Of a DNA stretch of 64,000 nucleotides, positions 1 through 64,000 are shown piece after piece; the first letter of the stretch is position 1; each line of letters begins with the position of its first letter. The position numbers were made by a program, and so were the translations under genes. Below the pieces are notes generated by a model, which worked only from the letters and a program-made list of their open reading frames with translations, searched no databases and was not told where the DNA came from. The stretch comes from Isoetes taiwanensis (lineage: Eukaryota > Streptophyta > Lycopodiopsida > Isoetales > Isoetaceae): the NCBI GenBank assembly GCA_021234155.1, contig JAJEKV010000023.1, positions 5,353,945 to 5,417,944 of the forward strand, read 5' to 3'.

Positions 1-267
1 GATTTGTCGGAATGCTGGCGGTGCCTCTTGAAATGCCTGGAATCACGCTCACGCCGATGGGTCGTCATCTGTCTATTCTCGGCTTCTTCTTTGGCTGACT
101 TTTAGGCGTGACCTTCTGCGTGGTCTTCTGCTGGGCTTTTGACGACTGACCTGGACCTGGATTTGACACCTTGTTCTTGGTCTGGTCCGAGGTGTGCATG
201 AATAGTCCTAGGACTAACACTCCCCCCCACCAAACGACACTCAGGGGTGAGAAAAGGGGGAACTGTC

Positions 268-2925
268 TCAGACGGTGGAAACCCCAACAATTTCAAAGTC
301 ATCTTGGCGTGTATGAGGGCGGTCACTAGAGTGATAGGCGGCTATGAGTTCTTGGCGTGTCGTGAGAGCTTCAGGAGTGTTAAGACCAATGGCAGGATGG
401 GCGTCAATAAGAAACCCAGAGGACACCATATCTTCAAGAGCACGATGGGCTTCAGCAACGACGAACTGGCATTCCATGAGAAGGCAGATCTGAAGGCCAA
501 AGAGACTGACGCTGGCCTTGGGGTTGCAGTAATAAATAGGACGCTTCTGTGCTAGAGAACTCAAGAGTAGACATTTTAAAGCAGCACAAAAACCTGCTTG
601 TCGGTGGACGGAAGGATCCGGGGAGGTGGCAGCGCGCTCCAAAAAGAGATCAAGACCCCAGACAGCGTGACTAGGCGTCTGCCAACCACGTTCATTAGGG
701 ATGTAGATCCAATTCCCAGTGTGCTCCAAGGTAGCGCCATTCTCCCAATTAGAACGGCGAACAAAACGTGGATCCCAGCAGAGATCTGTGGAGATCTGAG
801 CAGGAGTCCAATTAGCGTGGCCTTCCATGACCTTAGTCCAAAAAGGAAGATGCCAATCCGAGGTGAGAAATCTGGGGCATGGGGTTGCACCCAAGGAAGC
901 ATACTGAGATTGAGGTGTGCCTGTTGGCGTGGGCCTCTGAGCCTGCTCCCTGAATTCGCGAACAAGGTCTGCATCCAGAGCACTGCACCACTGATCCCAA
1001 TCAAAGCCTGAGAGCATGGTATAAACTGGAGGTGAAACCCAACCCGTGGGTATAGTCTGACTATCCAGAAAGGCACACATCGTGTTGTAGCCACCCAGGT
1101 GCTGCAAGTAAATTTGGGCAAACGGGAAGTCCTCAGCGTCAGCTAAATTCTTCCGCACCTGTTCGAGCGTCTCGGCTTGCCACAGAGGGAGGTGATGAGC
1201 AAGCTCAGGCATGTACTCAGTGCTTAGAGTGTTTGCTTTATCAGGATCCTGTAAATACTGATTGGTTTGTAATAACAACCAGTGCACATGAGGGTTGCCT
1301 TGAAAAATTCGATGGGGCCCATCTAAGAACTTATCGTGTGTGTCAGCCAGATAAAAATCATGAAGAACATAAGCCATAGGCTGGATAACACGGAAGATGA
1401 CAAAATCCGGATCTGCACAGTGAAGTTGACCAAATACTAAGAGGGCACAGAGTAAGCCTTTGTCTTCAATGGAAAGGTCCGGCCAGATCTGGAGAAAATC
1501 TGTGCTGCCAAGGGCTCATTAAGCTTGCCTTGCGCCGAATACCACTTGAGAAGAAAAAGATGGCGTCGGGCCACGACATAATCCAGATAGCTGGAAGGTG
1601 TGGAAAAGTCATGTGGAATGCGGAGAGCAAGATCAATATACATCTCATGTTGACTTTGAGCATCTTCCGCAGACTGAACAGCTTGCTGGACTTGATGCTC
1701 CAAATCACGGATCTGATTATCTTTGTCGACAAGAAGACGGGATTGATCACGGAACCTTCTGTGAGATAGCGTTGCCTGTGAAGAGGATTGCCCATGAGTG
1801 GGGAGTTGAAGCCGAAGAGTGGCAATCTCTATATCATCAATAATCTTCTGCTTCTGAGCGTCTTTGAGTTGAGCCTGGAGAGGCGTGACCTGACTTTGAA
1901 GCGTGGCCAATTGGCCTTCGAGAGAAATGATCCGCTCATTTTGCCCATCGAGCTCTTTGAGTTGATTATTGTAATTTTGAGAGAGGTCCATGTACATGGT
2001 TTGGAGGTCAGCAAGGAGTTTATCCTTGGTCTTTATCTGATCCAACAATTCTTGAATAGTGGACTGTAATTGAGCCTGTTGATCAGCGAGCAGGCTAGTC
2101 TGTTCTTGTTCAGCCTTGAGAGATTCACGGGCCTGTAAAAGAGCCTCGTGCTTTTGTTGAAGTCTTTCTTCGAGAGATTGAACTTGGACGGTGGCGGCTT
2201 GGAAATCCTTGTGAAGTGCTTCCGTGGTCTCCATGTAACCTTGAATGCCATTCATGAAGGACTCTTGAGAGTCTTGAAGCTTGAGCATTGCGGCTTGGAC
2301 ATCTTGTTGATATTGATAAAGAGCTTGTCTGGAGGGTGGGTGTGCAGGGCACGTTTGTCTGTGAGATGGAGATGCTTGGGAAACATGTTGAGAGCGAGAA
2401 TGCATAGTGTCGGTGGATGAAGAGGAGACGGGTATGACAGGTTCTTGGTGTTGAGCACGATGAGGGGAGGGAGAAGGACGAGGTTGTGAAGTCGCATCAT
2501 GAAGTTCTTGGACAGCAGGAATGACATTAGGGGGTTGTTTGGTGGAAGCTTGAGAGACCGTGTTCTGGTGTGTTGGCGAACCTTGACTGGGGGCGGGGAG
2601 ACAATGACGGAGGATGGCCTGCAGGTGAGCTCCCATTGCAGATTCAAGGCCCAAAGAGGGGGTTGCTCGGATGCGATCAATTTCATGAAGGAGGCAGAGG
2701 AACAAAATTTGAGGCCAATCAATAGAATGAGTGGAGTGGATGGCCAAGATAACAATGTTGAAAAACTGCTTATTGATGTGGGTGTTCTTGATGGAATACC
2801 CATAGAACTTCCTCATAGACATGATAAAAAAGATAACCAACAAAACAAAGACAGAACAGGAAGGCGCTCACCTGTATGCCGGCCGTGCAGAAGTAACAGA
2901 AAAAACCAAATTGCCGGATCCCCAT
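268..2925 (-). pseudogene. Coiled-coil protein gene, probably transposon-associated, interrupted
   Basis: I do not recognise a characterised gene. Exon 1 probably runs 2925-2872 and ends at a good donor (CAG|GTGAGC). The intron is 2871-2766 (106 nt, acceptor AAGCAG) and phase is kept, so exon 2 starts at 2765. The product begins with a short hydrophobic segment and a stretch containing IDWPQILF. That stretch resembles the start of plant 'putative transposon protein' families (recollection, weak). A Pro/Ser/Gln-rich linker follows, then a long Gln/Leu/Glu heptad-rich coiled coil over about 170 residues, then a Trp-rich C-terminal domain (268-1377). The frame changes between about 1437 and 1530: the coiled-coil frame stops at 1437 while the Trp-rich frame is open upstream across the same bases, as if one base were missing. 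Positions 1-267 may hold further 3' sequence of the same locus. No neighbour explains its role. A transposon accessory protein is most likely, a host gene possible. Confidence 0.45.
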
Positions 2926-5390
2926 CTGATCCAAATCGCGATCCCGACACCTGCCAAATAACCATTTTAGAATGGCGCTGCCTGAGCTAGGCTGTACGCG
3001 CTCTCCTATCTGCCTCTCCACCTTCAAAAAAACACAAATACTGTTTCTTACCAAAACCCAAATGCCACCGCCACCTTTCTACATATTTCGATATGAATAC
3101 CAAAAAAAACCTTCACAAATCTTAGGTTATAAAAATACGGTTTTTGATTGGGCACACCTTATCAACGTAGAGGTGTCTAAATTTATGCACTAACACTTTT
3201 TCGCATACCCAATATATGTATCACCTTGGCGACATTCGATACACATTTTGTCATGCCCAAACATCATACCCGCTATATGTATCACCTTAGCAAAATCCGA
3301 CTAGGAGATAGTAGGGCCCTAGCCTTAACACAAGAACGCATGGCTACTAGCCCAATGAACTAGCCACCAAACACAACAACTACTAGCCCAATGAACTAGC
3401 CATTAAACCCAACTGAAGAAGGCTATACCCCTGGTGATGTAATGCATTAAGTATTGTTGGATAAGTGAATTTTAATACTTCTTCCAAGTCACAACGAAAG
3501 TTGGAAACATTGTGAAAATATATACCAAAGAGAAAAGGGCATGGAATCTAGGCCTTAGGAAGGAAGCCCCCTCCCCCAATAAATGACATTTGGTAAAATG
3601 TAGAAACAATCAAATCTCATTATAATAATATAGAAACAATCAAATTTCATAGTAGTGTACAACACTACAACATCCTTATGCAAAACGCTTTTTTTTTTGA
3701 GATCTAGCATGCACATATATAATCCTGCCATACATTGCAAAGGTATTTGATTGGGAAGAGAAGCTTGACATATTAAAGGAGCTGAAAAATACACATTTGG
3801 CATCGCACGGAAACTTTGTATAAGAAAAGTACACATTTGGCATCGCGCGAACCAAATCTTACTTCCAAACAGCCCAAGAAAGCAATGCACTTGGATCTTC
3901 GGTCGATCATTCCGCAGAAATAATAAGCTTATAATATATGCATAAAATTGGCAATAGACAGGCTTAAGAATTGAAAACAGAAAACTTACTGTTTTAGACA
4001 TATTTCTATTAACCTTGGGTAATAAGAATTGACAGCACCTTCTCAGCTTCTGCAGAACAACACTGTGCACATGTTGAAGCCAAGCCAGATGTCCCTTTTT
4101 ACCCAGACATCCAAAGCAGTTGTCAAATTTTAGACCATTGTGAAGTTCACCCTGCACAAAGCAATAACATTTTAGCGATTTGTCCGAGAGTCAATTTGGA
4201 ACCTGCGATAGTTTTGCTTTCAGGAAAGGAGAACGCAATTAGATGCAGTTTTCTGTGGGGGACACATGATGCAAATTGGGTGTTGTTCTCTTTAAGTCCC
4301 CCTCTGAATGTTCTCTCTTAACTTTTAATAATCAGTAAATCTTGTTTTTGTTCTAAAAGGATTGGCATGGAACTGTGACCTTTGCTAAACACTGTATCCA
4401 GGAGTGCCTTGCATAATCAGCACCGCTGCCTTTGTTTGGCCCTGCACATATGTCATTAAGCCTGTTAGATGCAAACCTCATTGGCAGCATAAAAAAAACT
4501 ATGAATAAGGACCTTCTAGCCAAAGCATGTCATAAATTAATAATTTACTTATACGACCACATAGAGCTAATAAAAGCTGCAGCAGGTAGAAAATTATATA
4601 CAAAAGCCAACCCATGAAACCATGACAGGCTCATCAACAAAGAGGTAGGAGGAAGGGAAAACGAACTTTCATCATGTCATGGATTACTCTCTATCTTATG
4701 AGAAAACGACTGCTTTGTACTTCAGATACAGAAAGATTGCTAGGGTACTTCAAAACCATACTTAACCCCTTGCCACTGAGAGCATCAAAATCCTCAGCCC
4801 CACGATTTTGTGCTTAAACTTTAACTGCTTCTCTACCTTTTTTTTCTCTAGCTATCTCCGAATCTTCACTGGCTGCTTTAAATTTCTGTTGTCTTGCTCC
4901 TCTAGCTTACTCTCAAATCCCTTTATTCTGCATGTATAGTATTCTTAACAGCATTGCTCCCAGATGGCTCTGGAACCGCAGGTCTCAGCTTATTGCAAAA
5001 ATTAAGAACAGGTTCCCATAATCACGCAGTAAATCCTCCAACAACCATCATAATTCTACTCCGAAGAGGGAAGTATCGAAGCTGAATATGCATCACTTGC
5101 TGGTGTTACTATGTGGATATGCAAAAAGCACGAAACAGCATGCAAGGTCCACATTTCTACTATTAAAATGTAAAGCCAAAATAAAATACCAGTCATGCAT
5201 ATTCCCGGCTAAAAAAAGCACCAGGAAAGTTCGACCACTCTTTATCCAAGCACAAGTTTGAAAGATTGGAACATGTAATTACATTGATAATTCCAGGAAA
5301 TCGAGTCAGAGCATACATGTTTGATAGAATAATGAAAACAGTCAAATCCTCGGTCAAATCCTAATTCCAGCATATTTAGCTAGAGACATT
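2926..5390. other. Intergenic stretch between the coiled-coil gene and the PPR gene
   Basis: No convincing gene. Two short direct duplications are visible: 'tatgtatcacctt' near 3217 and again near 3275, and 'tactagcccaatgaactagcca' at about 3343 and 3382. On the minus strand about 4150-4018 is an open stretch flanked by AG and GT (ending TTACCCAAG|GTTAAT). It could be an exon of an unseen transcript, for instance in the PPR 3' region, but no protein family is recognisable. Confidence 0.4.
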
Positions 5391-7703
5391 TCAAAATGAA
5401 GGTTTGCACGAGCTAAGGAAGGCTGTCCAAACAACAGTATCAGGGCAGAATGGCATTGTTTCTAGAAGGTCCTTGGCCTCGTACAAGTGACCTGCATGGC
5501 CAAGAAGGTCAATCATACACACAAAGTGTTCACTTCCTAGCTCAACTCCAGAATCAGCAACCATAAAAAAGAGGAGGTGGTAGCCTACATCAATTAATCC
5601 TGCATACTTGCATGCAGTAAAAACAGAAGAAAAAGTTATTTTGTTTGGTCGAATGAAAAGCTGCATTTGTTTAAAGAGGCTTATGGCTTCACTAAAATCA
5701 CCATACTGAGCATATGCCGAGATCATTGTGGTCCATGTAATCAAATTTCGTGCATGCATTCTATCAAACACTTCACGCGCTTCCTGTATGTTCCCACACT
5801 TGCCATACATGTCAACAAGAGCACTGTCTACATGCATGTCAGAAGTAAGTCCAGCAATTTTTAGATGGACATGGAGGTGCTTGCCACATTCTAATGCTCC
5901 TACACTAGCACATATACCCAGAATAGCCACATATGTAAGCTTATTTGGCCTCACTCCATGTTGTTGCATCTTCACAAACAGGCGGACAGACTCCTTCATG
6001 TCCCCATACTCTGAAAGTCCAGAAACCATGGCAGTACAAGAAACAACGTCCCACTTGATCATTCCATCAAAGACTTTGCTGGCATTGCCAATATCCTGAC
6101 ACCTAATGTACATTTCAATAAGAGTATTGGACAAAAAGGTGTCACCACCATGTCCAGAATTTATAACTCGAGCATGAACAAATGTACCCCACTCTTTAAC
6201 TCCTGCATCAGCACACATAACTAAAACAGCCGTATAAGTTATCTTATCAGGCTCAACTCCATGTCCTTGCATACACCAGAAAAGTTCAAGGGCCTTATGG
6301 ATATTATCACTTGCAGCATACCCGGATATCATTGCTGTGCATAAAACCACATCCGATGCAGGAAGAATCTTGAAAAGTTCAAAAGCGTAACTGATGCATC
6401 CACACTTAGCATACATGTCAACAAGACAACTTCCGACAAGGATGTTTGACTCCAAATAAGCTCCTTTAAGATGAGCATGCATATACTTGCCCCACGTTAA
6501 ATTCCTCATATCAATGCATGCATTTACTATGTTTATGTATGTAATCTTATTTGGAATCAAACCATCCTCCTGCATCTTCCCAAACAGATAAACGGCTTCT
6601 TTGGTGAATCCAAACTGTATATAGCCTGATATTAACACATTCCATGAAATAACATTTTTCACAGGCATCCTCCCAAATGCTTCAAAGAGACTCTGAACAC
6701 TTCCACACTTTGAATACATAGTGAGAATGGCATTCCTCACAATCACGTCATTTAAGTCCAGCCCACTTCTTATGAGATGGGCATGGATGTGCTTGGCCCA
6801 ATTTAATGCCCCTTCCTTTGCGCAAGCAATTGCAACATTCACAAACGTGATTTTGTTCGGTTGCAATCCATGAAGCTGCATTACTCCAAAGAGCTTTATA
6901 GCCTCCTTGCTGTCTCCATACTCAGAGTACCCCAAAATCATTGTTGTCCATGTAATCACATCAGGCAACAGCATCCTATCAAAAACCTGGCAAGCATCCA
7001 CCTTGCTTTCACACTTTATATACATGTTAATGAGGGCATTTCCAATACGGACATCTGACTCAAGACCAGCTTTTATCACATGGTCGTGGATTTGCTTGCC
7101 CCATGAGAGAGCACCTGCACCAGCACATGCACGAAGAATGCTGGCATAAGTGACTCTGTCAGGAATCAAACCACTACATTGCATTTGGTTAAAGAGTCTT
7201 TTCACTTCAGTAACATCTTCATCTTCTGCATATGCTGAAATCATAGTTGTCCATGTGAAAATATCTCTCTTTATCAATTCGTTGAACACCCGATGCGCCT
7301 CCATGAGAGATCCACATTTGGCATACATGTTAATTATGGCATTGGATAAACGCATATTTGTTTGACATCCGCTTTTAATAATGTGAGAATGGAGTTGCTT
7401 GCCATCTACTAAGGCTTGCACGTTTGCACATGCTTTTAACAAATAAAAGCAGGTATTGAAGTAAAACTGAGGATTTTGATTGCCAATAGCATCCAGCAAC
7501 AGGAATTCGTCCTTTATTTTTCTTCTTTCACGTAATAGGTGTACATGTTCCCTTATATTAGCATCCTTGTGAATGCTAAATCTAAGCAAACTGTTGTTAC
7601 GCCCAATTGCAGTCTGAATGGAACTATCAACATGTATCTCGGACTGAGAATTGGTAACAGAAATATGGCAACATGAGACTCTAATGGAAGTTACAAATAC
7701 CAT
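5391..7703 (-). CDS. PLS-class pentatricopeptide repeat (PPR) protein, no E/DYW tail
   Basis: Single-exon, uninterrupted gene for 770 residues. PPR proteins bind organellar RNA, one base per motif, and act in editing, splicing or stability in plastids or mitochondria. Residues 1 to about 75 lack repeats, are rich in Ser/Arg with few acidic residues at the start, and probably carry a targeting sequence. From about residue 80 a P-L-S pattern of about 101 residues recurs seven times. Its marks are 'GKQ(I/L)H' type L motifs, 'NA(I/L)I(N/T)MY.KCG' P-motif cores and 'W(T/N)(T/V)MI(S/L)(G/A)Y' S-motif cores. The protein stops after the last motifs (MIDLLGHAGHLYEAKDLLETM, then PDTVVWTAFLSSCK), exactly where an E1/E2/DYW editing tail normally begins. 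It may therefore need a partner to edit, or have another function, or be truncated. The start at 7703 is the first ATG of the open frame. No other gene is close by on this strand. Confidence 0.93.
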   Translation of the reverse strand: MVFVTSIRVSCCHISVTNSQSEIHVDSSIQTAIGRNNSLLRFSIHKDANIREHVHLLRERRKIKDEFLLLDAIGNQNPQFYFNTCFYLLKACANVQALVDGKQLHSHIIKSGCQTNMRLSNAIINMYAKCGSLMEAHRVFNELIKRDIFTWTTMISAYAEDEDVTEVKRLFNQMQCSGLIPDRVTYASILRACAGAGALSWGKQIHDHVIKAGLESDVRIGNALINMYIKCESKVDACQVFDRMLLPDVITWTTMILGYSEYGDSKEAIKLFGVMQLHGLQPNKITFVNVAIACAKEGALNWAKHIHAHLIRSGLDLNDVIVRNAILTMYSKCGSVQSLFEAFGRMPVKNVISWNVLISGYIQFGFTKEAVYLFGKMQEDGLIPNKITYINIVNACIDMRNLTWGKYMHAHLKGAYLESNILVGSCLVDMYAKCGCISYAFELFKILPASDVVLCTAMISGYAASDNIHKALELFWCMQGHGVEPDKITYTAVLVMCADAGVKEWGTFVHARVINSGHGGDTFLSNTLIEMYIRCQDIGNASKVFDGMIKWDVVSCTAMVSGLSEYGDMKESVRLFVKMQQHGVRPNKLTYVAILGICASVGALECGKHLHVHLKIAGLTSDMHVDSALVDMYGKCGNIQEAREVFDRMHARNLITWTTMISAYAQYGDFSEAISLFKQMQLFIRPNKITFSSVFTACKYAGLIDVGYHLLFFMVADSGVELGSEHFVCMIDLLGHAGHLYEAKDLLETMPFCPDTVVWTAFLSSCKPSF

Positions 7704-8429
7704 GGTTCGAACCGGAGATATTGGATAATGTTACGCGCAATATTTTATTGAGGGTTTGAATTATCAGTAGCCTAGAGAAGATAGATTCTAAAACAGCCCC
7801 AATCGTACCTGTTGGATGCAGCCGCTAGTTCTTTGCCCAAACACGAGAAACTAGCAAGTAGTTTAAGAAAAAGGCTGAAACTGAAGGCTTGCAAATATGC
7901 GATTCAGCTACTCCCGCCAAGAACTGCATGGTCTCTCCAAATCTTAGTACGAGCAGCAGCTACTCTTAATTTTGTATGACTAATGACGTTGGTGAGGCTA
8001 GCCTCACTACGAGAGCATTCAATATATAGATTTAGCATCTTTTAACTTGAGAGTATATACTTTTCTTTTCTTGTTAATAGAATGGAATGGTTTTTTTCAT
8101 CCACCCAAACTAGAATAGAATAGAATGGTTTTCATTCTTAATGGAACTTATCAACTCTTTTAATTTGGGATTTTCCGGTTTGGCTAAAAAAGTTTTTGGA
8201 ATTTTTCTTAGTCATATTTCCTAAGATTTTGAAGGGCTTAGTCGCCGGAAAAAAATTCCGATTATCTAAAAATCAGTAAAAAATAATTTATGGTTTTAGA
8301 GTTTCATTTTTTTCGATTTAGGTTAGGTTCCTGGATGGAAAATAGTTTTTTGAGATAAAGATTTCTAAGTTATATTTTAGGCATGATTTCGAGCAGGGGT
8401 TTCGGGTTCGGCATCTATTCAATTTCGTT
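7704..8429. other. PPR upstream region, AT-rich, no gene seen
   Basis: AT-rich sequence that must contain the PPR promoter (minus strand) and possibly a divergent promoter for the candidate exons to the right. I see no ORF, repeat or strongly placed TATA element that would let me assign a start site. Confidence 0.4.
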
Positions 8430-9940
8430 TTGCCAGTCCCATGCAGTCTTCCTCCACGATTTCAAGCCTCCTCTCGGTGGCAATCACAGGAATTTCTTGA
8501 TCTATGGAAGTTAAATTTTGCAGCTCCAAAACTTGGTTATGGCGATGTTTGTATATCCTACAAGCTATTTACAAGCTATTGTGATTCTATCTGCATAGAA
8601 ATTAGAAGCAAGAAGAATGGTTTTTATGGCGCCATGGAAGTTCATGTGGAAAGAGCTACTTCTATTGGCTATGGTTTTTATGACGAAGCAGTATCCAGGT
8701 GAGTCATAGGAAAATTGAAAGTTTCAAGATTTCAGGCCTAGATAATCAGGTTCTAAGGATTTTTTGTTCGTCTTGATGGTATCTTGGCTGCAGTTGTACA
8801 TGTAGATCGTAGAATTTTGATGTTTTTCTTCGTCAGATCTTTTTGCACAGAGACCAGATGTCTGGAACAGACAACTCTGGTATGTTTGAGAGTGGGATGA
8901 ATTCTGCAGTTTTAGGTAGGCAGTTGTTGGTAAGCTTCTTGCTATCAATGCCAAGGTGGTGCTAACTATTTCATCATTTACACATGTTCGTTGATAGCAA
9001 TCATGCATTCATGTATAATCGCTGCTTCTAACATTAAGCGGACTTGAGAAGTAAATGAACATATTACATTATTTTTAGCTGTAGCAAAACTGCCACTTGA
9101 CAATCAGTGAAGGTTATTTCTCTGTTTGCTAGGTTTATTGCCAAAACCTGATCCAAGATGTTGAGCGTCAAGAGGCCACTAAAAGAAGTTGAGATGATTG
9201 AAGATAGCGTTCCAACTGAAGGTATTTGTAAAAACACGTTTAACCACTCGAAAGCATATCAATCTTAATATTTCGTTAGGGATTTTAAACTATAATTATC
9301 TTCCTCTATATTGTATGGGCACGAGATACCAAAACATTGATGCTTTTTTATCAATTTCTATCGCAAGAGTTTGATTCAAACTGCAAACTAGATGTATGCA
9401 TGCCTGAGGTTCTACTCTACTCACCAAAATCATGCTAGCAGCAATTTATCTATCTAAAAGTTATTGTTATTTTGTGTTGATTGGACCATGATTTGTGCAT
9501 CTTTGATTTGGTGGGTCTTGCAATGCAGTGAATCTAAGTCTAGCTTTTCTAAGGTCAGATTCACAGAGGCTCTGATATACTGTTTGCTTCAACATTGTTG
9601 CATCAGAACAATGCCATTTTTGAAGATGTAAAAGGTTTGAAATTTAGGACTACTACATGCATATTATTTAGCCTCCATTTTGTTGCATCAATTCAAACTA
9701 CCTTTGCTTAACAAAATATACTCATAAAGAGCAATTACCTAGAGCAGACGTGTTTGGTATTAGTGAAGTTAATTTTACTGAATGGATCTTTTATTTCCAT
9801 TTTCTAAATGTTTGTTCCATGCTACCTTGGTGTGTCCAAAATTTGATTATGTTCTCTTGCATTAACCCAGTGCCAACTCATAACATTTTGTTGCTTCATC
9901 CTTTGTAGGTGATATCATCTGTTGTTTTAGCATATCTGAG
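8430..9940 (+). other. Candidate 5' exons of an unidentified spliced gene
   Basis: Three splice-bounded pieces lie in line. An open stretch 8430-8698 ends exactly at a strong donor (CCAG|GTGAGT). A piece with an ATG at 9158 runs to a donor at 9221/9222 and encodes about 21 residues starting MLSVKRPLKEVEMIEDS. A 32-nt piece 9909-9940 is bounded by TTTGTAG and GTAAGA and keeps frame with the second. Possible later exons are a piece after the acceptor at about 11966 and one at about 12859-12957 (LIIVSSKNDKHKFVDLFNN), which ends in TAG. The 8430 piece may be untranslated, since its frame does not read on into the second. I recognise no family. It could be a real small gene, a decayed gene or chance splice-like sites. 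Confidence 0.25.
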
Positions 9941-11760
9941 GTAAGATCATAAGGGACCTTTGTGGAGCTGAAAATCAGAGTCTGATTAGTTTGGCTTCCT
10001 TTAACTCTGCGTATTTTCAATAGATAGTAGTTTACATTTAGAAAATTAATTTATTTTTCCTTCTATTACATGTATCTTCGTGGATATTGGGTGATTTTGC
10101 TTAATTTCCTTAGATTGTAGTTGCAGAAACATTTAATCAGAAATGAAGATGGAAACAACTTCGATTATGAAATATCATTCTGTCCAGCTATTTGCTTTTA
10201 TATCCGCCCTAAGATCATATGGCATTCTCATACTATATGCCTTCTATATGTGTATTCCCGGTGTATGATAGAATATACAGGGATTTTCATCTATCAAACA
10301 TGCAGGAGAAATAGATGCCTATGTTATTTGCTACGGAAGCAAAGCAGGAGTTATTCACCATTTCAATTTGCAAGCTCTTTTTTTCTAGATTTCAATGAGC
10401 TCGGATTGTCATGAAGGCACATTTTTGCACCTGTAGTAGTTCTGTAGTGGTTCTGCGCCTGTAGTGGTTGTAGCTAGAAGTAATATTTGTTAGCAGTTTT
10501 TAGATTGTTTGAGCCAAACAACTATTGTCTTCATATCCTTTCCACTACAATGCCAGGTTTTCCATGGTATATGAAAACGATTATGGCAACGTCATCACAC
10601 TATAGCTGTGCCCATTTTCAAAACAAGCACTACATGCTTTAAGGTCTTTCCTGACAAAAATCTTTGCCTTAGAATCCAAAATGATTCTCCTACAGTTTCA
10701 AATTGGCCTTCAATTGCAGTTTCGAGGGCAGAAAATTTGTATCTGTATAGTACCAAGGGCCCATAGATACCATTTGCATGTTAGCCTTCATCTTGCGTGA
10801 TGCGACGAAAAAGCTATAAAGCCAAAACATTGTCTACACTCTCCTTATACCGAAGTGTGATAGCCTTCCATGAAACAATCTTTTCTAGAGTCTGTACTTT
10901 TACAAGCCCTCCTCCACTGCAGTCTTTTTTGTCTTGCATAAGTGCATGCTCAGCACAACAATATAAGTTTACGACTTCGTAGTGAATCTCACGCTTTTTG
11001 GGGAACTAGGTCATGCATCTTTAGATTTGTAAAATGAAAAATTTATGCCTTATAAAATGGTGGGAATGTCCATATATCTACTAAATGCAAAATGTTAATG
11101 ATTAAAACTAAGGCTTGAATGGTGGAGCATGAGTATGGTGCCTTCACCCATGGAATCATACTTATATTCTACTTAATGGTGGATGTTAGATCCTTTCAGT
11201 CTAGATTTTTGTTTTGTTATGCTGGCACAAGGTTTCCAGTTGTTTTAAGTATTCTAAAGAATAACATCGCGTGTGCATCTATTGGTAGAACAGAATCTCA
11301 GTTAGATCCTCTGAGTGTGAATCCCTTAGTATAGTTATTTAAAACTCAATGATTTAGAGTTTTGTCTTCTTTAAGTTGCACATTATGAGATTGTTGTCAT
11401 ATAATATTACTATGTTTCATTTTTCATTGTTGCTTAATGTCTGCTTCTTCATGCTATTAGAGATCTCTGGCAATGAAGGATTTTGTCGGAATAGATTTCA
11501 CCCTCTCCTGCACGTGCATCAACAAAAAAAGCTCCAGGTTCACAATTATTGGCACACGCACTCATGAATTGAGGTGTGTCTCTTAACTGCATTATGTCTA
11601 CATCTGGATTCTTTCCCTTGGTGCTATTATTTACAGTGTTAGATTTCTTGGTTACCAGAAATTTGAGACATAGAAATAGGAACCATGAACTTTCAAATAA
11701 ACATGATATTTAGAACAGATATAGCTAGCTGCCTTCCTTCAGAAGACCTTGAACAGATAT
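9941..11760 (+). other. Non-coding or intronic AT-rich stretch
   Basis: No supported gene. Short ORFs here have no recognisable domain and lack codon structure. If the candidate exons to the left are real, this would be intron. Confidence 0.35.
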
Positions 11761-11764
11761 AATA

Positions 11765-11937
11765 GGTAGATGCCTTTCTCTAGAAGTCCTTATTTGGTTT
11801 GTTGCTATATTTCTTTCCTCATTGTGGATGTAGGCCTTTAAACATGCTTTAGAATGTAGATACCTTTCTCTAGAAGTCCTTATTTGGTCTGTTGCTATAT
11901 TTCCGTTCCTCATTGTGGACACAGTTCATTTAGAGGT
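11765..11937. repeat. Two direct copies of a ~91-bp unit
   Basis: The run starting 'gtagatgcctttctctagaa' at 11765 recurs from 11856 as 'gtagatacctttctctagaa', followed in both copies by nearly the same 50 bases including 'ttgttgctatatttc'. The period is 91 bp. A partial, more diverged third copy lies just upstream (about 11720-11764). This is a local tandem duplication with no ORF of its own. Confidence 0.75.
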
Positions 11938-12049
11938 TCATTTAGAGGTGTCAGGTCTTTGTTTTTTTATTTGCAGAGGCAAAAGAGTAGTGTATGTTCT
12001 CAAATCTTCTGGGACATTGAATATGCATCACCGATATGTATACAACTGA

Positions 12050-12101
12050 GTAAGAAAAAGAAAAAGAAAAAGAAAAAAGAAAAAAGAAAAAAGAAAAAGT
12101 A
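12050..12101. repeat. A/G-rich microsatellite (AAAAAG-type)
   Basis: Uninterrupted run of AAAAAG and AAAAAAG units on the plus strand. Reads as low-complexity Lys-Lys when translated. Not coding. Confidence 0.9.
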
Positions 12102-13880
12102 AGATCCAATTTCATAATCAAGGGCGCAATTAATTTAGCCTTTTCAAAGTCAAGAATGTAAAGCTCAACATACATTGCAATCGTAGGGGTGCATAATTTT
12201 ACCAAGTTTTATGAAGTGCAACACTGCCGGGCAAGAGATTACTCTAAGGGGTACGATATTCTCTAGGGGCTAACAGCATATAAGTCCGATGTTATATGCA
12301 ATCATTATACCATATATAGCAACAGAAGGATGCTCCTTTTACAAATACAATGTGAACATGCTCTGTATAGGAGCAATTATGATTTGCACATATGCATTTG
12401 ATAACTTGCATTTTGAAAATATAACTACTTTTAATTTTAAGCATTTTAATACAATCAATCCTTTATCATCAGAATAACCCTATTGCACCCATATAGTTTC
12501 AATCCATAAGAACTAATGCCATCACCATTAATCTCCAACTTCAGTACTATTAGTCCTTCAACATTACACCATCATACCACGCAAACAAAGACAACACAAC
12601 TACAAAACAACCACTCCTGCAAATCAGTACTAAGTCTTGAGTAAATTACGTTTGCAAAAAAAAGGTTTTAAATCAAAAATAAGATTTCTATGAGAGGCTT
12701 TTTTTACCAAATCATTTGTATATAATATCTAAGTCATTAAAAATAAATAAAAAAACAGTAGAGAGAGGATATCAATTGTTTCTGCGCTCATAACTTGAGA
12801 TATCGAGGTCAGATTCATATGACCTTCGGCTTTTTTAATGATTGAATTGTATATGCAGGTTTGATTATTGTATCCTCCAAGAATGACAAACACAAGTTTG
12901 TTGATCTCTTTAACAACGCAACTTCCGCCTTGTTAAATGACGGTGGCATGTTTGCATAGGCAAAGCAAAGTGGAGGCCGCCAGTTTTGTGGGTTTTAAAC
13001 AGGTAATTTTATTGACACCTAACTTTTCGCTCACATAGAGTTTCTTTTGTGCTTTGCTATATGCTATCTCTGATACCGTGCTATTGTACGTATGTACCTC
13101 GAACTTGGAAAATGTTTTGTTTAGAATATAGTCTCATGCAATTCTATTCTATTGTATCCCCTTTTTATGTCATTGAGTATTGTGGAATAATTGATCAACT
13201 GATAAATGATGAGGCTGATGAATGTGCTCCCTACTTCTATTTGAGTTCTACATAAGCTAGTCCTCCGTGTCCCAGGATCCCGAAGAAAAACGACAGTAGA
13301 AATTTAGAACAAGAAAAGAAGGGTTGATAGTAGAGAATAGTTTGAAATTTTGTACATTGTGAAGTAGTACAAAATCCTATCTACAATAAAGTAGATCATA
13401 AGTAACAAAAGGCTTAACTTATTTGTTGTCTGACTAGAGCCACTACTAACTTGTACATATCATCATGTGTAATCACAGTACATGTGCCTGACAGTGAGGA
13501 TATAGATGTTGCATCACTATGTTCTGACGTCAGCTACTTTGTCAGTCTATATTCTTCTATAGCATCATGCACATTTTATTTTCGTCACATATTTATCCTT
13601 TAGATTGCCATGGGAGTCTCTGGTAAGGTTCAATATAATAAGGGGGTAAATCATTAGTGTCCATTTGTAAAAGTATGTTTTAGATCCTTAATCCAGAACA
13701 AGTCCATTTTTTCCCTTATATCTCAAGTTGAAATGACTAGTTAGGTTGTTGTATAGATCATAATGGGTAACTGTGAGGTAACAAGCAGCGTACCCATTCT
13801 TCGTGAACCCATTTTACTTTCTTCTCTATTAATTGACATTTGAGGAGTCGCAACCAAGGATACATCACATTTAAGATCAA
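12102..13880. other. AT-rich gene-poor stretch
   Basis: No firm gene. It includes the possible terminal exon at about 12859-12957 noted under the candidate spliced gene. Otherwise only short random ORFs. Confidence 0.35.
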
Positions 13881-14157
13881 CTCTTCTTCTTCTTCTTCTT
13901 CTTCTTTACACTATGTAGCAAAGATTGTTGAATTCTAGCATTTGATAGTGTTGAATAGAAGCAAAAGCAAGCCATAAGACCCAACTGTGAGTTGTAATAT
14001 CTTTTCATTTGTAAATTTTCATTGCCAACTCCTTACACTATGTAGCAAAGATTGTTCAATTCTAGCATTTGATGGTGTTGAATAGAAGCAAAAGCAAGCC
14101 ATAAGACCCAACCACGAGTTGTAACATCCTTTCATTTGCAAATTTTTATTGCCATCT
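13881..14157. repeat. CTT microsatellite followed by a 127-bp tandem duplication
   Basis: A (CTT)n tract at about 13882-13905 leads directly into two copies of a unit starting 'ttacactatgtagcaaagat', at 13906 and 14033. The copies share most of about 125 bp, including 'gaatagaagcaaaagcaagc'. Differences are scattered single bases, so this is an older local duplication. No coding content. Confidence 0.85.
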
Positions 14158-14451
14158 CATCGTAAACATTTCAACTCAAGGAAGATCTTTCAGCTTTCAT
14201 TGTTAAAGTCTTAGCATAGAGATATTTAAGGTTCCTTTGGTTGCCCTTATATGTTTGAAGTTGCAGTTTGGAGGAGCATATGAGCATTTTGCTTGGTGTG
14301 GACTTATATTTTCGATCCTGCCAAATGCCTGATACAAGCTAAACTCCATAGAGATGCATAGTATGATGATTTGCTCATGTACATCTGTTGTCAAGATGAG
14401 ACAAATATTGCAAGAGAGGGCACATTCCATGCTTCAGACCAATATGGTTGT

Positions 14452-15975
14452 GGACCTAGGTAAGCATGAGCTATGCCTCTGTGGACTTTACCCCAAGGGC
14501 CCGTGCCAAGAAGGCTTTCTGCACCTGCTCGAGGTCATTCCAGGTCTTGAGAGATATCACCGGACCCCACACTTCTGCCCTATACAAAAAGACCGGCTCG
14601 CCCAAGGCCCGAAACAAGTATGACTGGTGACCCCAGGCATACAACTCTGCCTTGTGGCTGTTGTTCTGCATGGCATATAGTGCTTTCAACCCGTCGTGAC
14701 CCGCAACTTGATGGCAGCATCCCAATGGATGGTAGTAGAGAACTCGATCCCCAAGTACTTGTAGGTCGGAGCCACCTCTACATCTTGTCCCTGGTAAGTG
14801 AATGAGGGAAGCCTTGGCTGACGGGATGATGAAACTAGCAGCACCCTAGTTTTGGCCAAGTTAACTCGCATGCCAGTGAATCGGCAAAAAGTGTCAAGAG
14901 CATCCAGGTGACGTTGCATATCCTCTGGAGTATAGGCCAGGAGGTTGACATCGTCAGCATATATGAGTTGCCGGATTGTGTGATACATGAGATGGGCACC
15001 GGCACCTCCATGCTCAGAGAGCCAATCTTCCAACTGGTCAATGTATAGGCCAAAGAGTGTGGGGGAGAGGGGGCAACCAACCCTGATGCACTCCAATACT
15101 ACTGATTACCGGTTGTCCTGACGATGTGATACGGCCTGAGCATGCCTCATATAGCCTATATACTGCATTCTGCAAGTCAAGGGGGGTCTCCAGCTGCCGC
15201 AGTCTGTCCCATAACCTATCCCGGGGCACTGTGTCAAAAGCTTTTGCGAAATGCACGAAACAGCAGTACAGGTTTTGTCGGTGATTCCTCAATCAATGTG
15301 CACAGAGTGAAGATATGATCAATGGTGGAATGCCTGGGCCGAAAACCTGCCTGTGTGAGAGCTCGCACATCTGCCTCCTTTGCCCATATTGTCAGCCGCT
15401 GCTCAAGGATGCCAGCCAACAGTTTTGCAAAGAGAGAGCTGACCATAATAGTACGATAGTTGGCCGGGCAGTGAGGATCCCCTGCCTTGTATATGGGCAC
15501 AACTCTACTAATGGTCCACTGCGGAGGAAAGCCTTCTTGCAATGCTTTATTGAATAATGCCGTGAGGACAGGCACCAATGGAGGCCCAGCCCATTTCAAA
15601 AGTTCCGCCTGCATGCCATCTAAATCTGTTGCCTTCCCATTAGCTAGACGTTGTAGGCCCATGATGACACAAGTACTGTACCCATTGCTCCGAGTTGATG
15701 TTCCCTGTGGGCTGTGCAGTCTTGCTCAAGACCCTTCTCCAGAATGTCTTGGGGTGCCGATCCAGGAGACCAAACATCTGTTGCTGATGCTCTGCGAGGT
15801 ATCTGGCTTTCTTGTTCTTGAGGAAGAAGCGGTATTGACTGATGGCCTGTGGACGGGAGGCGGGATCAGTGACTTGCCGGAGTATGAATTTGAGCTCCCG
15901 ACAATCATCATCGAACCATCTATTGCGGAGGAAGATGGTAGCGCCTGAGGTTCATCGTGAATGGCCTCTCCCAAA
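14452..15975 (-). mobile_element. Non-LTR (LINE) retrotransposon fragment, reverse transcriptase region
   Basis: Minus-strand pieces in three frames give most of a LINE reverse transcriptase. They read from a linker (NRWFDDDC, LLDRHPKTFW type) through GKATDLDGMQAELLKW, VVPIYKAGDPHCPANYRTI and a fingers motif AGFRPRHSTIDHIFTL. The palm motif FAKAFDTVPRDRLWDRL and the active-site box QLIYADDVNLLAY (near 14950-14970) follow, then a thumb motif YKYLGIEFSTTIHWDAA. Frames break near 15290, 15080 and 14700, so it is dead. No endonuclease or tail is present: the piece is truncated at both ends. Closely related to the plus-strand copy at 22.3-27.4 kb, which carries the same motifs. Confidence 0.9.
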
Positions 15976-18250
15976 GCATCTCTCAGCAGCTGTCAGAAGC
16001 AGGTGAGTCAGCTGAGCAGATTCCTGTTGAAGTGTGGGGAGTTGCAGCGAGAAAGAAAGACCAAAAGAATTACCCAAGAGTCATTAAAGTTAGATAAAAG
16101 GCTAAGGTTGCTTATTATGGGTCTTTTAATACCATTAAAAAAACTTAAACTAGCAGAACTGCAGGGTTGGGAAAGAAGGTTAGGATTTCAATGTGCTGTT
16201 TTGGTATTCTTGAAAAAACACATTAAAGAGGTGAACAAAATCACATAAACAATGGTAATAATGATAAGGTTTATGAGTATTTTCCAGTTTTAACCGTGCA
16301 AAAAAGACAAGTCCCTTTTGCACTCTTGAATTCCACGTCTATCTGTTTCTACATATTTTTTTTCCATAATACTAAGACTGTGTGCAATGACAAGATCAAA
16401 TCTACTTTATAGATAGACAACATAGCCAATATGTTCAATATTGCATTAATAATTTGTCTGAAATAATTATTGGGGTATCCATATTCTTTTTTGATGTAAT
16501 GACCGAAGGGGGCACATTAATCAATCTCTGTGAACAAGAGGTCAGACAGTAGGAACTAAAAGGTATTTTATTTGCCAATGCCTTCTCGTTTGCACGTTTA
16601 ATCTGAGAAAGGAAAGAAACAACCTGCAAGACAAGGTTATTGAATAGAACTGCTAAATGTTGCCATGGACCTGATCAGATCAATGCTTTCTGCTTCTTGT
16701 TATCTTGAAAGAGGATGTTATCTTTTTTTCTAGTTATTTATGAAACTGTTAAAGCTTGCCATGAAACTTCCAATTTCATATCAATGAAAATATATTCCAA
16801 AACAGTATTCAAAGCAAGAGAAGCATACCTATTGTGTAGCGTCAAGCGTGCCGCAAGTCGAGATGCAGAGTCGTAATTCAATTCTTGAATAATACAAATT
16901 AATATGCAAGGCCATTGAGGAGTTCTATAATGGAGATGTAAATGGTCTGTCGTAGAGGCCGTGGAGAGCATGTGCTATATGCAAACCAAGAAAAAACAGG
17001 AATTTGATACTCGTAGCTCCACCAGAATATATGCACAAACAGGAATTATATACCCGTAGCTCTGAACCTTGGGTCGATCTAGTGTGGAAACAAACATCAC
17101 GTGTCACTGGAATAGAATTTAGTGTATTCCTTTCTGGCTATATCACTTAAGACCGGTCCCAAGTTCATCCTTCAAGCTTCAGCACTGCAAATCTGTATGG
17201 AAGTTCGTGGGAATGTTATTGACTACCACGCATCTTTGTCTCTCAAGCTTTGGAACTTAGCGGGCCAATTTGCCCTGGGCAATTTTCCATTGAATTGGCA
17301 GGCCAATTTTCTATGAAATCTTACTCACCTGTGTAAACAACCCTAAATGATCCTACAATGAAGTATGGAGGTCGACTATGACGCAAGAAAGGCCAAAAGT
17401 GGTTGTCTTCTCCACTCAACGCCTGCAAATAAAATCTTGGGATTATCCTAACTGCAACTTCGTCAGCCCAACTGCTCAAGAACGGCGATGATCGATTCTT
17501 TCTCAACCTAGCTCTCCAACTGGAATGTTGATAGCTCCGTTAAGTAAAATAAAGAGATCAGAAGGAATTCAGCTGCGCAAAGGAAGGCAACCAGATTTTC
17601 AGAGTATTTTCTAATTTTACAGGCCGTCGATGCAAAATATTGGAGATCCAACAGGCTGCAATAATTTTTGCTGATGTGTCACGACATGTGGCATAGCTAA
17701 AAACGCAGGAAAGTGGGCAGGGGGGGTTAGGCAACCCTGCTAAAAAAAGGGCATCTATTGTTATGCAACATAGGACTTTAAAGAAATAAAGGGTACTTCA
17801 TAGGGCTAAAGGAAAGAAATAAAGGGTACTTCATAGGGCTAAAGGGCACTTTATTTAAAAAAGGGGCCAAACCTTATATTAGCTTAATAGGCATCGAAAC
17901 TATCAATTAAAGGTGAACTATTTTTATGAACCTTTACCTTTTAGCAAAACCTTATATAATGGCGGCAGCAGCAATCTGGGAGCGGGAAGCGACATGCCTG
18001 GCCGATCCCTTCAACGAATCGAACTGACTACTACAGTAATATCTAGACTGCGCTACAGAGGTTTTCAGACCAAAACCGACACCCTCAGCTCAGTTCCGGC
18101 CCCTGTTGATCCGGCATCAGCACAATAGCTCCGTCTGCCTTCTTAGCAGTTCCTACCAATAACAAGGCCTTCAGTTCTATTTGCAGGGAAGCCAAGTCTG
18201 TTACTGTGAAATTCCTGGTAGCTCTTCGTGATCTGGGAAAACTCAAAACT
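15976..18250. other. Gene-poor stretch with a ~36-bp tandem duplication
   Basis: No gene supported. Between about 17777 and 17850 the phrase 'aaagaaataaagggtacttc' occurs twice in a head-to-tail unit of about 36 bp. The rest is ordinary AT-rich sequence with short unrecognised ORFs. Confidence 0.45.
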
Positions 18251-18299
18251 CATAGCCTTTCCTCAAATCTGAGAATTTGCTGAAGAGGATTCTTTAGTG

Positions 18300-18522
18300 T
18301 TAATCTCTCTTTATCTATAAACTTAGTCTTTCTCTGGAACTCGTTTGCTCTGGAACAACCCGGTTGGGTGGAGAGCTTAGCCGTGAAGATTGGATTTTGT
18401 AGATTATTTGCAGTTCAAGTTCATTTTGTGATTATTGTTTGGTCATAAACTCTTGCAACTGTATCAGAAAAAGGTGGCCACTGTCCGGGAGAAATCGGAT
18501 ACGGATTCTCTTGAGACTATTC
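18300..18522 (+). mobile_element. LTR-retrotransposon LTR/leader remnant
   Basis: The stretch 'agtctttctctggaactcg ... cccggttgggtggagagct' (about 18325-18395) resembles about 58523-58590, which lies in another LTR in this window. Soon after comes GTATCAGA (18461-18468), resembling the tRNA-Met primer site TGGTATCAGAGC with several changes. It therefore reads as the end of a 5' LTR plus the start of an internal region, interrupted by the TRIM inserted at 18523. The left edge is not defined. Confidence 0.5.
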
Positions 18523-18975
18523 TGTAACGTTCCTAACCGACATGCCCTTAGCCAACTGGGCAAAACCGTCTAGACATTTATGAGTAGTCGCTTCTACCCA
18601 TTTATGCCGGTGTCTCGGGAATGCCCCACAGGCACATTCAAGGATCGAATACTCGAATGGTCTACCATGGGCCCGTTATAGTCTCTCCCACTAGAACTAT
18701 GCTCGTCCTCGAGCATCCAAGCTATACCATGTCACAATGATTACCAAGTCTTTGCAAATTACCCATGCATATAGGCACCCATGGAGACTCGAACTCGAGA
18801 CCTGCTCTGATACCAACTGTAACGTTCCTAACCGACATGCCCTTAACCAACTGGGCAAAACCGTCTAAACATTTATGAGTAGTCGCTTCTACCCATTTAT
18901 GCCGGTGTCTCGGGAACGCCCCACAGGCACATTCAAGGATCGAATACTCGAGCGGTCTACCATGGGCCCGTTACA
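18523..18975 (-). mobile_element. Complete TRIM (terminal-repeat retrotransposon in miniature), 453 bp
   Basis: Two 158-bp direct repeats, 18523-18680 and 18818-18975, differ at only a few bases and run TGTAACG...CGTTACA (left copy ends GTTATA). They enclose 137 bp of non-coding DNA. Next to the right repeat lies GCTCTGATACCA (18804-18815), the complement of TGGTATCAGAGC. That is the initiator-tRNA-Met primer-binding site, so the element reads on the minus strand. A purine run (GTGGGAGAGACTA, minus) sits at the other end as polypurine tract. The 5-bp sequence TATTC flanks both sides (18518-18522 and 18976-18980) as the target-site duplication. Size, missing genes and structure fit TRIM elements, which move using proteins of other LTR elements. 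Confidence 0.95.
18818..18975 (-). repeat. TRIM 5' LTR (minus orientation)
   Basis: The 158-bp repeat adjacent to the primer-binding site, with intact TG...CA ends. Its few differences from the partner at 18523-18680 suggest a fairly recent insertion. Confidence 0.93.
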
Positions 18976-18980
18976 TATTC

Positions 18981-20270
18981 AAGATCAAAAAGTACATAAT
19001 TCGGGTAGTGAGTTTGATTTCATTTCTGCTTGATTGATAAAGGAACTAAAATTAACTTCTATTCCATTATCAAGTGATGTAGAATTGTCTTCTGCTTTCT
19101 TGAATGTTGCCCCTCTGCCTTCTTCATTGTTATATCTCGGTCTGCTCTATCTTGAGGCTCAACCGTCAGTCTACTTTCCCATCTATGAGTCTAAGCCTGG
19201 GTAGTAGCTCATATGTTTTATGGCATATTGATATCGTTGATGTATCTATGGTTGGATGGATGTGCTACCCTTCGTGGTAGCTGTTTATGTTATATTGTTG
19301 CCAGTGCTGATACTATAGCATGCTTCCGCTGTTATAGGAGCCCATAGGGGATGGGCGTGCAAGACACCTTTGTATTTCCCTACTCGCGTTCTGGCCATTC
19401 CAGGAATAGGGCAGACGGAGGGCCCATGTAGCAATTGATGCTGAATGGGGGATTTTTTGTAGAGTATATGACAAGGCGTCGTATAAATTTAAGGAGCATC
19501 ACAATGGTATCAAAGCAATATTCTTGGTTGACCAAGAGCTAGCACTGCCCATAACCCTAGTTAAGTAGATTAATCGGCCTAGTAGAGTGTGGAATGAGAG
19601 TTCCAACATTGAACCTCGAAAGTGGGGGAAAATTTTTCTCCCAAGTAGCAGGGTCATAGAGTTAGGCTAAATTATAGATTCAGTGGAAACGAATGAGCCA
19701 AATGAACATTCTAGTAAAGTTAGAGTGGCAATTATGCATGAGCATCAAATTTCACGCAAAATGGATCGAAGAATCATCCCAATCCGAGACCCAGGTGAAA
19801 AATGTACAAATTCATAATTAAAGCCCCAAACCATTAGAAAAAAAATTGGAAATTCAACTAGACAAAAGCACGTTTGATTACCTTTTACAGAAATTACATG
19901 TTTAGATAATGTTCTTTTGCGTCTGTAATTTGTAATGTGAAATTCCCAATATCGATGTCAGTGAATGACGAATTTTTCTAACAATGTCGTTCAAATTAAT
20001 TTCTACATTTGGAGATTTTGACAGAAATGGCAATGAACATCTTCATGAGCATCGATCTTCTTCCAGTGGTATGGATTTGTGGAGTGTCTAAAATGTGAAA
20101 GTTCACATAAACATGTGAAAGCTTTAGAAAGCTTTAGAATTAAACAGAAAAGTTATATTTGAAACAATATATTGTTGAAAGAGTGGCAAGTACAAAATTC
20201 ATGAGTACTCCTAGCTCATGCGTAGTAGCATGAAACTGCTAAGATCTTGTTGATTTTGTAAAATGTCGAG
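18981..20270 (+). other. LTR-retroelement leader-like DNA with a second primer-site-like motif
   Basis: Left of the TRIM the host repeat resumes here. At 19505-19516 TGGTATCAAAGC, one base off the tRNA-Met primer site, follows a CA end (19502-19503), so an LTR may end at 19503. No gag or pol reading frame follows, and the remainder is AT-rich. I could not find a matching second LTR. Confidence 0.4.
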
Positions 20271-20273
20271 CTG

Positions 20274-20595
20274 TCATATTTTTTTTCTATGCTTTAAGTA
20301 CCAGTATTTCTTAGAACTGGATGGGTTGCTTTGTAAGTTGTTGTATCCACGCGTTGTTGTGTTTAATTTTGCGATGTAAGTTTTCTCTAGTTTGTTTGCT
20401 TCTTTTTTGTCTTGTGTTTGATGGAGTATTTCCAATTTAAAATAGTTTATTGAATGATAGAGATTTGCATCGTGAATCATTTTCGTGTTTGGTTTTTTAG
20501 GTATTGGAAGAATCTTTTTGTTGGATGCTTGATTGGCCAATGTACATTTTATTATTTCGTATACAGGTTATCTTGTATATTTTGATTGGATTGTC
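20274..20595 (-). pseudogene. GIY-YIG endonuclease domain remnant
   Basis: The minus strand from about 20595 reads KIYKITCIRNNKMYIGQSS. This is the start of a GIY-YIG nuclease fold (aromatic-Ile...Tyr-Ile-Gly-Gln). After a frame change near 20540 a second segment reads LYHSINYFKLEIL...DKKEANKLEKTYIAKLNT...GYNNLQ. That matches the usual second half: the helix with catalytic Glu followed by 'YN-GYN'. The first half occurs in Penelope-like retroelements, homing endonucleases and large DNA viruses. No reverse transcriptase is visible next to it. A further open minus-strand piece at 20813-21043 is unassigned. The gene is broken by a frameshift and its origin is open. Confidence 0.7.
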
Positions 20596-20599
20596 TTGT

Positions 20600-21915
20600 A
20601 TTGATGGTTTTGCACCTGTTTCAATATGAGTTAGTTTTGTCATGTGTGTAATATATTTTATTAGCCTTACAATGTTGAACTTTCGTCTAAGGTATTTTAA
20701 TTGTTAAATGTTAGGTATTTTTATGATGGATGTATATTAGTCACTATAGATTGTATATTTAAAAGCAAGCGTGTTTTGCATTGGAGTATCAATTGTCTTT
20801 TAAGCTACAATTCTAATTACGTTGAATGTTTCCTCTTGGGAAGAATTCTATGTTGCCGTATAGTTCTAATGCCAGATTGCTATCCAATATGTGTGTGACC
20901 TTCTCAATTGTCATAGGGTTGTTTTCTTTATGGTCATGGGTGCATGATCCCATCATTTTCTCTATCAATTTTTGTGCAGCTGGCCTTTTCAAGCGAAGGC
21001 ATGCTGGGATCCTAACGTTGTAGCCAAAATGTAATATTCTCATTTGATATGATCGTTAGATATTTTTTTAAGATGTTGTTGCCTTTAATTTTTGTTACCT
21101 TTGCATAATCAGCAACAATGTTGTTTGCTTTTAGAAAATACTTCAAGAACGACTAAAAGTTTGTTAATACAGAGCAATTTTTATTTTTACTAGTAGTTGG
21201 ATGACAACAGTAGCTGCCTGTATTTAGTGGTTACCTTCAACATGCATTAGCCTCATAATTGACTAACTGAACCATGTAACAAATCAATTTAACTAGCTTA
21301 ATCGAGGATATAAGGGAACTAGATTGCAACGAGTTTTTGAAATGTTTCATGAAGCTGATGTTTGAAGTTTGTTGGTCAGGACATCCCTTGAGTGCTATAT
21401 GATATCTATTAAAAGCATTTTTTCCAAGAATGGGACAACCATTTTTATAGAACTTGCAAGCTATTTATTGGGTTTATGCATGGATACCTATGGATATACA
21501 TCTGCTCAAGGCCTGCTCAATGTTATGATCATATAAACTAGCAAGTTGTTTAGGCTTACCTTCTGCGGGATTTTCATTATTGTCCCTTTGGAAGTCGTTC
21601 CTGTAGTTTCTTGTTGTCCTTTGAAATCTATCATATCATGTTTTGTATCCCACCCTTATATGTAATCTTCAAGTGGTGTTCCACCCAAGTTTACATGTCT
21701 CATTACCTAGCTTGTCAAAGTGTGTTTCATTGCGCTGGATGAGGCGTTCTTGTTGTCCTCTTCGGTGTTGAAAGGTGTGTGTTGTACTCTTATTGAAGGT
21801 TACGAGAATGTTTTACTAATTCATACCCTAGTTCCTGATGGTGTTGTTGATGAAAGTCTGACACCAATATAGGGATTGGCGTATGTTTTAGTAAGTATTC
21901 GATTGGTCTCGTCTT
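20600..21915. other. AT-rich stretch, no gene identified
   Basis: Contains the unassigned minus-strand open piece 20813-21043 (LRLKRPAAQKLIEKMMG), possibly once linked to the GIY-YIG remnant. Nothing else is recognisable. Confidence 0.35.
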
Positions 21916-21916
21916 G

Positions 21917-22276
21917 TGGCAGAATTTTGATCGGTCATATCTCTCGCATCCGGTGTCAGATTTTCATGTGCTTGGGCTTGTTGGAAAGCTGGTTCAGAGA
22001 TCTTTCCAACGGTGTATGGTACCTGCATGCTTGGCTTTGTTTCTATGCTCAAATTGGCACTTTTCCGGGCTATGTGCTAGGGTTTCTGTGGCAATGGGTA
22101 GACACTTCAACGGACTGTATCTCTCACATCCGGTGTCAAATTTTCATGTGCTTGGGCTTGTTGGAAAGTTGGTTCAGAGAGCTTTCCAACGGTGTATGAT
22201 ACCTGCATGCTTGTCTTTGTTTCAGTGCTCAAATCTGCACTTTTCCGGGCTGTGTGATAGGGTTTTTGTGGCAGCC
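21917..22276. repeat. Two tandem copies of a 180-bp unit
   Basis: 'ctctcgcatccggtgtcaga' at 21941 recurs as 'ctctcacatccggtgtcaaa' at 22121, exactly 180 bp apart. Identity is high across the whole unit ('tttccaacggtgtatg', 'cacttttccgggct'). The unit sits at the left edge of the GC-rich LINE. The phrase pattern resembles untranslated regions of plant LTR elements (recollection). Non-coding. Confidence 0.88.
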
Positions 22277-23969
22277 GGTACACACCAGATATCCAGGAGT
22301 CGTCGCCCAAATCATACCCCAAGTCATGGCCACGGTGACCACGCCCCATGTGTGGACCCACACTTGGTTGGTGAGCTACCTCGACCACACCAACCCATCC
22401 GGGAAGGCCCAAACACACCAACCACCGGTTGACCCCACGCAGTGAGAGCCCTCCGGGAAGACCATGAAGCGGGGCCACCAAGGAAGAGGCCTCGGCGGAG
22501 GGAGAGACGTCTTCCATGAAGAGGGAGGCCCCAGCCAAGGCCCGCCGACTGACAGCGGGCCATACAGTGCAATCCGCCCGGTCGAACCTTGGAGCCCGAT
22601 TCAGCGAGGGTTGAGGGCCAGGTGCACGCCTTGCGTGCCTCCCCGGCTGCAGGTGGAGAACATAACATCTCGGATGTTGCGCAGCGCTTGGTGCCGTAAA
22701 ACGCATTTAATCACGTAATTGGAGGATCGCTGCGCATTTACGCGTGATGATAGCATCCACTTGCTACAATTTGACGTACGACAGCCAATACCGCCAGGAG
22801 CTTGCAGATATGAGGGGCGGTAGACACCGCGGTTGGCAGCCTTATGGAAGCCGGGACGCAGACGTGAACCGGGTAGAGCAGAGACACTCGAAACTCGCCT
22901 CGGATCCGTGCCGCAGGTTGAGGAGGCTAAGGCCACTAAGATTTAGGGAGCATGTGCCGCCTCCGCCGAGGTTGGGCGGCGGCCGCCACCGTGAGACAAG
23001 GATTCCGTGGCCGCCTCGAAGCTAGCCAGCGTAATCAGCCGGAGTAAGGATTTAGCACGAGATCGAGCTACAGAGCTGGGCTGCCGCTGCTCAAAGAAGG
23101 CAAGGGCCTCCATGCCGAGGCACATGAGCCAACTCCCGCCATTGCACGCAGGGAGATGGCAAGACATGACAACATCCTCGCAAGAGCCGAGCTCTAGACC
23201 GGAGAACAAACCACAAAGAAAGAACATACCAACCCCTTAAAACCCACCAACCTACAGGACGCCAATTTGGAACACATCTTTGCGGACACATCGAGATCAC
23301 GCCGGGCCGCCACCCCCCCCAAGACGCCCCGCGACTATGCCTCACCCACCTTAACCAACACACAGTGCGGCCCCCCCCGAACTCCAGAACGAGACGAGGA
23401 GCCGCAATGTGGTAGTGCGAGGCCCCGACGGAGGAGTCTGAGAACATCTCACTTCCGACTCCGCACCACGGATCTTGGACCCGGATGATGTTCCCAAAGA
23501 CTGTGACCATTGGAAAGGCGAAGTCGTCATGGAATTCGGTATGCCGACGCCCCCGTGGTCATCTTCACAGCTTGAGAGCTGCCGAGAGCGGGGTGGCCAT
23601 CCCGCCGTCGGGCCGGAAGTTGAAGGGGACGGGCTCAGACGTTGAATAGGGACTTGACTCCAAAGACAAAGAAGAGACCTCAAGGCGTGAGCTGGCCAAA
23701 GTCGGGACGCCACGTTTATGGAGGGGCAGGGGCTGGTCCGGGAAGGATGCGGGAATTCGTGCAAACCAAATAGGGATGTGCACTCCGCCCCTCGAAGTCC
23801 CTCCGAGGGGCCCCAACGCATGTGCATCCACATCTCCCCCCCCCCGGGACCACCACTACCACCGGACCTGAAGCGGCGATGCATGCCACTAAATAGGGAT
23901 CGGCCTCGGCCGTGGGTATCCCGAATTGCCGCGGGCTTTCCATGGCGTAAGGGGACAGTCTCAATTCGC

Positions 23970-24400
23970 CGCCATGGACATGGACCTTATCTTCCTCATG
24001 GAAACATGGGAACATGCTGGTCACAAGGCTACCCGATTTGCCAAGATACCAGCCTATCTCGCCTTCAATGAGTGCACCGGGAAACGAGGACACGGAGGGA
24101 ATTGGCGTGTTACTACCGCAGCCTTGGCCCAATCGGTCTCCCCTTGGGTAAGGCGCATGTGCACAACAGATAATTGTGGGTACGAAAAGTGTAACGGCGA
24201 TGGCAGCCCTCTCTTTGTGGCGGGCTTGCTACTTCCCACATGCCGAGAGCAACTTTTACCACACGCGACTTGATGTGGGATGCAGAGAGCCCTATGTCGA
24301 TCTATATGATGACATACGCCAGCATGCATAATTGGGCAAGGTCATGTTGCTTGGAGACTTCAATGCGCCGCTATCGTGAGAGCGTATCCCAAAATTCGCA
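23970..24400 (+). pseudogene. LINE APE-like endonuclease domain
   Basis: This part of the element would nick target DNA to prime reverse transcription. METW carries the conserved catalytic Glu of APE nucleases, and LLGDFNA is the conserved Asp-Asn strand further on. Frameshifts lie in between (about 24100 and 24240), so no active enzyme can be made. Confidence 0.75.
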
Positions 24401-25329
24401 CCTCTAGCCGAGGATGTGTTGCAAATGGACCCGCCAAGGGCCGATGATAGCCAGTGACATGGTATGGCTCCGGCACTTGGCCGTTGTCGGGCAAAGATCT
24501 TTGACCCGGTCATTTGCAATGGGTTGGCACAATGGTCAGCCCAGCCGCTTCAACTTGTAGACGTGGAGAAACTGTGGGGGCGGCACCAAAGGTGGTGGAT
24601 TACGTATAGCAGACGAAAGCAATGCCTACACTTGATCACTCGCCAAAGGGAAGGACAGTGGCCGGACGAGGAAGTAGACCCTCACCATCAGCCCCGTTTG
24701 CAGATAGATTGGCAGCCAACCGAAGCACCCATTGCCCCAACACCCCATGTACCCACGGTTGCCAGACGGACTATGATCATGCGGCGATCTATGCGAGGAT
24801 GCTTGAGCATGAGTGCCGGGAGTGCCGCAACTCCCCACATTTCCCGGGGCAGACGCCCACCTGAACCAGCTCCCTTCTCGAGGGTAGGGGGATGATGCTT
24901 TGGGAGAGGCCGCCTCGACGATCCTGGGGGCTGCAATCACCTTCCCGCTAATCGCTGGTTCGATGACTAATGTCGGAGTTGAAAACGATGGCTCCGCCAA
25001 GTGCCGGACCCCACCATTCGCCCAAGTGCCGCCCGTCATTAATACCGCCCCTTCCTCAAGACCAAGAAAGCCAGGTACCTTGCAGAGCACCAAAGAACAG
25101 ATGTTTGGTCTTCTAGACCGCCACCCTAGGGCTTTCTCGGAGAAAGGTCTTGAGTAAGCCCTCGCATGACCCATAGGAAATATTACCCCGAACAATGGGT
25201 GAGATACTTGCAAAGAAATGTATGACCCAATGGGAAGCCGGGCACCGGTACCTCATGACAGATGTGCCTATAATCGGTCATTCGCGAAGGGGATGTCATA
25301 ATGGGCCTGCAACGCCGCTAATCCGGAAG

Positions 25330-26215
25330 GCGGCAGATTTGGATGGTATGCGTGCGAGCTTCTCAAGTGGGCGGGCCCCCAATGGTGCCTGGGTTCACAA
25401 AGACTCTTCAATAGGGCATTGCAAGAAGGCTTCCCCCCCAAGACCGACTACTAAAAGAGTTGTGCCCATATACAAAGCGGGGACCCCACACCCCACCAAC
25501 TATCGTACCATTATGGTCGGGCCTCGCTTTGCCAAGTTGCTTTTGGGATTCTTGAGCGGTGATTGACACTTTGGTCGGAGGGATGGAGAAGTCGCGGGCT
25601 CTCACGCCAGAAAAAGCCCGGCATTCTACTATTGACCATATCTTCACTCTACGAACACTCATAGAGGATAGCCGGAATCGACGCCAGAATGACCTTTGTT
25701 GCTTTGTGGATTTCGAAAGGCTTTTGACACGGTGCCTCGGGATAAGTTGTGGGATAGATTGAGACGACTAGGGACCCCCGCCGACTTGCGAATGCTATAT
25801 ACGCACTATACGAGGCTTGCTTTGGGTCGCCTCACACCGTCGGGGGAGCCTTGTTAGTAGCATTGGGGTGCGCCAGGCTGCCCTCTATCCCCCGACTCTT
25901 CGGCTTGTACATTGACCAGCTAGAAGAATGGCTAGCCGAGCACGGGAGGCGCCAGTTGATGCACCACATAATCCGGCAACTCATATATGCCGATGATGTT
26001 GACCGCCGCGATATACCCCGTGAGGACATGCAACGCCACCGGATGCTTTGGACACTTTCGCGCCAATTCACCGACATGAGAGTTAACTTGGCCAAGACAA
26101 GGGTGCCGCTGGTCCCATCATCCCTAAGACCCACGCCTTCCCTCATTCACTTACCGTGGGCAGGTAGTGGAGGTGGCTCGATCTTATAAGTATTTGGGCA
26201 TTGAGTTTTCTACTA
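25330..26215 (+). pseudogene. LINE reverse transcriptase domain
   Basis: RT fingers and palm motifs occur in order, spread over at least three frames. The YADD catalytic box survives (QLIYADDV, about 25978-26001). Spacing between motifs matches the minus-strand copy at 14.5-15.7 kb, where small insertions and deletions are placed differently. The two copies decayed independently. Confidence 0.85.
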
Positions 26216-27353
26216 CCACACACCGGGATGCATCCATCAGGTTATGGGTCACCGCAGTCGGAAAGCCCCCAGATGCAATGCAAAACAACAACCAACAAGG
26301 CGTAGTCGTATGCATGGGGTCACCGGGCACACTTGTTCAGGGCCTTGGTTGAACCGGTCCTCCTCTATGGGGCGTATGGGGGCCGGTGATATCCCTCACC
26401 ACTTGGAACGATCTAGAGCAGTACGAAGGCCTTCTTGGCCCCGCATCGGGAGTGAAATCCACGGTCCCATATCGGATCTTGCTCCGGAGATGTGCTTCCT
26501 TCCATTACAGAGGGTCTGCTACCGAACGTATTATTTACTTCTAGAAGGTGGTGGCTATGGATGAAGCCCGGCTGCCCAACCTTGCTTTTTTGGCGATGGG
26601 CCCCAGCCGACTCAAAGCCTCGGGCTGGAAAGACAAGCAAGCCCAAGTGGTTCTCGCTATGGAATGTGCACACGGATGTGGACCGCTGCATACACAGAAG
26701 GAACGCGCTGCCTTGAAGCAAGATTTTGGATGCTTGCTTCATGGCCAAGCTTTGGGATCTGAGGCCCCCGTCACATGTCAAGGTGGCAAATTATTGACAA
26801 CGAGGTTAATCCCATGCTCACGAGGGGCCCACACCACTACCGTGCACCCATCTACCCATGAAAAAAAGCCAGGTGATTGCTTCTATTAAGACAGGTGCAC
26901 ACCACCTCCGCATTGAGACAGAGGAGATGGATTCGGGAGCAGCGTGTGAGGACAGAGTCCGGTCAATGCCGCCAGGCGCCATTGAGGATGAAAGTCACGC
27001 CCTCCGGGCTCGTCAAATCACGAGCATATCCGGGCTCGGTGATGCTCGGTTAGTTGTGCCCCATCGGGCCTTGCATGAGCTAATGAGCACGGCCTCCGTA
27101 GGCTTGTTGGGATCGTACCTCCGTGAGGTAATGGATACGCGGACTCAGTTATGCCCCCCTGTCCGACATTAACCTCAGCTATACTTGTGATTATGTATAT
27201 AATCAGGCAAAGATGTCAAAGATCCTTATTGCTACTAAGGTTTTTCCCTAAACCCCTTCAAGGGGGTTTTTAATCCCGGTAGTAATATGGCGCTTGCTCT
27301 CTCTTTGTACTTGGGTCCCATAGGCCAGTTGGTCTCCGCGGACGATAAAATCA

Positions 27354-27376
27354 TATTCTATTCTATTCTATTCTAT
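27354..27376 (+). repeat. ATTCT microsatellite, LINE 3' tail
   Basis: About four and a half units of ATTCT directly follow the LINE 3' region. Short tandem tails at this position are typical of several LINE clades. Confidence 0.8.
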
Positions 27377-27630
27377 CTCTTGCAGGTAATGCTCCTACAA
27401 CTAGCAGTGTAGGGTCAATGAATTTGTTAGTATATAGAGCACAAGTTTACTTGTACAATGGATTGAGTACCTCTGTGACTTCCACCTCATTCTTCCATTT
27501 TCCAGCATTTGCACTAGGATTGGTTATGACATTAAAATATTATTTAGGCTTGTACCTGCATTTAATGCATAAACAGAACATTGTTTGGCTTGAAAGCTGT
27601 AGGCTTGATTGGCTGAATTATATGCAATTG

Positions 27631-29043
27631 TTATGAAGTTCTAACTCTTGAGAGCATCACATAGAGCAGGCCTGGTGTAAATGCCTTCTTGACAACCACA
27701 ATCACTTTGTGATCTATTGTTGACCCTTGGGACTTGTGACCAGTCATTGCATATGCTAGTGCTAATGGGAAGGTCCTTTTATACAGATGCTTGCCATTGT
27801 GGTATTTGTGAACCATCTTTGTCCTTTTAATTGTGACATATTGAAGAGAATCATTTATGCTGCATACAATAGATTGAACTTGGTTGTTGTCATTGATATC
27901 AATGTATGTCACTATTGCTTTTGTACCATTGGCTATTGAGGATTGCAGATCTAAGTTTGATGTGATAATGACCTTACAACCCATTGCAACAGATGGGATT
28001 TCATGGAGAGTGGGTTCTGAAACCCATGGTTCCACACCATCCTCTTCTTTGGCATTTGTGTCAATGTGGACTTGCACTAGCTGGTTTAACGAGAATAGCT
28101 TCAGCATTGCAAATTTATTGTAGAAGAGGGCGTCCTCATTGTGGGAGCATAATACAGTAGTATTCTGATCAATCAACTTCAAAGCTTCTGGCTTGTCAAT
28201 AATGTTATTTTTATCTACTAGCTCTGTATTTGTTGGCTCTCTGGTGCAGATGATATTGAGGAATGCAGAATAAGAGGGGTCCAATGAGTGCCTTATGGAT
28301 TGGTGAAGGTGGTATTTATGAGCTCTTTGAAAGTGAATGGAATTGGATAGCATGCATGCTGAGCAACATTCATCTTTATCTTTCTTGTGGTAGGAAATTG
28401 GTGGAAGTTGTTCATGGTCCCCAAACAGGAGTATTGCTCTTGTGAGAAGTATTTCATCAATTGAAGAGCACAATATTTTTGATATTTGGCGCGGAACCAT
28501 TTTGAATGCGACACTTGTCACCATAGACATTTCATCTATTATGATGATGTCAAAGCTATTTATTTGCTGATACTTTATGGCTGATCTCGACAAACTTGAG
28601 GGCCATTGGTTTCTCACCAGTATCGCAAATTGGTTGTGCAAAGTATTTGCTCTTCTTGATATTCTGCATGCAGCTATTCCGGTTGTTGCAGTGATGAGGA
28701 CATGCTTACCGGCATCTTTGTAAGGCTGCTATAATTTCTTAATGAGGTAGGTCTTTCTAGAACCAGGTGTTCCTGACACTACATAAATACCATGTGGATT
28801 ACCCTTCAATTCTTCGAAGATTGCAGCTTGTGCATACTTTAGAGGGTGATTGAGTTGATGTTCATATAACAATGTGTTGTCGTTGGAGAAACTTTCTATG
28901 TTTGGTGAGGACAGTGATGTCTCTGCCGCAGTGAGTGTCTTGCTTAATATTGCTTGAAGCATTTGCATTTGCTTCTCGTCTTCCAGTAGATGATATTCAA
29001 TATAGAAGCCAATGTACTTGATGATGTCTTCTTCACAATTCAT
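27631..29043 (-). pseudogene. Helitron PIF1-type helicase domain
   Basis: Superfamily 1 helicase, the motor of rolling-circle Helitron transposition. In order on the minus strand: a Walker A-like GTPGSRKTYL (about 28740-28770), DEMSMV (motif II), LLFGDHEQLPPI (motif III), a MGCKVIITSNLD segment, AYAMTGHKSQGST (motif V/VI region) and YVMLSRVRT at the end. The Walker A has Arg where a Gly is expected (GxxGxGKT). A break between 28641 and 28729 splits the domain into two frames. It continues upstream into the Rep part. Dead as it stands. Confidence 0.88.
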
Positions 29044-29049
29044 AATACC

Positions 29050-30645
29050 GCGGAGCTGACATTCAAGAATGTATGATTCTCCTGTGTTCTCTGTAGTGAT
29101 TAGTTCAGACTCATGTGCAAATGGGATTTCTGAAAGTAGGATGTTGTTGCAGAATTATTCCATGGGTGGTAATCAGTGAATCTAACCATTTGGTTTGTTT
29201 TTCATGTCGTGTTTCCATAGTTGTCTATGGCATAATGATGTTTCTTGTTGCTAGGAGGATGGACACAGTAGTTCTCCCAAAATTCCTTGAACATTAGGTG
29301 TTGTATAGAGCTTGGTCTTGCAGTGTACAAGTCAACTGCATGGAGAGTAGGGCTTGAACCTCTACGTACGAGGCGTTGCCTTGTTGAAGGTGGGGATGTG
29401 TCTATGAAAGTGATTGTGTCTGATCTTTGGATTGTTGGGATTTGTAAGCATGTGAGTGTTGCTTTTGTTGCTGATATTGGGTTGGACAGAACCATGGCAA
29501 ATATTAGCTTGCGCTTTGTATCATCCAAACCAAGGAATCCCAATTTTTTTTATCTCATCTGCATTCAAGTTTAAATGACCATAGGGTTCACTTTTCATAG
29601 CGTGCTTTAACAAATAAAATGACCAATTGCCATTTGTTACTCTTTGAAGGTTCATATGGGCGCCCCCCCAATATTAGTACAATTGGGTGGTATGGGACTA
29701 CTCTTTGTTCTTTTTCTGGGCGATAGTATATCCATCTCTCACCTTTTTCATCAAGGTGGCATTATGGAGTACATTTGGCTTAAACGGGAATCCGTATTTG
29801 CAATGCCTGGGTTTTCCATGTAAGTAGTATGAGTCCCTACAAATATAGATTTATTTTGTGACAACTAAGTTGTGGAGTTTTTGCTCAAATTGATTGTTTG
29901 ATGGCTTGGGAATGTAAGCAACAATTTCATTTGTGAGGCGGTCTAGGGCTTCATTAGCAAGCCAAAGGATGATGTGAGCATGTAAGAAGTGTCAATTTTG
30001 CACCTCGTATCGAATGACATGATGAATGACGTTTTCTAGTATTTCATTACTCTAACACGTACAATTTGAGGAACATTTGTAGCCTACTATGGAATAACAA
30101 GGCACATTCCACTGGACAATCTATCCATGTGAATGTGTGGTTTATTTGTTGGACTATTTTTTCGATTTCATCAATTTCTAGCCATCTCGTGTTGGAAACT
30201 TCATCCATGTTAAAGTCAAGCACAATGTTGGAATTCCCCAGTATTGTACCATTGTTAATAGGTCTTTTAAATGCTTGCGGTACCGCGATGGGGAATTGGA
30301 GATTGTTCTGGGCACTTTATATTTTGTCACATGGCACATGCATTCAATATCTGTGGATGTGGGGTGCTCTCTTTTGTATTTCAGCATGTCTCGGTCCAAG
30401 TAGCAGTTGGTTATGGAATTGGCAAGAAGGACAGATTGTCTAACTTGAAATATCATGAGAAGGTATGGTTTGTATACTGTAAAGATAGAGAAGAGAGAAC
30501 TAATACAAGTCTTCATGTGTTGGAAAATGTCGTCTTTGTTTTGTTGCATTATTCCATGGGAAAAGAGGAAAGTAATTATACAGGATTCAAGAGTGAATGC
30601 CACCTCTTGCGCACTTTTGTCAATAATACTTTTGTTAATCACAAG
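29050..30645 (-). pseudogene. Helitron Rep/HUH region, fragmented
   Basis: Minus-strand scraps follow the order of a Helitron N-terminal half. First comes a 'Helitron-like N' segment (KDLLTMVQYWGIPTLCLTLTW, 30178-30642). Then an HUH-like LHAHIILWLANEALDRL (about 29960-30000) and a Cys-containing HGKPRHCKYGFPF (about 29800-29830). Next are DGYT.ARKR (about 29740) and YLLKHAMKSEP (about 29600), in the place of the catalytic tyrosine helix. A segment NPISATKATLTCLQIPTIQRS (29202-29543) follows. Frames change several times. The family role is nicking and joining single strands. I could not place the Helitron 5'-TC or 3'-CTRR ends. Confidence 0.75.
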
Positions 30646-31600
30646 TACAGTAACGTCAGTGTAGGTTCGATATTAGTTTGTGGTAGATGTTTGTCTTGGT
30701 ACTAGCTTCGGGATCTCATCAATATTGCCCTCTGAAAATGGTTGGGTTGTTTGATAAGACGACATGTCTTCCAAAATAGAGTAGGCACAGATGTTCATAT
30801 GCTGCATTATGCATATGCTTGATCATTCTTTGACCGTTCTGCAAATTTTTGAACAACACTTGTTGTAAGATGCAAGTTTGGTCTCTCGTACAATGTTAGG
30901 AATTACTTGACTAGCATATTGTTGTTCAACAAGAACCCCAACAAGCTTGCAATTGTTCTATTGTGTAACTCATTGTTAGAACAGTCGTCTATGTCACCCC
31001 AACTTACAAGGGGATTGTTAAGGAGGCTCATTTGCTGACTAGATCCAGTAGCTATAGAATTGAATTTCTTCTTCATAACTACGGAAATGTCTATCAATGA
31101 TAGCAACTGAGTATAAAAGATTGGCAGAGTAAGTACTTCCTTATGTACATTGGAGAGTAGGCTGGACTTTTAGATGAGGTGTCATTGGAATGACTGTACT
31201 TGCTATATTTGTAGCATCTGGCATTTGTAGCTGAAGTGTGCTTGTACAAAAAGGGTTAATCAAGCAAAATGGAGGAGGATGTAGGTTGTCACGATAATGG
31301 AATTCGGCTGCATGATCAAAACTTTGGCTGTAGGATGCCTTGCCACAAATTGCTTTGCATGTTTTGGATGAGACTAGCTGTGTCTTTTATCCAATGGCAT
31401 TGCAATGATTAAATTTCTAGCCAAGAGGTGGCCGTTGGTCTTAAAGCAACTCGTCTTTTTTTAAACGTTCTGGCTCGTGCTTCATTTCTTTTCCTTCGTA
31501 AGGAGGTCTTCCTATGATTTAAATTTGGCAGGGCTTTCTCTTCCATCCCTATTCATGTAATCAGGGTTTTAGAAACTAAAGCGGGTCGAGGCAAGACTCC
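30646..31600. other. Likely further Helitron-derived or unassigned DNA
   Basis: Possible continuation of the Helitron upstream of its Rep region on the minus strand, but no domain I can name. Only short broken ORFs. Confidence 0.3.
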
Positions 31601-31603
31601 ATA

Positions 31604-31750
31604 ACTTTTGCAACCTCTGCCTGTGCCAGAGGAGAGGTGGAGTGAAATCTCTATGGATTTCATTGTGAAGTTGCCTCGTACTGTGCATCACTATACCCAG
31701 ATACTTGTCATTGTGGTTAGGTTGATGAAGTATGCACGCTTTAGGAGACG
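31604..31750 (+). mobile_element. Ty3-type integrase core fragment
   Basis: The plus strand reads [22 protein letters not shown] followed by [14 protein letters not shown]. This matches the start of the integrase core of Ty3 elements (W..I.MDFI..LP.T......V.VDRL.K.AHF). The first catalytic Asp (MDF) is kept, and the second conserved Asp of VVDRL is Val here. It is a short isolated scrap. Confidence 0.75.
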
Positions 31751-31935
31751 TGTGGTTTTTTAAGGAGGCATATTTTTTGTTAAATGAACTATGATTTTTT
31801 CTTTTGAGGTGGTGGTGTTTTTAAGGAGGTGTATTTTTTGGAGGTATGGTTTATATGTATTGTCTCGATAGAAGAGGCAATTATTACTGCTAAAGAAGTT
31901 GGTCATGGATTTGAAACAGTTGATATATTGGCTAT

Positions 31936-32160
31936 TACTCTCAGAAGACGAATGCCACACCCTTCTGAGTTGTCCAGCATATGATGACATTTGGATACAC
32001 TATGCTGAGTTGGTCCGTCCTGACCAGCACCTGCATGAGATGCTGAGCACGAGCTCAATACGGAGGTTGGGCTCATACATTCAAGAGATCATGGATCGTC
32101 GTGATCAGCTCGGTCCTCGAGCAATCAAAATTTTCTTTTTTTCTTTTTTTTTTTTTTATT
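31936..32160 (+). mobile_element. LINE 3'-end fragment
   Basis: LLSEDECHTLLSCPAYDDI and HEMLSTSSIRRLGSYIQEIMD match the C-terminal end of the LINE at 26.9-27.15 kb (HELMSTASVGLLGSYLREVMD) in order and spacing. The EDECHTLL.CP part keeps a Cys-His pattern typical of LINE C-termini. A T-rich run follows (32129-32158). This is a 5'-truncated copy, as LINE insertions usually are. Confidence 0.8.
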
Positions 32161-34800
32161 TTCCTGTTTTGCGCTGCAATCTAAATGCAAAAGAGTGTGC
32201 CACGTATGTAGCTATTAGAACATCATAAGGGAAGTTCGAGGTCTAGCTGTTTTCTGTTGTAGCATTTCCCGGGAGCTAGATAGATTGCACCGCCATCCCC
32301 GAATTGGGGAAGCGACATCAAATGTGTTGATCTGTTTGTGTTGCGGCAGAGGGATATGAATGATGTCTTCCCATGCGGAGGCGATATGGCGATGGGCAGT
32401 ATCTACTGTATTCATTAATCCTTCCCAAAATAGGGCACTGTAAAACGTTTGCCGCTTGAAGAAAAGCTCGTGTAACAACTTTTAAGACTCGGAACATCTG
32501 TTGTAGTCTTCTGTTCTTTAAGTTTTTAAGTTATTCAAATATGAAGATTGAATTAAGAAGCAGGGATCGTTATCAATTAATTTGTTTAAAGGCCTCTTTT
32601 TGGAACACTGGAAGCGCAACAATCATCTGGTTGAGCAAGCTGATGAATCTGGTCTGACTTGCTAATTAGGAGGTCCGCCGTGATGGCATTTGACTGAAGC
32701 TCCATCTTAGCTGTTCCAAAGGCAGATCATCCTGACATCGCCACAGCTGGAAAACGGAAAAAAAATTGTGTATAGACAGAGTTCATGAGAAATCGCAAGA
32801 GGGCCAGCTGTTAATCGACAGAACCTTGCTGGATGTGTTGTAGATGCAAGCAATCCCCATTAGCTCCATTGAAATATGGGACCGGATCTGAGGAAGATGC
32901 TCTGATTTGCCATAGGAAATTTCGGCAGAGTTATTTGGCACTCTGTACTCTGTCACAATCTCTTATCTGCCGCAGAAAACTCCGGCAGAGGTATTTGTCT
33001 GTTCTTGGCATCTAGAAGCTTCCAGCATCTAGAAGGTCTTCTGCCGGAAATGTGCACGATGGATTGACCCTTTGCCAAATCTTCCCCACTGCTTCATTTT
33101 GCTCGCCTCAAGAATGGTACATCAAGATCGTACGTCCAAAATTAGGTCTCAATCCTGACATTTTTTTTGCCAAAGGTTGGTTGAAGCGGCTTGATTTGAA
33201 GCAGCCAGAATTGGCATGTCCAGAAAGGGAAGAAATTGCACATGTGGTGGGCTTGCATTTGTTTGCAATTTCTTTTCTAGAAATAGGCTGGAGGAGCTCC
33301 GTCTGCAAATACATGGAACTGGAGAGCTCCGAGTCTGCAAATATATGGCGATGGAATTACAGGCTTGCTTGTGTGTAGTCTGCCATAGCCAAATCTTGGT
33401 CCACCCATTTCACTCTGTCGTAATTCTTAGATTGTTTTGCGCATGAGTTTGTACTAGTAAAAAGAGGAACTGGCTGCCTAGGTAGGTTAGAAAGGCTCCT
33501 CATTCTTTAAGCTTCCTCGGGAACAGAGGTTACCTTATTGGCATGATTGTGAAAAAGAAATCATGTATTCTTTCTATTGGCACAAACAACAGATAGAAGA
33601 AGATTTCGGCAATTTTCAACAACAGTGAGAAGAACCTGTAGCTATTGGCACAATAGAGAGAGAGAAGATTTCGGCAATTTTTTTGCACTTCCTTCTGTGT
33701 TTGGATTAGATGGGGTTCTGCACGACAGATTGCCTGCTCAGTTTACCTTCAATTTGCCACATGTACGGGAGTTAATTCTTTATTTCAAATCCATGGTTGA
33801 ATTCAACGGCTCTAGTTTTTTAGTAAAGAAAAAACAAAGCTATTAGGATGGGGTGAGCGAAATAACAAATATAAACACATGAGGACCATTGTGACACTTC
33901 CAAGGGCGATGGACCAAGAATAATAAGAAGTATCCACGTGGTACAAAAAAAAAAATATGGTAAAATATATGCAATCTAGAGGTCCATCAACATCATCAAT
34001 AATGTGCAATAGCACATCTACCTTAGGGCATAGGAACTCGAAGTAGTAACAATACGGTTTCAAATCCTTAGCTTCAATTAATTGAAGGATGCCTATTGAA
34101 ACTTGAGCTATCATAAATTTACTAAACAAGGTCTAAAACATACTATAAGTCCGACTCATAGGGTTGGAACTAGAGAAATGTTCGCGGCGGCCTTGGCTGC
34201 CGCGATAAATTTCTTGTAACATATAACTTTGAATAACAAATATGTGTGACTAATCCTTGTAGACAGAAACATCGGCTCCGCCTCACAAGGTCAGGGCATG
34301 CAACACAATTGGCAGCCTAAGAACCTCTTTGATCGAGAGCATGAGAAGGAAGATAATATGTCGATAGAAAATATTAACAAGAGGTTGGTGCAAATGCACA
34401 ATCAAATGGAACAACTGGTACAATGGGCCATGCCGCGCATGCGTGCCCAGGAGTGTGGACCGATGCCACCACCACCTCTTTAAGAACCAGAACAAGCAAG
34501 TCAGCCAAAACAGAAAGAAGTTCAAGTGCCAGATAAGAACAAGAAAAGGAAAAGAAGAAGCAGAAGAAGCCCAAAAGTCGCATTTAATTAAAGTGGGTCA
34601 AATTTCGAATTTTGGGACTCGGACTGAAAATGGGACTCATACTATAGAAAAAAAAAATTCTGAATTGAATGCTTGAATAGAATAACACATCACACACAAA
34701 GAACTGGGTGACTTGTTTTCCTCAAAAATTTTACAAACCACTTGTTGAGAAAGTTTTCAAGCTTCTCAATATTATCTACCCTCATACAATGATATAGCAT
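32161..34800. other. Gene-poor stretch with small local repeats
   Basis: No gene supported. Near 32900-33000 'atttgccataggaaatttcg' is echoed by 'atctgccgcagaaaactccg', about 57 bp further on. Near 33580-33690 'gaagatttcggcaatttt' occurs twice, about 64 bp apart. A plus-strand open piece 34298-34670 has an acidic/basic low-complexity product, perhaps from a gag region, but without a diagnostic motif. Confidence 0.35.
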
Positions 34801-37684
34801 GGAGGTTGCTCATGGCTTTGTCCATCTCTCTTTTTGGGATCTTGTCTGTCTTGTCCTTTGCAATGTGAGAACTTGGATATGACCATACCACACCACCAAT
34901 TCCCTCCTTTGAGGATCAGCATGATTTGCCCTCCAGTTCTTCTCCCAACAGTCGGTGTATTGCTCCTTCAAGTTGCCCTTCTTGTGTCTTCCAATGGGCT
35001 CCCAATATTGAACTTGGAATCCAGGACGCAACTTCTCTCCATCCGCCATAGTGGTGGTTACATCAGAGAGTGCCACCCCTAACCATATTGGACAATCCTC
35101 ATCATCAGGCCTTACTAACACAAAGTATCCTTCCTTGATGTCCTCAAAGGGATCCCACTCAGGAAGATCAAACCACTTCAACTTTGAGGCCTTACTTCCC
35201 ACAAACCACTTGGAACCTTTGTTAGGACCCAAGTGAACATTCTTAGATGTGCTTGCTCCTTGAGAACCCTCCCATCTAGACTCTGGCAAGAACCCGTCTC
35301 TCAGCTCCCCCCCACATGGTTGTTCAGTTTCTAAGCATGTTACAACTTTCTCCCAGTAATTGATTAGGGAGTCCATGTGATTTTTCTTAAGAGTGGAGGT
35401 GTGCTTTCCATTTTGAACATCATCCCAGTGCGTTATATAATCCTTGATGCCCTTCACTAGTTGGCTAGAGTCTTTAATAGTCTTGAAGGGAGGTAGTGGT
35501 TTTGGCTGCCCTTTAAGAATAAGAACTTCACCTGTAGCACCCCGTTGCCAAAACTCGATTCCTTGTACAGGCATCCACAACTTGTCACCTGGTCTCCACT
35601 TATATTGCATGATTGGTATTCCATCCCTAACCCAAAACTTGACCTGAAGTGGCTTTGTGTGTCCTGTCAATTGATCCTTACCATCTAGCAAGTAACCCTC
35701 GACAAATGATTTCCAATCTGCAACCTCATCCATCAAGAAAGCCATTGGGTTGGGGTCAATGCAGCTCTCAAACACATCCATTAGTTCAGGGAGACTAGTC
35801 ACATTTTCTTTCTTGAGCTTGGTAGAGAAAGTTCCGAAGAATACATCTATATCATCATGCGTATGCCCAACCATCATGAACCCCACTTTCACAACTTTGA
35901 ATACTCCCACTGCTGTCAAGTATGACATTGCCCCAAACATCCATCTATTCTTGTTTTCTTTCCAACAGTTGTCCAATTGAACACATAGCTCCTCTGACAG
36001 TTGTTTCTCAAGTAAGGGGAAATCATCCCAAGTCCTCCTTGATTCACTAGACACCTTGGATGTGAGATTTTTTATCTGCCTTTGGTAACAAAGCAGTTGA
36101 TCATCCATCAAAGCCTCAAAAATGGGGGCCGATGGGGAATACCTCCTCCCCTCTATCGATCCTTTCTCTAGTGTTCTCAAGCACTTGAAAATACAGCTCA
36201 CATGGAAGTTTGGATCATCCCTCTATAGATCAAGCACAAAATGACCATAGGTTCCAGTTCCATGCCCATGTGTCAAGACACCCACCAGACTTACTTTCAT
36301 CTGAAAAACGTTTTGACAACGCTTGGGTAAAGGATCTAGCTTTGGCAAGAAAGTCTTGTGTTGGTCCATCTTATCATGAATTATACACAAAAATCTGTCA
36401 GGCTACATCTGAGAAAATGTTCTCCACTGCCAATACAACTGTCTACATGATATTTGGTCCCTTTGGTGATCTGCAAATTGCTCCCTAATTGCCATTCTTT
36501 CTTTCTCTTATTGCAGTTGATGCAAGTGTATCCTTGAGTTGAATGCAAGTGTTGCACTTTGAGAATGGCATGTGTTGCAGGACACTCACGTCTGAGAAGT
36601 GAATGCTCCATTACTTGCTGAAATGTGATTGAGAAAGAGGCCCAGTAGTTTCTAGGATGGAGTTGACCTCTTTAAGGCACTCTTTTTGGATGTAATGGTG
36701 TGGCAACACCCTTTGCACCACTCGCACACCGTGCTCGTTCACCTTCGACTTGTGGGGCATAGATTGAGACATGTATCTCACAAAGCTCTCAAAGACTGCA
36801 ATGGCCTTCAGAGTGTTTGCTCTAGGTTTCAAAGTCAGTGCATTGCCATGTTGGAACAACCTGTGCCCTTTTCTAACCTGCTCCCAGTATCTGTAAAATG
36901 AAGATTTGCTCACGCCAAGAATCCATCTCAATGCTCTCATACATACCTTCAGGCCCCTCAATTGATATAGTAACATTCCTGTGTTTTCATCATAGCTGGA
37001 ATTTCTACACAAGGAGTAGATGAAATTAATCCTATCTTTCTGAAGTTGTCCAATATATTGGGACCTTATCTGCACGAGGTCATCCACATTGTACTGGACT
37101 GTGCAATCTAGGTTGCAACACTCTAATTGCCTCTAGGTTTTCTTTGGTTGGGGCCATACCTTCCATCCTTTCTAAATATTTGTCACTTCTAGCCCTCTTG
37201 GGCACCCTTGGCTGCCTTTTATGAAAAATATAGTGCCTCTTCCTTGTGATCAAAGGATGCTCATCCACCACCAAATCTTCCACATGGCCTGGGGTGGGCC
37301 TTGGGGTATCTAATTCAGTAGGGCCTTCCAGACTCTCACCATTCTTGTGTGTAATATATCTAATTGGCTATCTTAACTGTGTTTGGGACTCCAACAACCC
37401 AGAGCACACAATGCAATCACCAGAGCTTCCCTGGGACATGATTGTATCAACTTGGATAAGAAGCTTCACAATGCCAACTCCAAGATGATCATCTCCCAGC
37501 CTTTCATCATTCACACTATCAAAAGGATCAACTGCATTTATGATGCCCTCTGCAAATACTGTCTCGTTGCAAGGGTGCAACAATAAGCAGGCCATCTTCC
37601 TCCATTGGAGCCTAGGGCAATGTCCTGTGCTGGGCTTCCTTGGCTCCATTTTGCTCATCTCACATGCTCCCTGAATGAAAGAGC

Positions 37685-37960
37685 ACACATTAAAACCATA
37701 TAGCTTTGAACACCACAAATATGACCATATAAACCATATAAAACCATACAAGCATATTAAATATCATATATAACCATTAAAACCATATCACCATATTAAA
37801 CCATATAACCATATTCAATATAAACCATATGTAAACATTAAAACCATATATAACCATTGAAATTATATAACCATATTATAAATATAAAACATATAAACAT
37901 AACCAATTTAGACCATGGTATCAACCATTTTATAACCATGGTATAAATCACATTAACCTT
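37685..37960. repeat. AT-rich 'accatata' minisatellite
   Basis: Irregular repeats of 'aaccatata', 'accatattaa' and 'aaccattaaa' just inside the long intron of the E1 minus-strand gene, next to its acceptor. It could affect splicing or be a leftover of expansion. No coding capacity. Confidence 0.75.
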
Positions 37961-38954
37961 TAATATCTTGTCCTGGCCACGTGGCGCCTCGTGAGAGGCT
38001 GATAGCGTGGCCACGTCAGCAATCCGCACTGCCACATCACGGAAGGCATGGCCCACACGTGACAGATCTTTATTATTGCACTTTTACGAGATTCGAGGGT
38101 GCAGCCAGAAATAACTGCACTCTCTTCCTCTTCCTTCCGGACCATTCTTCCTCCCCTGTTTTCTCTGTTTACTCTTCGCGCTCTCTGTTTTCTCTGTTCC
38201 CATCAGGCGATCGATCCCCTGTTACAAAATCGTGTCGACCGATCGCGACACATCCAGCGCCGAGGTTTTCGCGCAGTTTGAGTGCTCGAGCGGCCGCTAT
38301 TGGCTAAGAAGAAAGTGAGATATCTTGTTCTGTAAGTTCTATTTAGCTCTGTTTCTGTAAGTTTTTAGTTCTTCCATTAATCCTTTGTAGTGTTTAGAGG
38401 ACTCACTATCCCCTGATACAATTTCCAGCACGACAAATCCCTATTCTCGCTTTGCAAGCGCCTGTGTCAGCAAGGAATCGAACATGGAAGGTATCTGACA
38501 GGTATCTTCTTTCTCTATCTTCCCTGTTTTTTCATTTTTTGCTCTTTTTCACATCCTTTCACTATTTCATTTTCTAATATATATCTGTTCTTTGTTTTCT
38601 TTTCTGTTTTTGTTTTCTGCTTTTGTTTTTGTTTTCTGCTTTTGTTTTCAGTTTTTGTTTTTGTTCTATTTTGTTTTTGTACAGGCATAAGTAAGACTAG
38701 GGGCAAGCAACCGAATTAGGAATCATCCAGAGACAGGTGATAGGATGAAAAAAATGCATAGCACTAAGAAAAGAACATAACTAAGAATGTTTCATAACAG
38801 AAATTCCATAACAAGAGAAAGAACTATGAATGTGTCATTGCACAGAGCATTTTTAACACATAATTCAATCCTTTAGGTTTAGTGACTTTAAGTTAGACCA
38901 TTCTTCTGTTCTAACTCACAGAACATCCTCCCTTGCAGGAAAGGTGCAGACTAC

Positions 38955-39602
38955 ACCCTGCATTCTCGACTCGCGAGTCGGGAATGCCTCAGCCAGCCAG
39001 CACGTCTTTTCTCTACTAAGGACTCGATAATGCTATGGTCACCGCCTTTGTTTGCATTCTCGACTCGCGAGTCGAGAATGACTAGTACTTCCTGGAGTGT
39101 TAGCTGGCCTAGTCATTCTCGTCTCGCGAGTCGAGAATGCAGACAGCAAGCCAACATATTTTTTCTCATGCATTCTCGACTCGCAAGTCGAGAATGCCTT
39201 AGCCAGCCAATTCTCCCGTGTCTGCATTCTCGACTCGCGAATCGAGAATGCCTTAACCAGCCAGCACTCCAGGAGTACTACCTGGAGTTTTGGCTGGCTA
39301 AGGCATTCTCGACTTGCGAGTTGAGAATGCCTTAGCCAGCCAATTCTCCTGTGTCTGGTCGCAGGTGCCTCTATCCAGTCAGAGCCACTCTCCTTCGAAC
39401 CATCTTCCTCGAATATTGCGAAGGGGAGGGCCTCGGACTGGGTGGAGGCCTCTGCAACTAACCACAGGGAAATGCATCCCTTAAGGCCAGCATCCTTAAG
39501 GCGTTCTGGCTGTTTTCTTGACTCGCGAGTCGAGAAGGCCCGTCAGTATCGGCACGCGAGTTTTGGCTGGCTAAGGCATTCTCGACTTGCGAGTCGAGAA
39601 TG
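38955..39602. repeat. E1 palindrome cluster: eight copies around CTCGACTCGCGAGTCGAG
   Basis: Perfect or near-perfect palindromes centred on TCGCGA lie at 38960-38987, 39055-39080, 39114-39139, 39171-39196, 39225-39250, 39304-39329, 39514-39537 and 39576-39602. Most extend to CATT...AATG arms of 26 bp. The best copy (39055-39080) has no mismatch. Separating sequence such as 'cttagccagccaattctcc' is itself repeated. All lie inside the long intron of the E1 minus-strand gene. Confidence 0.95.
39368..39448. repeat. ~81-bp foldback hairpin, copy 1 (shared E1/E2)
   Basis: Left arm CCTCTATCCAGTCAGAGCC..CTCCTTCG pairs with right arm CGAAGGGGAG..CTCGGACTGGGTGGAGG around a loop containing GAATATT. The same hairpin occurs at 39641-39721 and, in the other cassette, at 52681-52761. 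Confidence 0.9.
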
Positions 39603-39640
39603 CCTTAGCCATCCAATTCTCCTGTCTCTGGTCCCAGGTG

Positions 39641-39721
39641 CCTTTAGCCTGTCTGAGCCCCTCTCCTTCGAACCATCTTCCTCGAATATTGCGAAGGGGA
39701 GTGGCTCGGACTGGGTGGAGG
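39641..39721. repeat. ~81-bp foldback hairpin, copy 2
   Basis: Same arms and loop as copy 1 with a few changes (CCTTTAGCCTGTCTGAGCC). It follows an E1 palindrome at a spacing like that of copy 1. Confidence 0.88.
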
Positions 39722-39870
39722 CCTCTGCGACTAACCACAGGGGGACATCCTTAAGGCCCTAGACCTAGCATGATCTATACACAACTAGCATGCCTAATAG
39801 ATACTCGGACTGGATGGAGCCCTTTGCTTCTAAACAGAAGGGAATCCATTCCAAGCAAAAATACAGACAC

Positions 39871-40150
39871 ATGAAATTGTTCGCGAGTTGCTCCGATTTA
39901 TAGTTCCCTCGCTGAGCATCTCTCTACCCAGAGAGTATCTCGACGCTGAAATATGCTCAACAAGGAAACCATAAATCGGGCGAGCTTTCGAACAGTTCCA
40001 TGATCAAAACAGGGAGCTGTTCGCGAGTTACTCCGATCTATTGTTTCCTTGACGAGCATCTCTCAACCCAGAGAGTTTATTTCATCTCTCGACGCTGAAA
40101 TATGCTCGACAAGGAAACAATAAATCGGTCGAGCTTTCAAGCAGTTCCAT
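39871..40150. repeat. Two tandem ~130-bp foldback elements
   Basis: Two copies (about 39871-40000 and 40014-40150), each an imperfect inverted repeat. The left arm 'tcgcgagttgctccgattta...tccctcgctgagcatc' pairs with the right arm 'atatgctcaacaaggaaacc...aaatcgggcgagctttcgaa'. The centre 'acccagagag' is the loop. Compensated differences between copies keep much of the pairing. Located in the same intron, just downstream of the DUF8039-like exon. Confidence 0.85.
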
Positions 40151-42137
40151 GTTCTACACACATCTAGCATGTTCTACACACATAATGAAACATGCATCTC
40201 TGAAATTCACCTCTTCTCGCAAGAGCTCCTTGGGCCATTGTATCACAGATCCCGCAGCCTCTCCGAGAGTCTTCGCTTCTTCTGTTGGCCTCATCAACAA
40301 TGCATCTGCATCAAATACTTGTATCAAAGCGATTCTCGTGTATCCCTTCTCCATGGCGCTGCAGTGAAGAGTGCCCGTGTCCTGCAGCTCATCTCCGGTT
40401 GCTATCTTGGCCCCATGCACATCGATCAAATCAACTAGTTTCAAGAAGACACACAGTTAGAACTAGACATAGAGTAAATCGTTGTTAGGAGCTTACAGCG
40501 TCATGGCGCCATGCGTGAACTTGTTCACAATCTATCTCCGCCTCCGGTTGCTATGCGCCCGAAAGTCTCCACTGCCGCTGTAAAACTATGCGCCCGAAAA
40601 TCTCCACTGCGCTCACTATACTTAGTCCCTGTAAATGAATCAATTTCGAATTGGTGTTTGGGAGGGCTAAAGTGGGCCTTGCTGTACCCTTAGCCCGTTT
40701 TTTTGCCTTGAATGATTATATGTTCTTAATTTCAAATTCAAGAACACGCCGGACCTTTTTTACGTGCAGTCCCAAAATCTCGAAGGCCCGGAAGATACTC
40801 GGTTTACAAGGGAATTCGAGCAGCAAGCGGATGCGGGGGCACACTGAGATGACGACTCCATCGAAGAAGCGGGTCACTGGAGCGGATGCGGGTTCTAGCG
40901 GAACCAAGAAAAGAAAGACAGGGGCGCTAGGTGAGCTCTCAATGTTTATTCGATTCATCGACCTTTTCTGATTCATCTTCTTGTCTTGCAGCATTTACGG
41001 CAGAGACGCTTTGCATCACTGCTAGAACTCCATTCTTCGTTATCGAAGGATTGGAGACAGAGCTACTTGAAACAACCGCCGATTCCTGGTGGTATGTCGA
41101 AGTTTCAATAAGTGGGAAGGAGAAAGATCTGTTCCTGTGGCAAAGGGATAAGAAGAGTTCCGGCGACAAGTACAAGAAGGTCGGTGTTGTGCTCTACGTT
41201 TCTGCGCCAGATTCGAAACATCTCACATTGTATGTGGAGGATTGCCTGAAGCGTAGGTTCTATCACACGAAGAAGTTATCAGTATCCAATTATTCTTCCA
41301 CTTCAATGAGCAAGTCCAAGGGGACCGACAAAAGGCCGGCGCCTTTAAATTGTCAGAACCTTGACTGGAAGGATCTGGAAGGGATGAAGGAGGCCGGAAC
41401 CCTGACATCTAGGGAGCTTGAAATGGAGATTTCCAGGGTGAGGGAGAAGCTGTTCAACACCGAGAACTTTACATCCAACGTGCTAAAGACTCTAAAGCAC
41501 TCTACAGTTACTAAGGATGTAGTTCCGAAAGAGAAAACTCCAGACAGGACTGCAAGTCAGGAAGCAGATGAGAATACACGGGAGGAATCAGATGCTGATG
41601 AAGAGGAAGAATTGGTCGACTCCCAATTCTTAGATCCAGATGAGCAGATAAGGAAATCACAGAGAGGGGCCCAGAAGATGGAGCGGCTGGCTCAGTATTA
41701 TCCATTAGGGATTGGACACAAGTTGCTGCTGGACATCAGACGCCTGAAGGTTTGCACTGGAGATGCCGTCTTGTTCAACCACAGGGAGTTTAATCCAGCA
41801 CACATGCTGGAGATTCTGAACCTGATGGTGCGTTATCCTGTTGCGGATCCAATGCCTGCAGATGTCATACCATTCAGCAGATCGACCGGTGAGTTGTTCA
41901 GGTGGACCACTGAGGAAGATCTGAAGGGAAAAGACGTCGGGTTTTGGGTTGTATACGGCCGGCATTCAGTGAGGGCCCAGCACAAGTATTCCAGATGGAG
42001 AAGGAAGTGCCGCAAAGGATCAAGGAAAGATGTTCCAAACGAGAGTGCAGAGTTCTCTCAGCGGACACGCCACCAATGGAGCTCGCCAGCATTAGCCACT
42101 GTCAGAATACAATAGCAGCAAGTGCCAGCTACATAAG

Positions 42138-42813
42138 GTAAATTACTGTCTCTGATTGGGGGGTTTCTCGACTCGAGAATACAATAGCAGCAAGTGCCAG
42201 CTATATAAGGTAAATTACTGTCTCTGATTGGGGGCTTTCTCGACTCGCGAGTCGAGAAACCCCACTGGAACTCAGGAAGTCAGAGGATGCGTGGGCTTTC
42301 GCGAGTCAAGAAAGCCCAGAGAAGTAAAGGAAATTAGAGGATGCAGGAGCTTTCTCGACTCGCGAGTCGAGAAAGCCAGAGGCAAAAAGGGAAGAAGAGG
42401 ACGAAGGGGCTTTCTCGACTCGTGAGTCAAGAAAGTCTCTTGAATCTTCTTTCATGTGCTCCTCTGACTTTCTCGACTCGGAGTCGAGAATCCCCAGGGT
42501 AATAGAGAGAACATTAGAGATTAATGGTTGAAGAGTGAAAGCATCGAGCCTTCCCAATCTTTCTTTCCCCGCCTCTTCGGGCAATGTCGCTTAGTTTATA
42601 TCCTAAGTTGCGTCGTTCGAAGAGGCGTGAAAGCAAAGATTTGGGAATGCGTGATGCTTTCGCTCTGGCCTTGACTCTCCTATGTTCTCTCCTCTCCTGT
42701 GGGTATTCTCGACTCGCGAGTCGAGAAAGCCCCTGCATCCTCCTATTTCTTGTTTCCCTCGAGTTTTAGGATATACTTTCATGCTCTAACATAGTTCCAT
42801 TTATTAAATGCAG
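42138..42813 (+). repeat. E1 intron packed with palindromes (about seven copies)
   Basis: Intron between AAG|GTAAAT and AATGCAG. Palindromic copies lie near 42163-42180 (half lost), 42236-42259, 42298-42317 (partial), 42349-42376, 42409-42435, 42467-42490 (centre shortened) and 42703-42730. About 59 bp around the donor are duplicated (42116-42174 against 42175-42233), so the donor sequence GTAAATTACTG occurs twice. Confidence 0.93.
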
Positions 42814-44425
42814 CCCATATCCTGACCAGATCATACACGCTCGGCAACAGTGGAAAACATTAGGTTGTTCTCAACGTTCTAAAGGAAACAGGGCTCCCTC
42901 GGATAAGTGGAAGGCCTTCGAGAAACTCTGCAGATATGTTCTTCTGGAAGGCCAGGAAGATGATGAGGGAGAGGATGAAAATGAGAAGAAGAAGAGAACA
43001 CCAAGAAAGGGCAGGGAATCTCTATCAGACCAATATGACCTCATTCTTAGCACTGAGGCGGTCTGGGAGAAACGGACTGAGATATGGGCTCTATGGACAA
43101 GAGGCAAGCTTAAGGACAGCAATGGAGAATTGTCAACCAGGCCAGACCCAAAGTTGTTCGACAAGCAATTCATGAAAAGGATACAGGGCCTGACGGACAA
43201 AGAAATGCTTGATCTACAGGGCAGAATCCTGGATGGAACAATCCTGCTAAGGAAAAGTAGAAGTTCAAAATTGCAGGACGCAAAGGATTACGCCACAATT
43301 CTAAAGAGACGCGTGCGTGCGTTAGAAGAAGGCATCACAGAGTTTTGCAATGTTGCCTCCAATGCATGCCACGATTTTGATTATTATAAGGAGAAGGCTG
43401 CGCTTGATGAGGAAGACATGAAGGAGTTGAACCGTCTATGTCAACCCTATATCAACACGAAGCTAAAGCGTAACGTCAAAACCCTCCCCGTCCCTGAACG
43501 TGCTATGGCACTTCTGAAGAGGAAGCTTGGATTCGGGGTGGTCCCATTTAAGACCGATGATAGCTCCCCTCCATTCCTGGTAACCTTGGGACACAAGGGG
43601 TTTGGTGATCTGGAACTGGCACCTGGGTCCGTGGCACTATTTTCCATGAATATGATCGAAGACCCCACTCTATTTTATGAAAAGGTGACATTGAGCAGTG
43701 GTACAGGACGTGTCTAGACATGACCGAGCTGGATACTTTCAGTTTCCTTATCTTTTGCATGCCGGGCAATCAGACAACTGCTGTGTCACAATGGGCAGCA
43801 GATATTAACTTCACCAACAGGATCTTGTATTCCATATACGAACTGGAACATGAGTGCAGAATTGGCCTGCCGAAGGCACCAAGTTTTGCCAATATAGTTT
43901 TGGTTATGGTTTCCAGATCGTATGCAGACCTGGACAAGTGGTGGTCTAGCGAGCACCACTATCTCGATAAGTTCATGATTTCTCAAGAGCTTATGGAACT
44001 CTGGAAGGGCGGCAGATTTATGGAGGATGTGACATTGATGGACAAAGTCAGCACTGATGGTGCGACAGGTCCAATACATAGATTTCCTATCCGGCCAAGA
44101 GTTATCAAGTACTTCATAACCAACTTGGTCGAGGAAGATCAAATTGTGTGCGAGTGGTACATGAATGGCCTGTTCTCTCAGGGGGCTATGCTGTATGGAA
44201 TGAAACCAATATCCATGGTTGGGAATAAGGACATGGTTAAAACCATTCGTCATACCTGGACCTGCTTCATGAGCATTTCAAAGAGAGGAAGATAGCTGGA
44301 AGCAATAAGGACGATGATGACGAAGACAAAGCTGACAGCCAGGGAGATAAAGATGACGGAGACGAGAATGTCCAAGGTTTAGACGAGAATGCTGCGGAAC
44401 AAATTTTGGAGAATCTGAGATTGAG

Positions 44426-44556
44426 GTGAGTTCACTTTGCTCTCGGAGTGTTTCTCGACTCGCGAGTCGAGAAACCCTCCGATTCATTAACTTTTTCCTT
44501 TCTCGACTCGTGAGTCGAGAAAGTCGTTTCTTATCTGACGTCTTTCATCATTTCAG
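44426..44556 (+). repeat. 131-nt E1 intron holding two palindromes
   Basis: Donor GAG|GTGAGT and acceptor TTTCAG|GG bound the intron. It contains TTTCTCGACTCGCGAGTCGA-type palindromes at 44451-44474 and 44497-44522. Nearly half of the intron is palindrome. Confidence 0.93.
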
Positions 44557-45534
44557 GGACATCGAGCGCAACCAATCCGGATCATTGACAATATCACAGG
44601 GATCTGCTGGCGGTTCAGTTCATGAGGAGGATACTGCATCCAAGAAAGGCAGTCAAGAGCAAGACAGTGCGGGCAGCAAGAAAGGACTTGGAAAAATGAT
44701 GATCCCGCATATGGATCCCGAGCAAGGGGAAATCTGGTCAGAGCCAAACTCTAACTGGGATCCAGAGGGTCCCACCAAGCTTATAATATTTGACGTCAAT
44801 GGAGTATTAGCTGCAGTATACCACGATAAAGACGTCCCTGAGCTTAACACCTCGCAGATGCTGACAAAAGCGGGGTCTAAAATCGTGTATCCTCGGCCTA
44901 AAGCAAAGGAGATTATTGATTGGTGCCTGGAACGCGGATTCGAAGTGGCCATATGGTCTTGTATGGCAAAGAAAAATGTTGTCAATGTCCTTGGTGTTCT
45001 CGGCCTTCCAGTTTTGAAGTTTAAGTTTGTTTGGGGAAACAAAAGGGTCGAGCATGTGTCAGACCTCGATCCAGCCATCACAAAGGGGAAGCCTATTATG
45101 GTGAAAAGGCTGGAGAGGGTTTTTGAAGCATACCAAGACTTTAACAAACACAACACGCTGATCATAGACGACTCCGCCTACAAGTGCTATCATAACTCGC
45201 ACAATACAATCATTGCCAAGAGTTATCGACCAGAAGAGTATGAAACGGATAGGTGGTTGTTTTTCAATCTCGTTCTTGTGTTGGCGGAATCCCTGTTTGC
45301 CATTCTTGTGGCCAATGTGATTAGGAACTATCCAAACCTCAAGCAGGTCGATCCTGAGAGCAGCGCGATCATGAAAGTTATGGACGACAAATATTATGGT
45401 GATCAAGAAGAGTGACTTCTGCTTTCAGATAGTCGAGTTGTGTAAATCTTGTAAAGAAACGTGAAGAAATGTACTATAAAGCACAATTTCATTATAATGG
45501 GAAAATTTTTAGTAAACTGGAATTCTTTTATTAT

Positions 45535-45690
45535 GGGGGTTGTATAGACCTTATGCAGGGGTTGTATACATGTGTACAGTACCCTATATCATAGACCTTA
45601 TGCAGGGGTTGTATACGCGTGTACAGTACCATGTATCATAGACCTTATGCAGGGGTTGTATACACGTGCAGTACCCGTATATCATACATA
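45535..45690. repeat. Three copies of a 47-bp tandem repeat
   Basis: 'atagaccttatgcaggggtt' occurs at 45544, 45591 and 45638. Each is followed by a near-palindromic 'gtatac(a/g)(t/c)gtgtacagtacc'. It lies 120 bp beyond the E1 gene stop and may mark the E1 3' flank. Confidence 0.92.
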
Positions 45691-45699
45691 CATGAATAT

Positions 45700-46278
45700 T
45701 TAGAGAACATAATAACACGGTATCATATACCAACTTCCATTAGGAAACCAGAGCTCACGCATATCCCAGCCTGATTCTTCCCACCATATGGGGTATCTAG
45801 TCATTGCAAAAAGTAATTCCACGGGATGATACTCACGGAAGAAGAGCGGACCCAACTCCACAAAACCATTGTACTCATTGTAGTACGTCCTAATAAGGCC
45901 ATACATCTGTCCCTTACAAATTTCACGAATGAACTCTGATATGTATTGATCCAGAAAGTGTGCTAAATATCCAGCACGAAGAAGAGGCCTCAATTGCTGT
46001 AGCATCTCGTCCAGAAAAGGAGGGGGTTCAAGAATTCCCCTCATTGCAAGTCTCCTATAACATTCAGATGGATTAATTTCCATCAGTGGCTCATGACCAC
46101 AATCAAATCGCTCCAGAATGAAGTTGATCAACTCCATTGTAAGCTCCTTGGTGGGACTGTGGCGCAACCTCCACTCCAAGAAATGGTCAAATAGCTCATC
46201 AGTTCCAGGCCGCACAGAATGGCTGGGGCATGCTTGCAGGCCTTCTGGAGTAGCCCAGGGGGGATTGGGTCCAATCAT
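45700..46278 (-). CDS. Unidentified 192-residue protein
   Basis: Open frame from ATG 46278 (MIGPNPPWATPEG) to the stop at 45700. The frame stays open further upstream, but there it runs through a repetitive purine-rich tract, so I chose this start. The product is rich in Trp, Tyr, Pro and Leu with an acidic helical middle (LFDHFLEWRLRHSPTKEL, ECYRRLAMRGILEPPPF) and an aromatic C-terminus (PIWWEESGWDMRELWFPNGSW). I know no family. It sits between cassettes E1 and E2, next to several minisatellites, and could be an extra gene of either element. Confidence 0.4.
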   Translation of the reverse strand: MIGPNPPWATPEGLQACPSHSVRPGTDELFDHFLEWRLRHSPTKELTMELINFILERFDCGHEPLMEINPSECYRRLAMRGILEPPPFLDEMLQQLRPLLRAGYLAHFLDQYISEFIREICKGQMYGLIRTYYNEYNGFVELGPLFFREYHPVELLFAMTRYPIWWEESGWDMRELWFPNGSWYMIPCYYVL

Positions 46279-46289
46279 TTGCAAAAGCA

Positions 46290-46800
46290 AGCAAGGATCA
46301 CCGACGGAACAAGGAACACGGAGCGGAGCAGAGAAAGTAGCAAGATCAAGAGCAAGGAACAAGATCAAGTAGCAAGGAGCACGGGAATGAAGTAGCAAGG
46401 AACAAGGATCAAGATCAAGTAGCAAGGAGCAATGAACAAGGAAGATCAAGTGCTAAGAAGATCAAGGAACAAGGAAGATCAAGGAGCAAGAAGCAAGGAT
46501 CAAGATCAAGTAGCAAGGAACAAGATCAAGTAGCAAGATCAAGTAGCAAGATCAAGAGCAAGGAACAAGATTAAGTAGCAAGGAGCACGGGAATGAAGTA
46601 GCAAGGAACAAGGATCAAGATCAAGTAGCAAGAAGCAATGAACAAGGAAGATCAAGTAGCAAGAAGATCAAGGAACAAGGAAGATCAAGTAGCAAGAAGA
46701 TCAAGGAACAAGGAAGATCAAGTAACAAGAAGATCAAGGAACAAGGAAGATGAAGGAGCAAGAAGCAAGGAACAAGATCAAGTAGCAAGGTGAAAAGTGA
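46290..46800. repeat. Purine-rich minisatellite (aagatcaagtagcaaggaac type)
   Basis: About 500 bp built from shuffled short units: 'aagatcaag', 'tagcaagg', 'aacaagg'. Longer blocks are also duplicated (for example 'ggagcacgggaatgaagtag' near 46376 and 46582). It reads without stops in one minus frame only because of its composition. Confidence 0.93.
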
Positions 46801-46838
46801 GAAGCGAAAGGAAGGTGAAAGAATTTAAAGCTACGAAT

Positions 46839-46935
46839 CCAATAATGTTGAAGTATAATACCAATAATGTTGAAGTATAATACCAATAATGCTGACGTAT
46901 AATACCAATAATGCTGAAGTATTATACCAATAATT
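46839..46935. repeat. 22-bp tandem repeat, about 4.5 copies
   Basis: 'ccaataatgttgaagtataa' starts at 46839, 46861, 46883 and 46905, with a partial copy at 46927. The period is exactly 22. Confidence 0.93.
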
Positions 46936-46940
46936 CTACA

Positions 46941-47228
46941 ATGACTATAAAAGCAGCTCCATTCGGTGGTAGAAGTCATTCATCTCCCATGGCTTATAAT
47001 ATTTATGAAGATCGGTTTGAGACCATTATTTGCTCCATGAGCTACAATGATATTGTTCGGTGCATACATAAAGGTGTTAAGCTGGATCCCTACTTACAAT
47101 CCAAAGCAGATGGTCCTGAGTGTCATTGCCCTGGCCTTACTCGTGTTGTGATCCATATTCTTTGGCTTCCTGAGCGCCATGCCTACGAGCTGAATGGGAT
47201 CACGTTAGCAGGGATTGAAGATGAGTGA
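46941..47228 (+). CDS. Unidentified small protein (95 residues)
   Basis: ATG 46941 to TGA 47228. The product starts MTIKAAPFGGRSHSSPMAYN and contains IICSMSYNDIVRCIHKGV and ECHCPGLTRVVIHILWLPERH. It has four Cys and a balanced composition that looks coding, but no family I know. It lies between E1 and E2, downstream of a 22-bp tandem repeat. It may be an exon of a longer gene or a leftover. Confidence 0.35.
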   Translation: MTIKAAPFGGRSHSSPMAYNIYEDRFETIICSMSYNDIVRCIHKGVKLDPYLQSKADGPECHCPGLTRVVIHILWLPERHAYELNGITLAGIEDE

Positions 47229-47484
47229 ATCATCGACTCTATAATGCCATCAATAATATGTGCATCTAAATTATATGTATGCCATCAATAATGTGTGCAT
47301 CAGATGTAATGATGTGTATTAAACACCTATTATAAAAGATGTAAGGATGTAGTATAAGCATAATGAAAGATAATTGATGTATCGACTGGGTATTAATTGT
47401 ATAAAATGCAGCTGTATTATAGCAAAAGAAATTACATACATGATTATCGAGAACATGACTGAGATTGAGAGCTTTTAGCTAATG

Positions 47485-50400
47485 CTATGTCCCCCCACAT
47501 GTCAACAATGTATTTTGGAATCTGAACAGTCTTCGGTCTTTTGCATTTGCATCCCATGCATAATGTATGACATCTAACTTCTCATACCTTGATGGATCTG
47601 ATGGATTGGGTCGCCAACGTTTAGTTAAGCAACCTGTATAGTCACGACCAATAGGCATCCATCATGATACATAAATGTGACCATAATTGGTAGACTCTGG
47701 ATCTAGGATGGCATCTTCTTCTGTAAAGCCCAACCACGTTGGAGTTTCATCATCTCCAGGTCGGACTAAAACGAACATACCTTTCGTAACATGTGCATGA
47801 GGATCGAACTCATCCATAGGTAACACTGGACGCCCATCTGCTGGCCCACAATACGTAGGCAAAGGTCTTACAAGCACAGCGGCTTCATCGACCTCTGGAG
47901 TAAATGCAGCTTATAGAGGTTCTTGCCTTGTACGCAACCAAAAGTTATCATTTTGAGGTCGTCCTGGATATACATCTTCCAAACACAAAAGAATCTCGTT
48001 CCAGTAATCCATAGTTGCTTTGTACTGTCGTGCAAACACACTATCTTCTTGATTTTTGCAGAAGGAATTCTATAATGCTATATGCACTTGCGATGCCGTC
48101 TGCCCGGGCCGGGGAGATCTTTCAATGTCTTCCTTGGAGGGATATTTTTAGGCACCCCTGTTGGTAACATTGGCTCACCATTTTCATCCTCCTTCCACAT
48201 TCTTATTCCATTTTCTGGAATCCACTCTTTATGGGTTGGCCGCATCTTATATTGCATAATGGGCCATTTCCCATCCATTTTAAATCGGAATAGCAATGGG
48301 TCGGTATGGCTGTTAGGCGTTGGCCCTTATCGAGGGGATATATCCCTTGACAAAGCCTTTCCAATCACGGAACTTCATCCACAAAATATGGAACATGAGA
48401 CTTTGCATTGCACTTGCTAAACAAGTAAAGCAACTCAGGCAAAGTTAGAGCATCCGATGAATTCATTAACGTCGAAAAGTTCCCAAACAATGCATCAATA
48501 TCGTCATGAGTGTGCCCAACCATCATGAAGCCAACCTGAATCTCATCGAATACTTTAAGCCATGTCAAATAAGAGAGGTAGGAGAACACATATCTATTTT
48601 TATTTTGACCCGATGCATTATCCAACTGTAAGTAGAGATTTCGAGGAAGAGGATTGAAGCCTTCTAAGTAGGCACCAGAAGATGAAGGCATCTTCTCTTG
48701 TGTCTGCGCTAGCTTATGCTGCAGTGGTCGAGTATCTTTTAGGGCTTGTATCAATTTGCAATCTGTAGTACAGCTTCCACACAGATCACCACACTTGTCT
48801 TCTTCCGGCAACTCAAGATAGTGTAGGATCCTAGAAAGTGATCCAACATGAAAGTTTGAGTCATCCTTCCAAAGATCAAGAGAGAAATGGCCATAAGCCC
48901 GTCCACCATGACCATGTATCAATGCTCCTGTCAAGCCGCTCTTCAAGCGATCTCCTCTCCAAACAGACTTTGCGAGATGGTGACTTCTTGGTGTGAGTGT
49001 TTTGACCTGATCCATCTTATCATGTGTCATACAAAGGTGACTTTCTGGCGAACGATGTGATAATGCACGCCAATGCCAATATTGACTCCTACAGGAACGT
49101 TATTCCAACATATGTGCCTGCCGTTGAATTGAAAGGTTGCGCCTCTCCCTTGTATCTTTTGTTCTTTCCAATTTCTGCTTGATGACTACACATATGTTAC
49201 ACTTGGAGAATCTTTGTATTTTTGCTATCTTGTATTTGGAAACTCTTTCTTCCAAATATTGTAAAAAGAGGGCAAGGTTACACTCTTTCCCGTCAATTCT
49301 TCCACCACGGCACCCATTTCCTTATGTATGCTCTTCTTATTAAGGATGGAAGGAAGTTTGCGAACATTCTCCCTTATATCATCCTTTCCTTTTTTTCTTC
49401 TATGTGGAATGCTCTCCGCATTCTCACTAATGAAGGTATCAAGCACACTTTCTGTAGCTAGTGTCACAGATCTAGGCTTCTTAGAGCCTGTATTACCATG
49501 CTCCGCCCGTTTTCCACCTAACTCGAACCTCTTCCTCCAACTATAAAACGTAGACTGAGCAACTCCTAAAGCCCGGCGCCATGCGAATTGACAAAGACTC
49601 CACTCCGGAGACCACTATTTTTAGCCTCCGACCGCCTGTATAAGTTACACTCAACACATCAAAAAACAAGCGTAATCCTCGGCCTTTGCTTGATTGAGAA
49701 TAAAATTCTTTTCTTAAGGCACATACTTGCTCTCGGCTCAGTTTTTTGACACATTCGTCCTTGCAGCATGTTGATTTTAGAGCACTCTTGATTGACTTGG
49801 AAGCGCACATCCTCTCCTCCTTGCTATCCCCCTTTGGTTCTTTCCTGGCCCTCTTCACATATGTATATTTCCTTTTCCTCTTGAATTGCTTCTCAACATC
49901 AGCTTCCAAGCACTCAACTTCTAAGTCATCCTGTTCGAGAGCAGCTCGAGCTTGTAAATGTTGTGAAACTGTCCTACCATCATGAAGCAAAACATCATGG
50001 GTCTCCCAGGTTACTAGACTGTTAGCTAGAGGCCTCTCAGCACAAGCATGACATGACCTGATATTTTGGTTTCCCGTTGGATCTATTATGTTACCCACTG
50101 AAAGCCCGACCTTTGATTCACCCAAGAACTCATCGTCTATAGCATCCTGAGGATCACTAAAGACTATATTCGCCTCCAAATACTTAGATCCAATGCAGAG
50201 TGAAGAATGTAGCATGGCAAACCTAGTAGATCTGTTCTAGAGTAGTAGACTGTCTCATCTTCAGGCTTAAACAACCTGAGACCAAGACGGGCAGCTAGAT
50301 TCTCATGACCTCTAATCTCCTCTACTATCTCATCTTCTTCATTTGTTGCTGTGTTGCTTGGTTCACCATAGTGAGCAGTGAAACTGATGTCTGGCGGGCT

Positions 50401-50722
50401 ACTGACAGATGGACTACTAGATGAATCCTCTTCTGAAGAGGGCAAATTGAGGGATCTCGAAGACGTATCTTCACTTGAGGGGCACTCAACATTTTTTACA
50501 TCCCTCTTAGGCCACTGAATGAATGTGTCTACTGCTTCACCAATGTTATCTGCCCCTCCGCAGGGGACTGGAAGCTCCGTCGATGGGATCACGGACTCCA
50601 TGACCTCAATTGCTACATTTAAAGGATCTATTTCCCTCCCATGAAGAGTGGTTCTCTTCAAAATATGGCCTGGGGCAACAATTGTCCTTCCGACGAATAG
50701 GTTGTACAGGGGAAAATTGAAC
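47485..50722 (-). pseudogene. Cassette E2 minus-strand gene: DUF8039-like plus DUF7869-like transposase candidate
   Basis: Homologue of the E1 minus-strand gene. The exon starts at 50722 after acceptor GAAACAG. In order: NLFVGRTIVAPGHIL and NIGEAVDTFIQWPKRD (DUF8039-like, about 50720-50500); a Ser/Glu-rich linker; ANIVFSDPQDAIDDEFLG; a basic segment; a Cys/HTH-like stretch ending ALGVAQSTFYSWRKRFELGG (about 49590-49520); and KSVTLPSFYNIWKKEF with a CNIC pair. Then come HDKMDQ (49027), GHGGRAYGHFSLDLW, LQLDNASGQNKNR, GFMMVGHTHDDID and a FVLVRPGDDETPTWLGF segment. The C-terminus runs past an in-frame TGA (47664-47662, Trp in E1) to 47485. Frameshifts occur near 49590, 49225-49030 and 48300. GHTHDDID with an upstream LDN suggests an RNase H-like transposase core (inference). 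Dead as written. Confidence 0.72.
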
Positions 50723-50855
50723 CTGTTTCAATCAAGCAAGGCGACACTTTTTAGAACATATGAATTAGACGAAAAATAAGCACTAAACAAGCAAAAATGG
50801 TGCCATTTAATACAAAAGAATAAAATTTGGTGTAAATTTGGAGCTAAATGGTGAA

Positions 50856-51050
50856 CACTTGGATCAAATGGCGCCATGGCGCCATTTGATCCAAGTGCAC
50901 CATTTCGACTAAATGGCGCCATGGCTCCATTTGGCTCCAAATTTACATTTCGACCGTACACCATTTCAACCGAATGGCGTTATGGCGCCATTCAGACCAA
51001 AACCCCATTTTAGTGTATTTGGGCCAGAATGGCGCCCTGGCGCCATTTGA
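50856..51050. repeat. E2 palindrome cluster in the upstream intron
   Basis: Copies of the ATGGCGCCATGGCGCCAT palindrome. The first, 50856-50897, is a perfect 42-bp palindrome extending to CACTTGGATC on the left and GATCCAAGTG on the right. Weaker copies lie at about 50914-50936, 50972-50992 and 51028-51050. They lie upstream of the E2 minus-gene acceptor, so probably in its first intron. Confidence 0.93.
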
Positions 51051-51384
51051 TCCAAGTGGGTGCCATGGGGCGATTTGGCTTAGCTCCATCACAAAATCTA
51101 CACGAGGTGCCTATGCTATGCATTCTTGCTCCCATTGCTGTATATGTGTCAATAAGAGCAGGCATGCATAACATGGGCACCCCATGCCAACTTTGCAATT
51201 GAAACCAAGGTTCTTAGTGTCCTAGCAGCATTAATGTCAGCATTTGAACACGCTATACACATGGCAGCAATAGAACAGAATTCATACCAGAAATAGTGGA
51301 CTTACTTGATATTAGATAGATCCATAGTGGTATGTCCTGGAGCAGTAGAAGGAACAGGAAAATCAAGCTGATCCCAGCAGATAA

Positions 51385-51500
51385 ATTCGCAGAAGAATGC
51401 GCCAAGAAGAAAGCGCCAAGAAGGATTCGCCAAGAAGAAAGCGCCAAGAATCACCTGGGATTTCTGTGAGCGCCAAGAAGAAAGCGCCTGACAGCACGCA
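51385..51500. repeat. 'cgccaagaagaaag' minisatellite
   Basis: Irregular repeats of 'gcgccaagaagaaagcgcc' and 'ggattcgccaagaag'. They share the GCGCC word with the E2 palindrome but are not palindromic. Confidence 0.8.
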
Positions 51501-51699
51501 TGCGCCTTGCAAAGTTTCTGCCTAGGCGCCTGAGAAAAGAAGCGCGCCTTATGCGAGCGGCAGCTGAAACGAGCAGGCGGATTCGAAGGCGTCTGAACCG
51601 TGCACGAAAACGTCTGCGTCGTGCCATGGTCGCTTTAAGAGAAAGAACGGCGACAAAGAGGGAGCTTTAAATGCAAAGTAAAATTTTAAAAACGGACGA

Positions 51700-51920
51700 T
51701 TCAAATTTGGACAGGTGGCAGTCAAATTTCAATTTACGGGCGGGAATTTTGACTTTTATGTTAATTGCGGGCGGGATTTTTTGAATTTTATGTTCAAATT
51801 TAGGCGGGCGGGCGTTAGGGCGGGAAATATTCGAATTTCAAAATTCAAATTTGGGCGGGCATGGGCGCCTGGACCGCCACGGGCATGGGCGGGCATGGGC
51901 GCCTGGACAGCCTCGGGCCC
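51700..51920. repeat. GC-rich 'gggcgggcatgggcgcctgg' repeats
   Basis: Low-complexity block of GGGCGGG with AATTTTGAATTT interruptions, and two copies of 'gggcatgggcgcctgga'. It directly precedes the proposed first exon of the E2 plus-strand gene and may overlap its promoter. Confidence 0.8.
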
Positions 51921-52248
51921 TAGTTGGCCGCCTGTGGTACAGCAGACAGCCAGCGGCCAAAGTTAGTTATGCCTAATTGTTTTTCTGAAGCACCTCATTC
52001 GGTTTTTTCGTTTTCGATTCCAGCTCCTAGCGCCTCGACCTTAGCCGCCAGCGCCCAGCGCCTAAAGCAACCCTTTTTCGTCCTTTATTTTCAGTGTTTT
52101 CTGGCGCCATTTCCCCACAGTTCAACGCATCAACACATCAAGCTACACATTAGTTTTCAGACCAAATTCAAGGCGCTCGAAATAGAAATCGACAATTCTG
52201 GAGCTCCTCAGAATGTGGAGACAGCGGCTAGCGCACCTCAAGGGACAG

Positions 52249-52932
52249 GTATGTCATCTACTTGCATTGTTTTGTTTGGGCTAAATGGCGCCACCACACC
52301 ATTTAGATGCCTGGTAGCCAGTTTAAGGTCTTATAGTTGACAAATGGCGCCATGGCGCCATTTGGATGCCTGAGCGCACTTTAGGAGTCTATTAGCTTAC
52401 TTTAGGATGCCTAGTAGCTTACTCTAGGGAGTCTTATTGTTACCAAATGGCGCCATGGCGCCATTTGATGTCTATTAGCTTACATTAGGGCCTTGTTGTT
52501 GGCAAATGGCGCCATGGCGCCATTTGATGTCTATTAGCTTACCATAGGGCCTTGTTGTTGGCAAATGGCGCCATGGCGCTATTCGATGTCTATTAGCATA
52601 CATTTGGGCCTTGTTGTTGGCAAATGGCGCCAAACAGGAGTCATTCGCATATGTATTGCTCCTCCAACGAATCGCAGGTGCCTCTACCCAGTCAGAGCCA
52701 CTCTCCTTCCAACCATCTTCCGCGAATATTGCGAAGGGGAGGGGCTCGGACTGGGTGGAGGCCTCTGCGAACAAACGCAGGGAAATGCATACGAACTGCT
52801 TCCATGTGCTTATGCACTGGACTCAGATGCAAATGGCGCCACAGCGCCATTTGCCTACCACAACTGATTGTCTGCCTGCTTGTTAAAACCATTTACTGAT
52901 GCCTCTTTGTTACTGATGCCCCTTTGTTGCAG
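52249..52932 (+). repeat. E2 intron 1 with five to six palindromes and the shared hairpin
   Basis: Palindrome copies at 52342-52363, 52445-52466, 52504-52525 (all perfect), 52563-52584 (two changes) and 52831-52852 (centre altered), plus a half copy near 52622. 'tgatgtctattagcttacat'-type spacers repeat with them at about 59-bp intervals between 52445 and 52620. The donor is CAG|GTATGT and the acceptor TTGCAG. Confidence 0.94.
52681..52761. repeat. ~81-bp foldback hairpin, copy 3 (in E2)
   Basis: Arms CCTCTACCCAGTCAGAGCC and GGGCTCGGACTGGGTGGAGG, with CTCCTTCC/GAAGGGGAG inside, around a GAATATT loop. Apart from a few bases it equals the two E1 copies, including flanks 'tcgcaggtg' and 'cagggaaatgcat'. 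Confidence 0.92.
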
Positions 52933-54606
52933 CTATATTACGTCCGGAAACACAATTTCAATCCGACCAGACTATCATGCTGATAGACAGGTACTGGTAC
53001 ATGGAAGTAATGCGGGTGAGCCCCTCTACTGCTACAGGCTCGAAAGGAGACTGCAGAAGAGAGCACTGCTTCCTTATAAAGGAGACAGCCCCAGAATCAG
53101 CCGGAATTTACCAGCCAGGTATCTTGGTCCACATGAAGATGGTTGTCAAGAGTGGTCGCGAGGATTGGATCCGGGTGGTCTGTGAGGATACTATGCAGCA
53201 GAGAATAATTGTCTACTATGTGGACTGGAAGTTTTATGATCCCACTGTAATGTCTGCTAGTTGCAAATGTAGCTGGTTCGGCGAAGAAGCAAGGCTGGGC
53301 GCTGCCATGAAGAAGCTGACATCAAAGGCCCACAAGAAATCTTGAGGGGCTTTATGATTCTTCGCAATCGTATGAACGAGTCGAAAAACTCGCCTTCATT
53401 CGTTGTCAAGGCATTAGCTCAGCAGAAACTACCCGTCATTGTGGACACGGCCTGGCTAAAAACAGTTAGCAAGAAGAAGACAAGACAAACTAAGGAGACA
53501 CCTGCAGCCGAAAAAGACTCCTCATCTTCTACTGAGGATGTTGTCCAGGAAACTGACGAAGGAAAGGCGGCGGGCAAGCAGAAAGTTAAGAGAAAGGTTC
53601 ACAAAGATCCAGAGACGGAAAAGAAGGAAAAGAAGGAAGAGAAGGAAAAGGAAGAGAAGGAAAAGAAGGAAAAGAAAGAGAGGGAAAGGGATGGCAAGGG
53701 GCAGAAGGAAGGAAAGGCGAGAAAGGAAAAGGAGGGAAGGGAAGTGGAGACAGAGGAAATGGAAGGGAAAAAGAAGAAGAAGAAGCACAGGCTGGAGACC
53801 TCCGAGAAGGATAGGACACCAAAAAAGCAAAGAAGGCAGACTCAGACTCCTAGTCCTGCTGGAAGCCCAAGAAGTGGTGGTGAACCTCCAAGCCCATCGC
53901 ATAGCCAGGATCCTGCGGGCACACCGGCCAAAAGGGTCACCATTCAGAAGCCAGAGCGCAAGCTTACCTTAAGAATTGCTTAGCACTTGCTAGAGGTGCC
54001 TGCAAACCTTAAGGTGGAAAGGCCAGAAGAGGAAAAGACGGCAGAGAATACACTGCAAAAAATTTACGATCACCGGCATCTGTTTCCTCTGGGTGTCACA
54101 TTTATAAAAAAGATAGACGTGTTCAAACTATATCAAGGGCCAGCAAATCTGACATCTAGACCAAGGAATATGGAGCACGTCAAAACGTTAGTGGAGTCCT
54201 TTCAGAGAGACCCACATCCAGTGTTCATTCCCGCTGATGTGATTCCATTCAATCCCCTCACAAACAAACTGGTCCCTTGGAAAACCGAGGATGCCCTCAT
54301 GGGGATTATATAGTGAATGGCAATCATTCAGTTATGGCTGCTCAGCTTGTATGTAGAAGACTCGGCACAACAAAGTCCCAAGAGCAAATGTCAAAGATTT
54401 ATCTTCAACGGAATTGCCGAGTCTTATCTGGCACAGTCAACGAACAAGAATGCCTGCAGCTCAGTTGTGAAGTCAATGATATCACTGCGAAGACTATTTT
54501 CAAAGAGCCGTTCATTGATAACATAACCCACCTGCGGCAGCGATATGCTCTATGCGGGAAGCCTGATCCATCGGGACGCGGGCAGTCACGCTCAGAACCA
54601 TACAAG

Positions 54607-54792
54607 GTACATACTGTTGTAATTGTTGGCAAGATTAGCAACGCGGCGCCATTTAGTGAGGAAATGGCGTCCGCGGCGCCATTCCTCACTAAATGGCCGC
54701 GGCTGCTTTTGCTCATTAAATGTCATTCAAGGCTAACTTCTTGTTGTTTCCAACGTTATCTGGCTTTGGCTGAAGTTACCATGCGTGGTAAG
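54607..54792 (+). repeat. E2 intron 2 with a GGCGCC inverted repeat
   Basis: 'ggcgccatttagtgaggaaa' (from about 54645) pairs with 'cggcgccattcctcactaaa' (from about 54675). They form a hairpin of about 25-bp arms, again built on GGCGCCATT. The donor AAG|GTACAT is clear. The acceptor GGTAAG before 54793 keeps frame but has a weak pyrimidine tract. Confidence 0.7.
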
Positions 54793-56271
54793 CATCCAAA
54801 AGATTTCAACCAGTGGGTCTTCATGCCAGAGGATATTTTTTAGTTATTCATGTCCCTATGGAACTTGTGGAAATCTGGCAAGCTACAAGATAACAAGGGA
54901 CAAACTATTACTTGTAACTGGGCAAAAGATCATGACTACTTCAGTCAGACCTACCTGAGGTGCATGAGGGGTCTCGACTACTTAAGACCGCCGGGTTTTG
55001 TTCGTGAAGTCTTTGGATGGGAAGACCTTCGTCAAGGTCACCAGTGATTATACAGGTAAGCAATTCTTCAAGGCAAGGGCAAAGACACTACGATCTATAT
55101 CGTTCTTGAAGAAGGAGATTATGTGAAGGATAATTTTCCGAGGAAGTTCAAATCCTTCACTGATCTCAGTACTGCCGTGGCGGGCTTCGAGGATACCGAC
55201 CTGGTTTCCATGGGCACCTTGCATAGTAAGTGGGTTGAAGTTGGAGTGACCAAGGAAGGAGTTTTCGGTAACGTGCCACCTGCCTTGGCAAGATATATAC
55301 GCAATGCTGTCTTGCAGAGAGAGGATACTAAAGACTTCCGTTGCGAAGTTGAACTAACTGACAGCAGGGGGCAAGTTGTTTGCACTCCTGTACCAGCATC
55401 CTTGATAGCCCTGGATACTAGAGGCATAATTCCAATGTGGGACAGAACCACACTATCTAATTTCTTTAATACAACTGTAAAGAACACCACAGCTGATTCT
55501 TTCTGGATAGTGGTCTTTGCAAGGCCAGAGCATAACTTTTTGATTTCATCTGTGTTGGATGATCTGGATTCCAGATCCAGAGTTTTTATTGGCATGTATG
55601 AGGACGAATACAAGAATCCGCCTGCCCCAGGAGTTCAGGAGCTCCATGCACTAGTGTACGCCACAAAAATTCAGGCCACTGCAGGTCATCCTTTCGATGA
55701 AATTGACCTGAGATTCCCGTTTGCCGATCATCCTCAAGAACTGCCACCAGTTCCTGTACCTAATGAAGAAGACGAAGACGGGGAGACCGAGACTATGGCC
55801 GGGAAGCTCTGCAACAGCAGATTCAGGTACAGCTGGCAAGGCTTGCCAGGGGATATAATCATGAGAAACCAGCTGGGGCCTGCCACATGCTCCTATCTCG
55901 TGCAGAAAATGGTACTGCCAGGAACAGGAGTTTTTGATTACTTCTCCTGTGGTTCGTTTGGCCGGGCTTCATTGATGAATAAGAGATTTTGCATTGTCTT
56001 CGAAAGTGACCCGGTTAAGCAGGAGTGCCTAAAGGGCATTCTTGGTAGGCTTGACCGCCTCCCCATCGCAACAGTTCCTGTGACAGAGAGACCAGCTGCT
56101 GTAGTTGAAGAAGCTGTAGATCCACCAAATCCAGTGATACCTGAAGCTCAACCCGATGTGGACTATGACGTGATCAGGAATACACAATTCAATCTAGATG
56201 TTCTTGATGATCCCAATTTTACAGCCACAGCGTTCGAGAGCTTTCAAGGAGATTCTAGGTGCTTCTTCTAG

Positions 56272-56640
56272 CCATGGCACTGGCGATGCAGAACCTGATG
56301 CTGCTGCATAGCCTCAATCTGTTTTGTGATTATAATGTAAATTGTACAAAAACATTTTTGTAAACAGACTACCTCTTCTGATTCCTTGCCTGTTGTGGCA
56401 AATTTATGGATATGCAAATCTATGAATTTAGAAATTTTTACTGATTTTGTGATCTTATGTTTCTTTAGCTTCATTATATGCACTGTTAGTATTTTTAATG
56501 GCGCCAATAAATGGCATAATTGCTCAAAAAAACGCCATAAAATGGACTAAAAAGGATTTTCGTTCCTAATTAGAATCACGAAATTTCTCATTTTAATGAA
56601 ATTGTGCTTTATATTTTGTAATGAATATACTTGTACATTG
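56272..56640. other. E2 3' flank
   Basis: AT-rich, with a last partial GGCGCC motif near 56502 ('aatggcgccaataaatggc'). Probably 3' untranslated region and the edge of E2. No gene. Confidence 0.4.
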
Positions 56641-56960
56641 AGTTTTCGCTGGCTTTCTCGACTCGCGAGTCGAGAAAGGCATGCTTGTCCTATTGATGAA
56701 ACCATTTGTATGTTTGTTTGTGTGACTGGATGCAGCCATATTCTATAATGATAATGGTTGTACATTGGGTTTCCAGGGCCTTTCTGGACTCGCGAGTCGA
56801 GAAAGGCACTGCTTGTCTCGTTCACGAGACCATTTGTATGCTTCCGTGTGTGATTGGATGCAGCCATATTCTAATGAAAATGGTTGTACTTTGACTTTTC
56901 AGGGCCTTTCTCGACTCGCGAGTCGAGAAAGGCACTACTTGTCACGTGATTGGATGCAGT
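56641..56960. repeat. Three ~127-bp tandem units, each with an E1-type palindrome
   Basis: Palindromes at 56654-56677, 56781-56804 (one mismatch) and 56907-56930 lie 127 and 126 bp apart. Shared spacer words between them are 'ccatttgtatg', 'gattggatgcagccatattc' and 'tggttgtac'. Arms extend to GCCTTT...AAAGGC. These belong to the E1 palindrome family although they lie beyond E2. Confidence 0.93.
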
Positions 56961-57063
56961 TTTATGGAATGAATGTTCTCCATTGTATTTTGAATTCTCC
57001 ATTCTTTTCTTCGTTTTGACTAATGGCACCGTAATTGTTAATCATGGACTCTCCTTACTCCAG

Positions 57064-57572
57064 ATGGTTCAGGCACAGATCCCGCACCAGCACAGATCCC
57101 GTTCAGGCATCACAGAGACCGCTCCAGACGGCACAGATCCCGCTCTAGGCGGCAGAGATACCGTTCTGGCACAGATCCCGCTTACGCTACACTCTTACCC
57201 AGCCTTTGGGATAAGGTTGCTCGTGAATGCAGAAGCTATGCAGACGCTCGGGATGAAGAAGAGGGGAAGAAATTTTCGAAAGTCCAGAAAGCTCAAAGTA
57301 TCTTGCAAGCATTGCATAACATCCATGGAGGTTGGGGAAGGAGCATATTCGATGAAAAGCTGCGGGAGGAGAGTGGAGAAGTCGGGTGGACAGGTCAGCC
57401 GGTGGCTCCCGAGGCACCTCCTCGTGAGGCATTCCACACTCTTCAGGTTGCCCCCAAGGCTTACAAACGGCATGAAGAAGCCACGCAAGTTAATCCCCTA
57501 AGGTGGACCACCTACCACGATGATGTAACTGTAGTGACAGTAAGACCGCCATGGTCTCTGCGTCCGATGTAA
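57064..57572 (+). other. Candidate exon encoding an Arg/Ser-rich protein segment
   Basis: Open frame right after a good acceptor (CTTACTCCAG) to TAA at 57572, about 169 residues. It opens with an RS-type stretch (RHHRDRSRRHRSRSRRQRYR), partly encoded by repeated 'ggcacagatcccgc' words. It continues as a mixed, apparently coding sequence (LWDKVARECRSYADARDEEE, KAQSILQALHNIHGG) to a Trp/Pro-rich end. RS stretches occur in splicing factors and nuclear proteins, but no RNA-binding domain is visible. An upstream exon ending in phase 1 would be needed and I could not find it. It may be the last exon of an E1-type gene cut off by E2. Confidence 0.4.
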
Positions 57573-58050
57573 AATACATTGTACCTATTCAATTTATTAA
57601 TAAAAATTCTTTTTCAACTACAACTTTGGTTTCAATCTGTAATGAATTTCCTTTGTTTGAGTTGTATTGTTCTTGTTCTCGACTCGCTATCCGAGAAAAC
57701 TGGGAGAAAGCTCGAATCCACACTAAGAGACAAATATTCGAATTATGGACAGTTTTCGAGTCGGAGTAATTTTTCCATCTCCTTTTTGTGTAAAATAACA
57801 GGGTTCCGAAAAAAAGTAGGAATAGAATGAGACCCACTTTAATTAAATACGACTTCCAAGTACCTCCAGCTCCAGCCCAACTGATAATAGTGACAGTGGA
57901 TCACATAGCAGCTAAAAAGGTGAGCCAGATAGCTCACATGGCAGGAACAGGAACAGTAAGGCAGAGTATTACCAAAAGAAAATTGATAGTTCCATGAGCA
58001 ATGTGTGAAAAAGCCCGAAAATTGGGGTAGTTATTTGGGAAGGACAGGTG
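57573..58050. other. Short gene-free stretch
   Basis: Possible 3' untranslated DNA of the candidate exon. Contains 'tctcgactcgctatccgaga' (57677-57696), a degenerate E1-type palindrome. No gene. Confidence 0.4.
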
Positions 58051-58500
58051 GGATATAGAAGCGGAAGCATGCTTGGATGAGATGGAAGAGTTTGAAAACT
58101 CATACGGGATGAAGAATAAGGACATCGAAAAAGTGGCAACGACAAATTTTATTGGCCCAGCATGCATATGGTGGAAAGGTTATGCTAAGTCGAATAAGTT
58201 GAAAAGGAACAATTGCAGGGTCAAAATCCTTCCGCAAACACTATGTCCCAAGATCTCACACAAGCAGGCAAATCCAGCAATTCTACATGCTAGATCAAGG
58301 GAACTTATCAGTGGCTAAGTATACAGAAGAGTTCATGAGACTAAGGTTAAATGTACCAAGGATAATGGAAAGACAAGCTGTGGATGGGTACATTAAGGGG
58401 GTTGAACAGCAATATCAAAAGGCTTGTCTGAGCCATCAACCTGAGGACAGTAGGGGAGGCAGAAGACAAAGCGTTGAGCCTAGAAGAAGCAATTGTACCT
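58050..58500 (+). mobile_element. Ty3-type gag fragment
   Basis: CMDEMEEFENSYGMKNKDIEKVATTNFIGPACIWWKGYA, then after a frame change FYMLDQGNLSVAKYTEEFMRL, RQAVDGYIKGVEQQYQ and EDKALSLEEA-like sequence. This follows the retrotransposon gag pattern (W...F...F.......SV..Y...F..L). The two frames and missing ends show a dead scrap. Confidence 0.65.
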
Positions 58501-58504
58501 TAAG

Positions 58505-58690
58505 CCAATCCTTTCCAAAATTCAGTCTTTCTCTGGATTTCTTGCTCAGGATAGCCCGTTTGGGTGGTGAGCTTAGTCTTTTGGGCTGGACTTTGTTTTG
58601 AAGTAATTTTTTATTTGCTTATTTTTACTCAATAATTGTTATATTGCCATAAAATTCTGTATTCATGTCAATTTTGTTATCAGAGCCTCT
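58505..58690 (+). mobile_element. LTR end with tRNA-Met primer site
   Basis: Sequence like that at 18.33-18.40 kb ('cagtctttctctgga', 'gtttgggtggtgagcttag') leads to TTATCAGAGC (58677-58686). That is the primer-binding site for initiator tRNA-Met (TGGTATCAGAGC) with small changes. An LTR therefore ends just before it and a gag region follows. Confidence 0.6.
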
Positions 58691-59575
58691 CATCCTAAAA
58701 TTAATTTTTTGGACATGTCTACCAATTACTTCGGCATACCTGAACAATAGTATAACTAAGCTATTAGCAATGCCAGCTATATTCTCGCCTCTTCCAATCA
58801 AGCAAAACGCCAAAGACAGCTAGATTATTTATGTTTAGCCTATAAATTTTTGCCCGAGCCTCACGTGCACACTATGCACCGCAGAATCAACAACCACCTG
58901 TAGTACAGATTAATTCCCGCAATCTTTAACTACATCTTCATGTAAATAGTTGAAAAAAGTTACAAGTTTTCCCACTATTTCTGGTGAGAAGAGAAACCCT
59001 CCAACAATTTTTAAATTTATTTCCACATGGAAAAGCTACTTCGAATTAGGAAAAGCTACAGAAAAACAGAAACTTCAAGCCATGGATAAATATTTGACAG
59101 ATATGGCTAGAACTTGGTGGCAAGGAAGAAAAAGAATGGATCCAAATATTTTAATATGGGAAAGCTATAGAAAATCTCTCGAGGATTATAACCTGATTGC
59201 CAATTATCAGAACAGTTTAAAACGAGAATGGGACATCTTCAAACAAGGCGATAATGAATCAGTAAACTAGTATACATCAAAATTTCAGTACTTGTCTACT
59301 TAAATGGATGTATTGAATGAGAAGGAGTTGCTATGCAAGTATGTAGCATGGCTTAAAAATTCTTTGTATGTAGAATTGAGTTTTGTGGATCCTTAGACTT
59401 TAGAAGAGGCCGCAGAGAAGGCTATTGCAGCAGAAAGAAAGTTAAATCCAGATTCAATGAGATTCATTTCCATTTTTCACAATGATCTCAAGCTAAAAAT
59501 TGCTAATATGGAGTCTAGCATTGGCTTGTCGAGATGTTTTTATGCTAAAGACGATGTTTATAAATGGGCAAAATA
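58691..59575 (+). mobile_element. Retrotransposon gag region, decayed
   Basis: The plus strand reads FISTWKSYFELGKATEKQKLQAMDKYLTDMARTWWQGRK, then WESYRKSLEDYNL and QNSLKREWDIFKQGDNESVN. Stops and TSKFQYLST, LCKYVAWLKNSLYVEL and EEAAEKAIAAERKLN follow. This is the usual gag core. No zinc knuckle, protease or polymerase follows. At least three in-frame stops. Confidence 0.7.
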
Positions 59576-61330
59576 GCCTCTTTCCCTCAAGCAGGCTGCT
59601 AAAATAACGTCTTATATGAATACTGATAAATTTTTTCACAACAAAAAGTTAATATGGGCCAAATTCGGGCATCCTAGGCAATAGCATCACGTCGTGTGTT
59701 CAACATTACTATTCCTCCACATTTCCCCTTTTATTTAAGGTTCTCACCTCCAACCAATAGCATCTCGCCACGTGGCCTAATATTTGGCCCACATCTAACT
59801 TCGGGTTGCACCAATATTTGTCGATTCTGAGCTGTAGCTTGGCCTCCGTGCATCAGCCAAGATTTTAGCCCTGAATCAAGGCTAGACAAACATTCCTGTA
59901 TATTAAAAGTTGTATGATTCAAGAGGATCCCAAGTTGCAAATTGGGCAAGATTATCACAAGGGGCAAAGGAGAAAAATTTGCATAAATATTGTTTCGAAG
60001 TAATTGCCATTTTCTTGCAATATCATATTACTCACAACCTATACCATCAAAAGGTGTTGTCTGCTACACTTGGCATTAATTAATCGTTTGCTACACTTGG
60101 CATTAATTAATGGTATATCCTCTTATGCAACCGGAGTAAAGGAATGGAAATGTGCATCTAACCTACTTCATTGTGTCAAAATTGATAGATGATTTGCAAA
60201 GGGCCAAAGGCTATCTTTGACCAATATTATATTCAAGAAAAAAAAAACAAAGATTTTATGCTTGGGGAATGGCATTTTGTGATAAGAGAAAGCTAAGAGA
60301 AACAACCAAGTAGGGACAAAACTTATGACAGAAACTGATTTCTTACAATTTATAAATGTACTTGTAACATGTCTTAACACGTTGACTTATATGATATTGT
60401 ATATTATCATCAATTACCATAAGTGTGGGGACTCTATGTACTTTTTATATTATAATTAATTCATGGAAAGAAAAACATTCTTACCCTCGAAAAAATTATA
60501 TAAATAAATTACCATAAGTGACCTTAGATTCCATTTGTAAGACAACCTAAGGTAGAAAGTTGAATAAAACATCATTCCCTTTCCTACCCCTTGCTTATTT
60601 TGTTTGCAACTGTTGCAAGAAAAAGAAAAACGACAGAGAAGAGATATTTGGAGAGAAACATATAATAAGTGAATTGATAATTAGAAAATAATTGAATCTT
60701 ATAATAGTTTATCATGATTATGTCAGTTGAGCCATTTGTATAGCAAAGACACGTATTATAGTGAAGGAACTCAGCATATATTGTTAGTTGAAGTAATTTA
60801 GGATGAGTATGTTGGTAGTTGTTTAGTGAAAGAAACTCGAGGTTAGTTGACGTTCAAGAATGAAGAAAACAGATGACCTTCTCTTTTCTTTTCAGCAGGC
60901 ACATGTATTATAAGCGGATTGATAATTAGGAAATGATGGATTCACATAATAGTTAATCAAGGTTGGGTCAATTGAGCAATTTGTATAGCAAAGGCGCGTA
61001 GTTTAGTGAAGGAATTCAGCATATGTTGGTAGTAGTTTAGTGAAGGAATGCAGAACACGCATGATGCAGAACGCGCATGTTGGTAGTTTTTTAGGGGAAG
61101 GAATTCAGGAGGGGCATGTTTGGCAGTTGTGTAGTGAAAGAATTTCAAGGACAATAGAAATTCGAGAATGAAGAAAACAAATGACCTCCTGTGCCTAGCT
61201 TTATCTTTTCCTCTCCAGGGGATATTAGAAATTATCTGTTTGCATCAATTCGTTCGATAGATCTTTGGTTTTACTGGACGTAAAAATATCAATTCAATTC
61301 AACTCAATTCTGGCCTCCGAAAAACCGGTA
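59576..61330. other. Intergenic stretch upstream of the WRKY gene
   Basis: No gene. Holds an inverted pair 'atatgggccaaatt' (about 59652) and 'aatatttggcccacat' (about 59780), a short duplication 'ttgctacacttggcattaat' near 60058-60110, and the large tandem duplication at 60662-61190. Confidence 0.5.
60662..61190. repeat. Diverged ~245-bp tandem duplication upstream of WRKY
   Basis: From about 60665: 'gaattgataattagaaaata ... tttgtatagcaaagacacg ... ttagtgaaagaaactcgag ... caagaatgaagaaaacagatg'. The same order recurs from about 60914: 'ggattgataattaggaaatg ... tttgtatagcaaaggcgcg ... gagaatgaagaaaacaaatg'. The second copy has internal extra repeats of 'tgttggtagt'. Confidence 0.85.
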
Positions 61331-61351
61331 AATGCGGGTACTCGGGAATGG

Positions 61352-61450
61352 GGTCAAAGTCCCAACTAAACCGCGTGCTGCTCAGATAACAGTACACGTC
61401 GTTTCCCACTTGGGCCTGGTTAAGCGATTCAACACGGTCAAAACGTCAAC
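61352..61450 (+). promoter_or_regulatory. Cluster of W-box cores upstream of WRKY
   Basis: GGTCAA at 61352-61357 and 61436-61441, and CGTCAA at 61444-61449, are minus-strand TTGAC cores. TTGACC matches the full W box bound by WRKY factors. They lie about 300-400 bp upstream of the TATA-like box and would allow auto- or cross-regulation (inference). Confidence 0.45.
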
Positions 61451-61751
61451 CTGTTTCTAAGTGGGGGCTCCGGTGTCAGAACCTTAAAAATGCCTTAACG
61501 GCGCCTTAACAACTCTGTTAGGAGGAGCACATACGAAGTTTCTTGATTTGCCGTGTTTTCTCGCAGTCCGAAAACCGGTGATTCCGGTCGCATTTTTCCT
61601 CTTTTCAATTCTGGAAATCATAAATCCGGCAAATTTGGAGCCTCTTTTAGCCACATTTAGAGCTCTTACATCGCCATCCAGATGCTTCCTCCATATCTGG
61701 AGCTCCGGTCTTAAATAAAAACCATTTCACACTTTACTGCCGTGCTTAGCC

Positions 61752-61760
61752 TATAAAATA
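61752..61760 (+). promoter_or_regulatory. TATA box of the WRKY gene
   Basis: TATAAAATA in a GC-moderate context about 345 bp before the start codon. This predicts transcription from about 61785 and a 5' leader of about 310 nt. Confidence 0.65.
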
Positions 61761-62096
61761 GCCCCTTTTCGGTTTTTTGTTGAGCAGGGCTTCTGGATCC
61801 GGCTTCTTTTAATCGCCTTTTTCGAATCTTCTCCTCCTATTTTATGTGAATTGGTTTTGTTGGTTCGCTTTCTCTTTATATGCTTCAGCTATTCAAGCTG
61901 GGTATTGGGTTCTTCTGTTTATGTTATGAAGAATTCGTGCCTCTTCGATTGAAGATTTGCTTCGTTTCTTGTTCCCCAAAAGGGTGCATTTTGGATTTGA
62001 AGCATCAGTGGGTCTGAACCTCTTAATTTCTAATCTCTGTGGAGTTGTTCAAATCCTACCCGGTTTAAAAGCCCTGTTTTAACATTCATCAAAGCA

Positions 62097-63533
62097 ATGG
62101 CCCTTCAAGCAATGAAAATGGAAGACCATGCTGCTACAAATGGGGAGAGGATGATTTTCGAGGCAAGAGAATTACAGAAACATGCTGTTGAGTTACAGAA
62201 AATGGTAAATTACAACAGCATAAGCATGTTGGATGATGAAGGGGCTAATTTCTTGGTTCAAAGTCTGGATCAAGCAATGGCAATATTGATGAGCACAAAA
62301 GAAGTGCTAACAAAAACAAAGCCAAATCTGCACCTGGGCAATATGCATGATGGAACTACTCTGTCTACACACAATAGCCATAGCAATCTGGCACAGCTTA
62401 ACATTCCCTACACTCTTGGGTTCAAGGAAGAGGGGCCTTCTTCCAGCATGGGTACAGGGGATAGCTTACTTGAACAAGCAGATAATTTTGGCAGACCAAG
62501 CCCCAAAAGAAGGTATACATATATCCTGTCTTCTCAAAACATATTTCCTTCAGCTTTGCATCTTTTGCTGATACTCTTTTGTTTCATTCTATAGAAGAAC
62601 TCTGACAACTCCTGAACTGGTCCCTGTTATAAAAAATGATCAAGGGGCTGAAATTCCTCCTCCTGATGACCATAGCTGGCGAAAATATGGCCAGAAAACT
62701 ATTCTGGGATCATTGCATCCTAGGTATAATCTTTGAATCCTTAAACTATGTGTTAGTACTTTCATAGTTCTTGACTAACCTACAATACAACTTCAAAAAA
62801 AAAAAACTTGAAAGAAATGTTCTTCCAATGAAAAGTTATGTTTTTCTTGTTTACTCAGCCTTAGACATTATAAGTTGGGAATTGAGCTGATTCATTGCTG
62901 TTGTTTATATGCAGAATGTATTATCGCTGCAGCCGAAAGGGCGAGGGGTGTCTTGCACAGAAGCAAGTGCAAAAATTGGACTCTGATCCCTCTCTTTACC
63001 AAGTTACACACTTATACAAGCACACCTGCAAGCAACAAGCATCATGCTATGGATCTCCCTCTTCTGCTACAGCAGCTTGTTTGAGAATCGGAGAAAACGG
63101 TTCGCTGCAGATCGGCGCGAGGAAGATAATGAATCCTACGCCTGCAATCAATCCTCACCAACATGCTGAATTCTTGGCTTCAATCACTAAAAAGTTGCAT
63201 CCAAGTCCACTGTGCATAGAGAAGCCAGAACAGAATAGATTTGAATTTGACTTTGGATTTCCATCCCCTGATAATACTGTGGAATCTAGGTGCCAGAGTT
63301 CACCTTCTACTCCTATTATTGAAAGCTCCATTAATACTTCTAGGTTTGAGAGCTCTCCTTGTACTACCCCTGTATTAGCTTCTCCATCCTCTGTTTTTAA
63401 TGACCCTGACCCTTTTAACCTTGACCTGGACATTGAAATTCTCACTCAACAACAGAATGAAGACTGGTTTGAAGCAGAAAGTATGGAATTTCTTCTGCCC
63501 TTTCAGAACTATGAATTCCCTTACAATGAATAG
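62097..63533 (+). CDS. Group III-like WRKY transcription factor (three exons, 387 residues)
   Basis: WRKY proteins bind W boxes (TTGAC[C/T]) in the nucleus and mainly control stress, defence and senescence genes. Exons are 62097-62512, 62595-62723 and 62915-63533, all with GT..AG borders. The second intron splits the Arg of LHPR in phase 2, the conserved 'PR' intron of this family. The N-terminus is helical ([32 protein letters not shown]), as in group III. The domain reads [20 protein letters not shown], then [18 protein letters not shown] and YKHTCKQ. The WRKYGQK heptad is intact. The zinc ligands are C-x6-C-x23-H-x-C, like group III (C-x7-C-x23-H-x-C) but one residue shorter in the first loop. 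The Ser/Pro-rich, acidic C-terminus ([14 protein letters not shown]) may activate transcription. The start is the first ATG of the exon. Confidence 0.95.
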
Positions 63534-64000
63534 CAAGATCAGAGATCAGACTTTGACTTTGGTTTCTTCAGATTTAATGGCCTAAACATCAAAGTGATGT
63601 TTGATCTGGTTTCCTGAATATCCCCCTAGGGGAAATGTTTGTTCAGGTCAGCATAGTTTGCTGTGGCATTTGGCCCTTTGCATAGGGCATGATTTCTGTG
63701 GTTAGAAGTTGACCCAGTTTCATTTCTCAAAAATGGATCGCGCCGCGGATCACTTCCATCCTCCAAGAATTGACCTCTCAGTCATGGGGTGATGATCGTC
63801 TTTCTCCAATTGAAGTGTTCTGGCAGATCCTGATCTGTTTTTCTTCTCAGATTGACATAAACCTTGGTGATGTATATTCAATTAACCCCAATGAATTCTG
63901 TATCAAAACCATCAGAATTTGAGTTCATTTTTCTAAAACTTGGTTTGATGTAGTCAATTAACCCATTTCAATTCTGTATCAAATCCAAAACTTGAGTTCA
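63534..64000 (+). other. WRKY 3' flank with a short duplication
   Basis: Untranslated or downstream DNA. 'tcaattaaccc...aattctgtatcaaa' occurs at about 63878-63907 and again at about 63955-63983. No gene. Confidence 0.5.

Follow-up and report, generated by a model that had tools for sequence, protein, structure and literature searches.

The window analyzed here, a 64,000-nt stretch of the Isoetes taiwanensis genome (assembly GCA_021234155.1, contig JAJEKV010000023.1, positions 5,353,945-5,417,944 of the forward strand), contains two genuine DNA transposons, E1 and E2, the second of which is nested within the first. In both elements, a minus-strand transposase-like gene containing the DUF7869 domain is divergent from a plus-strand partner gene that encodes a ParB-like region followed by a methylase-like domain, and family-specific palindromes lie between the two genes. 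We give an even chance to the interpretation that these are Sola-type transposons (the class being set from published descriptions) whose partner protein binds the palindromes of its own element.

E1 spans positions 34575-57855 and is flanked by the target site duplication (TSD) CCAA, at 34571-34574 and 57856-57859. Its left terminal inverted repeat, AAGTCGCATTTAATTAAAGTGGG (34575-34597, plus strand), is mirrored at 57833-57855 (minus strand), and the terminus is near-identical in another copy, E1d, with the TSD CTTT. E2 occupies positions 45479-56609, with the left terminal inverted repeat AAGCACAATTTCATTATAATGG at 45479-45500 (plus strand), which is present in three other copies too, and the right one at 56588-56609 (minus strand). 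Within E1, E2 is flanked on both sides by TATA (45475-45478 and 56610-56613), and the 3' part of E1 follows at 56614-57855. The earlier note described E1 and E2 as adjacent cassettes (34.8-45.4 and 47.5-56.3 kb), a side-by-side layout that is ruled out by the E1 copies lacking E2 at the insertion site. In blastn searches, three of the four E1 copies match up to 45473-45478 and resume from 56610-56613, and the fourth is continuous through the empty site, matching at 70 of 75 bases; all four are uninterrupted at this site, and therefore E2 inserted inside E1. Terminal repeats and target duplications, which the earlier note proposed to seek across many copies, were both found. Terminal inverted repeats are present in copies of E1, E2 and a third family, E3, and a 4-bp TSD is present in all eight copies with both ends read, namely, two of E1 (CCAA, CTTT), four of E2 (TATA, GAAT, TATA, TATA) and two of E3 (AAAC, ATAT). 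Genome searches yielded at least 107 matches for an E2 exon (103 of 3083 candidates scored) and at least 150 for E1 (150 of 2510 candidates scored). Both genes of the window copies consist of overlapping frames, with frameshifts identified by eye, so that these copies appear to be decayed; the open frames are longer in other copies.

The transposase gene is on the minus strand in both elements. In E1, it comprises the DUF7869 exon with the C-terminal domain (34810-36222; PF25273, 4.6e-36) and a region (36361-37132) that includes the HDKMDQ motif (36361-36378) and a helix-turn-helix (HTH)-like exon (36611-37132), with a tblastn match to copy E2b (1.2e-19). In E2, it comprises the C-terminal domain (47581-48069, located by tblastn from E1), the HDKMDQ-LDN-GHTHDDID core corresponding to DUF7869 (48365-49099; PF25273, 1.3e-36), and the HTH-like and N-terminal part (49225-50727), which is split into overlapping frames here and is a single 546-aa frame in copy E2b. 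The DUF7869 scores are far over the cut-off in both elements, the three motifs are indeed common to both genes as the earlier note reported, and the DUF7869 regions are 42% identical across the shared part. The aspartates of [I/H]D.MDQ, QLDN and HTHD.ID are kept in the sequences that span them in a 7-row alignment, with HTHYQID in place of the last motif in one E3 copy. In three of the four E1 copies (E1a-c), neither the transposase gene nor a left terminus was found in the fetched stretch. The Sola superfamily is characterized by 4-bp TSDs, variable terminal inverted repeats and a DDD transposase, and has been reported in the moss Physcomitrella and as uncommon in flowering plants (PMC10741241, as far as the available text goes). 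Likened by description, E1 and E2 share the 4-bp TSD and the terminal repeats, and a DDD-type transposase is to be expected. The two elements would then represent two old families of Sola-type cut-and-paste transposons, and the DUF7869 protein would act as their DDD transposase, cutting at the AAG..CTT termini and leaving the 4-bp duplications. No mention of DUF7869 was found in the open-licence literature searched.

The partner gene of E1 consists, on the plus strand, of a predicted first exon (40639-40930, an open frame with a GT donor at 40931), a ParB-like exon (40992-42115, whose frame near the end differs from other copies), a methylase-like exon (42770-44295; two overlapping frames here, whereas four other copies have a single frame of 539-551 aa) and a terminal exon at 44357-45415. 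The partner gene of E2, also on the plus strand, includes the N-terminal exon, a coiled region and the ParB-like domain (approximately 52933-54843, with frames shifting near 54240), followed by the methylase-like exon (55060-56271). The sequences PADVIPF, GxHSVxA, CRVLS and GKLxD occur in both genes, as previously noted. The first intron was also thought to have the same place and phase in the two genes; by eye, the acceptor lies at the matching residue (AAF/AAI) in phase 1, although the E2 donor was not identified. Homology of the partner proteins is evident from searches with the ParB-like region of E2, which matches the E1 frame of the window (6.7e-11) and an E1 copy (3.8e-16), and from a weak profile match between the methylase-like exons (P=4.9e-4). 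Homology combined with extensive divergence of the proteins bears out the view that E1 and E2 are anciently diverged families of one element type. The terminal E1 exon, not named in the earlier note, is NLI/FCP1-phosphatase-like (PF03031, 4.8e-9; 36.5 bits vs a cut-off of 21.8), with DVNG in place of the DxDx motif of these phosphatases; its dN/dS is 0.67-0.99 along its length, and it contains stops and frameshifts in all four other copies. E2 has a third open frame with no assigned function (45700-46452, minus strand), also in copies E2b and E2c, with dN/dS of 0.36-0.94.

The divergent arrangement of the two genes, postulated for E1 and E2 in the earlier note, recurs elsewhere in the genome. 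Among the 150 x 150 top-scoring hits, there were 24 DUF7869/partner pairs within 15 kb, 22 of these divergent, with 0.4 expected; a tenfold wider band contained 7 pairs. All four further hand-picked DUF7869 loci have the partner gene, whole or in part, on the divergent side, and the same pair is present on five of the seven methylase contigs of a Trichormus metagenome-assembled genome (MAG), which are probably DNA of the fern Azolla. Thus, the possibility that no other copies carry both genes, which would have undermined the earlier note, does not hold. The suggestion that the pairing is undescribed does not stand either, given that the brown algal transposon Ectocarpus Sola1-1_Ec32 (21.5 kb; compared by description) combines a transposase with an opposite-strand protein containing ParB-like and N4/N6 DNA methyltransferase domains, and further algal cases are cited in the same source (PMC12477816, available text). 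The methylase parts of E1 and E2 differ from those of the Ectocarpus element in being degenerate, and E1 adds the phosphatase-like exon. Among the matches listed in the open-licence literature, no land-plant description of the gene pair was found. The same domain pairing, a ParB-type fold joined to an N6_N4 methylase, is described in phage proteins, where DUF6551 is also fused to ParB folds (PMC12704722, in part); in contrast to these, the element genes are intron-bearing and reside in transposons, and the arginines of ParB Box II are replaced. DUF6551 gives a sub-threshold match in six of 12 element proteins. In viruses, there were no relatives of the transposase or the ParB-like region and three short matches to the methylase; annotated phages had no match to the ParB-like region and 73 records with distant methylase matches (<60% identity). 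DNA transposons of fungi that carry TET/JBP are another case of a DNA-modification accessory gene, with a different enzyme and in superfamilies other than Sola (PMC12730594, in part).

All 16 inverted repeats in the window (arm of at least 10, spacer of at most 6) fall in predicted non-coding parts of E1 and E2, compared with 0-2 in 10 resamples. In E1, palindromes of the family TTCTCGACTCGCGAGTCGAGAA lie between the genes (38963-39629, perfect and imperfect), in the predicted intron between the ParB-like and methylase-like exons (four, 42236-42727), in the predicted intron ahead of the phosphatase-like domain (two, 44450-44523), and in the 3' subterminal region (56653-56678 and 56904-56933, with a one-mismatch copy at 56782-56803). 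In E2, five inverted repeats of the family AAATGGCGCCATGGCGCCATTT are intergenic (50856-52854). In E3, palindromes occupy the intergenic region of the pair as well as introns of the partner gene. Among the 14 fetched copies, near matches are specific to the family in 13, as they are in the window, and absent from the 14th; the exact palindromes occur 3678 and 957 times in the genome, with none for the reversed control. In the MAG, all 20 inverted repeats of five contigs are situated between the transposase and ParB motifs, on four contigs; no such palindromes were found at the diverged locus L033 or on MAG contig C433. These family-specific arrays, located between the two genes and, for E1 and E3, also within introns of the partner gene, are apparently new. 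E1 and E2 also share a 120-bp imperfect palindrome (39358-39477, 92% identical to 52672-52790; a second E1 copy is near 39632-39742), which was considered as an independent small element, an idea set aside with at least 13 of its 46 matches lying, by eye, within listed E1/E2 copies.

Transposases often bind repeated internal sites, and the transposase could equally be the palindrome binder. An alternative that we consider rather unlikely is that the palindromes are sites for the transposase or a host factor, the partner protein having another role. The palindromes in the 3' subterminal region of E1 are in line with this possibility, as is the HTH-like stretch of the E2 transposase (PF13551, 2.3e-4, under the cut-off). 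However, the arrays lie mainly between the genes and in partner introns rather than symmetrically near both termini, and all those found in the MAG contigs are intergenic.

The ParB fold of the partner protein is putative. The E1 and E2 proteins have no Pfam match to ParB_N (PF02195), and this model has no match in the entire I. taiwanensis genome at E 0.1, with matches in 11 of 14 control genomes. The ParB-like profile found no ParB among solved structures, and profile comparison with bacterial ParB proteins (10 gathered, six kept with the motif anchor and four dropped) was not significant, with P of 0.19 for the E3 type, 0.083 for E1/E2 and 0.22 for all (reversed-profile controls, 0.63, 0.12 and 0.47, respectively). 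What weakly favors the ParB reading of the earlier note is TIGR03764, matched by two of 12 members and, in one E3 copy (L037, residues 154-289), at 5.8e-4, albeit far under the cut-off (19.6 bits vs 143.75). In that non-significant profile alignment with ParB, the Box II arginines (GERRxR) read x-H-S, with H and S invariant in all 12 proteins, and therefore ParB-like nucleotide switching is unlikely. AlphaFold models of the ParB-like region (six sequences) had a pLDDT of 34.2.

The methyltransferase reading holds for E3, which has the same gene pair with an intact-looking N6/N4 methylase: PF01555 is matched over the cut-off (5.4e-15 and 7.4e-17), the profile finds CcrM (8.8e-11) and others, and motifs IV (DLPYG/DIPYG) and I (DAFSGSGTT) are present. 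The methylase of the MAG contigs is likewise intact-looking. For E1 and E2, which have no Pfam match to PF01555 even at E 1, this reading extends only through the shared architecture and the weak profile match noted above. In E2, motif IV, [DNS]-(x)-P-[YFW], is absent in all eight exon copies, and a motif I remnant, DYF[ST]CGS, is present in all four copies viewed (DYFSCGSF in the window). In E1, WYMNGLF stands in place of motif I in the two copies viewed, and the tetrapeptide SPPF, found in all eight exon copies, is at a non-aligned place, 57 residues ahead of the next strand vs about 38 in E3, so that the loss of motif IV hinges on the alignment. The dN/dS of the E2 exon is 0.11-0.20 where dS is 2.0-2.9, among copies chosen for open frames and with dS near 2 approaching saturation; the domain appears to be under purifying selection. 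AlphaFold modeling of this exon (two sequences) gave a pLDDT of 33.8. The decay of the methylating part in these elements is apparently new.

The Ectocarpus authors proposed self-methylation of transposon DNA (PMC12477816, available text). Under this scenario, the partner would be an active methylase marking the transposon, and the palindromes its target or loading sites, which we view as a less probable alternative, roughly on a par with that of transposase or host-factor sites. It is compatible with the motifs IV and I kept in E3 and the MAG elements, with at least 150 matches to PF01555 in the genome (150 scored of 1444 candidates) and with the SPPF tetrapeptide of E1, but fits poorly with the lack of motif IV in E2 despite low dN/dS and with the lack of motif I in E1. 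That the partner gene is a captured methylase gene travelling as a passenger, with no part in transposition, is improbable: gene capture by transposons does occur, and the E1 phosphatase-like exon is passenger-like, yet the same pair is found in three I. taiwanensis families, MAG contigs and algae, and the E2 methylase-like exon has low dN/dS.

Under the interpretation that we favor, the partner protein most likely binds the palindrome array of its own family, and this binding would regulate both genes and mark the element as self. The partner proteins of E3 and the MAG elements could, in addition, methylate the palindromes; in E2, and probably in E1, the methylase part lacks the enzyme motifs and would act as a non-enzymatic binding or dimerizing domain. 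A broader idea, possible although we would place it well short of an even chance, is that nuclear transposons of plants possess a functional equivalent of ParB/parS, in which a ParB-like protein and family-specific palindromes co-diverge to form a self-recognition code for each family, methylation being optional and lost in some families with the domain kept in a non-catalytic form.

An accessory gene of the prokaryotic ParB-methylase type, which algal transposons are known to carry, also occurs at high copy number in a plant genome, and the observations on E2 suggest that the accessory domain persists under selection after decay of the methylase motifs. The palindrome arrays make the role of the accessory protein cheaply and concretely testable, and the family-specific palindromes provide a handle for finding and sorting such elements in other genomes.

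Both E1 and E2 are DNA transposons, each flanked by a target duplication of 4 bp. In the window, E1 (34575-57855) has CCAA on each side, and E2 (45479-56609) lies inside it with TATA on both flanks. We fetched eight other copies, four of each family, and compared them with the window. In three of the four E1 copies, the alignment runs until 45473-45478 and resumes at 56610-56613 with no sequence between, and the fourth spans the E2 site uninterrupted (70 of 75 bases identical); E2 copies start at window position 45479 and end at 56609. E2 is therefore nested in E1, so that of the layout in the earlier note, the two elements stand but their separation into neighboring spans does not. Terminal repeats and target duplications, which that note had suggested seeking, were found for both families: the termini are AAGCACAATTTCATTATAATG in E2 and AAGTCGYATTTAATTAAA in E1, and, among the E1/E2 copies read at both ends (the window elements and four others), duplications are GAAT in E2b, TATA in E2c and E2d, and CTTT in E1d. 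The DUF7869 landmarks noted previously were borne out for both minus-strand genes, here called transposase genes (Pfam scan, 4.6e-36 and 1.3e-36), and a motif scan recovered the motifs shared by the divergent plus-strand partner genes. A third E2 open frame (45700-46452, minus strand), also present in E2b and E2c, matched no Pfam family above the cut-off. Downstream of the transposon cluster, there is a WRKY domain frame (62886-63533), a sign of a plant genome.

The two genes are paired elsewhere in the genome, a point that the earlier note had proposed to check. Among the best 150 DUF7869 and best 150 N6_N4_Mtase (PF01555) places, which are top scorers rather than random samples, we counted 24 pairs no more than 15 kb apart (22 divergent), against 0.4 expected by chance; a tenfold wider band yielded 7 pairs. 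All four DUF7869 loci of other families, hand-picked for long frames and inspected over 10 kb each, have a whole or partial partner gene on the divergent strand: ParB-like and methylase exons in L033 and L036, the N-terminal and ParB-like parts in L035 (N-terminal exon homology 4.3e-85), and the N-terminal exon only in L034 (1.2e-61). Counting against the pairing, no transposase was found within the fetched stretch in three of the four E1 copies (E1a, E1b and E1c; loci L009-L014); their partner exon is open. In E1b and E1c, homology stops in the vicinity of an AT-rich repeat at 37.72-37.98 kb of the window. In the 1.66 Gb searched, there are, as lower bounds, at least 107 matches to the E2 exon (103 of 3083 candidates scored), 150 to the E1 exon (150 of 2510) and 150 to DUF7869 (150 of 9908). 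DUF4216, which usually accompanies CACTA-type transposons, has at least 149 (150 of 528).

The methyltransferase assignment holds for E3, a third family of 8.3 kb (L037 and L038) whose termini read AACAAGATTGC..TGTT and whose target duplications, in the two copies read at both ends, are AAAC and ATAT. Its partner protein contains DLPYG/DIPYG followed by DAFSGSGTT, matches PF01555 (5.4e-15 and 7.4e-17), and has CcrM (8.8e-11), MboIIA and RsrI among its matches to solved structures, so that its methylase looks intact by sequence. For E1 and E2, whose methylase part looks decayed, the assignment fared worse, with no match to PF01555 and weak profile homology: P=4.9e-4 between the two exons (359 columns), P=4.3e-4 for both together against E3 (71 columns at motif I), and P=0.026 for E2 and 0.32 for E1 singly. 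At the motif I position, E2 keeps DYF[ST]CGS (four of four copies viewed) and E1 reads WYMNGLF; motif IV is absent from the E2 exon in all eight copies. The E1 tetrapeptide SPPF (8/8 copies) is off the aligned motif IV place, 57 residues from the following strand versus about 38 in E3. It belongs to a stretch of the E1 exon (42770-43717), DDSSPPFLVTLGHKG, conserved in all eight copies with DDRSPPF in one and LITLG in another, where SPPF is reminiscent of motif IV of methylases, in an unexpected position. In pairwise comparisons, the E2 exon has dN/dS values of 0.31-0.65 for close copies and 0.11-0.20 for copies from different lineages (dS 2.0-2.9), with 2 of 28 pairs saturated and copies chosen for open frames, which favors low values; E1 pairs gave 0.17-0.48. 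The NLI/FCP1-phosphatase-like exon ending the E1 partner gene (44357-45415), with DVNG where DxDx is expected, is probably a passenger, given its full-length dN/dS of 0.67-0.99 and the stops and frameshifts in all four other copies.

The ParB reading of the earlier note stood up only in part. On visual inspection, the order of its elements follows that of ParB, with a helix and a P..V stretch first, G-x-H-S in the position of GERR, and GLT.(D/E)EA...A..HN against L(S/T)(D/E)EA...A..EN; TIGR03764 matched one copy at 5.8e-4, far under its cut-off, and DUF6551 gave sub-threshold matches in 6 of 12 element proteins. The genome search gave no PF02195 (ParB_N) match, ParB was not found among the solved structures matched, the ParB profile comparison was not significant and hardly better than a reversed control, and AlphaFold returned no usable model of the region. 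Statistical support for ParB is thus weak; a relationship between the E1/E2 and E3 ParB-like regions is supported at P=1e-4.

The E3 methylase profile, run against contigs of prokaryote genomes, hit 8 loci, of which 7 belong to a single cyanobacterial assembly (MAG) named uncultured Trichormus sp. The reading frames at these loci are split as introns would split them, and one contig bears an apparent retrotransposon fragment (by eye). This MAG contains 8 DUF7869 matches; on five of its seven methylase contigs, such a match is present and points away from the ParB motif in divergent orientation. Because Trichormus azollae is an inhabitant of the fern Azolla, these genes (L041-L047, L049-L056, L071-L075) are probably host-plant DNA binned with the symbiont.

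The window contains 16 inverted repeats (arm length 10 or more, spacer no longer than 6), all within predicted non-coding parts (11 in E1, 5 in E2), compared with 0-2 in each of 10 Markov resamples. Near matches (at most 3 mismatches) to the own-family palindrome number 4-20 per copy in E1, 6-15 in E2 and 5-9 in E3 (five of six copies), with none to another family's palindrome in any fetched copy; L033, the sixth, has none to any of the three. The E1 and E2 palindromes occur exactly at 3678 and 957 genomic places, respectively, and a reversed control at 0. Within the elements, the family palindromes lie between the divergent genes; E1 and E3 have them in introns of the partner gene as well, and E1 has some near its 3' end. 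In the MAG, all 20 inverted repeats, on four of five contigs, fall between the transposase and ParB motifs, most with GTCGAT..ATCGAC cores. Thus, palindrome sequence varies by family and position is largely kept. E1 and E2 also share a 120-bp imperfect palindrome (39358-39477, 39632-39742, 52672-52790; RNA fold -60 to -71 kcal/mol) at about 92% identity, versus 27-42% for the compared proteins, which points to either inter-family exchange or strong constraint. It is present, often several times, in seven of the eight fetched E1/E2 copies, E1a being the exception and E2a matching weakly, and has no match in six E3 loci.

The gene pair, which the earlier note had taken to be undescribed in a plant nuclear element, is already known from algae: PMC12477816 reports it in Ectocarpus Sola1-1_Ec32 and cites green and red algal cases (Iyer 2011, Petroll 2025). 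Among the open-licence matches listed, there is no report of the pair in land plants and no description of the palindrome arrays. On the reading preferred here, the elements are Sola-type transposons in which the partner protein would most likely recognize the palindromes of its own family, as the position and family specificity of these palindromes suggest.

Follow-up and report, generated by a model that had tools for sequence, protein, structure and literature searches.

Two related DNA transposons, one nested inside the other, were found in a 64,000-nucleotide stretch of Isoetes taiwanensis DNA (the window), and each carried an array of its own palindromic word, private to it within the DNA examined. 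Arrays of such words recurred at the same place in related loci, with regular spacing and, in the best array, with palindrome cores far better kept than their flanks. These patterns point to family-specific recognition codes, by which the elements would mark themselves.

Comparison of the window with itself revealed two pairs of inverted ends. The outer element, E1, occupied 34575-57855 (12.15 kb without E2). Its inverted ends (TIRs), AAGTCGCATTTAATTAAAGTGGGTC at 34575-34599 on the plus strand and the counterpart at 57831-57855 on the minus strand, were identical at 24 of 25 positions, and the target duplication (TSD) CCAA was present on both sides (34571-34574 and 57856-57859). E2 (45479-56609, 11.1 kb) lay within E1, a nesting overlooked in the preliminary description. 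It was bounded by AAGCACAATTTCATTATAATGGGAAA at 45479-45504 (plus strand) and by the right TIR at 56584-56609 (minus strand), identical at 24 of 26 positions, and by the TSD TATA at 45475-45478 on the left and 56610-56613 on the right. Because the ends of E1 and E2 are related in sequence (AAG...ATTT.ATTA.A.TGGG), the two elements are considered relatives. TIRs combined with a short TSD, the mark of cut-and-paste transposition, were seen in E1, in E2 and in one of the related loci described below, L005. We regard both E1 and E2 as transposons of this type, related to each other. Each has a divergent gene pair, made up of a DUF7869 gene on the minus strand and a second gene on the plus strand.

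The main exons of the E1 DUF7869 gene (34810-37132, minus strand; PF25273, E 5.1e-36) contained an in-frame stop. In E2, the exons of the transposase-like DUF7869 gene downstream of intron 1 covered 47488-50722 on the minus strand with a broken frame; the Pfam domain PF25273 was recognized at 48368-49099 (E 1.3e-36), and pieces at 47488-48326 matched the E1 protein. The second gene of E1 ran from 40851, a start set by eye, to 45415 on the plus strand. That of E2 (52933-56271, plus strand) consisted of a partner-like module at 53984-54840 and an exon at 55060-56271, again with a broken frame. The two second genes were 32% identical over 98 aa (E 5e-7; z 5.4, reached by 0 of 500 shuffles). Because their reading frames are broken, both window copies look decayed. 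The last exon of E2 (55060-56268) had no relatives among 4311 candidates of 0.55-1.75 times its length drawn from 5.8 billion proteins, and its structure model reached a pLDDT of 34.

Several further features of the two elements were recorded. The second gene of E1 ends in a NIF/FCP1-like phosphatase domain (44357-45415; PF03031, E 4.8e-9), which Pfam scans of the tested E2 ORFs did not show; it may have been captured from the host. In the left part of E2 (46290-46950), AAGATCAAGTAGCAAG-type repeats were densely packed and a 22-bp tandem repeat was also present; a nearby minus-strand ORF (45703-46452) had no Pfam match. For an ORF on the plus strand at 57000-57572, in the tail of E1 to the right of the nested E2, the self-comparison of the window listed no E2 counterpart. 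The window also contained a PPR gene (5391-7730), a WRKY domain (62886-63533) and a PIF1-type helicase that matched Helitron weakly; by these genes it is nuclear DNA of a land plant.

The preliminary description had reported about ten copies of a palindrome in E2, distributed over introns on both sides of the divergent gene pair, one of them extended to a perfect 42-bp palindrome. All of this was borne out. Ten sites of the 22-base word AAATGGCGCCATGGCGCCATTT were found with up to four mismatches, and none in 20 shuffles. Intron 1 of the DUF7869 gene (50723-51305, minus strand, GT-AG, spliced start MDLSNIKFNFPLY) contains four of them (50868-51046; starts 50868, 50913, 50974 and 51029), and the first visible intron of the plus-strand gene (52249-52932; donor CAG/GTATGT, acceptor TTGCAG/) contains the other six (52285-52850; starts 52285, which is degenerate, 52344, 52447, 52506, 52565 and 52833). 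Both introns are predictions from our own GT-AG reading, with the frame of the plus-strand gene checked by hand. The perfect 42-bp palindrome was found exactly at 50856-50897, around the first copy. With at most three mismatches, ATGGCGCCATGGCGCCAT matched ten times in the window, where dinucleotide shuffles gave an expectation of 0.01. Nine of the matches fell at 50868-52850 (four perfect, three with one mismatch and two with two), and the tenth, with three mismatches, was in E1 at 40495. Further down the plus-strand gene of E2, a 50-bp imperfect palindrome with GGCGCCATTT half-sites (54645-54697) is probably a relic of the E2 word.

The E1 word occurred in four clusters. Eight copies lay between the divergent genes (38965-39598) and four in a stretch of the plus-strand gene that was read by eye as an intron (42239-42725); the donor of this putative intron was absent from the listing of the splice-pattern scan and its ends were set by eye. 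Two copies (44454-44519) were located in an intron of the second gene (44426-44556), and the last four at about 56653-57695, between the nested E2 and the right terminus of E1. Since E2 is nested inside E1, these four belong to the tail of E1 itself. The idea that they break the privacy of the words or mark a third element was rejected, as the inverted ends of E1 enclose them.

That each word is private to its element, as had been proposed, was confirmed within the DNA examined by counting the 24-base E1 word and the 22-base E2 word with up to four mismatches: the E1 word was found 18 times in E1, and neither in E2 nor in the 40.7 kb outside the elements, and the E2 word 10 times in E2 and in neither of the other two compartments; 20 shuffles for each word gave no site. 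Among 12 stretches compared, three words were confined to their own element, with 18 copies in E1, 10 in E2 and 6 in L001. Inside E1 and E2, 21 palindromes had arms of 8 bases or more, and 17 of these were the two words; the 40.7 kb outside held only four such palindromes, all different. The E2 palindrome had no match in viral contigs.

A hairpin of about 110 nt was observed within both palindrome arrays, at 39359-39477 and 39632-39742 in E1 and at 52672-52790 in E2. It is 92% identical between the two elements, far above the identity of their proteins, and folds with -65 to -72 kcal/mol per 128-nt stretch. It had no real match in L001-L009. It may stem from a small mobile unit or from a recent exchange, or it may be a cis element common to both.

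Relatives of the two elements were sought with profile A2, built from 18 DUF7869 proteins and run against prokaryote assemblies. Nine loci were obtained (L001-L009), which are, by their content, eukaryote contigs in MAGs: L002-L009 came from one 'Trichormus' MAG and L001 from another cyanobacterial MAG. Because Trichormus azollae lives as a symbiont in the fern Azolla, this plant is the likely host, and L002-L009 probably derive from it. The same divergent pair was evident in L005, L006, L007 and L009: the DUF7869 ORF was uninterrupted for 873-898 codons, and the partner, corresponding to the second gene, lay on the opposite strand. Seven fern-type ORFs had stop-to-stop lengths of 873-924 aa. 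In L008 the partner is truncated, and the contigs of L002-L004 were too short to show whether one is present. L005 was complete, with inverted ends at 391-423 and 8082-8114 (33-nt TIR, 79% identity) and the TSD AACA. L008 had TIRs (34 nt, 94%) and no matching duplication, and in the other seven loci, mostly on short contigs, no TIR/TSD ends were recognized. In viral contigs, 38 stretches matched a pattern of the DUF7869 profile and 12 a pattern of the partner profile; none was confirmed.

These loci allowed examination of the proposal that each protein subfamily goes with its own palindrome, and the proposal was supported, as different words tracked the DUF7869 identity groups. A palindrome scan without a central spacer had missed the fern arrays; a scan allowing up to four spacer bases found them, with mononucleotide shuffles giving 0.1-0.9 sites per locus. 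The region upstream of the DUF7869 gene is kept in seven of the fern-type loci, and repeated palindromes were present there in every one (three sites each in L002, L003 and L004, five in L005, 15 in L006, two in L007 and ten in L009), although at least one of the 20 shuffles of L007, the locus with only two, also gave a site. In the four loci in which an undeleted partner was seen, the array lies between the divergent genes. The only related locus that lacked palindromes was L008, where the array region has been lost by deletion. This is deduced from the partner ORF, which begins only at LEIREPHNL, equivalent to about residue 327 in the other partners, and directly adjoins the start of the DUF7869 ORF. 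The internally deleted L008 element (L008:177-6220) has kept its inverted ends and lost the intergenic array together with the N-terminal half of the partner.

Six elements with DUF7869 proteins 67-85% identical to each other (L002, L003, L005, L006, L007 and L009) have the word GTCGATGCnnnGCATCGAC in common, and the exact half-site GTCGATGC occurred in six of six. L004, 56-58% identical to these six, has the word TCCGATGCnnnGCATCGGA with the half-site TCCGATGC and no exact GTCGATGC. The L004 and GTCGATGC words are separated only by their exact half-sites; a mismatch-tolerant matrix mixes them, scoring nine L004-type sites in L009 and three GTCGATGC-type sites in L004. Different words are found in L001, E1 and E2, whose proteins share 21-39% identity with one another and with those of the other loci. 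Six copies of TTTAGCTCGAnTCGAGCTAAA (up to four mismatches) were located on both sides of the DUF7869 ORF in L001, and the words of L001 and E1 have the stretch CTCGACTCG in common. In L006 (L006:2535-3276), two interleaved palindromes with GTCGATAC and GTCGATGC half-sites were observed about 51 bp apart, and L006 may be either one element with two words or an element with its word in mid-change. The link between word and subfamily, seen in nine loci from two MAGs with a deduced host and in two decayed window copies, could partly reflect plain common descent, and copies within tandem repeats are not independent of each other.

The position of the arrays bears on the possibility that the DUF7869 transposase itself recognizes the palindromes, which would then be comparable to the subterminal repeats of other DNA transposons. 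Four copies of the E1 word indeed lie 0.2-1.2 kb from the right end of E1, a lone AATGGCGCCA is present in E2 at 56497, 0.1 kb from the right end, and the words track the DUF7869 tree, which is inseparable here from the partner tree. The main arrays of L005 and E2, however, are 3.4-5.4 kb from both ends. They are thus central and not subterminal transposase sites in those two elements, and ordinary subterminal sites were rejected as the main reading. Moreover, all exact GTCGATGC and GTCGATAC half-sites in the L005, L006, L007 and L009 contigs fall in the divergent intergenic stretch. We therefore consider binding by the transposase unlikely. The distance of the main arrays from the ends fits a promoter role.

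A promoter role would also be compatible with borrowed sites for host transcription factors, the privacy of the words then reflecting the use of different host factors by different elements. The location around the divergent promoter agrees with this explanation, but 28 copies of two words in sister elements at one locus are more than a promoter needs. The spacing of the copies speaks against it as well. Among all 53 spacings below 150 bp in all elements, 39 were 45-65 bp and 24 were 50-52 bp. Spacings of 50-52 bp were found in L002, L004, L005, L006 and L009, and they were common to arrays with different words (two of two in L004, 10 of 14 in L006 and nine of nine in L009). The 51-bp spacing was not kept in L003 (41-43 bp), in L007 (42 bp) or throughout L005 (31 bp in part). 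Borrowed host sites appear quite improbable to us.

The copies might instead be selfish or mutational by-products, formed by template switching and local tandem duplication, or act as RNA hairpins, in both cases with no protein reader. Consistent with this, the E2 copies lie within 59-bp tandem repeats and the E1 copies within 126-127 bp tandem repeats, one copy has grown to 42 bp, and the flanks adjacent to the cores stay complementary (means of 5.6 of 8 positions in E1 and 4.3 of 8 in E2, chance 2) though they differ between clusters. In the ten-copy array of L009, however, the palindrome columns were 98% identical and the flanks 65%, a figure less biased by selection as the copies are near perfect. 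The corresponding core and flank identities of 0.93 and 0.47 in E1 and of 0.92 and 0.50 in E2 are inflated by the choice of copies with up to four core mismatches. Furthermore, separate subfamilies have different words at matching positions, and outside the elements palindromes with arms of 8 bases or more number only four in 40.7 kb. An origin without a reader is accordingly held to be of low probability. Among the changes within cores, eight of 15 in E1 and none of seven in E2 were CpG transitions; those of E1 would fit past methylation.

The protein encoded by the second gene was analyzed as the candidate reader. A profile of the four partner ORFs gave 29 protein matches among 7989 scored candidates, those with the most shared words; one was L009's own protein and one was named from the fern Ceratopteris richardii. 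Alignment A7 comprised 28 of the 29 matches and the four ORFs (32 members). It contains the strongly conserved stretch YFVIGGSHSAEARRQL...CKIYVGLT.DEAKLLAWDHNNDNDYRQKMSSIERIRFF, which looks ParB-like by eye, followed by DIPYGF and DLFSGTG. The reading of the latter two in the fern partner as probable amino-methyltransferase motifs was supported by matches of the L005 partner to PHROG 67 (E 9.7e-6), to a CcrM model (E 5e-4) and, by tblastn, to phage methyltransferases (E 2e-5). Six of 159 phage methyltransferase records were inspected for a possible ParB part, and the matched gene had 242-281 codons in each. No ParB model was matched by the partner in Pfam (searched with the 32 members), NCBIfam, PHROGs or the PDB sequences; a search for ParB relatives gave none in phages and, in plasmids, three records at E 1 or worse. 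Sequence comparison with the PDB gave nothing convincing (CcrM, E 1.9).

The second gene of E2 was colinear with the 32-partner profile at 7.5 bits, a value equaled by none of the 1302 scored shuffles (2000 made). The second gene of E1 reached 1.6 bits, as did 25 of 1647 scored shuffles, and is linked to the partner only through E2. When the 32-member profile was run against the separate frames of E1 and E2, the E2 module came first, at an E value of only 0.034. In profile-profile comparison of the four-member partner alignment with pieces of E1 and E2, the best hit was an E2 piece at the expected place, with an E value of 0.0063 and a probability of 6%. A likeness of the E1 and E2 tails to methyltransferases is seen by eye but not in the scores (z 0.07 and 0.19).

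We favor, with moderate confidence, the explanation that the arrays are cognate sites for the element's second protein, which would exert VANC-like promoter control or anti-silencing, and that word and protein co-drift. Each element would keep an array of its own word around its divergent promoter. The product of the second gene, as a dimer, for which long palindromes are well suited, would bind the palindromes and act only on DNA bearing them. Once bound, it would regulate the divergent promoter, from which it most likely would keep off host silencing, as VANC does on VANDAL. Word and protein would drift together, so that related elements would end with private codes. Binding by a protein, the identity of that protein and anti-silencing are what we infer from this arrangement. 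A more specific version, which we judge unlikely, is that plant transposons have adopted a bacterial-type ParB-methylase. Such a protein would load on a private parS-like array, coat or adenine-methylate the promoter domain and so tell self from host or sister elements, with co-evolution of word and reader.

Precedents exist for such an arrangement. In En/Spm (CACTA) elements, TNPA reads many copies of an element-specific 12-bp subterminal repeat and counters methylation. As in the explanation favored here, an element-encoded protein is combined with many copies of an element-specific word; the TNPA sites are, however, subterminal and not palindromic, whereas the palindromes here are mostly central. 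A further precedent is the VANDAL/VANC system of Arabidopsis MULEs. VANC binds motif arrays within its own VANDAL element, where they occupy introns as well as intergenic and terminal non-coding DNA (PMC5735166), and strips methylation; the arrays are tandem repeats that differ between related elements (PMC5735166; PMC10398659). Likewise, the non-coding DNA of the elements studied here holds arrays of private motifs, present in many copies and in tandem repeats, together with a fast-changing second gene beside the transposase gene. VANC motifs differ in being 8-9 bp long and, for VANC21, in the same orientation, in contrast to palindromes of about 18-42 bp. The VANDAL transposase is of the MULE type and not DUF7869, and VANC has DUF1985/DUF287 domains where the partner here is ParB/methyltransferase-like; Pfam scans of the second-gene ORFs showed neither DUF1985 nor DUF287. 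Anti-silencing has been demonstrated for VANC, whereas we infer it for the E1/E2-type elements.

With respect to the transposon family, Sola2 elements are described as having a TSD of 4 bp, inverted ends that are short and a transposase of close to 890 aa (PMC3627910). This resembles the 4-bp TSDs of E1, E2 and L005, the short inverted ends and the ORFs of 873-924 aa, a likeness by description only, and the passages on Sola2 consulted mention neither palindromes nor a ParB/methyltransferase partner. ParB-methylase fusions occur in bacteria and phages (PMC5512222). The fern partner similarly reads as a ParB-like domain followed by an adenine methylase; it differs from these fusions in a ParB part recognized by motif only and in belonging to plant transposons with private palindrome arrays. 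A limited literature search found no published account of DUF7869 plant elements.

If an element protein reads the arrays, these elements would add another, independent instance of a private DNA code by which transposons mark themselves. As the transposon family, the plants and the protein all differ from those of VANDAL, the VANDAL strategy would then have evolved repeatedly. Natural pairs of a protein and a long palindrome would become available for the study of changing DNA recognition and as orthogonal DNA-targeting tools, and if the ParB-methylase reading holds, the elements would provide a large natural set of orthogonal DNA-reader pairs.
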